From NCBI GenBank assembly GCA_947561395.2, contig OX387186.1:5920835-5984834 (forward strand): DNA of 64,000 nucleotides, read 5' to 3'. The first letter of the stretch is position 1. The number at the start of each line of letters is the position of its first letter. The translations under genes were made by a program, and so were the position numbers. Source of the stretch: Buxus sempervirens. Taxonomy: Eukaryota; Streptophyta; Magnoliopsida; Buxales; Buxaceae. A model generated the notes under the pieces. It worked only from the letters and a program-made list of their open reading frames with translations, was not told the DNA's origin and did not search any database. This document shows, in pieces, positions 1 through 64,000 of the stretch.

Positions 1-832
1 CTAAGTTGGTAGATCATCTCCGAAGCTTAGATGAAAATGATAATGAGGTATAAGAGGGTTTCTTAGAATATATGCTTATTGGGGTCTAACCTTCTTCCTT
101 CGCATGATTTGCCTCACTATTGTGTGGTTCCTGCATTCAGTTGGATATAGATCTTGTGCTTATTTCTTTGGATGGACAAAGTCTACCCAGTTTGAAGCGG
201 CCTTACCTTTGCTGCCATCCAACTCTGTCAATTAGACATCTATGCCAAGTGAAAATCCTCTTGATAACCTTCCAATTTATTTCAATTTTCTTTGTAAAAT
301 TTCGAAAGCTTCACTGATTTACAATCAAAGATATTGCTGGTGATGTATGCATTTTATACAGTACATTGCCATCCAGATTCAGATGCCAGTTGAAGAAGTT
401 GAGGTACTGGTTGTCAAAGAGCCCCGCCATAAAACTGCTGAACAATGTGGATCTGCCCTTGATCCTGCAACCTCCATAGATGATCCGGTTTCAATGCCCC
501 TTCTGTTTGACACTTGCAAAGATGAGCTGCAAATTTTGGAAGAACAAGAAACTCTAGCAGGGATTCAATCTAATTATGCATCCAGACAAGGCCATCTGGT
601 GAGGTTTCCCTTTCAAAAATCTGTATATATAATTTTTGTTACATATGCTTTCATCTATCCATTTTGCCTGTCTTCAATATAATGTACATGACATTGAAAA
701 TTGTTCCATTGTTTTTCATCTGTCCATTTTATGTCCTTAGAACTATGCACATAAGCCAGTTCATGTGTTTTCCATCCACCTCTTTTTTCCTGTCTCTAGA
801 TTCTGGTGTATCGGCAGAAGGCGAAAAGTTAG
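1..832 (+). CDS. Polycomb RING1-like protein, C-terminal RAWUL part (5' end outside window)
   Basis: Partial gene; only the last four exons are in the window: 3-47, 141-248, 362-598 and 800-832 (stop 830-832). All introns are phase 0 with GT-AG borders, and the joined reading is 140 residues. The protein reads KLVDHLRSLDENDNE, then LVLISLDGQSLPSLKRPYL, CCHPTLSIRHLCQ and VEEVEVLVVKEP, and ends HLILVYRQKAKS. This order matches my recollection of the C-terminal RAWUL (ubiquitin-like) domain of plant RING1A/RING1B. Those proteins are nuclear PRC1 E3 ligases for histone H2A, and RAWUL binds partner PRC1 subunits. The catalytic RING finger would lie upstream and cannot be checked here. Another RAWUL protein, such as a DRIP or BMI1 relative, is the main alternative. 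Confidence 0.72.
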
Positions 833-2695
833 GAAGTTCATGACAAACTGTTCTTGATCTGGCTGGCTGGCTGATTTAACTTTAACTAGCTGGCTCTTGG
901 AATTTCAATGGAGAGCAAGCTATCACGTTGTGTGTTTTGGAGGAAAATGTAAATAGGTGGGGAAAAAAAAGGGGACCATGCAAAACCTACTCAACATCTT
1001 GAGAGTTTTCAGGGTTGAGAAGAATCTGGTAACAGCTGGAGAAGCAAAAATATTTCTATCTCAAGAAAGTGAGTAATATAACTGTTTATACTTTTCACTC
1101 TCACTTTCTGTGCTCCATCCTTGTGAGTTCAAAACTGGAAGCCTCTTTGCCTGTCTATATAAATCCTGTTACACTTGCAAAGGTGCGGCGAAATCATATG
1201 TTTAACGAAGAACAGATTGAAATGCCACAAATTTGGTTGAATGAAAAGAACTTGAAATGCCTTATGGACTCTTCTTCTTGCAGTTGCAGATGCCTTTGAA
1301 GTTTCAAGGTCTCCTTATTTACCACATAACAATCCGTCAACCCATTTTCATCTCTTTCATTCTAGTTTGGTTTTGGAAGCTCATTTTTATGTCCCATGAA
1401 GATAATTATTGGTGTAGGATGAGTTTCGAGGCTTCTGTGGTCATTAAACAGTGTTTTCTGAATCAGGGGTATTTTGGTAATTTTTTCACGTTATCAGAAT
1501 TGACTGAAAATTGGTAGTATGATTGAAAACGGCTCAAAAAGTCGGACTTGTGGCCTAGATATAAGGTCTCGGGATTTTAGCCAAATTCTATCGTTTAGAC
1601 CTTTAAATAGGTAAATTTGTTATTTTAAAAAAGAATTGACTGCTTTCGTTTAGAGTCAAGGAAAATCCGTTTTTAAGTCATTCTTTTGAGAAATTTCTTA
1701 TTTTTAGTTATATTTTACAAATTTGAGTATTTCGGTTTTTTTTTCTATTTTTAGTAAGTTTCGGGTTCTCTCTTTTTAGGGTTTTCTTGTAACGCCTGTA
1801 TAAAGGCTTTTTGGGAATTCGTTTTCTTTTAATGAAAAATTTTATTTGAAATCCATAAATTATTGTGTTCTTGAGTTTGAGTTTTTTCATCTTTTAGAAC
1901 AATATCTAGACTAATTTGTCTATTAAAATGATATCTATTAAAACGATATCTGATATTTTCTTTTTACCTTCGTCGCTTCAATTATCTCATAAAAACCCAA
2001 CCAAAGATAAGGAAAGCAAACCGAAAATTCAACGCTACAAACCGGTTACGGGATGTACACAGACATCAGAAACCATTTTGAGTGCTCAATGATTCGGTTT
2101 TGCCTCACATCAGTCTTTAAAGTACAAACTGAAATCAAAGTGACCATCCATGGATTTGCATATTTACTGCCCGTAAATTACACCATTTATAAGTGTTGGG
2201 GTAGGTTTGTTTTTCTTTCTCCTTACAACCTTTTAGGGCTTGTAGTTTTTCCCTTCTAATCAGTCATCATCTGCTGGACTGCTTTAATGGGATTTCGCAA
2301 TTCTCATCATACTCTGATGGGTTCTCATCCAAATCTATATCCAGGATTGGAGGCCGAGCCATCTGTAATGGATCTCAAAGCCATGTTTATCAAAATTTCA
2401 AAAATGAAGGAGCAGATTCACTTGCTTGCCAAACAAAGATATATACATTAATTACCATAAAGGTAGTGGTGCATCACACACATCAAACACTTCAAACACT
2501 TCAGACGTACCACCTACACACACCATAGCCATACTCATTTACTCGCTCGTTCTTAAGAGAAACACCCAGACAACCGAACTGACTCTAAACTCTTAAAGCA
2601 CGCGCAACACCAGAAAAGGAAAGTTATTATTATTATGTACATGAACTCATGAACCATCAGCAACGTCTCCCTCCCCCTCCATCGTCAAAAAAGAA
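833..2695. other. Intergenic DNA / 3' flanks, no gene seen
   Basis: This stretch holds the 3' UTR of the RING1-like gene and the 3' flank of the DRM1-type gene, so the two genes converge here. Only short unrelated open frames are present. None has a recognisable domain and none can be extended by credible splice sites. The AT-rich part at about 1550-2000 has no repeat structure that I could identify. Confidence 0.6.
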
Positions 2696-3263
2696 TCAAC
2701 GATGCTTGCTCCGAGTTTCCCCGCTGTAGAGCCTGTAAATAAATGGAAGAAAGAGTAATTAAGCGAAACCCAGAGCAACCAAGAAATGAAAAGCTTAAGA
2801 TAACGCTTTAAGATGACTGTGAAATCTAGAGTAGAAGAAACAAACGCACCAGTCGTAAACGGTGGGAGAGTTGGGGTGGGGCTTGTCAAAGACCTCATTA
2901 CCGATGCTCCTGGTGGCAAGGTTGCTGCCCGGGTGGAACACGCTCCTCCACACGTTGTCCTTCCGGGGCTTCCCCGATGGAGTCGTCGGCGTCGATGGGG
3001 TCGTCGGAGTCGTTGGGCTCGCCGGCATCGACATGGATCTCTGGAACTGGCTTCCCTCTCCTCCATCTACTACCAAAACCACCATACAAGTATAACCAAA
3101 GTTAGTATGCAAACTTATTCACATGAAAGAAAAGAAAACGAAAGAAACAACAACCACCTTTGATTTTTAACGGCTTGGGGTTGAGTTTCCTGAGCTTCCC
3201 AAGGCCCCGATCAGGCTGAGGTCCAGCCACCACATCGTCCCAAAGCTTCTCGAGCAAAACCAT
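2696..3263 (-). CDS. DRM1: Dormancy-associated / auxin-repressed protein (DRM1/ARP family)
   Basis: Complete three-exon gene: 3158-3263, 2850-3066 and 2696-2732 (phases 1 and 2, all GT-AG), giving 119 residues, the usual family size. The start at 3263 gives [20 protein letters not shown], the hallmark N-terminus. A Ser/Thr/Pro-rich stretch follows ([17 protein letters not shown]), then the second block [20 protein letters not shown], the block [12 protein letters not shown] and the tail [11 protein letters not shown]. These are the conserved blocks of plant DRM1/ARP proteins. They are small, probably disordered proteins whose transcripts rise in dormant buds and sugar-starved tissue and fall with auxin. 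Their biochemical function is unknown. No lesion is seen. DRM1 versus DRM2/ARP paralogue cannot be settled from the window. Confidence 0.95.
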
Positions 3264-3597
3264 GGCGTCTCTCTCGGTTTGCTCACAACTCCACTTGTGT
3301 GAAGTAAATACAGAAGGTTTGGTGCTTGGAATAATAAAGAAATTCAATTAGGGATAGGATTCCTTATTATAGGAAATAAAATAAAAGGAAAACCGGATTA
3401 AAATAATGGAGGCAAGGACGTGGAGGATAAGGATGAGGTATGACAGGTGGGTCCCATGTAGGAAATATCTCGCGAGTAGCTGAGGGGTTGCTTTACAAGT
3501 GTCGTCTTGCGATTTCCCTATCTTGACTTTGTCCGTCAGTTCTGCCTCGCAATCAATCCCAATCCCGATCATTGTTGAACGGTGGGCCCCGTTTATT

Positions 3598-3612
3598 TGA
3601 AAACTATATAAT
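3598..3612 (-). promoter_or_regulatory. Possible TATA box of the DRM1-type gene
   Basis: On the minus strand this reads CATTATATAGTT, about 340 bases upstream of the ATG at 3263. It is the best TATA-like match in the AT-rich flank. The position would imply a 5' UTR of roughly 300 bases. This is a motif match only, without transcript evidence. Confidence 0.25.
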
Positions 3613-4047
3613 GTTACCAATAATTTCCCCTATCTTAAAGCAATCCGTGAATCCATTTTGCAAGAACCATCTCACGGTGACCATGCCACGGCCTAACAAA
3701 ACATTGGACAATGAATGAATTCAAAAAAATGTGTTAGAGTTAGACGGAATCTACGGGAAAACAAAAGAAAATTAACTTTACAGTGACATTTTTGAGTTTG
3801 TTTCACAGGAAATTATAGGAAAAGATTCTTTAATTTTCATTTCGTTTTCCATCTAATCAAACATGGTCTATTTGAAGCTTTCTAGGCCAACTTGGTTGGG
3901 TTATATAGAAAAGAAGAAATCGTATCTTGTTTCATGGAGATATACCAAAGGTGATGGAGACATCAAAAGAACTTAAACAACTACAGCAAGACTCCCTTTT
4001 CTCAAGAAACTTGGTCAAAGAATTTCAAACAACAGCCAACCAAGAGA
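3613..4047. other. Intergenic DNA, nothing recognised
   Basis: AT-rich sequence between the DRM1-type promoter and a LINE remnant. I saw no coding frame, repeat border or RNA gene. Confidence 0.5.
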
Positions 4048-4498
4048 AGTTTGCTTGAATCACCCCGTTTCCTCTTCTTAAAGTCAATTTTGATGGGGCT
4101 TACAGAAGATCAAAACAACGTACATCAATTGGTGGAGTTATCAGAGATTTTGAAGGACATTTTGTTGCTAGTTTTGCTTTTGAGTGTATTGAACATTCCG
4201 CCATCCATGCTGAAGCATTTGCTGCACTAGAGGCTGTTAAACTTGCATCAGCTATCAACTGCTCACAAATTATCCTCGAAGGAGACTCGCTTACGTTAAT
4301 CCAGGTGCTACAGAGACCAGATGTGAATGTTCCTTGGAGGTTATTGGGCATCATTTCTCAGATCAGGACCATATGTGCTTAATTTGATAGGATCTGTTTT
4401 TCTCACATATTGAGAGAGGGCAATCAAGTTGCTGACTTCTTAGCAAATTATGCATTAGATTCCTTGTCTTGTATTTGGTTAAGATCCCTCTCCCCCCA
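4048..4498 (+). pseudogene. LINE-derived RNase H domain remnant
   Basis: A reading frame from about 4071 gives LLKVNFDGAYRRS, GGVIRDFEGHFVASFAFE, HAEAFAALEAVKLAS, IILEGDSLTLIQ, then a TAA at about 4380. It continues in the same frame with ILREGNQVADFLANYALDS. This is the plant RVT_3/RNase H fold found at the 3' end of L1-type LINEs. The four acidic residues are all recognisable (DG, HAEAFAALEA, EGDS, ADFLA). A single in-frame stop and the lack of upstream reverse transcriptase make it a truncated dead copy. A domesticated RNase H-like gene is unlikely because of the internal stop. Confidence 0.75.
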
Positions 4499-5055
4499 AT
4501 GCATTTCCACTCTTCTAATGGACGATGCCAAGGGATGTATTAATACACCGTATATGCATACACCAATCATTTACTTCGTTATAGAACGCGACTTCTAGAG
4601 GGTTACATGAACTGATAACTCAAGTGGCTTGAAATATATTAATTAGTTGAAGATAAGCTATTAAGCATTATCTCTTTGATTTGGTGAGGGTAGGTTTTAA
4701 ATCTAAAGGTCGAATATAAACAGGATTTAATTTGTCCTAAGTGACACCAAGTTTAAGTTTATGGATCCCTCGGTGAGAAAGGTAAAATTTCACTTTTGGA
4801 AAAGATTGGGCAAAAGGTAGAATTGAAACCAAATGTTTGTCATTTTGGGTACAACAGAAGAGCCTCAAATACAATACAAAGAATCAATATGGCGGTCTAT
4901 TACAAGGTAAAAGGAGCTTGAAACCATTAGACAAGGACCCACCACGCATAATTAAGAACCCCACCTATAACTCTCGTGAGGCATCTTTTGTCACTTTAGC
5001 TGCAAGTTGGTGATTAAAGGCTTAACCCTTTGCTTTTCAAAATTATTAAATCTTT
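4499..5055. other. Intergenic DNA, nothing recognised
   Basis: AT-rich flank after the RNase H remnant. No poly(A) end of the LINE or target duplication could be picked out. Confidence 0.4.
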
Positions 5056-5158
5056 CTAGTTCTGGCACGTGTAATGCTGCACGCCGTAAACCACACCATA
5101 CTAAAAGCATGTTGGAGAGTGGCAGGGAGACCATATCACCTGGACCCTCTCGCTATAA

Positions 5159-5245
5159 GATCTGCTGGTCCAACGGCAATGCATGTATCTACGTCAGCTT
5201 TACATACCTATGTGGACACATGCATTGCCGTTAGACTAGCAGATC
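5159..5245. repeat. Fold-back inverted repeat (28-bp arms, 26/28 identical)
   Basis: Arms 5159-5186 and 5218-5245 are reverse complements apart from two mismatches. Partial complementarity continues into the 31-base spacer, so the transcript of either strand would fold into one long imperfect hairpin. The motif GCAGAT/ATCTGC recurs just beyond at 5241-5245 and 5273-5278. This could be a small MITE or fold-back element. No clear target duplication was found. Confidence 0.7.
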
Positions 5246-5410
5246 TTCCAGCCTACGGCTCCAGCAGATTTCAAGTCGTGCACGTAATACATTATATATA
5301 GTATGTATAGATAAAAGGAAAATAGTTTGGCACACTTCCCAAGGGGGCATCTTGCCTTGTGTATAGATAATGTAAAGCAAGGTATATCTATAGATTCTAT
5401 ACAACATTAT
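5236..5410. mobile_element. Helitron-like termini (fragment)
   Basis: On the minus strand a TCTATACACAAGG start at 5368 is followed by a GGGAAGTGTGCCAAAC block, as at the 5' end of the Helitron at 20420-21022. A possible 3' end CTAG (5236-5239), followed by T, lies about 10 bases after a short AGCC/GGCT stem. A plus-strand TCTATACAACATTATAAAG start lies at about 5396. The stem is weak and the implied element is very short, so exact borders are unsure. Confidence 0.35.
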
Positions 5411-6103
5411 AAAGTAAAGGCGATACATTTTTACCCAGAATTTATTTTAAAGACTTTGACATTCCTTAAAATTGGAGTATTTTAGTAGAAACCCACCCAC
5501 CCCCCCCTTTTTTTGTTAATAAGGGTACTTGAACCATGAAGATGTAGGATAACATAGTAAGGGTGTGTTGTCAAAAGAGCTCTTGAGAGATTGGGAGACA
5601 TCATTATATGGGCATCAAAGAAAAATTCTGGAAATTCTATTAAGCAAGTGATTCTCAAACTGTCATCGTTTGCTACTACAGAGTACAGACCACTTATGGG
5701 TAGAGAGAAATAAGTCTAAATTCTTTAGAAACAGCTACCATCTAGAGCAAGAGATTCATATGTACATCATAAAATACGTAAGGACGACGTATAAAAAGGG
5801 AACTTGCTTTTGATGTAACGTTTGTAGTTTCTCACTTAATCAGTTTGCCTCTTGTACATTTAAGAGGTCAGAAGTGTTCCAATCTAACATTAATGTTCCT
5901 TATTTGATGAGGTTGCACTGGTACCATCAAAATTTTGTTGCCACAATGAATCTGAACTTTTACTAGCAGTTGAGAAGCATAAGACACAAACAAGCCTCTA
6001 AAGGAATGCAATAAAAGGAACCAATGGTCAAAGGTTACAACTCAGATCAGCAGGACAACTTTTTTATTTTTCATTTTTTTCCTACGAGAGATGAGGTGAA
6101 GTA
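5411..6103. other. 3' flank and probable 3' UTR of the PP2C gene
   Basis: No coding frame is seen. The PP2C stop codon is at 6104-6106 on the minus strand, so the right-hand part should be its 3' UTR. A C-run next to a T-run lies at about 5500-5515. Confidence 0.5.
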
Positions 6104-9100
6104 TTAATGGAACCTTACAACGATGCAGGAGATGTCATCACTGCTTTTCCTAGCAAGGGCTTCCTCAGTCAGGTGCTTTGCTGCCGACTTAGCATCCTTT
6201 ATGTGTTTGATAGAGTCCACTGCTTCTTGGTTTGACATCACCTGGCAATACATTGAGAAAGAATCAATTACATTTCAGTCTCATTCAATCATGATAGAGG
6301 AAGACAAGAAACAAGAGAAAAAAGGAGAAAATATCATTGGTATTGGCAGGCCTAACAAATTTTTTAGAAAAAGATCTGTCAAAGCAGGGTTTCACAAGAG
6401 GTAAATTGAAAACAATTTGGCATTTCAAAGTGGCTGCGGTCGGTTTAAAACCCAGGTTTCCAAGCTAGCAACCTAAAGTTTTTACCATCACAACAAGTGC
6501 ATTTCCTACATTTCTTGAAATGGTTTCTAAGTACCAAAACCATCAAGACCAACCTTCCATAGCCCATCACTTGCCAAGATGAGACAATCTGTATCTTCAT
6601 CGATCATATCATCTGCCACATATGGTTCTGAGCTGAGGTGCTCCTTCAAACTCTTATCGCCGAATGCCCTTGCCACTGCCAGCTGTCCATCAACACGTGG
6701 GACGTCCCCTGAAAATGTTTCAAAATGAAACACAAAATTATGAAACTATGGTACAAAGATGGGCCAGATAACATTCCATTTTGTAACTAACACAATGTTA
6801 TTAGTTTTTGTCAGAAACTAAAAAGGAGCTCATATAGTATTAATGTAATATTTCAGTTCCAGAACTTCACAAGTCTAATTATCTTTGATTCCTCAGAATG
6901 AGGGTTTCATTTTTTTTATTTTGTTACTAGGTACCATTCTGATCTTGCATTTCAGCAAAATGGATTACCAGGGATGTTTGACACAAAACCACCTCTGCCC
7001 TCAATGGTCATCCGTTCCTTGCTTGGCTCATGATCAACTGATAGCTGTTTGGCCACACCATTTCTGGATATAACAGCCCGAGAGTCTCCAACATTTGCTA
7101 CTACCAGCTTTTGACAATTGATCAAGATTGCAGTGACTGCAGTTGAGCCTCCTTTTCCCAAATCAGCTGCTTTCTCCAGTATCTTATCATCAGTAACACA
7201 GTATGCTCTCATGATTGCACTCTCTGTATTGGTCCAGAAATCGGGCTGCTTTCAGCAAGACTCATTAGTAACATCTTTCCACTTTAAATATTAGCTAGGA
7301 ATACCGAAATGTAAAAAGGAAAATAAGGTAACAAAAGAATCCAATTAACTGATTCAAAAGATATACCTAAGAACCACAAATAACACCACATTAAAAAATG
7401 AAAATAATGTGCACAACCTCATTCAAAATGTTGTCAAACAGATGAGAACGCAAGTAATCTGCAACATCATGTCCCAGATGGCCATCAAATATTGCGAATA
7501 ACCCCAACTCATTGCCATCTACTTGTTTGAACTGTGCAACAGTATAGTCTTCCATGTCATGAGCTGATTTTCCCTTTACCAAGTGAAAGCCATGCGTGAC
7601 ATGCTTTGACATCTTGCTCCTGCCTTTTCCTGTGTCAGATGAAGAGGAACTAAGCCCAGCTTTTTCCTACAAGCAATGAATGTTAGTAATTCCCATCATA
7701 GACGAATCTAAAGAATATTTAGATGCAAAATAATCAAAATTTAAGGCTTAATAAATGGGCAAACCCCAAGTTAAAACATAATCAACATCATCAAGATATT
7801 TATTATTAGGGAGAAAAAATCACTGCAAAATATAACCATAATAGAAGGTAAACCTCTCAAAATCAGGGATATGCATGCGTGCCTATAAGAGTGAGATGTT
7901 CCTGAGTGTGTGAGAGAGAGAGGGAGAGAGAGAGGGAGAGAGAGTTCACACAAAATCTAATTACGAGGCAATAAGTATTTCACCATAGAGCATCTCAGAG
8001 CCCATGATTTCCTTAATACATTATTTCGAGGTGGACCTAACGGAAATCTTACCAGAGACTCTGCTTCAGAAATCATATGGATTTTGCTGGACACAACTTG
8101 CTCAGAAACATATGCATTTTGCCACTAGCAACTTGGATCATGGAAATGTATAGCTCAATTTCACAATCTCATTTCAACCAGTCATCAGGTTTATAGAATT
8201 TTACATGATAGGGTGGATTAAAACTCCATGCGCCATGATTCACATGAAGCAATAGAGTCAACTTCCTCAGCAAAGTTAAAGGAAGGCATAAATATTGTAC
8301 GAATAGGCATTCTCGTTTGGGTAATATTAAAAACGATTTCCAGACATAACTTCACGTGTTTAAAGCATCCTGTTAATCACATTACTTCGGATTTATTTTT
8401 CTGGCACATATGAAGCCTGTGTGCCTACTAATATTGACCCACACAAGGTTTAAAGGAGGAAGAAAGATAAAAGGGAGATGGAGGAGGAGGGAGAGAGGGA
8501 GGGGGCTCTGTGTCGTTTGTTGTGGGTAGGATCAGGGAAGAGAAGAGTTTAACAGAAAATTTTTTGATGAGTAATGTGGCAAATTTTATTGACAGAAAAG
8601 GAGGAAACAGAAAATACAAAAAACACCCTTGAGGGATGGGTAAAAACAGCACCTACCACAAAAACAGATGGAGAAACAAAAGATAAGAGACAGAGGGACT
8701 AAAAAACAGAAACAGAAAATGCAGACAGTCAAAAACAGCAAACCAGGAAAACAAACTATAAAGAATAAGCGATTGCTGTCCAATCCCGAAGTCAAGGCCT
8801 GAAATCATACCTAACAGAGACCCAGAATAGCATCAAGAATCCTCAGCATGGACAACTACCCCTTCAAAAATGAGTTGATACTGGGTTGCCATATAGCCCA
8901 TACGGTAGCAAAAAGCTGCATGATACATCAACTTTCCTTTCTTGGTTAAGAAAGGAAACTGCCATTGTTTAACTACGTCATGTAAGCAACTTGTTGGGAC
9001 CCAATTCAGGCATATCAAACCTAATCAGGAGGACCACAAAGAATATACAATTTCGCAATGCACCAGCAAATCATCTACAGATCCCCACCTTGAAGACATA

Positions 9101-11217
9101 GTACACATCCATTAGGAGAAATAGTATGAGATCTCTTGTGCCTTTGGAGATTATTCTGTGTGTTAATATCATTATAAAGAGCAGTCCAACAGAAGACCTT
9201 ATCTCTAGGTGGGTTTAGGGCTGTAAACGGGTCGAATATGGTACGGATTTGCTAAGATCCGAATTCGATCCGATAAGAAAATCCGATATCCGAATTCGAC
9301 CCGATTATCCGACGGATCTTTTGTATCTAATACCGAATTCGATCCGAATTCGAATCCGACCGATTATCTGATATCCGAATCCGATTACATTATATATGGA
9401 AAAAGATTAAGATATTATAAACCTTAAGTTAGTGGATTAAATAAGGATGTATTAATTTAAATTTGTCTTATATTATGATTTTAAATCAATAAATATTATA
9501 TGAAACCTTCATTCCTTCTATACTTATATATAAAAAGACCTAAAAAAACATAACATATATACAAAATAAACGGTCGGATCTTTATCGGGTCGAATATGTG
9601 CAATACCATATTCGAATCCGAATATAATCGGATTCGGATAATCGGATCTTATTCGGGTAATCGGATCTAGAGCTAAGATCCATATTCGGATAATCGGGTC
9701 GAATTCGGATCTTTATCCGACCCATTGACAGCCCTAGGTGGGTTAGGAGCATGCCAAAGGTAGGAAGTGGGAAAGGGTGGTTGCACGCTCCTAAGGGGGA
9801 GCACATAAATGCTGGAAAAAATGACCTCAATGAGAAGGAGGGATTAGAAGAAAGAGTCCAAAAACGGATATCCGGATGAGAGAGATCAAGAAAGATGTTT
9901 TGAAGATGCTCCAATAAGGACCCTAACTCTAATTGTTCCAATGGCTTGAGATCCCACTGAAACTCAAGGTGCCAACTCAAACCCGTTACATCTCAATAGA
10001 GGATTTAAAAAACGAAAGGCTCCAAAAGCAGCCAAACACATAAACGTTTTGGGAAATGGAATAATAAGGAGAGTCCCCCCACCAACGGTCGTCCCAAAAT
10101 CTAATAGAGGTACCGGACTGGATTTTTAATTTTACCAAGGGAAGGAAGGAATCAGGTCAGATATAGCTTTCCGTGCCGTGGGCTAGCACCATGCAGCTTG
10201 ACCACTGGATTAGCCTCTTGCCCATTTTTTTCATCATCATCACAAGCCAGTTCCCACCAAAGTGGGGTCAACGACACAAATCTTGTCCTTCCATCTTACT
10301 CTATCAAAAATCATATCTTCAGTTAGGTCTTCTTCTTAATCTACTCCCGCCCATTTCTATATGTGCCATATTTGCTCACAATGATTTTGTATCACAAAAA
10401 TCCCTTTTTCTTCACCAAACCGGCTAAACCGATGAAAATAGACATTAGGGATAGGAAAGGAATCATCACCAGACTGGGTCGAGCCCAACCGGCCGGTACA
10501 AGAGGGGTGTGCACATTGCCCATATTTATTACCAAAGGTTTTGCATAATATGAATACAGTTCTTTTTCACCTTAGTTTTTTTCAGACCCACTATTGCAAT
10601 ATCATAGATCTTGTAAATCCATAACAAATTTTAATATTAACAAGTCTGGTGCAAATTTCATGACGGATCAGTTTTAAAAGTGCGATTGGATACAGATCCG
10701 ACATTTAGATTGGAGCTGAAACTAGTAAAATAGCCGTCTTCCATTTCTTTCTGCAGGTTCATGTGACAATGGACCCTTGGACAAAGTTTTTGGGGGTGCC
10801 CTAACATACAGAGTTTAGGAAAAAGAAGAACAGAGGTAGCCCTTTTGGGGAAGATAGTAGCAACAATTCTGGTAGATGGAACCCAACTCAAAAATTCAAA
10901 TTCCTTGATTCGGATTACTCATTAAGGAACCATGGATGGTCGATCATTAGTGGCATTTGCTTATCTCCTTCCAGTGATGATACGTTCGTAATTATTATTG
11001 ATAAATATGAAGTAGATTTAAAGATATCAGAACCAAATCCAAAAGAAATAAGAAAATCAGCCGCTTGATTGAGAGAAATTAATAGAGATACAGATCAAAT
11101 GGCCAAATAACAACAGTACGTGAATCAGATCTGCAGTTGACCAAAGAACAAAAACAAAAGAAATGCAAGGCGGGGTTCGCTTACCTTGATCTTGTGGAGG
11201 ATTTCTTTTCCGGTCAT
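6104..11217 (-). CDS. Protein phosphatase 2C, clade-F type
   Basis: Complete five-exon gene: 11185-11217, 7418-7666, 6969-7245, 6554-6708 and 6104-6241, 283 residues, the normal size for plant clade-F PP2Cs. The first exon encodes only MTGKEILHKIK. Conserved motifs in order are HGFHLVKGKSAHDMEDY, FAIFDGHLGHDVADYL, GGSTAVTAILI, VVANVGDSRAV, GGFVSNIPGDVPRVDGQLAV, ARAFGDKSLK, CLILASDGLWKVMSNQEAVD and SSDDISCIVVRF. The Mg/Mn-binding aspartates and the ED pair are all present, so the enzyme should be an active Ser/Thr phosphatase. It lacks the extra N-terminal domain of clade-A (ABI1-type) enzymes. Clade-F members act in cytosol and nucleus in stress and defence signalling; the substrate cannot be inferred. 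Intron 1 (7667-11184) has grown by LINE and hAT insertion. Confidence 0.96.
7667..8557. other. PP2C intron 1, proximal part
   Basis: Non-coding intron sequence with a GA-rich microsatellite at about 7911-7943. No other feature recognised. Confidence 0.6.
7911..7943. repeat. GA-type microsatellite
   Basis: Interrupted AG/GGGAG repeat of about 33 bases inside PP2C intron 1. It is likely to be length-variable. Confidence 0.8.
8558..10135 (-). mobile_element. L1-type LINE 3' fragment, split by a hAT MITE
   Basis: Minus-strand LINE in two pieces, 10135-9745 and 9215-8558. It reads from the RT C-terminal region (RFWDDRWWGDSP in a shifted frame; WHLEFQWDLKPLEQLELGSL; FWTLSSNPSFSLRSFF) into the zinc-knuckle segment (TQNNLQRHKRSHTISPNGC, VLCLQGG) and a last block (KQWQFPFLTKKGKLMYHA). 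It ends with CTCATC and a poly(A) run at 8558-8565. The same family occurs at 51900-54452. Stops and frameshifts are frequent. A hAT MITE with an 8-bp duplication separates the halves, so the LINE arrived first. Confidence 0.8.
9216..9736. mobile_element. hAT-superfamily MITE with 8-bp target duplication
   Basis: 521-bp element starting TAGGGCTGTAAACGGGTCG and ending in the near-complement CGACCCATTGACAGCCCTA. It is flanked by a perfect 8-bp duplication GGTGGGTT (9208-9215 and 9737-9744). Subterminal regions are packed with CGGAT/ATTCGGAT/GATCCGAAT words, the core is AT-rich, and there is no coding capacity. Terminal repeats plus 8-bp duplication identify hAT. It sits inside the antisense LINE in PP2C intron 1. 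Confidence 0.93.
10136..11184. other. PP2C intron 1, distal part
   Basis: Intron sequence between the LINE and exon 1. I saw no further element with clear borders. Short open frames here have no recognisable domain. Confidence 0.5.
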
Positions 11218-11820
11218 GACTGCTTGCGTGAAGATGATCTTCTAATAAATAAAATGGAAGGCGGCGAGAGAGAGAGAGAGAGGCCAAACAGACCGGTTGA
11301 AACAGGGGTCTGAGAAAGGAGGGAGCGAGGGAGAGAAGAGCAAGACAGGTGCTCGTATACGACGAGGTAAACCTGCGACACGTAAAAGCACCCGCTTCTA
11401 CCTCTGCGTTTGCATATATCGCGACTAAGCAATCGTTGAATACGGGCAGCACGTGTCAAGGAATGAAGACGTCAGAGGTGGGCCATATTAGAACCGATTC
11501 GGATTGCTGGGGTTAGCCGGTTTAGTGGGGTTTTTTTTTTTTTTCCATTTTTACAAAAAAAATGTCAAGAATTTTTTCTCATATTACTAAAATTCTGGTA
11601 AATCAGTATCAGTAATATTTAAAAATAGATATTCCAAATATTTTTCTACTGAAATTATGAAAATGAAGAAAATTACACAGCCCTTTGCCTGTTTTCAGCA
11701 AATGGGTCGAGCTTTGCCTCAATAAAAAGGTTTGGGCCGTGAGTGGGTAAGGCCCTAATAAGAGCTATCCCATCTTTTCCAAAAATGGTTAGCAGGACAT
11801 AACTGCCGAAAACGAGCGTT
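11218..11820. promoter_or_regulatory. 5' UTR and promoter region of the PP2C gene
   Basis: Upstream of the PP2C ATG (11217) the coding strand is pyrimidine-rich, with a CT microsatellite at about 11264-11282, as is common in plant 5' UTRs. No TATA box stands out. A T-run lies at about 11529-11544. Confidence 0.4.
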
Positions 11821-11940
11821 CATCCTCTGCAGCGCATGCTGCGTACACCCCCTCACATTCAATGGGGGGGCCCACCATACATTTGGGGGGCCCCACACGG
11901 TCATGTGAGGGGCTGTCTACAGCATGCGCTGTAGACGATG
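11821..11940. repeat. Long fold-back hairpin (about 39-bp arms)
   Basis: Arm 11821-11859 and the reverse complement of 11902-11940 share AGCGCATGCTG and CCCCTCACAT, with several mismatches between. The 42-base loop is rich in G- and C-runs (GGGGGGGCCCACC, GGGGGGCCCCAC). It resembles a fold-back MITE. No convincing target duplication was seen. It lies upstream of the PP2C gene. Confidence 0.7.
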
Positions 11941-12113
11941 CCCATTCGCCGAAAACACAACAATAGCAAGGTGGTTTCAACTCTAGCATATTGGGTTAGG
12001 TCAGTGAATGGTTGAGCCCGGCCTGAATTAGAGAATGGGCCTAAAAAATTAATTTTAGCGGTGTGGATCACAGCCCACCCAATTCTTGTTTTGGGTTCAT
12101 TCGGCCTCGAGGC

Positions 12114-12346
12114 TAGTGGCGGAACCACCTTAGAGCTAGAGGGGGCAACAATTGCCCCCCCCTAAAATTTTATTTTTTAATTTAAAATATATTTTTTTCT
12201 ATATGTTTTAATTGAAGTTTATGTTTTGCCCCCTCTAAAATTTCTGGTTTGCCTCCCTAACTCATTAAAATTTCTATATTTCATGAAAAGTGTTAATTGA
12301 AAATTTTTTTTGCCCCCTCAGATTTGGAGTCTTGATTCCGCCACTG
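12114..12346. mobile_element. hAT-type MITE, CAGTGGCGGA family, 8-bp target duplication
   Basis: 233-bp element. It begins TAGTGGCGGAACC and ends GATTCCGCCACTG, so its termini are inverted copies of the CAGTGGCGGA motif used by many plant hAT MITEs. It is flanked by a perfect CTCGAGGC duplication (12106-12113 and 12347-12354). Inside are AT-rich DNA and GCCCCCTC/GAGGGGGC words near the ends. It is non-coding. Confidence 0.9.
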
Positions 12347-12354
12347 CTCGAGGC

Positions 12355-13524
12355 CACACCATCTGAACCCACATGTCCTTGCTCCTTCCACATCAAGTTT
12401 CAGAACTGACATAATAATACTTTGATATCTATGACCTCCAACGAATGTGTCATACTTCTCTCACATTTTGCAACCTTCTTTACACACATTCTACAAACCC
12501 TTTATCATTACTTATAAACTTCATAATGCAAGGAAACCCTGCACAGAATCCTTTTCTTGTCAAAAATGGCTTCTTGATAAGGGAATTAAAAGCAGGTTGC
12601 AGATGGGTAAGACCATGGCTTCAACATGGTCCTACACAAAACCCAAATGGGCGACAAGCAGCTCTTTTGGAATAGATTAAATCAAGATGAGTGTCGGAGC
12701 ACATATTATCAAGAAGATTGTCTCAGATCTCTCTCCTGTTCTTTCCATTTCCCAGAAACCAAAGAAAACCATGGTTTTTAATAAGCCATTATAATTATAA
12801 AGAAAGCCTTGTTGATACCATTATGGCACACTCTTGTGACAGGCCAAAGCAAGCTCTAAGTTAATGACCTTTGTTGCTTTGCACAAAGCAGCTCTTATTT
12901 TAATGACATGGCACAAAGCCCATGCACAACCCTTTTTCAAGCTCATCTTGCTTTGTGCAAGAAAAAGGAAAAAGAATGTTGGGTCTTAAATCAAAAGATA
13001 AAGTTGATTAAGGCTGCGTTTGGATACCAAAGAAACTGCACAAGGCTTTTCACCGAGCAGTTTCTTTCAGTTTAATCTGGTATTTTCACAACATCATTTT
13101 TCTCTCTTTTCTTTTCCGGGTATCCAAATGATGCAGGCACCTACGTTTTCTTGCGATTTCTCGACATCCAAACGCGGCGTGGAGGGTGTTCTTAAGGATT
13201 ATCGACGACTTGATTTGCAACAAATTGATCACATCCGTCCAATTGTGCTGTATGGCCCACCAATGAACGGCTTGGATCTTTGATAACCTTGTGGGCCACC
13301 CTCATCGCTTCGGAAGGTCGGACTCTATTTGTCTCTTGCTTGAGTCGCAAAAGTGAAGACCACAAAGATTTTGAAGCTGACCCCCAACAAGGGGTCAAGA
13401 CCACTCCACGTGTCCCCTTTGACGGGAACAGCCACTTCAGCTCCTTGTTCTTATCAGCTCCGCAAGCTTTGAATAAGATGCTCCAATCCCCCTCTCCATT
13501 GACCAAGTTGCCGTGAAGACTTCA
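12355..13524. promoter_or_regulatory. Upstream region of the 13525 gene
   Basis: Non-coding upstream DNA. A candidate MITE lies at 13012-13178. The last 300 bases look like 5' UTR and proximal promoter, although a fortuitous minus-strand open frame runs through 13192-13506. No TATA box was assigned. Confidence 0.4.
13012..13178. mobile_element. Candidate MITE with GGCTGCGTTTGGAT ends
   Basis: The left end GGCTGCGTTTGGAT and the reverse complement of the right end, GCCGCGTTTGGAT, form short terminal inverted repeats around 167 bp of non-coding DNA. Such ends are common in Harbinger-like MITEs. No 3-bp or 8-bp duplication could be matched, so this is tentative. Confidence 0.45.
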
Positions 13525-14196
13525 ATGGAGGCCGACCAGCCACAGAATCCCGGCGCCCGAAATGGTTCAGACGACATGTTCTCTTTCGAGTTCGATCGCG
13601 TTGCGCCAGTCTCGCCAACTAATGATCCGACCAAAGCCTCCCCGGCCGATATTTTGTTCTCCAATGGCATTCTGCAGCCACACGCCTTCCCCTTTCAATC
13701 CGTCAAGAGCTCAGGACGCGATCTCCCGCGAGTGACAAGCCGCACAAGCAGCGTTAGTAGCAAGGAGGAATCGTTCTCTTCGTCCCGCAGCAACAGCACT
13801 AGTAGCGGAAGCAGCAGTTGCGGTAGTGCTAGAACCAGTTTAAGCGAACATGGAGAGTGCAGAAGGTCGATTTCGAGCAGAGTTGCGAGCAAAACATCGA
13901 TTACAGGCGAAAGAACACAACCAAGAAGATCGGCTTCGCTTCAATCATATGGGTCTTCGCAAAAGTGGCAGTTTATAACATCGGTACCAGTGTTGACTTC
14001 ATCGGCGGAGTTATGCCGTCGGAAGAAGATGGAGGCTTTGGCACGAGAAGCTTCAAAATCGAAGAAACCAGTTGGGGAAGAGAAGGCTGTGAAGTCATGG
14101 TTCGGCCGGAGAATTGCCAGATCGTTTGTGTCGGTTTGCAAAGAATGCCACGCTCTCGAATCACCAACTAACGATGAGAGGTTAGGAGAGAAATGA
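13525..14196 (+). CDS. Ser-rich plant-specific protein of unknown function
   Basis: Single-exon gene, 223 residues. The first ATG of the frame is at 13525 (MEADQPQNPGARNGSDDMFS). Visible parts: an N-terminal segment with FSFEFDRVAPVSP and SPADILFSNGILQPHAFPFQ; a long Ser/Thr-rich low-complexity middle (SSSRSNSTSSGSSSCGSART); the segment QSYGSSQKWQFITSVPVLTS; a basic stretch RRKKMEALAREASKSKK; and a C-terminal block WFGRRIARSFVSVCKECHAL. The pattern of SPAD-fNG, a Ser-rich spacer and a basic C-terminal ECHA block is familiar from uncharacterised plant proteins. It also loosely resembles membrane-associated kinase regulators. No enzyme motif, signal peptide or membrane segment is present. Phosphorylation-dependent signalling is only a guess. 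Confidence 0.8.
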   Translation: MEADQPQNPGARNGSDDMFSFEFDRVAPVSPTNDPTKASPADILFSNGILQPHAFPFQSVKSSGRDLPRVTSRTSSVSSKEESFSSSRSNSTSSGSSSCGSARTSLSEHGECRRSISSRVASKTSITGERTQPRRSASLQSYGSSQKWQFITSVPVLTSSAELCRRKKMEALAREASKSKKPVGEEKAVKSWFGRRIARSFVSVCKECHALESPTNDERLGEK

Positions 14197-14300
14197 ACTT
14201 AACAGGAGTCCCAGGCTCTGGGGATGTTTGCTTGCATCATTGTATTAATTTTGGTCTGTAACTGTCATGGTTTCTTGCTGTTTTTGATGGGTTTTTCATT

Positions 14301-14353
14301 AACTTGGAGAAATCTTTCAGAAATCTTGCCTCTCGGAAAGATTTCTCCAAGTT
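14301..14353 (+). repeat. Perfect 18-bp inverted repeat downstream of the 13525 gene
   Basis: 14301-14318 (AACTTGGAGAAATCTTTC) is exactly complementary to 14336-14353, with a 17-base loop. It starts about 105 bases past the stop codon, so it probably lies in the 3' UTR. The RNA would fold into a stable stem. It is too short for a typical plant miRNA precursor unless the surrounding sequence also pairs. Confidence 0.85.
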
Positions 14354-14945
14354 GTAACGGGTCTAACGGCTCTAGAGTTACCTCTACATATTACTCTATT
14401 TCGAACTTCGAATTGCTCTAAATCTGCACGATCAGCCATTACTGACACAACCGATACAAGAAAAACAGGTTTGAATTTGAAAGCAGGATCTCAAGCACAA
14501 AAAAGTCCATCATCCTCAGAATTAAGGGCTAAAGGAAGAATTCTAATAGAGATTCGACTGTGCACTATTTCTTCTCGTGTTTAAGGTAATTATTTCATAT
14601 CATGAAACAAAATTGAGGATTTCGGACAACTTATCTGAGTCCATAAGATCAAAAGCTATTCCATTGTAGACACAGGTGTGGCTATATCCTCCTTTTGATT
14701 TCTAGGTTTCCTCATTCCAATGCAAATATCTGCAAATGTGGGTACATTGCTTAATTCTTAAAGGAACAAAATTTGGAAGATTGAACAAAGGTGAAGGAAC
14801 CCCACCAAGTAATCAATCATCTCTGCACGCGCCATTTCCATTACTTCAAGTCACAGATAGTCCAATATTCGCCTGAGGAAGTTGTCAACATCAAAATGAA
14901 CTGTCTATATCTCTTTTTTTTGCCGGGGGGGGTGTTGTTGTGGTG

Positions 14946-15063
14946 TAGTTTCAATATGGTGTCCAACAGATTGTTAATTCGAAACAATAATGATTTAAAT
15001 GGGGGGTTTAGTTTCAATATGGTGTCCAACAGATTGTTAATTCGAAACAATAATGATTTAAAT
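14946..15063. repeat. Tandem duplication, 63-bp period
   Basis: Two near-identical units, 14946-15008 and 15009-15063, each starting TAGTTTCAATATGGTGTCC and running to AATGATTTAAATGG. They follow a G-run at about 14925-14931. The very high identity suggests a recent slippage or duplication event. Confidence 0.9.
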
Positions 15064-15146
15064 GGACAATAATTTTACATTGTAATAAGGAAAGAAACAA
15101 TTGCTATGTGTTTGTCCTTTGTTGAAGCCGAAGATGACAAATTACT

Positions 15147-15337
15147 CAGACAAACAAAAACGCCATTCTTGCATTCTTATTTACTGTTTTTTTAAAATCA
15201 ACAGGAGGACAGACACAAAAAGGCACTCCAGTTGTTCAATCTTCAATAAGACAAACAAAAAAGCTATTCTTTTATTCTTATTTCATATTGTTTTTCAAAA
15301 TCAACGTGATGACAAACACAAAAAGGCACTCCAGTAC
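15147..15337. repeat. Diverged tandem duplication, about 99-bp period
   Basis: Two units start with AGACAAACAAAAA at about 15148 and 15247. Both end in ACACAAAAAGGCACTCCAGT. They differ by scattered substitutions and are older than the 63-bp duplication next door. Confidence 0.8.
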
Positions 15338-15871
15338 TTCGTTTGGGTTGGTTCATGAGTTTAGTATGGTGATTTCAATATAAAAGTAGTCCACCTGGGT
15401 GACTGGAGATTGAATTGCTGGGCATGGCTGGAATCTTATCGCTAGCTGAAAGTTTTTGACCGTAAATTGTTTAAGTTGTAAAACATGGAGCTATAGAACG
15501 TTTGAAATGTTTCTGACCTTGTATGTGATGGAAGAAAGTTACTTGAGAATATTCCATTTAAGTCTATTTTTTATGTGTGACTAGGTTGTCCAAGCAGTAA
15601 CCGAAATTCTAAGTGAAATCTCATAATTCATAAACAGAGAAAATTATGACTAGCCTAGAGCTCGTATGAGTTGTATCCCACGCAAGGACAAAAGTGCAAG
15701 AAAAGCCATATGTTAAATGATGATTGCAAAACACCAGATCAATGGAAAGAATTAGGAAGAGTTAAAGGGTTAGGAAACAAGAACTGGAATTTGAGTAGTA
15801 AAAGAGAGCAAAGTTTTCTTCTGGGTACAACACTAACCCCTTATATCCCTCTGATACAAAGCACTCTAATA

Positions 15872-18100
15872 TCACTCTAAGAAGGTCTCCATGATGTCTG
15901 AATAAATTCCAGCTTCAGAGCTCCTATAGTCAACAGGGTGGTGCTGATGGTGATCTAGAGACGTGGAAGAAGACGAAGGTGCCATTCTTGCAGGTAATGT
16001 AAAGCTCCTCTTGAACTTGCTTTCCATCTTCCTGACACTGTTGGAATGGCTTTCTAAGCTCAAGTAGTCGTTCGCATTTCCAGTGTTGTCACTTCTACTC
16101 ATATGTTGACTCTGCGAATTCGATGCTTCAGAGACACCCTTAGACTCATCAGTCTTGATGCAAAGGTTCATGGCTGGATTAGCATTTTTCTCACCGAGGA
16201 TGAGTGAGTGGTGAGGTTGGTTTGGCTTGTTTCCTAGGCCATCAGGACCAAATAGAAGCTTGGCATCATCTGACCTTCCAGTGAGAGCATTGAAGAATGA
16301 CAACCCATTTGGCCATTTTATATCAGAATCATGATCAGTCATCATATCTTCCATTTGAGGATTGGATGAATGAGGAAGGAGAAACATATGGGTCTCATCT
16401 TTGGACTGTGGCATTCCAAGTCTAGCATTGTTTTGAAAGTTTGGAGAAGCAACAAGAGAAGTTGCAGATGGGAGTGACCTTTGGCTCCAGTTGAATATGG
16501 GAGCAGGGGGGCGAGTCGGAGCACCAGATTGTTTCAAAGGAGCCGACGAAGGAGAAGAAGAATTATTCCTGGTTGAAGAGAAAAGCTGTGATAGGTAGAA
16601 GCCAGATTGGTAGCCAAGAGATTCAAAGGTATGCCTCATTCTCAGTACAAAGTGCAGATCTTCAGGTATCTGAGGATAGATATTATGTTCCAGTGAGATC
16701 GAATCATTCAAGGATTGAATGGGACCCATAAATCCATATATTCTTTGCATAAAGACCAAGCAAACAATCTTCAAAATAAGAAAATCAAAACCCCCAAAAA
16801 ATAAATACCTAATATAAAAATAAAAGAAATATGAAACTCACAATCTTGCACGAACCCAGTTGTAGAAGGCCATGGCCAGCTTGAATCACAGCAATGGTCT
16901 AAAAAGAGAGAGTATCTCAGTAAATGTAATATGAACAAATTTGCAGATAACAACAACATCAGCATGACAATAGTTGATTTCACACCTGAATTCCAGAGTT
17001 AAACTGATCAGTCCATTCAGGGGGAAGCTGAAAGAAAGTCAAAATTGGAGAACATCAATGGAGATGAATAATACATGTAACCTAGCATAGAAAAAATTTA
17101 TATGATCAAACACCCAATTTTTATATTATGCAGCCCTAAGCCTTTTGTTTGTCCCTATACATGTATGAAAGCATAAATTTCCAAGTGTTCTGTGGGGTTC
17201 CCATACATACAGCATCAAATGAACTCTGCCAGTAGTTGGAGATATTAGGTTCACATTCAGTGGGTTCTTTGAAAACCCATTTATGGCACTTATCAGAAGC
17301 AACCTTTCCCATCAACCTGTTCAAACCAATTAACCAATCAAATCAAATAATAAGATAAATCCTTCTTTTATTCTCCTAAACTAATTTACTGTCACATGGA
17401 AAATATTGCAAACATAATGACAATTAATTATTTTTTTAAAAAAACACCTACCAAGCACCCACCCTTCTCCATAATTATACAACTGAATGGACATCTTGCT
17501 GAAGGCTTTTCTGACTGGATCCTCTCCATCTATATCTTCCAAACACTCTGCCACCCTTCCCCGGCAAAACCCATCTTCCCACATCAGCATCCTACAGAAA
17601 ATCACAAACACAACTCAGAAATCACCCAAGAAACAGGCATAACACTCAAGACCCATCTCTCTTCATCAATCTTTCTTTATCTGTGTTTTAATTCCCTGTT
17701 TTTCTTTTTTTTTTTTTTTTTTTAACTCTGCTCCACCAAGAACAAAATGAGCAAACAAATATGACAGTAGTAGTGGTGGTAAATAACAATAGCAACACTC
17801 ACAAGCTTCCATTGTCATCCCCAACCTTGCAGCCATTACCACCCCTACTTCTCCTACAATTACCAAAAAAGGAAAAAACCATATAAGGAAATCAAAGAAA
17901 TGGAAGCAGATGAACTATAACAGTAGCTTAATTTGCAAGTGAAACGAAGAGGGATAGTGTTGAACATACGGACGAGGTCGAATAGTCCAGAAGACGGAGT
18001 AAGTCCAGTCTGAATTGACACAGACGCTCCTGAGGGCCTCATGAAGTGCCATCATCCCAACCGCTTCTTTGCTCCTATCTAATGCTCCTGAGCCCACCAT
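15872..18100 (-). CDS. RSS3-like transcriptional regulator (MYC_N-like domain, no bHLH)
   Basis: Complete seven-exon gene: 17970-18100, 17803-17853, 17463-17591, 17211-17316, 16986-17027, 16842-16898 and 15872-16669, 437 residues; all borders GT-AG and phases consistent. After a short leader the N-terminal domain reads MALHEALRSVCVNSDWTYSV FWTIRPRP, LMLMWEDGFCRGRV, LMGKVASDKCHKWVF, NYWQSSFDA, LPPEWTDQFNSGIQTIAVIQ, GLLQLGSCKI and IPEDLHFVLRMRHTFESLGY. This is the MYC_N-like fold of rice RICE SALT SENSITIVE 3 and its homologues. The C-terminal half is Ser/Asn-rich and ends with KFKRSFTLPARM and YSDIMETFLE. No bHLH is present, as expected. In rice, RSS3 bridges JAZ repressors and bHLH factors in root-tip nuclei; the same role here is inference. 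Confidence 0.93.
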
Positions 18101-18660
18101 CTCTCTTTCCCCTCTTTTTTCTCTTTCACTTCACAATAACACCTTTTCTCTCTATCTCCCTCTATCTCTCTACTACTGATTTATCTCATTTCTGTAACTG
18201 ATGCCCTTTTTTCTTTCCTTTTTTTTTAATCTTCTCCAGAAAACTCTGCTCTGCTAAGCAAACAATTGAGTCGGCCACTTTTACATCTCCCTCTCTCTTT
18301 CTGGAGCAGTCTCTTTACCACCTGTTCCTTTGTCCCTCAGAGGTAACAAGGTTTGGTAATCTGAGAGGGAGAAGGTAAAAGGACTACGTGAGAGAGAGAG
18401 AGAGAGTGTGTGCGCGCGTGGGTACGAAAGCGAGCTGGGGTGGGTTTGTTCCTTCTTCGTATAAAACCATAAAAAACAAGCAGTGGGACAGCTTTTATCC
18501 TATCTTCCTTTTTTTAACAGAGCGAGGATGAAATTTTTAACCCAAAAATGGAGGAAAAACGCAGAGTGACGGAGAAAAGTGCGTGTCACCGTGTGTTCTT
18601 AAAATTCAAATTACACCTGTACCCTTCTGTCGGGAATGTTGTGCGACTGTTTGGAGGCAT
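18101..18660. promoter_or_regulatory. 5' UTR and proximal promoter of the RSS3-like gene
   Basis: Strongly pyrimidine-rich on the plus strand (18110-18330), with a GA microsatellite at about 18390-18406 followed by GTGTGTGCGCGCG. Purine/pyrimidine-biased leaders of this type are usual for plant regulatory genes. No TATA box was assigned. Confidence 0.4.
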
Positions 18661-18688
18661 GGTCAAGTTTGGCTGGTTAGACTTGACC
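18661..18688. promoter_or_regulatory. Inverted pair of W-box cores
   Basis: GGTCAAGT at 18661-18668 and ACTTGACC at 18681-18688 are an exact inverted pair of TTGACC/GGTCAA cores, the site bound by WRKY factors. They are about 560 bases upstream of the RSS3-like ATG. This is a motif match only. Confidence 0.35.
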
Positions 18689-20419
18689 AAAGTACAATCC
18701 CCCACATCGACATAAATTTTGTTTCATTTCACTTATAATAGGTGCTTGATATTTGATAAGACATCAAAAATATAAATTTTAAAGAAAAAATTTTGCATTT
18801 TTATTTGGAGCATCCAAAGAATGGTATTAAAAACTAACTTGTAAAGTAAAGATTTATTGTGGTTTAATCATAATTTTTTAAACGCAATCGACACATTTGT
18901 GAAAGCTTTAAATAAAAGTGCAGATAGGAACTCCACAGGATGTGAGCCGCGACAAAAAGCTTTTTAGTCTCCCTTGACAAGTTTAACTTGCTTATGAGAC
19001 CAGACTCTTTCAAACACTTCAAGTAGTAAGGTGACTCACTACACCATGCAAAAATTAGATTTAAAGAATGGTCATAAAAATACATATAGAGAAGTAGGAT
19101 TCTTCCATAAACTTTTTCCTATGTATTATACATTTTGTACATATGGGGTTTTGATTTAAAGTGCTTTACAAGAAAAGCAAACTCAAATGGTATTTGTTTT
19201 CCATGCATGAAGCATTGATAGTAAGATAATTTTCTTATAATTGTTAGATAATTATCATCCTCCCTGTTCTCCTTGTTTGGAATTGCCAGTTGCCTATGAT
19301 GAATCATGTCCCTTTTAATGGGTCCCGAGTTCAAGCCTTGATGACTTCTCTGATCTTTCTTTAGGTTGCACTTGAAGGGCATGTGGATGATGTCTTTCAT
19401 GGAAAGGAAGAGGGCAATTAAGGCAAGTGAAATGAACAGAATCTTGACCGGTCAAAAGATTAGAACTGGAGTGATTCAGATTTCTGGTAGGATTAGACTT
19501 GGACAAATATTTTAAACCACTACAATAATATTATTATGTCAGGTGTGATGAGTAAAGAACAAGAAAGGAGGGCATCATGGTAATTTAAATCAATTATAAA
19601 TCACAAAGACGGTACTACTGGCATGGTAAGTAACAACGGGGAAGTGGGGGTGATTAGCATGTCACGTGAGCACGTGATGGTTCAGTGGGCGGTGCATCGT
19701 AAAGCATAAATAAAAGAGAGAAAGGTCAGAGAGAGGAGAAAGGTTAAGGTTACATTAGAGAGGATAGAGATGGAGAGAGAGTAGAGAGAGAGAGAGGGGA
19801 GGGGCAAAAGGAGTTGAAATAATAAAGAGACGAACGCACGAATTGCGGGCTTTGCACCCTTCGATCACGACAGCCTCTGCCTACTTAACGAATTAGCATT
19901 ACATCACAACGCAAATCTCTCTCTACCTCTCTCTCAACGCGCATTGACCGCCTATGGCCTCGCTCCTGACTGCATGACCGTCTCTTTTGTGGGGGCCTTT
20001 ACAGAACCAACCTCTTTGCTTGTCAAAAACCCTAACACACTCAACCGGGTAACAAGGTTTTTTTTTTTTTTTTTTGGCTAAAAGGTTATTGTAATCAATT
20101 TGATTAATTAACTTTTGAGTCCATGATTGTAGCGTCCCAATATTTGATGACAAAGGCACATCAAAGATAGTGAGTAATAAATGATAAAAATAGAAACAAT
20201 AACAAAATATTTTTATGATCCTATTTCTTTATATAGGTACATCTTCTACAAGTCATGGAAGCTCTGGACCACTCTATGTGAGATCAACTAGTCCAATGGT
20301 AAAGCATGTGTACACATCAATCGGTTTTATGTTGAAACGTGTACGTATAGTGTACGTATACGCCTTTATATTGTAATGTATTTGCATCAATATTTTTGAA
20401 CCACTTAATTTTAAAAGAA
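18689..20419. other. Intergenic DNA, no gene seen
   Basis: AT-rich DNA. It includes two G-box cores CACGTG at 19663-19668 and 19671-19676 inside a near-palindrome, a GA-rich tract at 19700-19800 and a CT-rich stretch at 19915-19940. This looks like promoter plus leader, but I found no matching coding exon on either strand. A T-run of about 18 lies near 20060. Confidence 0.45.
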
Positions 20420-21022
20420 CTAGTAGGAGTGCACGTGCAAGACTGCACATGGAGAGAGGAAAAGTGGGGAGAGAGAGAATGGAGAGAGGAGAAGTGGGGA
20501 CAGTTACAAACTAATTATTTTTGTACGAAAATGGTGAATTGAGACGTGTATAGAGCTGGAAACGGATCGGTCGGGTCATAATCGGGTTGTGGTCAAACGG
20601 GTCGGGTTCAGGTTGACCCGATTAATAGCGGGTTGGGAAAACCCCAAACCGAACCCAACCTACCAACCCGATTATATATTTTTTTATTTTTTATTTTTTC
20701 AAAAAGTATTATTAAAATAGCATGGGGGATAATTGTGTCGGGTTCTAGTCATAATCGGGTTGGCAGGTTATAATCGGGTTGGTTCATACCACTTTTTTTT
20801 TTTTTTAAATTGGGTTGACCTCATTACAGGCGGGTTGGGAAAACCCCAACCCGCACCCGACCCAATTAATAAATGAGTCAACCCAACCCATTTATAATTG
20901 AGTTAGTCGAGTATAGCCTTGTATTATTGAAACCAAACTATACAAAGGATGGGCATTTTGGGAAAGTTGTACATTGTTTTTGGCACGCTTCCCAGGGGGT
21001 ACCTCACGTTATATAGTATAGA
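20420..21022 (-). mobile_element. Non-autonomous Helitron (minus orientation)
   Basis: Read on the minus strand, the element starts TCTATACTATATAACGTG at 21022, preceded by A. It ends with the palindrome TGCACGTGCA followed by CTCCTA and CTAG (20423-20420), followed by T. A TC start, a short hairpin about 10 bases before CTRR, insertion between A and T and no terminal inverted repeats are the Helitron hallmarks. No Rep/helicase coding is present. It carries a GGGTT-rich hAT-like sequence at about 20551-20915. Confidence 0.8.
20551..20915. mobile_element. GGGTT/AACCC-rich hAT-like MITE, right end unclear
   Basis: Starts TAGAGCTGGAAACGGATCGG, the same terminal motif as the element at 32448-33693 (which ends CCAGCTCTA). 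It shares the dense CGGGTT/AACCCG subterminal words and TATTAATAGCGGGTTGGG-type blocks. The expected right terminal repeat and 8-bp duplication were not found, so it may be truncated. It is nested in the Helitron at 20420-21022. Confidence 0.55.
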
Positions 21023-21949
21023 TTAGGTACGCATTACACTGTGTACTAATAGACACGTAAATTTTGAGGATAATTTAGAAAAAAAAAAGGCTGTTAACTT
21101 AATAGAAGGGCTAGTTACATCTCAAATGAACCATTTGTATTAATCCCATTGATAACAAATGGCATTTCCTTTTGTCCCAGAATTCGGTGGTACCGTGATA
21201 CCACCAGCTGGGATGGGGTTCGAGGGTGTGGGGCCTCCTCCCAACACGAGCATCTGTCTGTCCGTTTCACGCCATTGGTACCAGATGAAACGATCTCATT
21301 GATAACACGTGGTTGATTTGTAGAACTGACACTAAACATTAAATTTGTTAAAAGTCGTAAATTCTATTTATCCATGTATACATACAAAGCTAATATCAAA
21401 GATTTTGCTCCGATAATCTCTTTTTAAAAAATACTTTTAACGTTTTATAAATCCATTTCGATTTTCATTTGACCATATTTAATACTGCACATGTACAGAT
21501 GCGCCCATTGGCATTACATATTATACTTAGGTCACCCTACCATACCCGACATAAATCATAGCAGGATCGAATATGAGATAGGTTAGGGCTTGTCACAACT
21601 AGCATTGAGTATTTCATATGGTGAAAAGGAAAAGATGAGGCAATGACTACTCACAAGACAAATGTATGCTTTGAAAACTTTATGTATATATATATGAAAA
21701 TAAATGATTAGAGAAAGTGAAGTAAGTGGTAGCTAGCAAATTGAGATCTGTTATCATTCTCTCTGCATAGAATCTAAATGTATGCTAAGCTTATCATCCA
21801 TCATTGAGATAATTTTTTAAGCTAACTTTAACCGACCATAATACAAATGATTAAAGAAGAGTTGCTTGCCTAACAAAGCTTGTCTATCATGTATAAAACG
21901 ACAATACTAGTCCCGCTTTATAGTTTATATTTTTATGTAATTTTATAGG
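21023..21949. other. Intergenic DNA, nothing recognised
   Basis: A GC-richer patch at 21180-21300 reads openly on the minus strand for about 75 codons but matches no family I know. The rest is AT-rich. Confidence 0.4.
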
Positions 21950-22645
21950 GATGTCAAACGGGTCAGGCAGTTTATGTGCAATACGGCCCATAAGGTTTGG
22001 CAGGGCAATGGCCTGCTAAGGAACAGCACCGGCTGGCTGGCCGAGAGTGCCAACACGGCACGACCGGATTGGGCATAGTACGCACGCGTGTTACACCATT
22101 TCCTTTAGGCATTAAAAACTTGGTTTTTTATTTTTTTAATCTCTTCATTCAACCTCTCACTTTTCTACTTTATTAATTAAAAATTTTTTTGTATTAATTC
22201 CTCACACACACACATATACGTATATTAGGGGAGTTCACAGGCTATGTGCCAAAAAAGATAGTGTTTTGGGTATACAATGTTAGGTTGTTAGTAAGTCATA
22301 CACGTGGCATTAACAGATAAGTATAGGTATTAATTTGGAAAAAAAATGAAAGGCGATTTGGATACAAAATATCAGCAAGAAAGAGGGTCTTCGCTTTATA
22401 TAATAGTATAGATATATCTGCATCTCTCTCTTTCCACCCCTCTTATTTATAATATCACAATAAAAATTTTATTATCTATATTATTTTATTAAACTTATTT
22501 TAATATATAATTAAAAAATGGATCCTAGCATAGCCCAACCCGCTACGAGGTCCGGCCTGCAAAGACACAAGGCGTGGATTGTGCGGCCCTTTAGGGTTTA
22601 AGCACGGTTCGAACATGCACACCCCAACGGCCGTGCTAGCCCATT
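21950..22645. mobile_element. Candidate degraded hAT-type MITE
   Basis: The left end TAGGGATGTCAAACGGG and the following GGC-rich words (GGCCCATAAGG, GCACGGCC-type) are typical of hAT MITEs. The GC-rich right part (GCCCAACCCGC, GGCCGTGCTAGCCC) mirrors it, around an AT-rich core. No matching right terminal repeat or 8-bp duplication could be found. A Helitron-like piece (22225-22412) lies inside. Confidence 0.4.
22225..22412 (-). mobile_element. Helitron-like 5' end (minus), possible short element
   Basis: The minus strand begins TCTATACTATTATATAAAGC at 22412 after A, nearly identical to the 21022 terminus. A CTAA followed by T at 22228-22225 could be its 3' end, but the preceding stem (CACA/TGTG) is weak. 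The 5' end is credible; the 3' end is doubtful. Confidence 0.4.
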
Positions 22646-22742
22646 TTGTTTGGGAGATAAAAATCATTCAAATAAATTAAAAGAATTTTATAAGAACCAT
22701 ATATTGGGTCAGAATCTTCCATTTTTCTTTTTATATAACAGT

Positions 22743-22892
22743 ATACACAAAGGGTGGCACATGTAATAATGCACATATACTTGAACCCTCAATAGATGGC
22801 TACATAAGTTGTGTAGTTAATAAAAGGATATGAGTCCTTAAAAATTGTGAAGGAGCAAAAAATCTTTGGCCTTTACTTTATAATTGTATAGA
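22743..22892 (-). mobile_element. Second Helitron-like 5' terminus (minus)
   Basis: The minus strand reads TCTATACAATTATAAAGTAA at 22892, closely matching the plus-strand start at about 5396. Another related start (GTATACTGTTATATAAAAAG) lies at about 22752. No 3' hairpin plus CTRR was found, so this is a terminus-like fragment only. Confidence 0.35.
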
Positions 22893-23008
22893 CAATATTT
22901 TTTGTTTAGGAAATAATTAGAAGGGTTTTGTATTGCGTCAACTTAAAGTTCCATAAGCATTTCATGACTACTAAAATGTGAAAGATATGCAAGTCCTATA
23001 GTTATCAC

Positions 23009-23829
23009 TAGAGGTGTAAGTAGGGCTGGTTGGGTCGGGTTATGAGAGTTTAGGCTCAACCCAATTTAGGATTTACTAGCCCAAACTCGTCGTTGATCCG
23101 CCCTAATCCAAACTCACTAAACCCAAACATTATTGTATGAGTTCGGGCTGGGTTTGGGTTGGCCCAAACAAAATGTAAGATTTTGAATTTTTTTACAATT
23201 TTTGTTATAATTACAAAGTGTTGGAATATCATTCATTAATTCATCTATCAACATGCTTTTATGTTTGTTTGTTATAAATGCAAATATTACAAATTCCTCT
23301 TGATATGTCCCTTGAATTTGGGAAAAACACACTTAATTAATTTATTTCTTTAAAAATTTTAAAATATAATACTAGTTCACTATATTTGTGGTTTTGTACA
23401 ATCTTTCTTATAGAGTATGTGCTCCCAAATGTCACATTCATTGTAACATATATGTATATGTATGTGAGTATAAAATTATTTATTTCACAAAAATTCATGA
23501 ACTTATTATCACATGTTAATAATTTATGTTTAATAGTTGATTGCATAAATACAATGATAATATAAAAGGAAAAGAAAACAATGATACATATATATACAAA
23601 TAAATATTTACTTATATATATATTTGGTGGAGTTTTATACATATATCTATATGAGAGTGGGTACATAAAGTCAACATTAACTTTGGGCTTTTCGGGTCGT
23701 ATAGCTTGAATCCAAACTCACCTTCGGGCTCGAAATGAAACCCAAATCCAAACTCAATGCTCAATTCGGGCTCTTATTCGGGTTGGGTTGGGCGGGTTTT
23801 GGGCGGTCCAGGCTAGATTTACAACTCTA
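23009..23829. mobile_element. hAT-type MITE with 8-bp target duplication
   Basis: 821-bp element from TAGAGGTGTAAGTAG to GATTTACAACTCTA. It is flanked by a perfect GTTATCAC duplication (23001-23008 and 23830-23837). Subterminal regions carry GGGTT/AACCC and GGGCT words; the core is strongly AT-rich (ATATATGTATATG-type). There is no coding capacity. Confidence 0.92.
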
Positions 23830-23837
23830 GTTATCAC

Positions 23838-26800
23838 ACTCCCCTTGAGGGAAGGCGTAGGTAAGAAGTATGTAGTGTATATATGCATCCAAGCCTACCA
23901 TTTAGATGTTTAAAAATAGTTTTAACACAAATAAGTTCATTCTCAAGAAAGTCACTTTCATATATCTTCAAGATGGTGCAAGGGACAAAGAGGAGCAGAG
24001 ATCTTGAAGAGAGGGTGCCCCTAGGCTGGTAGTGAAGTCTTTGTGCTTGTCAAAGACAAGACCAGAGTTTCACTTCGGCCCTTATCAAAGGAGCGTATTG
24101 CTTGACAACCTCATCTCCAGCTGAAGACATTGCGATTCTTTTGATGCCACGCGCTTTTCTACCTAACAAAAGGAGTACTAATCAAATACGCACTTCCTCC
24201 TAACAAAGGACTTCCTCCATATAACGTAGTCAATTGGAACAGACGTGATTTATATTAGTCTTTTGTTTTTAGTTGAAATTATGTGCATCCCCTTTAAAAG
24301 ATAGTCTTTATCTTAATAAGACAACATAATCTAAGTTGTTAGATGACAAAATCACAGAGATTCTGCCATGGCCCTGACCCAATCTGGTGATGGGAGAGTG
24401 TCTCCACTGTCAACCAAGTCCCAATGGAAGAAAATTTGCAGAGACTGACATAATTGCAAATCAAAATCGTGTGATCTTTATGGAAGTTTGATGACAAATT
24501 TTCTCACAGGCAGGAGCACGTGCGGCATACGTTGCAAAACCGTGGGTTTCTCGGTTGGAAGTGAAGTGTGACACGTGTATAAGGACAAATGAGCATTCAA
24601 GACCAATTTGTGTCAGGAGACGAGGGTTTTAAAGGGAAAAGCGTACGAGAAGACAAGGCAACCCAACCGTAAACTACATTCAACCTTAATTCCTCACCTA
24701 AGTTAACTTTTAAAAGTTGATTTAACTTTTGAGAATTACTTTTTAATTTTTTCAAAATATAATCCTCACCTTTCAAAATAAAAAGGCAAGGGTGACCTTT
24801 CAACAGTGATTAATTATGGATTTTAATCATATCTAAGTTTCAAAAGTTATGATTTAGAAATATTCGGTTTTTAAATAAACCTAGCTTTTTGATGAGTTAT
24901 TTTTTAACTTTAAATCCTAACTTGCCAAGGGTAGGAAGTTAGGTTTCCATTATATTTACAACCTCTAAATCCAAGCCTTTGAAAAATTAAAAATAATTTT
25001 CAAAAGTTAAACCAAACTACCTCTAAATCATAATAAATTTAGGTTTCTCAATCTTAACCGAGCTTAATGGATTTGAATCACATCTAAGTTTGATATTTTT
25101 TTATGTACTCACTCCTGCACCTAACTTCTATGTTTTTATCGTCATCGATGGCCATCATCTTAAAAGGAAAAATGAGAATTCTTATGAACCCATCATAAAT
25201 TGATGAATGACCATTCAGTTTCTTCCATCTTGGAATTCATTGATGAATGTTTTATCCCTTATATGTTTACATTCATTTCAAATTTTTATATTCTCTTGTC
25301 CTTGGATTTCTTATCATTATAACCCATACACTACATATAAATGGATTCCTTAAGGAGAAACAAATATACAAGAAGTGAGAAAGAGAGAGAACACATGAAA
25401 GGATTAGAAAAACCACATCCTTCCATTTTGCTTTTGTTTTTTTTTTTTGTTTGGTGGGGGGTGGGGAAGAGTTTTGGTTTGAGAAAAAAATGTATTGCCT
25501 TCTACAATTGAAGGTTGTTTTGAATGGTACAAGTCAGGTTTTTGTCCTCAGAACTGTTTTATCAAGAGTTCTTGTGCTAATTATGCCTCATGTAAACCTC
25601 AACCAAGCTCTTTTGATATCCTGTGCTCTTAAAGTTAGAAATTGTTTCCTGCCCAACAAAATTAGCAAACATTAGTCAATAAAATCGCAGCACTGGTTTG
25701 TAGACCATCATATTTATACAAACACCAAACGTGAGGCGCAATTGCAGAACCTAAAAGCATTCACAAAAGCCACCAGGGCTTGAAACTTACGTTTGCCTGC
25801 CAGATAACATCCATTTCGAGTGGTCAATGTCATGGGCACGATCCCTGTGCCTACTGGAACAATTTGCAACACCGTCTTTACGCAATTTTAGGCATCTCCA
25901 ACCTTAAATCCTCTTGAAAATTGTCCAAGAATATATACAGCAACTGTTCCATAAACATTTCGCATGTCAGTTAATGGCAGTGTTCAACATGCACTCACAT
26001 GCTCATTGACTACCCCAAAACACTGCCCATTAAAGTAAAAAAGTCCTAAAAATTTGGACAGAACCTAAAAGCCACATGAATGCATTAATCAGAAACTACC
26101 AAAGACAGCTGGGACCTATCCGGGTGACAGAATCTACAAAATCAGATCTTCTTGAGCACTGACAGAGACACAAATTGCAAAACAGGAAGAGTTTTCTTAA
26201 TTAGTGGTGGAAGGGGACTCCCCTACTGTAATCCAATGGCTGAGAAGTTGAAATTGTAGTTCATGGAAATTGCAAAATGATTACAGGATAGCCAAGTTTC
26301 TTATCCAACGGTTGAACGTTCCATAGCCAAGTTTTCTGAACTAGAAACGGAAGGGGATTAACCACGACCCCCACCCCCCAATGGTTTCTGTTGATAGCTT
26401 AGCAGGTGCTGCCCTTGGTCAAGTACAGAAGTTACAATATCATATTTGAGTTACTTTTTATTGCTGGACTTTTAAGTGAAAGGCATTTTGCCTTTTCTTT
26501 CTGTAATTTTCGGATCTTCAAATACAAGCTTCATCAATTATTGAAAAAAATATTGTGCACAATCAATTTCAATATTTTTGATCCATTGTTCATACAGAAT
26601 CTGATATTGATAGTGACATTGTTTATTGAGAAAGAACTGGATGACTAAGGGGTACTTCTTTCATAGCTTTCATACTAATCAAGATAAATATAAATACTTG
26701 AGTATTTAAATTAACTTGTAACATCAGTCAAAATGTTTTCCAATACTGGATGTTTTAACCTCAACTACCGCCTGTCCAAGAATGTTGTCCTGGTCTTGCA

Positions 26801-27949
26801 GAAAGCCATTTACTGAAAAATTTCTGAATCCACGTATAAAAGCAGAAATGCAGCCAAAGGACACTGTAAAAACTTGTTCTGTGTTCTGTGTCAAAAGTAC
26901 CAAGTCCTAAGAATGAAAAAGAACAATATTAACCCAAAAAAAAAAAAAAAAAGATGAGGCTGATCAAAAGGCCTAAGTGCATGATCCTGTGCACAACTGA
27001 ATTTTAAATCACGCTAGGTTTTCCATTCACCAGATCTGTTTGAACCTGACAGAGCTTCTTCTAGTCTTGTATTAAGCCAGAACTGGGAGCTTTTTGAGCA
27101 AAATATTCACAGAAGAAGATATGAATGTGAATCAGATTTAATAAATATCAGCAAGCTTACCTCACATGCTTCTCACGTCAACCCTTCATTATAGTTCTGC
27201 AAAGAGTTAGCAGTTCCCAGCAAAGAGTACATATTGGCTCTACAGCTCTTCAAAAACAATACAAATTAAAAAGTATTAAGCCACAAAGCTAGATGATTTA
27301 CAATTGTAAACAAGCAGGGTAAAAACTGCACATTCCATAACCAATCTCCATAATATCTTGCAAATGATCTCAACGCAATTGCTTATAGAATTCAGTAGTT
27401 TCAGAATAGCTCAATGAGTTGATTGAGAAACTTTTGCAGCATTCCTTAAAAAATCATTAGCAGCCCGAAGTTCACTGGAGGGCCATGCAGGAGCGGGCAA
27501 ACATGCAAAAATATAACAAAACAATTTTAACAACCGTTTTGGCCTTGTGCTGGAAAATTCCATTGAAGAAAATATTTATGGAGAGAGCTGGTTTTGGAGA
27601 GAAGTGAGAAAGGGCCCGATAAGGTGTTTTCTAGAAGCAACATATTGCAACGATCACCAAACAAGGCAGGTTGGGGTACAGAAGCCAATCAAAGAAATAA
27701 AGATTCATCCCAATGCTAGAAACATGGGCCCTTCAATAGAACTGAGGTGTGAATTGGTGGATGGGACATAAATAAGTGTTAGCATAATGAGCTTACAGTG
27801 ATACTAAGAAGTATGGAATAAAACTTGAACAATTGCAGATACAATTAAGGAAGTGAAATAATAAAATTCAAGTACTAATAATATCTAATAAAAATATAAA
27901 AAGGATAACATTAGTAGGCGTTAAAGATAATTAAAAGTAGTACCTTCAG
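23838..27949. other. Gene-poor intergenic DNA
   Basis: About 4.1 kb with no recognisable protein. The longest open frames (for example 25451-25675 and 27547-27771) match nothing I know. A possible splice donor context (GAGGTAAGC on the minus strand at about 27155) and A-runs at about 26937 hint at old non-coding transcription units, but this cannot be supported further. No tRNA, rRNA or repeat with borders was seen. Confidence 0.4.
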
Positions 27950-28340
27950 GAAGGAATGTGAAAGCTAGATTTATGAAATCCTTTATGAACAGAGTACATT
28001 ATTCAAGGATACTTTAATGGTGATGTTGGAGAATATGGTAAAAACAAATGCGATGCAGGGTTTTAAGATAGAAATAATATAGAATAGACAGTGAACTTGT
28101 CACTCCAAAAAATAGAGGCATGTCATTGAATAGACTAAACTAGAGCATAACATACAAAGATAGTAAGGTTATTCTATGATAGAGTTTTGTAACAATGGTG
28201 GTCATAGATTTAGCATTGAGAAATGGGCTTGACGAGATAAAACATCCAAGAATAACAACCTAAAAAGATGGAAAAATGGCTGCATATATAAAAGCACCAA
28301 AAAGAAGAAATATGGATATAAAACTAAGATAATATAACTA
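27950..28340 (+). pseudogene. Possible RTE-type LINE endonuclease remnant
   Basis: In a mix of frames the DNA suggests GYFNGDVGEYG, DAGF-DRNN, ITYKDSKVI and FVTMVVIDLALRN. These recall the GDFNGHVG, GGFGFGERN and CKVIPGE-HRLLV-D motifs of RTE-type LINE endonucleases. There are many stops. It is a weak but ordered match; chance similarity cannot be ruled out. Confidence 0.35.
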
Positions 28341-29282
28341 TTAAATGCTTCGCCAAATGTTACTTGCAAACAATATTTACTTAAAATTAAAAGCACAATA
28401 ATAAACCCAAAAAAAATGGGGACAGATTTTTGGAAATATTAATGAAATGAAGAAGAGAAAAGGTTAATATTATTAAGAGTAGAGATCATCCTTTAAGACT
28501 TCGCAAGGAACCATAGTATTAAATATCGTTTCGCAATACAGGTCGTAGCGACTTGTATCGAGTAGGTATCAACAGTCGATACATAACACTGTATTGATTG
28601 TATCGCTCAATACAGTCGCTGAAAAGGGAAAGAAGCATTAAAAAACGCAAAAACAGCACCTTATGAGATCCTCCATTGCTCTTTACTGAGAAACCTATTC
28701 CAAAATCTGTCAAACCCCATTGTTTTCAACCTATTTTCAACCTAATTAGTACCATAATTTCTTCAAAACAACTTCGAAGATTGAATCAAGCAACGAAAAT
28801 CAAAATCGTCTACAGTTTTGAAAGGTATTTTAGATTTTCAATTTTTTTCAATCTAAATCATTATTTTTTCATATTTAAGCATGGTTTGACAATGTTTTGT
28901 ATGAATCTATCAATTTCAAGTGAAATCCATAAATCAAAATAGCGTTTTTGAGTAAAAAATAAAATTTTTTCTGCAATATGAAAAAAAGTGACGAAAATCC
29001 CTATTTTTTTTTTGAAAAAAAATTATATAAACCTTAACGGTTTGTCTTCAATTTTTTATATGAGATGCACATGGGGCTGACCTATCATCCCTAAGATTCT
29101 TGCATTTTTTTTATCAATAAAATTATTTTTAATAATTGTTTTTGCTGAATATTAATTAAAAATATAGGAAAACAATATTAAATTTTTATTAAATTTGATG
29201 TTTTGGTTCCACTTTTTTTCCTAAGAGAGGTTGGTGATGCCATTTACATGCTTGTTGATATATTTTCAATTATTTTGTAGAT

Positions 29283-32200
29283 ATGGCACCTAAAACGCAA
29301 CAACGGAAATGACAAGATGTCGGTTAGCAACACGGAGAGATGATTGTAGGAAATAGATTGCATACAAGATGCAAATATTGTCAGAAGGAGCTTAGAGGGG
29401 GTGGAGTTACTAGATTGAAGCATCATCTTGTTGGTGGGAATCCGAATGTAGAGAAGTGCTATAACTGTTCTGTAGAAGTTTCCAGGGCTATGAGTAAGCA
29501 TCTTAGAACTGCAAGGAAGGAGGAGGACATTACCATAGAGAGGGATGCTTTGAGAGATAGGTTAGCTGGGAGGGCAGTACGGATGGATAGGGGAAAGGGC
29601 ATCTGTGTGGATGATGATGATGATCGAGAAGATGTTATGACACGAGAGGAAAGAGAACATGTTGATGAAGCAATGAGAAGATCAATTGCAGACATTCATT
29701 ACAGAGAACAAGGAGGAAGAAGAAGTGTAAATTCTGTAGATATTGGTTGCACACCAGGTAGAGCTAGTTTTGGGGGGCGTCGTCATGGAGGTAGTTTGAT
29801 GCACAGTACAAGTGTCAGAGAAGCTTTTGACAAAATGGTTGGAGGCCAAAACAACCAAGAAAGAAGTCAAGGGGATCTACTATAGAGGAGATGAATCTTT
29901 CAATTTATTGAAATAGAGATGCGAAGTAAAGTAAGTTGAAGGATGCTTGGCATCCAGGAAAATGGGCGAAGAATGTAAAGCAAGCCATTGGTAGGTGGTT
30001 TATTTACAGCAATATCCCACCAAATGCTGCAAATAACCCCTACTATCAAACGATGGTTGATGAGATCGCTAGGGCTAGACTAGGGATTAAAGGTCCCACT
30101 CCATATGAGATCACAAGCCCTATACTGGATGTAGAAGTGGATGAGATACAGACTTACATAAAGTCATTTATGAAGAAATGGGATACTTATGGTGTAACCT
30201 TGATGTGTGATGGTTGGACTGGACCTATCAGACTATCAATCATTAACTTTTTGGTCTATTGTGATGGAAGAGCAATATTTCCCATGTCAGTTAATGCTTT
30301 TGACAAAATCAAGGACCATCAGTATTTGTTCAAATTTATGGACGATGTTGTAGAGGAGATTGGTGAGAAATACATTGTGCAGATTGTTACTGACAACCAA
30401 TCTTCATACAAGAAAGCAAGAGAGTTGTTGATGGAGAAAAGGAAACATCTGTACTCCACCCCGTGTGCGGCACATTGTATTGATCATATGTTCGATGATT
30501 TTGGTGAGAAAAAGATGGTGAAATGTGTGATTGAAAAAAGGTGATTGACAAACTTAATTTACAATCACAACTGGATACTTAGTCTCATGAGAGAACACAC
30601 CAAAGGGGAGCTGCTTAAGCCTGGCTTTACAAGATTTGCCACATATTTCATTGCAATTAATAGTATTATGTCTGAGAAGGCTGAATTGAGAAGACTGTTA
30701 AGTGGCAAGAATGTCGACTTAGACGAGATGTTATTGGAAAAAAGGTTAAGGATATTGTTCCAAGTAACAATTTTTGGAAGAATGGACGATTGGTAGCTAA
30801 AATACATGATCCTCTTGTGAAGGTGTTGAGAGTTATGGATGGAAAAAACCAAACCACAATAAGTTATCTGTATGAAGCTATTAGAAGGTCTAAGCTTGCT
30901 ATTGCTGAAGCTGCTCCTCATCATCACGAGATGTATTGTGCAATTATTGATAAAAAATGTCAGAAGCAGCTCATTCAAGACATGCACTGTGCAGGTAATA
31001 AACGTAAATTTGTTGTCAATTGTCTACTTCCTATCTTGATTAAGTTACTAATTTTTTTTATTGAATCAACATTTTACCTCCATCCGGCGTATCATTACAC
31101 TGAAAATCTTGGAATTGATATGGAATTAATAAATTCATTCAGAAGGGTGATGTTGAGATTGGAAAGGGATCCAGAGCGTGCCGATACAGCACTTAGTGAG
31201 GTGATTTAGGAATTAGGAATTTTAAAAATTATTTACTTATTATTTTTTGTAATGGACAATCACTAACAATGTTTTTTTTCAATAGGAGAAAATATTTAGA
31301 GATGCTGTTTATGGCTTTGGAGATTCAGCTTCTATTAGGGCACGGACTACATGTGAGCCAGGTAATAGAAATTAAACAATGAAAGTACTTATTTTCATTG
31401 TTCAAGTAAATTGTATACTTTGCATGTGGGAGGGATACATTTTTCTTTTTTTTTTTGTGTTATTTCTGCAGCTGAGTGGTGGTTCTTGTATGGAACCGAT
31501 GCACCCAATTTGAGAAGAATTGCATTAAGACTTTTATCACAGACAGCTTCATCCAATGGATGTGAAAGAAACTGGAACACTTTTTCTCTCATCCACATTA
31601 AAGTGCAGAACCGTTTGAGTTATGCAAAGTTGAAGTTGGTTTTTGTGCACTGCAACATGAGGCTAAAGATACGACATCTTTAAAAGCAAAGCAAAAGGAG
31701 AGAGGGCAAGTTTAGGCCGATTGATCTTGCACACATATTTGATTTTGATGAAGATGAGCTTCTCACGGAGTGGTTGGATAATCCAGATGAGGTAATGCTT
31801 GATGAATTAGATGATGAGGGGAGGCCTACCAGACCAAGTAGCTATATGGCAAACTTGGTCAACAGATTTAGTGATGATGAGGGAGGAGGAAATACTAAAG
31901 TTGCAGAGAGCAGTCGAGCTGGGGTGAGCAGCAGTAGTACTGAAGTGGGTCGTGATCCTCCTAATGATGGTGACGAGGATGACGACGACGACGGTGATGG
32001 AGATGATAACGATAATCATGTTGGACGTCATAAGAGTCCTTCATCTCCACTAGGTCCACCACAGGGTGGTACTGGTAGTGGCTATGGTGGTGGTATTCAC
32101 ATTACAAAGGAAGCTGAGGAGCAGGAGCAGCAGTATGATCATGGTAGTGGCCATGGGGGACATCCTCCTTCCGTTCATAATCTTTACCATCGGAGACGAC

Positions 32201-33960
32201 ATGAGGGCCATCCAGCACCAGGATCAAGACACGATGATGTGATGAGGCCACATGGACATGGTTTAGATGCCATTACACAAGGAATAGACTTGATTAATGT
32301 TGGTCTTTCAAGCATATTTGGAGGTGGACCACATTCAGGGTCGAGGTCATCATCTTTTGGGTACGATCAAGAGAGGTTGTCTTCTTCATATGATTATGGT
32401 TATAGCCAGGGGGATCATCTTATCAGCCTAGTTATGGATATGGTTATTAGAGCCGGCAAAAAGCGAACCGGCCCGACGGGTCAACCCGATTATAAATGGG
32501 TTGGGTTGACCCGTTTATTAATTGGGTCGGGGTTTTCTCAACCCGCCTGTAATCGGGTCAACCCGATTATAACTCGTCCACCCGACGGGTTACCCGATTA
32601 ATCAATAGGATGCAAGACTCGTTTAAAACCTTAAGGTAAACTTGTAATTAGACTATTTTTTCAAGGCCTGTATAAATAAAGGAACCCTCGAGTTGCGAAC
32701 TCTTTTGTCTTCTTCTTGGCCTTGTAACATAAAAAGTAAATACCCGTTGAGGGCGTGTTTTGAGAGGGTTGAGGCGACGGGTGTGAGGCTCGAGGTGTAA
32801 TGCGACCGTCTTCTTCCCCAGCACGAAATCTGCAAGAGCTATCAGCTATGGTGGTGATCGTTCCTAGCACCTTGTTCTCCTAGCATGCGTTTTCTGAACT
32901 TCTCAGCGTTCTAGTGCCTTCGTCATCCTCCATCACTCCGCTCTTGTCTTCCTCCATCAGTCCTGCTTTATCTTCTTCTTGGATCGTCCTTCTCTTGTTT
33001 GCAGTTCTCTTTCTTAATATATCATCGATTGCAGCAGCTTTGATTGGTTCTCTGGGAAGAATTATTGAGACCCAAGTCTGTCTTCTTTGCGCAGAAAGAG
33101 GATATTAATGTTGTTTGCTTGATATCCAAGTGTTTCGGAAACCGCGCTTCTTGTTCTGTTATAGGTGAGTACTGTTTGTGATTTGGTTTTCTGGGATCTC
33201 GTCCTAGTGCGATGGCTGATCGGTGAAGATGTCGCGGTGCGAGTTCTTGTCATAAAGGCTCAAAATCGAAAAATGGGAGACCTACTGATATGTGTTCGTT
33301 TCCCTTTTCAATTGCTGTGTATCTCCTAAACAATATGAGTTTGTGAAGTTGTTGATTGATGGATTTTCTCAATGGGTTTTTGGCCGTAACAACTAGGATT
33401 CGTAAATTGATTGATGGGTTTTTACCCGATTATAACCCGTCCAAACGAGATCCTTCTCCGCCGTCTTGATTCGAAGTTTCAAACTAGAACAACCTCAGCT
33501 AGCATAGTAGCATTCTAGTCATATTATTTAAAAAAAATAATTATAATAAAATAATCGGGTTGGACGGGTTCAACCCGTTTATTGGCGGGTTGGGTTCGGT
33601 TTGGGGTTTTCCTAACCCGCCATTAATCGGGTTCAACCCGACCCAACCCGATTAACCTCAACCCGATTACAACTCGACCCGTTTCCAGCTCTAATGGTTA
33701 TGAGCATACAGGCTACGGGCATGGCCATGAAGGATCATTATCTTATGTGCAGTAGATGGATCAGTATGGTCACTATGTTGGGGATTACCATGGGCCTACT
33801 TCAGCACAGTATGAACAATCTAGAAGGGAGTATTAGGCATGGTATCGAAATTATATGAATTGGGCTTCTTATTGTCAGCATGTTTAGCGCATGCATAATG
33901 TGCCATTGGCAAATTATGAAGAAGCTGAAGATAAACCTGCACATCACTCCTTCTGGCATT
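29283..33960 (+). pseudogene. hAT transposase (BED finger, DUF659, dimerisation domain), broken
   Basis: Starts at ATG 29283 (MAPKTQQRK) but meets TGA nine codons later. The BED-type finger follows (RCKYCQKELRGGGVTRLKHH), then an acidic/basic linker, the DUF659 region (AIGRWFIYSNIPPNAANNPY, TLMCDGWTG, VQIVTDNQSSYKKA, CAAHCIDHM) and a frameshift at about 30540. Next come pieces with REHTKGELLKPGFTRFATYF and AAPHHHEMYCAIID, and the C-terminal hAT dimerisation domain (AEWWFLYGTDAPNLRRIALR, ASSNGCERNWNTFSLIH). Apparent introns at about 31210-31286 and 31360-31470 keep frame. An Asp/Gly/His-rich tail (from 31774) is cut by the nested element; its continuation GYEHTGYGHGHEGS is at 33700-33760. Catalytic acidic residues are partly visible, but the gene is dead. 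Confidence 0.88.
32448..33693. mobile_element. Nested 1.25-kb non-autonomous hAT element with non-repetitive core
   Basis: 1,246 bp from TAGAGCCGGCAAA to TTTCCAGCTCTA, flanked by a perfect ATGGTTAT duplication (32440-32447 and 33694-33701). It is inserted in the tail of the hAT transposase. Both ends carry dense CAACCCG/CGGGTT words, as in 20551-20915. The middle (about 32605-33415) is not repetitive. It has a TATA-like GTATAAATAAAGG, a pyrimidine-rich stretch and a splice-donor-like GGTGAGT at about 33163, which looks like a captured promoter and leader. Confidence 0.92.
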
Positions 33961-34403
33961 GAAGATGGGGACCATGAGGTAGCTTTGTATGTTTGGATTT
34001 TGAAACCACCTATTTGTATGTAATGAATTATGGAAAATGTTGTGTTATGATAGTAATTTATTGTTGATTTTGATGTTTTAAGTGTTAATAACTTAGTGTG
34101 TTACTTATATTACTTGAATGAATTTTCTAACCTTATTTATTGGTTTATTTAACCTTTTATAGCTTTTATTATAATTTTCATTCACTTTCGAGTAGCCTAT
34201 TTGCTTCTATAATGCATAGATACTCTTTTTATAGCCCTATAATAATAAAAACATATTTATTTAACATATTTTTAACTTATCTTTCTATCTAGATAGGTTT
34301 TGTTCTATGTATCCACCATTTTAGTGTGTATCCTCGATACGTTTCCATTTTTAGATCGTCCGATATGGCACGTCGATACGATACTTTGAACCATACAAGG
34401 AAC

Positions 34404-37063
34404 TTGAAACACAAAAAATAAATAAATAAATAATATGACATGAAATTGCCAAAAAAAAAAATTCAAAAATAGTAAGGAGATCATACAAAACGAATATAAT
34501 CATGCATTTGATAAGATTGGTTTAAGAGGTGACAAAAATGCCTAACTTCAAAATCTGGTAGTTGAAAAATAGACTTAAAAATTCAAATATGTTAGAAAAG
34601 GAGAGAAAAAAATATATAACAGGATCTAATATAGGTTACACAAAAGCAGGTCTGTAAGACAGCTAGACTGGCGATGGTCTCACCTTTGTCATTTTTGTAC
34701 AAAGGCTTCACTAAAAATTAAACATGTATTCTCATGCTATCAACCTGAGGCGTTTACCATCACACCAAGTGATGGTCCTTTATGTTAGAAAATGAGATAA
34801 TGCCAAAATAAAAATCAAGTGAAGATTTAGAAGTTTTTAACTTGGTACATATGCTATGTAGATAAAATATAAGTCATAGTTGTCATCACCCTTGAAGAAA
34901 ATATAGCTTGTCTTGTCAACTTCCAAAGATGTAATGAAACATTATCAAGGTTAAATTTCACATAGGAGGCTCCTTGGATTCACACAAAGTCCAACAAATG
35001 ATTATAAGCATTCAATATTTATCAGTTGAAAAATGGAAACTTCTAAGTTGGTAAAAAAGAGATAATGTCAAAAATTGAAGAAAAAGGTGCTTTTAATGGC
35101 TAGATATGCAATTTAATAATACAAAATAATAGTTGATGCCAACCTTAAGGAAAATATAGCTTGTGTTCGCCATTTACAATAATGCAATACATACTTCTCA
35201 TAATTAGGCTTTGCTAAAGAGGATCCTACTTAGATCTTTACATTAAATTCAACCAAGATTCAATGTACCAATTTTAGTGTTGTTTATAAAGAGTATTTGA
35301 GCCAATTTATATATTTATTTATTTTGATGAATAATGGAAGATGTATTTATATTTCTATATATAATAAATAAGTATGAGCTGTACAATCAGAAACTATACC
35401 ATACATTGTCACTTACTATAACAACAAAACCAAAACACTATCCCTCCCAAAAAGCACCACTAAAACCCAAGGAAACGATGTTATCCATTTTGGCCCATTG
35501 AGCCTCACGGTTTTGCTCCAGGTTTTCACCCCAAAATATCTCATTGCTTGAAAGAGTCATAAGCCTAGCCTACATGTATCGACCTTCACTTTCTCCTTCC
35601 CAAGCAATGTGGGAATCCAGGATCTCACATTATTTGATGCGTTTCTCTCTTCTTTTTTTTATAACTACCAACTCTACCATAATATGATATTTTGAACCAA
35701 GGTGTAGGTTGGCCACATTGAATGATATCCAACTAAGAAACTAAACCTAGTAATAGAAAACCTCATGAGATGTGTTTCATTTCTCACTAGGAAACCAACT
35801 TGTGCCTTAAATCTGGCTCACCTTTTCCTTCAACTAATACATTGTGATAGTTTTTCAACCTCCTATGCTCAACAAGAAAACTGGTAAAGAAGGCCCAAAG
35901 AGGCAGAACCTATGTTTCTTTAACAGTGTAGAAAAAGGAGGGAATAACCAACAGAGCCAAGTTCTGACAGTTGTGATTGGTTGGCTTGTGGACACTAAAC
36001 CCATTTTGCCTTGGATTATCAACCAGAAATCTATTGCCTAGCACACAACTTATATAATTAGTGCTTGAAACCTAAGCTAATGACTTTTCCTCTTCTACAT
36101 TCCCTTTGAAATTGAGGCCTTCAAACTTCAAAGTGCTTTATGGTGGCTGCTGATGCTTCAAAGGCTTCAAATTATGCTTAGATGCATGGAACTCTTAGCT
36201 CATACTCTTTGAAAATTTTCCAATATCTATATTTGGTACATCTGCTTCCATATCATTCCTTTGCACACATGGATTGAGGAATAAGAAACAGGTTTCAACA
36301 AGCTACCACTACAATAGAAGAAAACCAGACTGCTACACCACAAGATCTGGGTAGGTATCATAGTGACAAAAACATTTCCCAGTGAGATGAAGAAGACAAG
36401 GTAAGGGGGGATCCAATGGTAAGCATTTATCATGTTGATACAAATGACACGCGAAACAGCACACCTTTGTAATTCCAAATTTCCAAGGAATTCAGAAATA
36501 AAGAATAACCATTAAGTGAAATTAGATCTAGGAAATCAGCAAAAATGTGGCATCCAAGACTCTAGAAAATCAAATGCTAGCTTTACTATTGTATAACTAA
36601 TGATGCTTTTGAAGCTACAACAACTACAAGATATCAAGTCTTCAAAGCAACCGAACAAGAGTAAACTTCTGCTAGCTTTGTCATAATCATACCGAACCTG
36701 TGACAAGGTACGCTTTTCAGGCATTAAGAACACCGCAAATTTTTTTTTTAAAATCAAACTGATTCTGAAACTGAAAGTATAAATATCAAGAACTTCACTT
36801 TTCAGGCACTAAGTGCACTTTATGAATCAAAACTTGATCTACGACTAACTGGCACAAAGAGTCTACACTTTCCCCTAAAGAGTACCACTAGATGAAACAA
36901 ATATTATTCATAAAGTAAGAGCTTTCCAAACCAAATCCACAACATACCACATAAGCTCATTTTTTGCTTTAACTTTCTATATTAAGATATCCAAAACAAT
37001 TTTTTTAGCCTTCAATTTGGTGGCATATAAAGGGATAAATTTGGCCATTCAGCTCCTGACACT
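34404..37063. other. Intergenic DNA and probable 3' flank of the FES1-like gene
   Basis: AT-rich. It contains two diverged copies of a roughly 140-bp segment, at about 34795-34930 and 35045-35180. Both include GAGATAATG and end in GAAAATATAGCTTGT. No protein-coding exon was recognised. The right-hand few hundred bases should be the 3' UTR of the gene that ends at 37064. Confidence 0.45.
34795..35180. repeat. Diverged direct duplication, about 250-bp spacing
   Basis: Segments near 34795-34930 and 35045-35180 share GAGATAATG-CAAAA, a GTTG-TG-CA-CC-TAAGGAAAATATAGCTTGT-like run and an AATG-AAT-CAT end, with many substitutions. This is probably an old tandem duplication. Confidence 0.5.
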
Positions 37064-40000
37064 TCAAGATTTCACATACTTATCAACATACCCCTGCAAA
37101 TAAAACATAAAAATGTCATATGCCAGAATAAATTATATTCTAAATTCAAGGCCAAAATTTTCCTTAGATTCATCTAAAAAATCCAACATTACCTCAACAA
37201 GCTTTGCAATTTTAGGTCGTGATGAATAAAGATATTGCTTAGTCAAGTCCAAGGTACTAGGAATCTGATGAGGATGTAACGTGCTAAGGACCTTGTCAAC
37301 TGCTTTTTTCACTATTGTTTTGTGAGCATCTTTGCTTAAATGACCGTCACGCCAAGATGGTTTTATCAGTTCCTTCACAAAGTCCACAAGAGCAGCACGG
37401 AAAATTTTCAGTGACTTTGATTCCTTGCTATGTAAAGCCCCATCTGTCTGGAGTTTAGAATTATGCTCATGATCCATTTCATTCTTGTGTTTACCCCTAT
37501 CTGCTTTATATTCTTTCTTGAACTTTCTCACATCTATTTGATGTCTAGTACTACGATCCAGATCCGCCTCATTGGCTTTTGTGGCATCTATTATATTATC
37601 ATCACCCAGTGAAATCTCTTCATTGGGCACCGAACTTCTATTTTGTCGATCATTTCCAAATGTTGCTACAGGATCAACATCAGAGTGATGAAAACTAGTT
37701 TCCTTTGCATGTGTATTCCTGTGTAAGACACTGGCATCTGAGTGCTGATTAAAATAAAGTAGATGTTTATCAGCGTCATAGCCTTGACCATGGATCCCAC
37801 CTAAACCAGGATCTTCATTTGTCTGTTGACTTGACATACTCTGACCAATTGCCCCTCGACTAAAGGAAGAAACCAAAGAGGATCTGTCCCCCCCATTGGG
37901 TAGCTCAATGCTATCAATAAGAGGATCATATTGGCTTCCTGGAGAAGACACGCTTGGTGGTGTAAAATAAAAAGATGGTCGGAAAGGTACAGACGGTTCC
38001 CAATCATTTGAACAGGACTGTGTTTTATGTCCAGCAGGGAGCAGTGGGTCCACACTAGTATTGGATGGAGGCAAATTTTCAGATTCTGATCTTGAATAGA
38101 ATGGTGAAGCAGAGCTTCGAGGCAAGGAAGTAGATCTAGGAGCAAGATGACCTCTATCAAGGTCCAAAAGTGTTTGAGAACCAAGAGATCCTATAGTTGC
38201 ATAAGATGAAGAATGAGGCAGTGAGGACTCAAGCCATCCAAATTTATGGCTCGACAGTGTAGGCGGACAAGGAAAGCTTGAGTTCAAATTTGGAGAACTA
38301 CTGAATGCAGGTGAAGCATGATCAGTGAGCATAAACTGACCTCGATTTTTTAGACTTCCCACTTCATCAACACTTTTGACATGACTAGAGGGGTATCTGC
38401 TACTTCCATAGCTACTCGGAGATATAACTGAACCATATCTATATTCGGGAAACAAGCTCTTCCCAGCTAATGGATTCCCTATGAGAAATTCTTCACTTAC
38501 TGACCACTTCTTGTCTCCAATATCAGAAAGTTGTTTCAGATCCTCATAACGTGATGCAGTACCAAAAGGCGGAATGTGTTCCTCATAAGAAGAGGACATC
38601 AAATGAAATTCACTAGGATTTTCCGGACAACTCCCGCTAGGGGTGTCAAGTTTAGGAAAATTGAATTGGACACCCGATAAACCATGCTTGTTATCCAGAA
38701 AATGTGATGATGTCAGCTTACGCTCTTCATGAAAGTGATGCCATGTTTGGCCTTCTCTGTGCTCCCAGGGTAGGACCTTTTCTGATGGAAAATGGGACTT
38801 TACAGAAGGATTGCTCACAATTGATGAAGTCAATGGCTCGGTAAAAGAGGCTAATCTTGAAGTCTCAGTACCCTGTTTCAAACCTGATACAGGAACAGGG
38901 TCCAATTAGAAAATTTAAAGTATAACAAAATCTTGGTTATTCACACTCCAGAAAAAACTCAAATACCTGCATCCACCTGGACCTTGTCTTTCCAACTTTC
39001 AACAACCATTTCATCCTTTGTTGACTGGCTGGAATTATTCACACCATCTTTTGGATGAAGAAATCGACATGAACTCCCTTTAATGCACCAACCTCTAGTA
39101 AAAAAGTCACACACAACTGCTTGACGTTTGTTTCGGTCCTCAACTTCAGCACCAGGAGATATACTTCTCACCCTCAGCTGTGAAGCAGGCAAACTGGAAA
39201 ACTTGGAAGTTATTAGTAACTTGTCCAAGTATTAAAGAGGAACACGGATAACAGAAGTTACCACCATAAAAAAATTTATACAGTTCAAAGTTAAAAACTT
39301 TTAGCTGTAATATATGAAAAATTCTATTCTATATCTAACCAGTATCACCACACCTTGATGCCATTTGCTTGAGTTCCTCTCCAGATCTCATGTCAATTTC
39401 CTTAGTTTCTTTCTCAGAATTAAGAATAACTTCAGCCCTGTCACTCGAGCCATCTCTCGTCAGGAAATCAACAGCTACTTTTTTGTCAACTTCAGAGGGT
39501 TTGGAATTGTTAGCATTGACGGAATCACTGTTACATATGTTAGCCTCATTATCACTACAAACACCACCTTGGCCTTTCTGAACATCAATAGAGGCTTTTT
39601 TCTCTGGAGAAGCTCCGATGTGCTTGTTATCCAGGGGAGATTCTTGAAATCCATCATCTTTAAAATGTTTACTCTTGATTCCTTGTATTGAATCTCCAAT
39701 ATTTGCATCATTTCCATTATTATCTTCTACATCACATGAATCCGATGGTGGACTCGCCTCAGATTTTTCAGGAGCATAAGAACCCGACCTCAAATCCTCA
39801 TCATGATCCTCAGACTCGGCATCTTGGCTAACATCTACATGGAAGAATAGGAAAATCAGGAAACGAATTGAAACAATCATGTTCTCTAAAGAAATTGCTG
39901 CAGCCAAAATATTACACAATTTCACGACATGTGCCCCTTCTGAAAGAAAACGAGGGAGGATTAGAAGAGAACTGAATCTAGAAGACTTAAAGATGACACT

Positions 40001-43000
40001 ACAGAGTCTATCCTAGTAACTTAGAACTGGATCGCCTAATGTAGAGGTATTTCAATCCAAGAAACAATTTGAACAATCCAACTGCTATAACTTAAGATGT
40101 CTGGAAACTTTTTATCATCAAACTGAATTAGGAATGGCAATGTGTTTGTTCAGGTCAATGGGTTATCAAGTTGGAAATGACCAATCTGAACCCCCAACTC
40201 AGTTAAAGGGAGACCAAACCTAACCCACCAATTTTAATTGCCAAACTTCCTTTTTTATCTTTTAATTAATAAAAATCACATTATATAACTACTATGTAAA
40301 TTTCCAAAACTGGAAAAAAAACAAAAATAAAACAATCTATCTCCAGTACTATTACTTTTTTTTACTTTATTTTGTTTTACTTTATTTTTCTACAAACTAA
40401 AGCTTTTGTTCTAAAACACTGATAAGCTACAATATCTATTATTTAGTATTCAATGATGAACAGCACTCAAAGACCCTCATTTTAAGGTGGGTTAACCCAA
40501 ATCCCACTTGCTTATTGATAGTTTGAATGAAGCTCAACCCCAACCTGCTCAACAGGCCATCAAACCGCACCCACCCAAACAAAAGGCAAGTTCATGCACA
40601 TTCTAAGAGACATGCTTTTATGTCTTGGACAAAGTCCAAATGTATTGCCTGATGTGCCAATTTCAAGAGCAGAGAATGAGTAATCTATACCAAAAGGAGG
40701 GAAAAAAACCAGCAAAAAACGGAAAGAGTGTTGATTATTTTCAAGCAAAATCCTCGCATATTGACAATGTGACTCAACATTTGAGTTGGATAAGGGTATT
40801 TATTCACTAATTTCTTCGGTAACTCAGAAAACAAACTTTGGAAGACATTAAGGAAAGAGGTTTAAAGTTTTGGCTTTGGATCAATTTGCAACCCCTCAAA
40901 AGATAAAATTTTCTAACTCAGTCAATACATATTGAGTACTGGTTGGACCTATGGAAAATACAAGTATCATAAAGTATAAGTTGACATCTTTACCGAAAGG
41001 TTCACATCAGCCCTCTTAAAAACTGATGCATTTCAACCAAATCTATAATTTTCAGACCAAAATTTTAACCCTTGTAGGAAAGCACCAATCATGATATGTC
41101 TACATGTTTTTACTTTAAATAATAAAAACTTCAAAGATTTTCAAATACCAACTCCAACCATCAATTTTTGCCTAATTTTCCTTCTTTGGTTTAATAGGCG
41201 GGTTCATTTAGATTCGAAGATCGAGATAGGGGTAAATTTGAATTCAAGCCTCCAAATCTGAATATATTGTATGGATGGGGTTTTTATCAACCCATCAATT
41301 CCCCAAAATAAATTCCATAAGGACTTCAACTTCAAGAGTTCTAGCAAGTGAGCTGAATGCCTCATTCAGTCATGTGAATGAACCCAAGATCAAGATGGGG
41401 GTAAATTTGAATTCAAGTCTCCAAATCTTAATATATTGTATGGATGGGGTTTTTAACAACCCATCAATTCTCCAAAATAAATTCCATAAGGACTTCAACT
41501 TCAAGAGTTCTGGCAAGTGAGCTGAATGGCTCATTCAGTCATGTGCCTAGAGAAGCCAACTCTATTGCAGATCGGTTAGTCAAGCACGGGACATCAAGAG
41601 CAAACTTACACATACAGGCTCCATCTAGGGAGACTATGGAGTTGTGTGGGGTTTAGGGATTTTTTGTTGCACGGACTATCTTGGTTTTATAGGTGTATAT
41701 ATCTCATTAGGCAGCTGAGGTTTGTTAGTGTGCATTTGTTATTGGATTAGGTATTGGTACTGCGGGTACATCTTGCAAACCCCTATTGCTTATGTATATT
41801 CCACTATTCTTGATTTAATATACTTTACGATTCATCAAAAAAAGGGACTTCAACTTCAAAATAATGGGATTTGAAGCAACCTTTTCTAAAGTGTTATAAC
41901 AATTTTAAAAAAAAAATCCAAATTTTTTTATTTCCTCTCGAAAACTTAATTGCGACTCATGAAGCGAGACAATGTCTTAACTCCATTGATGAATGTGTGA
42001 AACCCTAACACAAGTTGCGCAACTTTATTCCATGCCTTAGTAAATCCATTGATACAACCTTCAGTTTCTTATGAACAAATTATTGAAGTAACAGGATAAT
42101 AAAATGCCTTACCTCAGCTAGCTAGGGTTGGGCAACAAAAATCCTGGTACACCATCCCAATTTATAAAAATAATATCTTAAATCAGATTGAGTATCCATA
42201 TTCTTTCTAGTTGACTCCATCCAGGTTCTTTTTTATTGTTCTCAAGCCTTTTTATATCCTTCAATGTACCTCCCACTAATTCTCACAAATCACAATCGCA
42301 TCCCTAAGTCTCCACTTTGGAATGGCCAACCCAGTTTAACCTACTTAATTTTCACCTATTTGAGCAACACCAAGAAACTCGTAAATATGTTAATTTCCCG
42401 ATATTTCCTGTACATCTGATTACAAGGATAATTTCTTTGTACAAAGTGGGAGCGAAAATAGGTTATGTTTGGATCCAACAGGTGCGGGAATGACAAAAGC
42501 AATGTCTTTTTAGAGACAAGTAGAAAAGTGTTAAGTATCAGGGCAAGAGAATTCTCTCTCACCGCCTTTATTCCCTTTTTCTTTTTGGGTTAAGGCTTTG
42601 AGTAGGATGGTTTGTCAGGCAAAAGAAAATGACCTTAACACAAAGATCTCAATTGGAAGTGAGACAATCAATAATTCAATTTCAGTTGGCGATATTATTT
42701 ATTTCATGATGCTATTCATTTTCACTTTACGGTGTTAAACGTCCCACAAATGCTATGAGGCAACATCTATACTACCATTAGCCATCCCTTAAGAAAATTT
42801 GGGACAAACCACAAATGCTGTGAGGCAACATCTATACTATCATTACTGATCAAAAAAAGAAAAAAAAACATCTATGCTACCATTAGCTGTCCTTCGAAAA
42901 AATTTGATATTTCGTCCCATCCCCTCCTCCATATAGCTCGTATTTCTTACACCAAATATCCTAGCCTTTTGTTTATCCATCCTATCTCCCTTCAAGAACC

Positions 43001-46000
43001 AGTATCTTCTTTGATTCTTTCACATCAAGAATAATACTCACTTCAAGGAAAGGTTCTTCTTTTCCTGCACTCACCTGAACTCTTCTTCATTCGATTTGTT
43101 TAATATTTATAAAAGTGTTTTCAACTTTTGCAAAAAACAAACAAATTCTTCCATCTAATCAAACTCAAATAACAGTCATTGAATCTTGTCCAAGAATCCA
43201 TTAATCCCAACCAGTATATCTTTGAATTTAAAAGAGGCCACTCATTGTAGCTTCCACCACCAACAAAACTGGGCACATATTCAAACGTTGACAAACACAA
43301 AGCTTTAAGAAGATCTGTAAGATTTTCTCTTTTCATAATCTCAAAGTTAGAGATCTGCTGAGCTTGGAGAATGACAGAGGCTATAGATTATCAGAATTAG
43401 TGAATATGTTCCTACTAAAGGGCAAATCCACTTGTTTATTTATATTATTTAAAATGGAGAACTCTTCCATGCCATGGTTTAAATATCGATATATCCCTTA
43501 ATATATTTATACATATATATATATAACGATATCAATATTTCAAACCATGCAACATGCTCGAAAGTCTTCTGCACTCATATGCTGTCTTAAAAGAAAGCAT
43601 TACTTTGTCAAAGTCACTGTCTGTGCACCATAATTACTCCCAACTGGATAAACACCACCAAGCTCATACCATATTATACTCTTTAACAATTTTGTTCATT
43701 AGAGAGACAATACTCTTAAGTCTTAACACAGACAATGTAGAATGATCCTCCAAGTCATATTACAGAAACAATATGAACACAAACCACCCTACAATTCCAC
43801 ATCGTTAAGATACTTACCTAATCTCTTCAGATGAAAAAAAAATCCTACCATTCACAAAAATGGTTGCCTCATTTCTGGTACCATCTTGTTATTAGAAGCA
43901 TTTAGTTTAGCTTCTTGTGTAAGCAACTGAACAAAGCCATTTCAATCTCAACCAAAACCCCTTCCTTTTCACCTTATACTGTGAGAACCTTATCCAAGTG
44001 TCCTATCACAAATAATAATTGATTGAAAAAATTTGATTTCAAATCTCTCTTCACCTTGACCATAATCTTCCCTTTCTCCTCACACCATTTCTTTCAAAGC
44101 AGGAAAAAGGACCTTAGCATTTTTTTCCAAAGCCCCCAAAAACAAGAAAGAAATTTATTGAACCATATATCCCTTTGCAGGACCCACACAGAAAATTCAG
44201 CTTCTTATTCAACATCACAATGCACCCTGGGGACCTCCAGTACTCCACTGGTTCATGTGTCACACGTGCCAGGAGATGAACCTTCCTGCTCTCTTCTTCT
44301 TCTTCAGCACCATCTTCTCTTATACTGTGCAGGTGAAGAAGAGAGAACCACATAAAAGCTGCAATAAAAGATGCAGAAAGATTCTGTTCTCCCTCTTTCA
44401 TTTTTTAGCTCTCTTCCTCTAAGATCCTCCCTTTATCCTTCTGTAATACTCTCCATCCCACAGATTATCTCCCTTCCTCTCAGATCTATCCACTTATCAT
44501 TTTTTCCTCCCTTTTCTGTCACTTCTCTTTTTTCCACTGTTTTTGACATCACAGCTGTATTGTGAGTGCACTTTGTTACACCCTGGCAGCATCATAATCC
44601 TCCTTTTTTTGGATGAATAATGAAGATCAATGTACAAGATCAAACTCCGAAGAGTCTAACTCAGAAGAAGAAAACAGAAGGCAACAACATAGTACCACCA
44701 CCATCAAGTGACCTCTCCCAACATCTCAACCAGCACCTCACCCAAAAAAATTACTCTATACCCACAAGTGTCATAAACACAGGAACCAACAAAAAGACTG
44801 GATCAATTAACTTATGCTTTTGCCAAGAAATCAGCTATCTCATTACCCGATCTAAGAACATGATTGAACGAGACGTTCAATGAAGAAGCTAAGGATCGAG
44901 TTCTTCTGATCATATATCTCATCTTCCATGGGCCTCACGTCTTCTTTTTCATCCAGCTAAACACTGTTGCAGAATCTCCTTCAACTATAAAATGGTGGTA
45001 GCCCTTCCTCCTTGCCAAGGATAAACGCATGATAACTGAAAGGCTCTCTGCCTTAAGAGCATCACCCACCCCAACTGAACTGCTAAACAAGAATAAAGTT
45101 TGGCCCAAATGATTCCTTAGGATCCCACCAATGCCCGAAGCACCTATATCTCCCATAGAACTACCATCCATATTAAGCTTCAGCACTCCAACCTGTGGAG
45201 GACTCCATACCTCTCCTCTCCCGGTGATTGGTGGTGATGAATATGATGTGGCACGCCAATCCCTAAAAATATCGGCTCTAGTGATACCCCGACGACTATC
45301 CAAACCAGATATCCAAGATACAGAGGCTGCCCTGATTGAGTCTAAAACTTCCTCAACTGGTGCAGATATATCTCAAAGATTCTCTTACTATGCTCCTGCT
45401 AAGGCTGTGTTTGAAACCCTGGATTTGGGGAGAAAAGAAAAGAAAATGCTAAAATTTTCTTTTCTCTTGTTTGGTTTAGATGAAGGAAATGAGATTTTCT
45501 CTCCAAATTTTCTCTTCATCTTTCTCTTCAATGTAAAAAATTCTCTCCAAAAAGATAGGAATTTTGAAAGAAAAGAAAATTCACCATCATTTATCACTAT
45601 TCACACCACCCACCCACCCACCCACCCCACCACTAGCACCATCCACCACCACCACCACCCACCATCACCACCCAACACCACCACCCACCATTGCCAAGCA
45701 CAATCTACAACCACCACCACTAGCCGCCGCCACCACCCACTAGGGGTGCAACTCGGGTCGGTTTGGTTCGGGTTGAAGTCAACCCAAGACCAAACCAAAA
45801 ATGCATATAGTCAAACCGAACCGAACCAAACCGATTGAAAACCGAAACTACTAAACTAAAAACCGAACCGAAAATATATAAAAAAACCGAAACCCAAACC
45901 GAACTACATGAAAACTATTCGATTCGGTTCGGGTTAGACCAATATATTCTTATGCTCAAACAAAGGTTTTTTCATAATATCCTTAAAGTTTAAAGGTAAA

Positions 46001-49000
46001 CTTTGAAAGTTTAAAATATATTATATTTTATATATATAAAATATAGATTATATATTATAATATATATATATGAATTCGGTTCGGTTTAACCGAACATGCA
46101 ATCTAAAACCGAACCGACTTAGTTCGGTTTAGGAATTTTTGGACTGAAATTGAACCGAACCACTATAAAAACCGAACCAAAACGAACCGAAGGCGGTTTG
46201 GGTCGGTTCAAGTTCGGTTTTAACCGAACCGAGTTGCACCCCTACCACCCACCCTCACCACCGCCCACCACCCCAATCCATCATTTTACTAAAATATATT
46301 TTTCTTTTCTTATTATTTCTCATCTCATCCAAACATCAGAAAAAGAAAGAAAATCAGTATTTTTCTTTTCTTTTCTCTTCTTTTCTTTTCCTTTTTAGCT
46401 TTCTTTTCTTTTCTCCCCAAATCCAAGGCTCCAAACACAGCCTAAATAAACCATAATATCAAATGACAAACAACATGATGGAGGACTCTACATCTTTTAC
46501 CTAGCCCCTCGAAGAACCACTGGTTGAACAAGTCTAGCACTATAGAGGGCAATACCCACAGCCGTCCAATCTAACCCAAAAACAGATCCAAATCTGCCTA
46601 GAGAAACACAGTGTAATAATATGTGCTGTATGGATTCCTTACTTTTCCTGCACAAGAAGCACACACTAGGAGACAAGGCCATCCACTTCCTTTTTCGTTG
46701 AAACACATCCACTAAACTTACCTTGGACAATAGCACAGTCCAAACAAAAACTTGGATTTTGGGAGGGACTGGATGGAACCAAAGGTAAGGTGTCGGCTTC
46801 GACTGGGTGTTGAACAAAATTATGGAGATTAGCATTTGTCTGGGTGTGTCTTCCAATGGTTTTTAGTAGGAAGCCAAGGCGTTATTTACGGCCACAGAAA
46901 TGCAGCACACTAGGAATTCAAAATTTAAAGAGAAATACTGAGAGAGAGCTTCAGAAGTTAGCTTGGTCTATCCAGGACAACAATAGAGAAGTGGGATGCT
47001 AATCTAGCATGAAAGCTAGGAGATGGACATTAATTTCTCATGAAGCTTAAAATGTTATCGTGGAATGTTTCGTCGTTTAAACGCGGTAGAGAAGGACTCG
47101 ATGAAGAATGCCATCAGGTTTTGGAATTAAGATATAAATCATATTGCAGGAATCTAAGCTGGAAGTGGTGGGTAAAAATGGATTGGGGAGTTTTTTTTGT
47201 TTTTTTGTTTTTATCGGTAAAACAGTATGTATATATTGATAATAATAGAGAAAGAAGAAAAACATAGTTTATGGTACACAGACAGTGTACCAAACAGATA
47301 CAAATCTAAACGGGAAGCCCATCCATAGTCAAAACAAGAAAGCCTTCCTCAACCCCTCCCTATTCTAAGAAGGACAATTTGCCCAAAAATTCTTCATAGT
47401 TGATGCCGTCCATCGAAATATAAGCTGCCAACCAACTTTGGATTAGACTTAAAACCTTCTTGCCCAAGACTTCGACCTTTAACTCTGTATTTCTGAAGAT
47501 CCTTCTGTTCTTTCTCCCCAAGTCACCCACGCTATTGCTATTGGTGTAACATTCCACGCCATGATCCTAATAGATTTCCCTTTCAACATTCCCCATGTTT
47601 CTACAACTATTCCAAAGCTTCTTGGTTGCACCCAAGGAATCCCGAACTTAGCTATAATCTCATTCCATAGCTTCCAATCCTCTATGCAATAAACAAGTAG
47701 GTGGTCTATATTTTCTTCATCCCTCTTACACATAATGCATCTATTTGGTAGATGCCATCCTCTACTCTTAAGATGGTTTACTGTTAATATCTTATCAAGA
47801 GCTACCACCCATATGAAAAAAACCACCTTGCTTGGTAAGAATTTGGACCAAATCACTTCATACCCTTTGAAATTACTTCCTGTAAGAATCATTGACTGAA
47901 ATGCTGATTTGACTGTAAAGAATCCTGATTTCCCTTTAATCCACTTTCTAACATCTTCCTCCCAGCCCACTTCAATACTATATATGTCCTGCATAAGCTC
48001 TTCAAACTTGTCTAATTCCCAATCTAGGAGGTTTCTTCTCAACACTAAATTCCACGAGATTCCAGCTTCAGTTGTAGCAATTAAATCACTAATGAAAGCG
48101 TGTTTATCCCTGCAAATGTTATAGATAACCATGTACTTTTCCTTCAGCCTCTCGTTTCCACACCATAGGTCATCCCAAAAACGAATCCTCCTTCCATTAC
48201 CAACTAAAAATCTGCATTCTCTTTCAACCGAGGCAACTAAGTTTCCAATTGGTTTCCATAAACTCGTTCTGATGGAAGAATTGGATTGACACAGACACCA
48301 GCCCCCCTTCGATGAACCGTACTTGAAGTCTTGAAGTGAATCACCTTCCTCCATAAGTTATCCAGTTCAATCCCATATCTCCACACACACTTTTTTAAGA
48401 GAGCTTTATTAAAAGTGACTAAGGGTCTCAACCCAAGGTACAGATTTCCAACTTACCCAGTGGTATTTGGCCTCACCTCCCAGTCCGTCCCACAAAAACC
48501 TTCTTTGGATTTGTTCCAACCGCTTTGCTACTGAGATAGGGATCTTTAGGATAGACATATGAAAGGCAGGAATGCTTGCCAATACACTCTTCATCAGTGT
48601 TAACTTCCCACCTTTTGAGAGAACATTACTCTTCCATGAAGATAGTCGCCTCACCATTCTTTCCACTATAGGGTTCCATACCGTATTCTTCTTGTACCTT
48701 GCCCCTAGAGGGATGCCAAGATAGGAAGTTGGGAGCGTGCCTATTGAGCAGCCCAAAGAGTGGCCAAGGTAGGATATGTTATCCACCTCACCAATAGCAT
48801 ACATCTCGCTCTTTGCCAAATTTACCTTCAATCTAGAGCACGCTTGAAAGCTTATGAGGACTCCCTTTAACCACTAAAATCTATGAAGAGAGGGATCACA
48901 AATAGTCAAGATGTCATCTGCAAAGAGGAGATGACTTATAGATAGGGATTCATGAAAGGATACTCCATCCAGCACTCCAATTTTGGAGGCTCTATCCATC

Positions 49001-52000
49001 AATCTACTGGAAGCTTCCATTACCACCGTGAAAAGAAGAGGGGATATGGTGTCTCCTTGGTGAAGACCTTTGTGGCTGCCAAAGAAACCTACTGCTACTC
49101 CATTAACCAACACCGAAGTCCAAATAGTTGATATGCAAAATGGATTAGGGAGTTGTTGAATCAGGGAAGGATTCAATGGCTGTCTTCACCTACTATAAGG
49201 AGCATTGGGGGGCATTATTATGTGCTAGAAAAGCTAACTATTTCATCTGAATCAATCATGGCTGGGTGTCTATTCTACATCAGCCCTATTAGCCAACTCA
49301 AGATCCTCGAAGTCACTCTTAATTTCTGGGGGTGTATGGCCCATCTAAAGATCCCTTATCGGGGCACTTATCGAGAAACTCGGCATTGTGCTGAGCGAAA
49401 CAAGGGGAAATTCATTTTCTAAAAAAAATTCAGAATTTCACTCGATTTGGGTCAAATTTCACCAAAATGCAAAAAAATAAAAAAAAAAACCCAATTTCGT
49501 GTTTTTTTTTTCCTTAGAAAATATCACCATGCCACCAAAATTTTGTTTCATGCCTTGGGCGACACGCACTGCGACACCGAAACAAAAAAACTTGCACTTG
49601 ATGATGCTTTTCTTTGACTTTCCATATACATATGTACATTTCGATTTGTTTTCATATTAAAGTACATACATAAATGGGTGAGTGATATGAAATGCGCAGC
49701 AATTTTTTATTTTATTTTAGATTATTGATGCATTTTAATGTGTCTTGTATTAAGGTTCAAACTTCCTCAATGTTACATTAAGTTTTTACAGCGTTTCATA
49801 CATATCAATACATCTTTCAATACGTATGCTCCTTTCAAGACCCAAACTCTATCTCAATAGAAGATTTTGAAACATATATGAATCAACATAAATCTAATTG
49901 GAGAACATGCTGGTTGAAGTGTCCATGGCCCTCCATTATTGCTACCGTTCTTCAATGAACAAGATCAAATTCAAGGATTCATAACACCCAAATTTTGACT
50001 CTCTCAAGGAGAACAAATTAATCGGGCGTGTTCTCATCGCTTTCCAAAGCAAGGTTTAAAAACTCGGTATCGGGTTTGGTATCGGCCAAGCCCCGATACC
50101 AAGTTGTATCGGCCGATACTTCCGGAAAAACCCAAATTATCAGTTTTATAATTGGTATCGACTCAAGACGATACCGATACGTATCGGCCGATACTTAAAA
50201 CCTTGTTCCAAAGTGCTCTAATCATGCATATCAAAATGAAAGGAAGCTTGTTGGTCCATCACATTATGCCTCAATTCCTCTAGTTTCACCCCTTTTTTAT
50301 AGGTAACATCAAGATTCATTAAGCACCGAACCGCAAAGACATATCCACAAATATATATAAATATCTATAAGCGGGCTAAGATAAATCCCAAGTCTGCTTA
50401 GAAAAAAAAATTACATAGCAAAATCTCAAAAGGCTACAAAATCACATATTAATTAATTAAAACACCAACACAAAAATTTATGAAATGGCAACGCCTCCAT
50501 TCTCACTTAATAATTCAATCCCAAAATGTAATCCATGCCCACTAGCTCAATTTTTTTGCCAAATTGTCAACCAAGCAACCATGACGTTCATCACGTTTGT
50601 CGAAACCAATCTAATTTACAAAATCTCCATGACCTATTCAAGGCACATTTACCCATTTCCACTACAATGAAAGAGTCACTTTTTGACTTCCACTACTAAA
50701 TAGTCGTCTCTATTTGTCTAGGATTCGGATCCATTGACATCTAGAACTTAGGATATAGGAACTTGGTTGAAAAGTGTCTAAAATTTGGTTACGAGTACTA
50801 GGATTCGGGTGAAAAATTCCTAGAAAACATAAATAAGGCAGGTCAACAGCCGAGCTCTCTTTGTTTGTTTTTGTCTTTACTTTTTCCATTTTTTTTTTTT
50901 GGTTGATTGCTTGTAATTTTTGAGCTGAGAATATATATTCTCTCTTCATAAAAACTATTCACCTTTTTTTATTACTTCCAAGCTAATTATTTGTATTTCT
51001 TTTCTTATTTTTCTTTAATCTTGGATTGTCGTGTCCAAGAGAAAATGTGAAGGATCCGATACATATCAAGTACCCCTGCGCATGTCATGCTGTCTTGACA
51101 CGAGTACTTGGGGACCATGTAATCCATCAATGTGACATAGATTCCACCTCAACTACAAGTGTTGCTCCTTCTAAAGTAAACCCAAATACGTTTGAAGGAC
51201 CTCACCCTCATAATTTGTAAACCATTTCCCATGCTTAATCATACTGGGTTACTCAAAAATTAACCATCAAAATTCAATTTTACCCAACCCTCAAAGGACA
51301 GCATTTTGGCAACCATCCTATCCTTACAATCTCAAGATGAAGCAATTTCTCCCCAATTCCTCATAAAAATTCCAACCAAATAATCTCCAAAATCTTCAAG
51401 CACCAAAAACCATTTTAATACTAAGAATTTAATTTCTTTCCATAATGTCATTGAAATCTGAGAATATTTTTTTCAAAAATTCTAATCTTACTTTCCAAAT
51501 ACCCCAAAGATTAGCATGGTCAAGTCTTTTACACATTCCTTTATTTCCATATCTCCTATTCTCCATTGGGCTACCACAACCTTAATATGACAAAAGAAGA
51601 CCAACCTGAAGCAATTTAAATGAACAAAGTAGCACAAAATCTTAACAGTGAAGAAATAAATGGCTAACTGACCACATACAACAAATATTCGAAGCACCAT
51701 GTAACTTCTTCGCCCTCGAAGGATATAAAAGGTATTCACCTTTTCAAGGACCAGCTACCAAACAAATGTGAATCCACTTGCAAAAAACATGAACAAGGAA
51801 AAAGATCATCAAGGGCCAAATATTGAGCACATAGGAATTTAAAGAAAAACTTAGAAGAGAACCTACTATTGGGCTCAAGGAGTTGAACCCAAATTATACC
51901 TAGATCAACATAGCTAAGGTATTGTCCATGAGAATGAGAGAGGTGTTGGATTTAGCCATCTCACAAAATCAAAGTGTATTTATTAAGGATAGACGTATCT

Positions 52001-54331
52001 TAGATAGTGTAATAGTGGCAAATGAGTGTGTAGAGGATTGCATTCCCTCAAGTAGGTCGAGCCTAGTTTTCAAACTAGATCTTGAAAAGGCTTATGATCG
52101 TGTGGAGTGGGGTTTCTTGGAATCTATACTTCTTTGTAAAGGCTTTAAGAGTAAATGGTGCAAGTGGGTAAAAGGTTGTTTTCATAATGTCTCATTCTCG
52201 TTCATCTTCAATGGTCAAGTGGTAGGTCATTGCCCCTCATTTAGAGTTTCCTCTTTACTGTGGTTGGTGGCGTTCTTAGTCGATTCTTGAGTAAGGGGAT
52301 CAGCAAAGGTCTAGCTAAAGGTATTTAAGTGGGGAAGTCTACGATCCCAACATCTCATTCCAATTTGCAAATGACATGATTTTGTTTATGGAAGCCTATC
52401 AAGATAAAGTGTTCTGGGTCAAATGCATTATTAGATATTTTGAAATGTTATCAAGTCTTGAAGTGAATCTTGATAAAAGTAGATTATTGGACATGCATGT
52501 ATAGAGACAAGTTCTATCGGAGTGCACTAAGATGATGGGTTGCAAATCCCAAGAATGGCCAACTTTTTATCTCAGCCTCCCTTTTGGTGCAAATCTGCCT
52601 AAATTAAGCTTTTGGGACCCAATTGCTGAAAATATGGATAAGAAGCTTGTTATCTGCAAATCCGTCTAAATTAAGGAATTTTTTGTCTTTGGGTCGTAGG
52701 ATTACTTCCCTTTTTTTTTTTTGGGTTGGTGTGATAAGTGAAGAAATTTTATTGAATAGAACAAGGGGGATTGATAGAAAGAGAAAGAAAAGGCTACAAT
52801 TAGGTAAGAAAGAAGGGTGCCAAAAGCATGAAGGCACCACTAAGACGAGAAAAGACTAAACATCTAAATAGGAAGAAATATCTCCAAAGGCCAGAGAAGA
52901 GCTAATATCTCCAGCCTTAGCTAAACTATCTGCGAAATCATTAGTAGCCTTGGTAAGAATTTGGATTACCTTGACTAAGGCCTTTTTAGCTAACATTCCA
53001 ATCTACTATTTCTCCTTATTTAGAGCTCCCTTTAGTATCATTTGATGTTGGAAAAAAGTCATAGGGATTTTCTTTGGGAGGGTAGAGAAACCAAGAAATA
53101 CCACTTAGTCTGTTGGGATAAGGTCTGCTTGAGCAAGAGCCTAGGGGTTTTAGGGTTAGGTAACATCTACTTTAGGAATGCATCCCTCCTAGGAAAGTGG
53201 TTGTGACAGTTTGGGGAGGAACATACTGCTTCGAGGCAATATTATCCTGAGCAATTACAGAATACATAGAAATGGGTGTGACATTAACCCTAAGACAAGA
53301 ATACATCATGCTAGCCCAAAGATCACAGAAATTGCCTCTATCTTCCAATACTTGATCAATCTTAAGGTCTGTGCTGGCACCTATTTGGACTTTTGGTCCA
53401 ATCACTGGTGGGGGAGCTCTATTCTTTTTCATGGATACCTCAATCTCTTTCATATCATATTGATATTGGAGCCTCTGGTGTCAAACATCCTTTCTTTGAA
53501 TCCCATGGGTCTTAATTGGAATATTCAATTCCGGCTTAATCTCCACTCAGCAAAAATTAAAGAGTTGGGCTCCTTATTGAAGGACCTTAGTTCAATAACT
53601 CTTAAGCCCAAATTCCCTGATTGCCGCATTTGGACCCTTTCCTTTTGCAGATCCTTCTCTCCAAATTCCTTTTTGAGTGTCTTTGTTTGTCGGATCCTTC
53701 ACCTCCTCCTTTTCCTCCCACTTTTTTGTGGAAGTCTTCAACCCCTCCTAAAGTTAGAGCCTTTATTTGGACTGTGTTTCATAATGAAATCAACACTCTC
53801 GATAATCTTCAAAGGCAGAGGAAGTTTTTAGCTAACTCGCCCAACGTTTGTATGCTATGCCTCAAATATGGGAGTCAATGGATCATATCATGCTCATTGC
53901 GAAATGGCCAGATTCCTATGGTCTTATTTATTAAGGGCTTTAGGGCTGAACTGGGTTTTCCAAGGAGTTTAGTTGACTTCGCATATCAGTGGCATTTTTC
54001 ATTCTTGGGAAGAAAGGGGAGACTGTTTGTTAATGCTTTTTCTCTTTTGACTATTACATGGGGAATCTGGCCAGCTCATAATCAATGTAACTTTGCTGGT
54101 GTGTTAATCACCAATGACAGAATATTAGAGGACATTTTGGCTTCAGCTGTTGTATGGATGCACCTAAGAGTTCTCTCATACTCCGTTGTGTTTTTCCATT
54201 GCTCAACTTTGGTGGGCAGGGATCAACCTCGTATCCGAGTATAGTATGTTGTTACATTGCTCATAGGTATATCTGAGTTCTGCTGTTTGGTTTTTTACTT
54301 TCGCCCATATCTCACAGTTTCTTGTACATTC

Positions 54332-54370
<39 letters not shown>

Positions 54371-57300
54371 ATAGGTTAAAGAGGTTATATGTTATAGTAA
54401 TTAAAATATGACTACTACATTTTAATGAAGTCTTCCGTTGATCATCAAAAAAGAAATCAATGCAGCTAAGAATTCTTGCCACCAAAGATCTTTCTAAAAA
54501 TGAACAAAAGTTCTATTGCCCATACTAATTCTGATATGTGACAGAAAAAAGGCAAAAGCTCAACAATGTGTTCTACAGGTTTCCACTGAAAACCTTCCCC
54601 ACTTATTGAGGTCCAACAAGTATGATCCATTTCATTACTTGCCTTTTAATGACAAATTAATGCCATGAGCAACCTTTATCATTTAAAAACACCAAAGCCA
54701 TCTAGAAATTTGCTTTTGCACTTCTCAACCACCTACTTCCAAATTCTTAACAATTAGAACCATTACCCAAATGCATACCCACATAGTTGGTAAGCCAAGG
54801 AACCACCTCACAACCAAGATATCTGAACATATTGTGATTTTAACAGTGTTCATATTCGTCCTATGCATGCTGTTTTTGGGCAGATCTATATTGAGACCCA
54901 AAATATTCAGAAAATAAGACATCTTTATTGCAATTGTGATAACCTCATCTTATCCTTTCCAATTAAAAGGCCGTTCAACTTGGCAAACTCTTCCACTTAT
55001 CAAAAAGAAAAAAAATTACAAACACTTCCACTCTACACAATACCTGATTAGATCACCAACCAAAATGAAAAATAAAAGGGGACAACAGTCTTATTGCCTG
55101 GGATTTCTACATGAGCAAACAAATCTTTAACTGCCCAACTGATTAAAAAACACATGAATATTTCCAACACAAGAGATCATCCATTTCCTCCATCTTACTC
55201 TAACCCTTCAATTATTGACAGGATTAAGAACCAATCCATCTTATCATAAGCTTTCATTAAACCTAACTTACAATCAACCCTTCAACCTCTTCCACTCATC
55301 CACACATCATTTTATCAATTAACATGCCAACAATTATCTAATGACTCCCATGCACTTTGATTAAGAGTTATAAATAAAAGGGGATCGATGGAATTTCCCA
55401 ATCCTATGTAAATCGGAAAAGCCTCTTGAAGGTTGGGATGTGGTGGCTGGAGCGATGCATTTTCCCCGTTTCATCCCTCTATCGCAATTTTCAGCCATTC
55501 TCTTTATGCAATCTCAGAAGGAGGTGGAGGAATGGTTGCAAAGAGGTGAACTTCGTATTAGACAACTGGTTTTGTCATTTCACCCTTCGATGCCTGGGTA
55601 CTCAGAAGGGGCTGGGATGGGGAAGGAAGGGGGACTATGGATTATAGTTAGAGGGCTGCCATTCCATCTTTGGTCCCTAAAGGCCTTGGAGCTGATTGGT
55701 GACTCGTGTGGTGGCCTAATTTACAAGGGGCGATTCTACTCTGAAGGTCCGTTCACTGGGTGTTTCAAAATAAAAGTGAAGGAATCTCGTGTTCGTCGAA
55801 TCTCAAGATGTATTGGCATTTGGGATGGCTATTTGAACCATGAAGTTCTTATTGAAGTCTGCCAAGCAACATCATTGCGGATGAAGGAAGCAATCTCAAT
55901 ATGTGAGGATGAAGGTGATCTAGGGATGGCTCCACGTGTTCGTTCCTCCTATGCTGATGTTGTCGCACCTTGGAGGATTTCTAGTCCAAAAACTAATCTT
56001 GGTCGCGATGCTGGGTCTAATTCTAGGCCTACTTCAGTGGAGGATTGGGATGATGGGGACGGCGCATTAACCCTTTGGAAAGGGGTGTTAGCGAGCCCTT
56101 TAGGCAATGGGAAGGGTGCTGGATCAGAACCTACAGAATATGTAAATTCCCATCCATCTCCTCCCCCAGCAGATCATTTCCCAATCTCAAACCTGAATCC
56201 ATCAATGGAGATGATCTCTCGTTTGGTGCATGAGTCACTTGAGAGCTGTCGCAAGGGGATTATGCAACAGGTTCAGCAAGTACTTGGAGATCCACTTCGA
56301 AAGTGTGGGAATACTCAGTTGTCTGAAAATCGGAAGAGGAATAAAGAGGGGAATGAAGTGATGGGTTTGCAAGTTGATATGAATTCAAATCAGAAGCCAG
56401 AAGTGGGTGCAGATGGGAGTCTTGCTGCTGGCTGTGGGGAATTAAATGAGCATGTTTCTTCTGAAGCTTTTGGGGCGATATCTCCTCGTCAGGATTGTTC
56501 GCCTAGGGCTACAGTTTTTGAGAAGGGGACGGCATCCTCTTCCATCAGATCTAATGGATTAGGGGATCGAGAGCTCCCCGAATCAGTCCCTTCTCCAATT
56601 CTTCGGGTGGCTGATTCAGAAGAGAGTCCAATCTGTCTGCCCTTGCAAGTGCAGCCAAATGTTTCCTCCCCGCCTTCTCTAAAGTCTCCTTCGGGTAAGG
56701 CATCTACATGGGTCCTATAAAATATTATGGATATAAGCAAAGCGCTGGGTGTTTCTTTCAATGAGTTTGCAGAAGAGGCGATGGCCTTGTTTACAGCCAT
56801 TGAAACTGAAAAGAATCAGAAGACAGGAGTGAACAAGAAGACTGAGAGGGAACTCAACAAACTGTCTTGGTCATTGGCTGAGAACGGGAATCAGTTAGGA
56901 GAGCTGTCCTGTGGCAAGAACAGCGTTAGAATGGGGAAAGCAGTAGTTAAATGATCTTAAAAATTCTTTCGTGGAATGTGAGGGGGCTGAATGCCCAAGA
57001 AAAGAGGGCAGGTGTAAAGATGAGCTTGCGTTTATGGGACCCAGAGGTAATAATATTGCAAGAATCCAAGTTGAACATAGTAGACAACAGTGTTATGGGA
57101 GCAATTTGGTGTTGCCTTGAGGTGGATTGGGTCTTTATCCTAGCGCAGGGGGCATCCGGAGGTCTTATATTGGCATGGAAGAAGTCGAAGTTTCAGAAAG
57201 CTCAAGTATGGATTGGGCATTTCGTAGTTTCAGTTCTGCTCAAGGAAATTTCAGGAAGTGATTTAATTCTTATATCTGGAATCTATGGTCCCAATGATCA

Positions 57301-60300
57301 TTCTAAGACTGGTAAGATATGGGAGGAGCTGTTAGAAGCTAGAGGGATTGGTGGTTCCCCATGGTGTATCGGGGGAGATTTCAACGTAACTAGGTTTCCA
57401 TCAGAAAGATTGGGGGGGAGGAACTTTACTGCAGCAATGAGAGACTTTTCAGATTTTATTAAAAATCAGTATTTGGTGGATGTCCCATTAACAGGCTCTA
57501 AGTTCACTTGGTCTAGAAATCAGCAATGCTCTAGTCTTTCAAAATTAGACCGGTTTCTAGTATCCTTCGAGTGGGAGGTGAAGTTTCCCAAGTTTGTAGC
57601 TTCAGCATGGCCAAGAACACTATCGGATCACTCTCCTATTGTCCTATCTTCCGAAAATGAGTTTCGGAGAGCTTCCCCATTCAGATTTGAAAACATGTGG
57701 CTTGAGGATGAGTCCTTCGCAACCCTTGTAAGTAATTGGTGGGCAGATATGGAGTTTCAAGGCTCCCCTTCTTATATTCTTTCAAGGAAATTGCGTGCTT
57801 TGAAGCTGAAAATAAAATAGTGGAATAGAGATGTCTTTGGAAGAGTAGATGAGAAGCTGGTGGACATCACCTCCATGTTGAAAGTGTTGGATCAGTTGAA
57901 GAGGAAGGGAGGATGGTCTTTCAAGATTGGGTGGAGAAAGAAAGATTGAAGTCGGACTACAAGAAGACGGCTGCCTTATTGGAGATTACTTGGAGGCAGA
58001 AGTCTAGAGCCATATGGTTAAGGTTGGGGGATAAAAATACAAGGTTTTTTCACAAGACAGCCCAAACAAGGGGGAGAAGTAACCTGATCAATCATCTACA
58101 AGTTGGTGGCACCACGCTCCTTGATGAAAAGCAGATCAAGAATGCGTCAGTGGAGTACTTTTCTCATCTATTTGAAGAGAAATAAAGTGTTAGACCCCTC
58201 CTTGATGGCTTGGAGTTTAAATCTTTATCAGATGAACAGAGGTATATGTTGGAAAATAAAGTCTTGGAAGCAGAGGTATTAGAGACGTTAAAAGGCATGG
58301 AAGGTGACAAAGCTCCAGGTCCAGATGGGTTCACTATTGCTTTCTTCAAGAGATGTTGGAGCACTATTCGTGTTGAGTTTATGGACGCAGTCCATGAGTT
58401 TTTTGAATCAGCTAGATTTGAAAAAAATCTGAATGCAACATTCATATCTCTCATTCCTAAAAAAGAGGGGGCATTATCACTAAGAGATTATTGCCCGATT
58501 AGCCTAATAAGCAGGTTCTATAAGATTGTTGTTAAGTTATTGGCAAACCGGCTCCGTAAGGTCCTTCCAAGCATTATATCCCAAACTCAACAGGCATTTG
58601 TGGGAGGTAGACAAATCTCGGATGCAATCATGATAGCTAGCGAGTGCATTGATGCTATCCAGAGGAGCGGAGAGGAGAAAGTATTGTGCAAACTTGACAT
58701 TGAAAAGACTTATGATCACGTAAATTGGAAATTCATATGGTATCTCCTAAGGCGTATGGGTTTTGGGGCCAAATGGTTCAGTTGGATGTCTCTCTGTGTA
58801 TTTTCAGCGTCTTTCTCGATTCTCATTAATGGTGCCCCAGCAGGTTTCTTTGGCTCCTCTCGAGGGTTGAGGCAAGGTGATCCCCTCTCCCCCTTGTTGT
58901 TTATCATTGTCATGGAGGCATTGAGCAAACTCATCGAAAGAGCAGAGTCGATAGGGCTCCTAGAAGGTGTGTCTTTTGGAAATGGTCGCCTCTCTATATC
59001 TCATCTTCTTTTTGCGGACGATGCAAAGATTTTTTGCAAAGCCCAACCAGCTCAAGTGCTGAATGTTAGAGCTTTACTCTTATGTTTTGAAGCTACATCA
59101 GGTTTTAAATTAAATTTGCAAAAAAGTGAGATGTTTATTGTGGGGAGTGGCATAGGAGCAAACGAGCTATGCTGCTTGTTGGGTTGTCGTGAAGGTTCTC
59201 TACCTACTACATATCTTGGAATACCTATTGGGGCGCCTTATAAGTCAAAAGTGGTGTGGGAGCCAGTGATTTCCCGAATGCAAAGGAAACTAACATCTTG
59301 GAAAAGTAACTTCTTATCAAAAGGTGGAAAGCTGACTCTTATTCAAAACTCTTTGGGAAATCTCCCAACTTATTTGTTTTCTTCTTTCGTTTCCCCGGCA
59401 TCAGTTTTGGATAGCCTTGAAAGAATCCAAAGAAACTTTCTTTGGAAGAGTTGGGATGAAGCAAACAAATATCATCTAGTGAGTTGGGAGGAAGTTTGTA
59501 GAGATAAAAAAGGAAGATTGGGTATCAGAAGGTTGCGACTCTTTAATAAGTCCCTTTTATCAAAATGGAGTTGGAGGTATGGGAAAGATCCTACAAGTCT
59601 ATGGAGGAAGCTAATCACAATCAAGTACAACTATAACCCCAATGATTGGCTGGCAAGTCGTGTGAATGGCTGTATTGGGTGTAGCCTTTGGAGGCCTATC
59701 ACTAAATTTTCCTCACACCTTACCTCTTCTTTGAGGTATGAGTTGGGGAAAGGAGATAGAATAAGATTTTGGAAAGATATATGGTGCGGGGAAGAGCCAC
59801 TAAAAGCTAGATTTCTCGATCTCTTCAGCATTACTACTTCTTCGCAGATGTACATTGCCGAGCTATGTTCTTATGATGGGAGTGGATGGAATTGGAATCT
59901 CAATTTCAAAAGGAACCTGTTTGATTGGGAAATTGACTCTCTAGCTCAACTATTAGTGAGCATTCATGGCCATCAGCCGAACTCAAATCAAGATGAGATG
60001 AAATGGGTGGGGAATAGATCAGGTGAGTTTACCGTAAAAGGGTTCTACAATCATCTAGCCAAGAAGGACATTAGATTTATGCTCTCAGATATGCTATGGC
60101 AACCTATTCTTCCATCAAAAATTGGTTTCTTTATATGGACAGCAGCAATGGGGAGAGTATTGACAATACACAACCTCATGAAAAGGGGGTGGCATATCCC
60201 AAACAGATGTGTATTGTGCAAATCTGATTTGGAGTCTGTAAATCATTTGTTTGTCCACTGCAAGGTTGCACACAATTTGTGGTCTGTTATCCTACAAATA

Positions 60301-62721
60301 TTTGGCAAATTATGGGTGCAGCGTAGAGATTTAATTCAAGTGCTACAATCATGGGGTTATAGCAAAAGTGTTCTGAGGTACGATGTACTGTGGAATTTGG
60401 CACCGACGGCTATTCTTTGGGCACTTTGGAAAGAGAGAAACAAAAGAATTTTCGAAGATTCATCTAGTCCCTTTTGGGGTTTAGTACAATCATCTCTTAA
60501 CTTCTTACTGTATTGGGCATCAAGTTCCGAATCTTGTAAAGGTTTGATTCGTCATGAGTTTTTTGAGTGTGGGAACTTTTGTGATTTGTAGGTTGGTTCA
60601 TGTACACCAATCGTGTACTGTCTAGTCTCTGTACTCCTTGCTTTTTTGAGCCTTAATATAATCCTTTTTATTACCGATCAAAAAAAAATATTCAAAGAAG
60701 AGTTTTCAAACGTAAAGACAATGTTGGCGAACATTTTGTATATCTCTTCTCAAGCTAATAGGATGAATGACTTTCAATTATCATCTTTCATAGGGACTAA
60801 AGAGACAAAAGTGGAATTTGTACTCAGATTAATAATGCAACTTTCCCGAAACTCTCCAAAGACCTCCACAGCATTCTCCTCGACAATCTGACAACTCCCT
60901 TGACAAAAGCTATACAAAGCCCACCAAAACTAACAACATTTTCCCCTTGTCAAGATTCTCAATTGATTTATTAACTTGCTCTTCCTCAAATTTTCTTTCT
61001 AACCGTTCATTATGTTTAAAACATAGGCCCTAAAAAGATTTTCCAAAAATATATTCTCAAAATTTGAAAAATACATTTCAAATCAGATTGGAACAGATAT
61101 CCAAATTATTAACACTTCTTTCTTCATCATTTGCAAACTAAAAATCAACTCTCCATTTTCCCAAATGGTGATTAGATTTCTTCCACTCCCATTACATATA
61201 TTACGGATTTACCTCATGTTTCTATCACCCTATTTTAAACATTTCCTCCATAATTTTCGTTACCAAAATTTATTCCATCATAAAAATGATCTTTGACTCA
61301 TTTTTAAGTTCACTGTGTTTAGCTTTTTCCACCTTGTTCAGATTTCTATATTCCTTCACCCTATATAGGGCATTGGTTTGATCCAAATATCTCCTTTATA
61401 AAAAAGTCAACACTCCCAAAAAGATATTTATTCCAATATTTAAGCCTAACACAAAATAAACCCAAGGATTTCATGAAATTGTCACCAGCCCAGTAAATGA
61501 AGTTTCTTTTTAACTAAACTGATATCACTAACTCTTTTAATCCTTCAAAGAAATTCATACGCACTCAGACCTAAAGGGACAAGGACCCACTTGGGGCTGC
61601 ATAGCATGGAACAAGATAAAAAAACGATCCAACATAGATATCTTTTTGGGAGTGTTGACTTTCCCACCCCACAAAGAGTAGGTATATGTCAAGCCTACAA
61701 CAAGCCAAGTTATCCTGAAGTTATATCAAGTAAGATCAATATTCATAAGCATAGTTAAGTCCATCAGATTTATCGTCAACTTATCCTGAAGGTATATGCA
61801 GAATCCGGCCATCCTGATGGCACGGAACGAAATACCACCCCCACAGATCAAAATAGGGGGTTTTGATAACCCATAGGAATCCAACAGATTCTCTTTCAGT
61901 TTTCACCAAAACCGGATACACTGGTCTAATGGACAGATGAGCCCCAAAAAGAATTTTAAAATTACATAAATTCCATCTTAATAACTGGATAAACAACACA
62001 CCACAAAATGACGGCACATCCCTAGAAATATAATACCCTCTCAAGATCAAGACGATAATAGGGGAATCTCGTTAAAAGAGGTGCACATTGAACGCCCATT
62101 TCTTTCACTTTCTCTCTATCTCCTTCATAAGGTCGACGTAGCCCTAAGCCCTAACAAACCACTGGCAGTATTACCATTAGACTTGATTCTTTGAGGGAAA
62201 TTATTTTGATTATTTTAATAAATGCAAATATTGGCATAACTGGGATGTCATTTCTCATTAAACCCCTACTGATCATGAATCTGATTGACAAATCTCATCT
62301 ATAGAGACACACCATATATAACAAAATACTTAATGAAACAGAACTAGAAGAAAAGGAAGAAAACAGAGGATACAAAAAATAGAACTCTTCGCAAAATTTC
62401 AAAGGCAAACAATCAAATCATAAATAAAATTCTCTTTAACCGTTAAATTAACTGACCTTCTCGACCTTCATCAGCTGCCTTAGGGCTCCCTGACGAATCA
62501 GCATTTATTTGTTCTTCGTCTTCACCTTCTTCTTCTTCTGGTTCTTCTTCTGGTTCTTCCTCTTCCTCTTCCTCTTCATCTTCCTCTACCTCTTCCTCTT
62601 CTTCTTCTTCCCCATCTCGGGCTTCTACGTCCTCTTCATCGATTTCGTAATCTGAAACATTGTCGGAGGGCTCGCCGGTCACCGCCATGTCGTCGTCTTC
62701 GGAGACATCGGATGAAGGCAT
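37064..62721 (-). CDS. FES1: FRIGIDA-ESSENTIAL 1-like CCCH zinc-finger protein
   Basis: Predicted join of 62457-62721, 39354-39834, 38967-39193, 37193-38883 and 37064-37093, 897 residues, all phases consistent. Exon 1 is acidic (MPSSDVSEDDDMAV, then Glu-rich). Exon 2 is also acidic (DVSQDAESEDHDEDLRSGS). Exon 3 has one CCCH finger, CDFFTRGWCIKGSSCRFLH (C-x7-C-x5-C-x3-H), after RSISPGAEVEDRNKRQAVV. Exon 4 has NDWEPSVPFRPSF, QYDPLIDSIEL, KPSWRDGHLSKDAHKTIVKK and PKIAKLVE. Exon 5 supplies GYVDKYVKS. This block order matches Arabidopsis FES1, a nuclear factor needed by the FRIGIDA complex to raise FLC and delay flowering. In a genome without FLC control the role may differ. Exons 2-5 are firm. 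Attaching exon 1 across 22.6 kb rests on splice sites, phase and composition, so extra exons are possible. Confidence 0.85.
40132..40570. mobile_element. Candidate degraded hAT MITE
   Basis: The left end TAGGAATGGCAATGTG and the following CAATGGGTTATCAAG and CTAACCCACC words, then an AT-rich core, then GTGGGTTAACCC and CAAACCGCACCCACCC words, resemble the TAGGGATGGCAATG class of hAT MITEs. The right terminal repeat and target duplication are missing. Confidence 0.4.
41215..41553. repeat. Tandem duplication, 169-bp period
   Basis: Two units repeat from GGGGTAAATTTGAATTCAAG through GGATGGGGTTTTTA and AAGGACTTCAACTTCAAGAG to TCATTCAGTCATGTG, with few differences. The unit includes the insertion junction of a LINE tail, so the duplication happened after that insertion. 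Confidence 0.85.
41505..41844 (+). mobile_element. 5'-truncated LINE tail with 15-bp target duplication
   Basis: Contains the end of a LINE RNase H domain (SFSHVPREANSIADRLVKHG), about 180 bases of 3' UTR and CATCAAAAAAA. It is flanked by the exact 15-bp copy GGACTTCAACTTCAA at 41490-41504 and 41845-41859. Truncated 5' end, poly(A) tail and target-site duplication are the marks of LINE retrotransposition. The first unit of the 169-bp tandem repeat has a second copy of its 5' junction. Confidence 0.85.
42725..42900. repeat. Repeats of CATCTATACTACCATTAG around a short A-rich tail
   Basis: AACATCTATACTACCATTAG-like copies start at about 42765, 42826 and 42868. The last two bracket CATTACTGATCAAAAAAAG and an A-run, similar to the 3' terminus of the LINE at 60689. 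This looks like a tandem duplication plus a tiny LINE tail insertion. Confidence 0.5.
45403..46442. mobile_element. PIF/Harbinger (Tourist-like) MITE with TAA duplication
   Basis: Left end GGCTGTGTTTGAAACCCTGG. The reverse complement of the right end reads GGCTGTGTTTGGAGCCTTGG, and both continue ATTTGGGG. It is flanked by TAA (45400-45402 and 46443-46445), the typical Harbinger target duplication. Rich in AAAAGAAAAG runs and non-coding. A hAT MITE (45741-46244) sits inside; without it the element is about 0.53 kb. Confidence 0.88.
45741..46244. mobile_element. hAT-type MITE with 8-bp target duplication
   Basis: 504-bp element, TAGGGGTGCAACTCGGGTCG at the left and CCGAGTTGCACCCCTA at the right, flanked by a perfect CCACCCAC duplication (45733-45740 and 46245-46252). 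Subterminal DNA is full of GGTTCGG/CCGAACC words around an AT-only core. Non-coding. It is the innermost layer of a LINE, Harbinger MITE, hAT MITE stack. Confidence 0.95.
46866..49345 (+). mobile_element. Plus-strand LINE remnant (ORF1 end and endonuclease start), split by another LINE
   Basis: 46866-47000 reads in broken frame as EAKALFTATEMQHTRNSKFK and ERELQKLAWSIQDN, matching the ORF1 end of the LINE at 55405-60689. 47040 onward begins MKLKMLSWNVSSF, the start of a LINE AP endonuclease. The copy is interrupted after 47190 and resumes at 49153 with endonuclease-like pieces (MAVFTYYKEHWGALLC, FLGVYGPSK). It has many lesions and deletions. Confidence 0.75.
47191..49136 (-). mobile_element. 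5'-truncated LINE (minus) with 16-bp target duplication
   Basis: Minus-strand LINE. It starts inside the reverse transcriptase (SVLVNGVAVGFFGSHKGLHQ, SHLLFADDILTICD, TSYLGIPLGARYKK, SWKSNVLSKGGKLTLMKSVL) and runs into the zinc knuckle (LPSKVVFFIWVVALDKILTV, LPNRCIMCKRDEENIDHLL) and a 3' UTR ending in an A/C-rich tail. It is flanked by AAAATGGATTGGGGAG (47175-47190) and AAAATGGATTAGGGAG (49137-49152), 15 of 16 identical. There are a few frameshifts; the RT FADD box is intact but the 5' half is missing. Confidence 0.9.
50050..50205. mobile_element. Small hAT MITE with CGATAC words and 8-bp duplication
   Basis: 156-bp element from CAAGGTTTAAAAACTCGG to CGATACTTAAAACCTTG, flanked by a perfect TTCCAAAG duplication (50042-50049 and 50206-50213). 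It is almost entirely made of GTATCGG/CCGATAC words. Termini and words resemble the ends of the large hAT element at 28512-34395. Confidence 0.92.
52711..52995 (-). mobile_element. Antisense LINE 3' tail nested in the LINE at 51900-54452
   Basis: A T-run at 52711-52722 (minus-strand poly(A)) is preceded on the minus strand by a 3' UTR and the end of an RNase H domain (ATNDFADSLAKAGDI). The host LINE reading (SLGRRIT and then NIPIYYFSLFRAP) resumes on the far side. A target duplication could not be identified. Confidence 0.7.
54334..54367. repeat. TA microsatellite
   Basis: About 17 TA units in the 3' UTR of the plus-strand LINE. It is likely hypervariable. Confidence 0.9.
55405..56954 (+). 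pseudogene. LINE ORF1 (nucleic-acid-binding, DUF4283-like), one nonsense codon
   Basis: The open frame enters from about 55410 (KSEKPLEGWDVVAGAMHFPR) and is open until a TAA at 56718-56720. It continues in the same frame to TGA 56952-56954 (MDISKALGVSFNEFAEEAMA, RELNKLSWSLAEN). The segment PFHLWSLKALELIGDSCGGL and its surroundings match the DUF4283/ORF1 region of plant LINEs. No CCHC knuckle was seen. The stop overlaps the ORF2 start as ATGA. Only one lesion plus a missing 5' end is visible. Confidence 0.8.
56951..60591 (+). pseudogene. LINE ORF2: AP endonuclease, reverse transcriptase, zf-RVT; three lesions
   Basis: ATG at 56951. Endonuclease motifs: ILSWNVRGLN, ILQESKL, GIYGPN, GGDFNVTR, SKLDRFLVS and SDHSPI. 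The RT follows: DKAPGPDGFTIAFFKR, LKGMEGDK, TQQAFVGGRQISDA, CKLDIEKTYDHVNW, GLRQGDPLSPLLFIIVMEAL, LLFADDAKIF, TYLGIPIG and SKGGKLTLIQ. The zinc segment is LPSKIGFFIWTAAMGRVLTI and NRCVLCKSDLESVNHLFVHC. Lesions: TAG at 57818-57820, a frameshift between about 57830 and 57912, and TAA at 58183-58185. All catalytic motifs, including FADD, survive, so decay is recent. Confidence 0.92.
61551..62456. other. Intron sequence next to exon 1, nothing recognised
   Basis: AT-rich. No coding or repeat border is seen other than weak LINE similarity fading out near 61550-61650. Confidence 0.4.
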
Positions 62722-63397
62722 TGGTTTAACCTTCGCGGCCGCTTCGATCTAACTGACAATCGCACAGAAACAGGCGGCGAAATATATCGCCTGGCCTCTC
62801 TCTCTCACTCTCTCTCCACTCTCTCTGATTGTCCCCTGTTACCCAAGAAGGAAGACATTAATTTGAATGCCGGATGCATAATGGAGCCCTGGCCACTAAA
62901 ATTGGGAAAATTGGGCTCGATGACCCTTTATAACTCTGAAGCGGGTGGCGATTATAGCGCACTAGTTCGTGTGCCCTTGCAGATGCAAGCCGTTAGATGC
63001 CATCCGTACCGTGATGTGTGCCACTTTTGGGCAGCAGCACTAGCTGATAGGCGGAGGATCCATAATCCAAATATGGAGCCCACACAGAATGGCTATTTGA
63101 TGAGCCGGGCCGGCTCAGTTACTTTAGGCCCTGCCCAAACTGGGCACAGTCCTGTTTTTTAGCACAGGAATATGCCGTAGCCCAACCAATGAGCATTGGG
63201 CCCAGTTTTTACATACCAATCATCAATGTGAATGGGCCCCTTGGAAAGTGTACCAAACAAAATGTTCAGCTTTCCAAAATAGCCCTTACACATCTAGTGA
63301 GAAGATTTATTAATTAAGAGTATAATGATCAAAACTTATAATCAGTTTTAAAAAACTGTCCTCACCCACGTTATCCCTCTCTCCCATCCTTCTTACA
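62722..63397. promoter_or_regulatory. Promoter and leader of the FES1-like gene
   Basis: Upstream of the ATG at 62721 the coding strand has a GA-rich leader (CTCTCTC repeats on the plus strand at 62797-62826) and a GCGGCCGCGAA stretch next to the start. No TATA box was assigned. From about 63225 the DNA resembles a Helitron 5' region (GGAAAGTGTACCAAAC, CAGCTTTCCAAAATAGCCC). Confidence 0.45.
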
Positions 63398-63428
63398 CAC
63401 GTACAATATTGTACGTGCATCCTGCTAG
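63225..63428 (+). mobile_element. Helitron-like element with clear 3' terminus
   Basis: A perfect 20-bp palindrome CACGTACAATATTGTACGTG (63398-63417) is followed by CATCCTG and CTAG (63425-63428), then T: the Helitron 3' hairpin plus CTRR. The block at about 63240-63290 (GGAAAGTGTACCAAAC, TTTCCAAAATAGCCC) is similar to the 5' part of the Helitron at 20420-21022. The exact 5' TC start is not identifiable, so only the right border is firm. Confidence 0.65.
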
Positions 63429-64000
63429 TTTTTTTAATTAAAACAATAACATTCAGTCTTCTTTCAGAAACCCAATGAGCATGATGAATTTCTCCTAGAA
63501 GGTGGGATTCTTACCCTCATTTGCACCAATCAAACAGAATTCGGTCAGACTGTAAGAATTCTAAATCAAGATTTTACGGGTTCTCTTTGTTATTACATAA
63601 AACAAGAAATGTTGTCACGTAAAGTATCTGATGGTTGAAATTTTTGGCTTATTCTAAATGCAAGGTAGTTTTCCTTCTTGAAAAAACATTAATCATTTAA
63701 TGCTCCACATGACAACCTCTCTTTCAAAGAGCAAGAACCAATAGAGTACAGAATTGTAAAGGATGTCAAGTAGCTTTTCACCAGACGATATAAAGATGTT
63801 AGTTGCCTTAAGACTACACTAGATTAAGATAGTAGCGATCATCTTCAAAATCAATAATGATTCAAATCATTAGTACTACCATTTTAGGCACTAGAAGTGT
63901 GGTTTTATATAGAGACTAAATGATTTTGACATTTAAGACAGTTCTTTTGCATTAATCATCTAATTTAAATTTATGTTTCTAATTAAATTAGGTAGAACAA
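63429..64000. other. Intergenic DNA, nothing recognised
   Basis: AT-rich sequence up to the window edge. No gene or repeat border seen. Confidence 0.4.

Follow-up and report, generated by a model that had tools for sequence, protein, structure and literature searches.

A predicted 22.6-kb first intron rich in LINEs in a CCCH zinc-finger gene of Buxus sempervirens

Long first introns filled with transposable elements are a known kind in plants. In rice, 5,809 heterochromatic introns are reported in 4,227 of 37,866 gene models (~11%), with a bias towards the 5' end; many of the loci bearing them are transcribed, and 93 of the 454 genes changed by loss of OsIBM2 had such introns (PMC7145194). 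For grapevine, PMC3058033 counts 2,563 genes carrying 2,697 introns 3-100 kb long, more than 80% of their sequence being repetitive and LINEs a main repeat type; in a comparison of 39 genes, introns 1 or 2 made up over 40% of the large ones. Non-CG intron methylation is described for 109 of 705 Arabidopsis genes with introns longer than 1 kb, and for most of those 109 reduced methylation left full-length transcripts unchanged, while at IBM1 intron methylation goes with the full-length transcript (PMC11265718). Many long introns are also reported for Chloranthus and the magnoliids (PMC8626473).

We describe a further example from Buxus sempervirens, set apart by its host gene and by its richness in LINEs, which lie in both orientations. 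It lies in a 64,000-nt stretch of DNA, hereafter the window (C8:5920835-5984834, within a 676.5-Mb genome of 247 contigs). Like the rice genes with intronic heterochromatin, it has a long transposon-bearing intron towards the gene 5' end; unlike there, where methylation, H3K9me2 and transcripts were measured, our reading is drawn from sequence alone, and species and gene are different (PMC7145194). The interval resembles the large grapevine introns in being expanded by transposable elements with LINEs among them, but LTR retrotransposons are prominent in grapevine, whereas in the Buxus interval the elements identified are LINEs and inverted-repeat elements (PMC3058033). With the Arabidopsis IBM1 intron and its IBM2/EDM2/AIPP1 complex it would share a heterochromatin-bearing intron in a regulatory gene, the heterochromatin being predicted in our case (PMC11265718).

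The gene is on the minus strand. We consider it likely, with a probability of about 0.83, that exon 1 is spliced to exons 2-5 over a first intron of 22.6 kb that grew by repeated insertion (Table 1). Joined, the five exons give a coding sequence of 2694 nt including the stop, with no internal stop codon, for a protein of 897 residues, and all four introns have GT-AG borders. At the junction of exons 1 and 2 (AAG/GTCAGT ... CATGTAG/ATG, the slash marking the splice) both sides are in phase 1, so that the shared codon reads GAA G/AT GTT. An earlier note on this DNA, made from the letters only, had proposed the same exons, phases and splice sequences, and recomputing the joined frame gave them exactly, with all 897 codons open and the two phases matching as it had said. 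Its model, a single gene whose first intron is very long, is likewise the one best supported by the frame, the candidate-exon listing, the codon scores and the genome matches reported below. Most likely, the first coding piece lies far from the remainder because transposons piled up in the first intron.

Table 1. Predicted exons, transposon-derived elements and putative promoter of the CCCH gene, in window coordinates.
Feature	Position	Strand	Length	Description
Putative promoter and 5' UTR	62722..63250	minus		motif scan
Exon 1	62721-62457	minus	265 nt	ATG; acidic N-terminus; phase-1 donor AAG/GTCAGT
First intron, predicted	62456-39835	minus	22,622 nt	
LINE A	~55375-60688	plus, antisense to gene		partial ORF1, endonuclease, RT, zf-RVT
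LINE C	51904-54241	plus, antisense		RT and zf-RVT, strongly degraded
LINE B	47482-49190	minus, sense		RT and zf-RVT, frames broken; 40% identical to LINE A RT
LINE D	44938-46862	minus, sense		zf-RVT 46500-46862; RNase H-type RVT_3 44938-45372
Putative MITE-like element	45403-46442		1,040 bp	terminal inverted repeats GGCTGTGTTTG; TAA on both flanks
Inner inverted-repeat element	~45743-46242		~500 bp	GGGGTGCAAC...GTTGCACCCC; flanks TA or CTA; by eye
LINE E	41505-41844	plus, antisense		short 5'-truncated LINE 3' end, RNase H tail
Exon 2	39834-39354	minus	481 nt	acidic/serine-rich
Exon 3	39193-38967	minus	227 nt	encodes CCCH zinc finger
Exon 4	38883-37193	minus	1691 nt	bulk of protein and most of C-terminal SRI-like domain (putative)
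Exon 5	37093-37064	minus	30 nt	encodes GYVDKYVKS, then stop

Exon 2 has no ATG close to its start and its frame stays open across the acceptor's pyrimidine tract, so without an upstream exon the protein start would fall inside that tract. We listed all minus-strand stretches from an ATG to a phase-1 donor of at least 3 bits, from the window end to exon 2, using an approximate donor matrix with rounded values. This gave 109 combinations with 72 distinct donors. Exon 1, with a donor of 7.6 bits, came fourth by length; the three longer candidates (478, 328 and 280 nt) are all decayed LINE reading frames, which leaves exon 1 as the longest candidate outside such frames, the next one having 190 nt and a donor of 4.0 bits. 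The exon 1 donor is good but ordinary, since 1.4% of 3,282 GT sites score as high with the same approximate matrix, and a phase match at the junction would arise by chance once in three.

Codon usage points to the same exon. We derived a codon table from exons 2-4, exon 1 being held out, and used it to score 120-nt stop-free windows from 62,900 to 37,000. Among 3,620 such minus-strand windows exon 1 ranked first, at 0.65 bits per codon; those wholly inside the interval exceeded 0.25 at three places only (6 windows), with a maximum of 0.29. In part, the score reflects an acidic composition that exon 1 has in common with exon 2. When the acidic tract was removed the other 55 codons still scored 0.46, a value reached by none of the 1,373 minus-strand and 2,987 plus-strand interval windows of 55 codons. 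Speaking against the exon, an antisense reading of it also scored 0.41, in a frame with one stop. Asp and Glu account for 48 of the 88 codons of exon 1, and when all six frames of the window were searched for stretches of 88 codons that lack a stop and contain 40 or more of these residues, only the exon 1 site was found. In the acidic tract, 9 of the 15 departures from the GAA unit are at the third codon position (P 0.03), a bias that weakly favours coding over a plain microsatellite. For CpG, exon 1 has an observed/expected ratio of 1.05 and the first intron one of 0.39, with CpG-rich bins also elsewhere (0.93 at 50001-51000 inside the interval, 1.14 at 9001-10000).

The 676-Mb genome gave a single match to exon 1, both for an exact 30-base pattern and for a protein query, and the gene as a whole gave six matches (14 candidates scored), four being the gene itself and two diverged sister genes. 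None of these six is a second copy or a processed retrocopy showing the exon 1-exon 2 splice; hence there is no second copy to confuse the picture and none to confirm the splice.

Exon 2 could instead be joined to a nearer first exon, for instance a LINE B-derived one at 48804-48477 or, near 40 kb, a small exon that is non-coding, with exon 1 unused or confined to a minority isoform. Open LINE-derived phase-1 candidates do exist, that at 48804-48477 having a donor of 8.5 bits against 7.6 for exon 1, and a long intron in which sense AATAAA is not depleted (see below) could yield truncated upstream transcripts. These candidates are, however, decayed reverse transcriptase sequence, and just before exon 2 there is no coding-like composition other than in scored windows that overlap it (from 39877 onward). 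Moreover, over its final 1 kb the interval has a GC content of 0.34 and a CpG observed/expected of 0.28, and the acidic composition of exon 1 carries on into exon 2. We thus regard a nearer first exon as unlikely and retain 62721-62457 as the predicted first exon.

The interval between exons 1 and 2 holds five LINE fragments, three antisense and two sense to the gene, which bears out the proposal of LINEs in both orientations. It had been described as built of nested retroelements, everything between the exons being transposon debris. The five LINE fragments agree with this, but there is also a nested pair of DNA-transposon-like elements (45403-46442 with ~45743-46242 inside it), to which the earlier note makes no reference, and only 52-54% of the 22.6 kb could be assigned, leaving ~46-48% without an identified element; the assigned part comes to ~12 kb (12,107 nt if LINE D is taken from 44620, ~11.8 kb with the limits 44938-46862). 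No pair of long direct repeats of LTR type was found in the interval, and Rfam gave no match at gathering score. Comparison of the interval with ~66 kb from elsewhere in the genome and the rest of the window returned matches to LINE A (65-66% to locus L009) and a 45-bp stretch, and carries no information on the parts of the interval outside the identified elements.

LINE A is the least decayed piece. It is apparently 5'-truncated, the DUF4283 match of its partial ORF1 beginning at profile position 34; its frame is broken between endonuclease and reverse transcriptase, its 5' edge is approximate and its 3' end is at an A-tract. At least 46 matches to it are listed in the genome, itself included (742 candidates, 40 scored), many of them with the same 3' end, near 60688. 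Among the matches listed, the nearest are 95-97% identical overall, 96% for the nearest near-full-length one and up to 97% for partial stretches. We found no convincing target-site duplication for LINE A, the best being 7 bp. LINE E, on the other hand, has a target-site duplication of 15 bp without mismatch, at 41490-41504 and 41845-41859, although its RVT_3 match (E 0.0048, 17.3 bits) does not reach the 21.6 bits that Pfam requires. At 41217-41545 a stretch of 169 bp is duplicated in tandem (95% alike); this duplication spans the 5' edge of LINE E together with its target-site duplication, and hence probably arose later than the LINE E insertion. The two halves of LINE D are separated by the 1,040-bp element, which we take to be MITE-like, and putatively Harbinger-like. 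A further small inverted-repeat element lies near 50050-50215 (by eye).

The decay of LINEs B, C and D also bears on whether the gene still works. Had the insertions cut off exon 1, this would give a short orphan transcript and exons 2-5 would be silent. Such a break would be in keeping with the very long intron, the many insertions and the stop at 62445 in the unspliced exon-1 frame (92 codons). Exons 1-5 are nevertheless open and their splice sites intact, unlike the decayed frames of these three LINEs. Selection has thus apparently maintained the exon frame since those insertions, and the gene seems to have been kept functional through the expansion; nor was a replacement second copy found among the six genome matches. 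We accordingly hold a broken gene to be very improbable. That the interval length is an artefact of assembly or haplotype, with repeats such as LINE A misplaced, is conceivable for a multi-copy element with listed relatives at 95-97% identity and no clear target-site duplication, but hardly credible given that the window is part of a contig of 51 Mb, that the closest LINE A copies listed differ by 3-5%, sufficient for long reads to place them, and that LINE D is cleanly nested and the LINE E target-site duplication in place.

In the preferred reading of one gene with a long first intron, transcription would start near 62.9 kb, at a promoter immediately upstream of exon 1, and run through the whole block, and splicing from 62457 to 39834 would yield a single-CCCH-finger protein of 897 residues. 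The intron would have grown by insertion of the degraded and apparently older LINEs B, C and D, of the putative MITE-like element into LINE D and of the second inverted-repeat element into that one, with LINE E and the multi-copy, less decayed LINE A adding further to it. We infer that the 62457-39834 splice does occur, as predicted from the frame and the junction. The predicted intron is long, promoter-proximal and transposon-bearing, as in genes with heterochromatic introns, and it may itself be methylated or heterochromatic. As a sequence proxy, CHG has an observed/expected ratio of 0.76 in the intron against 1.08 in exons 2-5, with 1-kb bins that vary widely, and this depletion would fit past CHG methylation; CpG observed/expected in exons 2-5 (0.36) is like that of the intron. 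Sense-strand AATAAA is not depleted in the interval (26 observed against 18.1 ± 4.5 expected), which makes premature transcript ends within the intron plausible.

Readthrough of the intron may need or use factors of the IBM2/EDM2 type. The earlier note had gone further in holding that transcription through such a block usually needs heterochromatin-tolerant processing; in the rice and Arabidopsis accounts dependence is possible but is not the rule (PMC11265718, PMC7145194). We also considered that the LINE block might be a working regulatory device like the IBM1 intron: its heterochromatin would set the ratio of full-length to prematurely ended transcripts of a factor whose own SRI/SCAF-like domain contacts the tail of elongating RNA polymerase II, and the gene would thus sense readthrough of silent chromatin. 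This we regard as far-fetched. If the gene is spliced as predicted, it would offer a natural test of readthrough over more than 20 kb in which LINEs lie both sense and antisense to the gene. Long introns filled with transposable elements also split genes in automatic annotation, as in grapevine, where 188 EST clusters each hit several annotated genes split by a large intron (PMC3058033), and a gene finder could easily miss the acidic N-terminus of the Buxus gene.

A motif scan upstream of exon 1 found TATAAA at 62932, a GA-rich leader, and GGCCCA/TGGGCY motifs at ~63238-63179 and 63082; we take the first of these to be TATA-like and the last to be Site II-like. Because 51 Site II-like motifs occur across the whole window, single ones weigh little and the cluster is only suggestive of a promoter. 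Further upstream, and divergent from the gene, a plus-strand frame at L014:3228-4628 (~67.2-68.6 kb in window coordinates; 466 residues from stop to stop) resembles a tandem-CCCH zinc-finger gene, the motif being recognised by eye.

The predicted protein has an acidic N-terminus, a CCCH finger, a long middle part free of Pfam matches and a C-terminus common with the two sister genes. Pfam finds one CCCH finger in a single stretch (zf-CCCH, residues 275-297, 26.3 bits against a cut-off of 20.5), with the spacing C-x7-C-x5-C-x3-H as read from the sequence, and the best match of the full protein in a PDB sequence search was to the zinc fingers of CPSF4 (E 5.7e-5). The gene had been called a FES1-like flowering regulator, FES1 proteins being said to begin with an acidic segment; we take the name as a putative one suggested by the single finger, and regard the gene as probably related to a flowering regulator. 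Like FRIGIDA-ESSENTIAL 1 (AtC3H27/AT2G33835) it has one CCCH finger, but that protein has 587 residues against 897 predicted here, and the entry for it in PMC2267713 does not use the word acidic.

The sister genes lie on C4 and C10. Their matches to the protein cover residues 558-888 and 808-887, their zinc fingers align too in a laxer comparison, and the intron preceding exon 5 has the same position and phase in both (by eye). With two diverged sisters that have the C-terminal domain in common, the gene belongs to a small group of CCCH genes. The three copies of the domain are at 37193-37450 (minus) in the window, L010:7374-7628 and L013:6539-6793, all in CCCH-type genes. We rejected candidate acidic exons upstream of the sisters, since the weak matches (12,194-12,404 of the C4 concatenate, best E 7.8e-4, and 20,695-20,787 on C10, with low-complexity and composition corrections off) were opposite in strand to the sister gene.

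The C-terminal domain may have an SRI/SCAF-like fold, a three-helix one in the SRI case. Set2 SRI domains took its first two PDB rows, but unrelated chains ranked level with them. Of the three sister domains, two matched SCAF11-like_C weakly (best E 0.0012), the window's own member giving no match and the full C10 protein reaching 14 bits, under the cut-off of 27. Against SRI/SCAF family models the C-terminus had no match above cut-off, and PDB sequence searches returned a single irrelevant chain (E 1.1), and likewise with the three-member alignment (E 0.36). In a scan of viral contigs for relatives of the C-terminus, neither of two pattern matches was confirmed. In other proteins the SRI/SCAF-like fold binds the RNA polymerase II tail, and such binding would be suggested here if the fold is real; its presence in three CCCH-type genes would then link a FES1-type protein directly to transcription, which would be the more general lead. 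Our literature searches gave no link of the SRI domain with FES1 or of Set2 Rpb1 interacting with FRIGIDA, and for the SRI domain with CCCH only a fungal methyltransferase.

Elsewhere in the window, a hAT-like element at 29328-32601 (plus) has its BED finger and DUF659 spread over several separate frames. Two open frames that look like host genes, at 13477-14196 (plus) and 15872-16837 (minus), have no Pfam matches; the latter may resemble part of a bHLH-N/RSS3-type protein. Related repeats of 38-117 bp, rich in ACCC/GGGT and partly inverted, occur at 20551-20904, 32475-32568 and 33552-33693.
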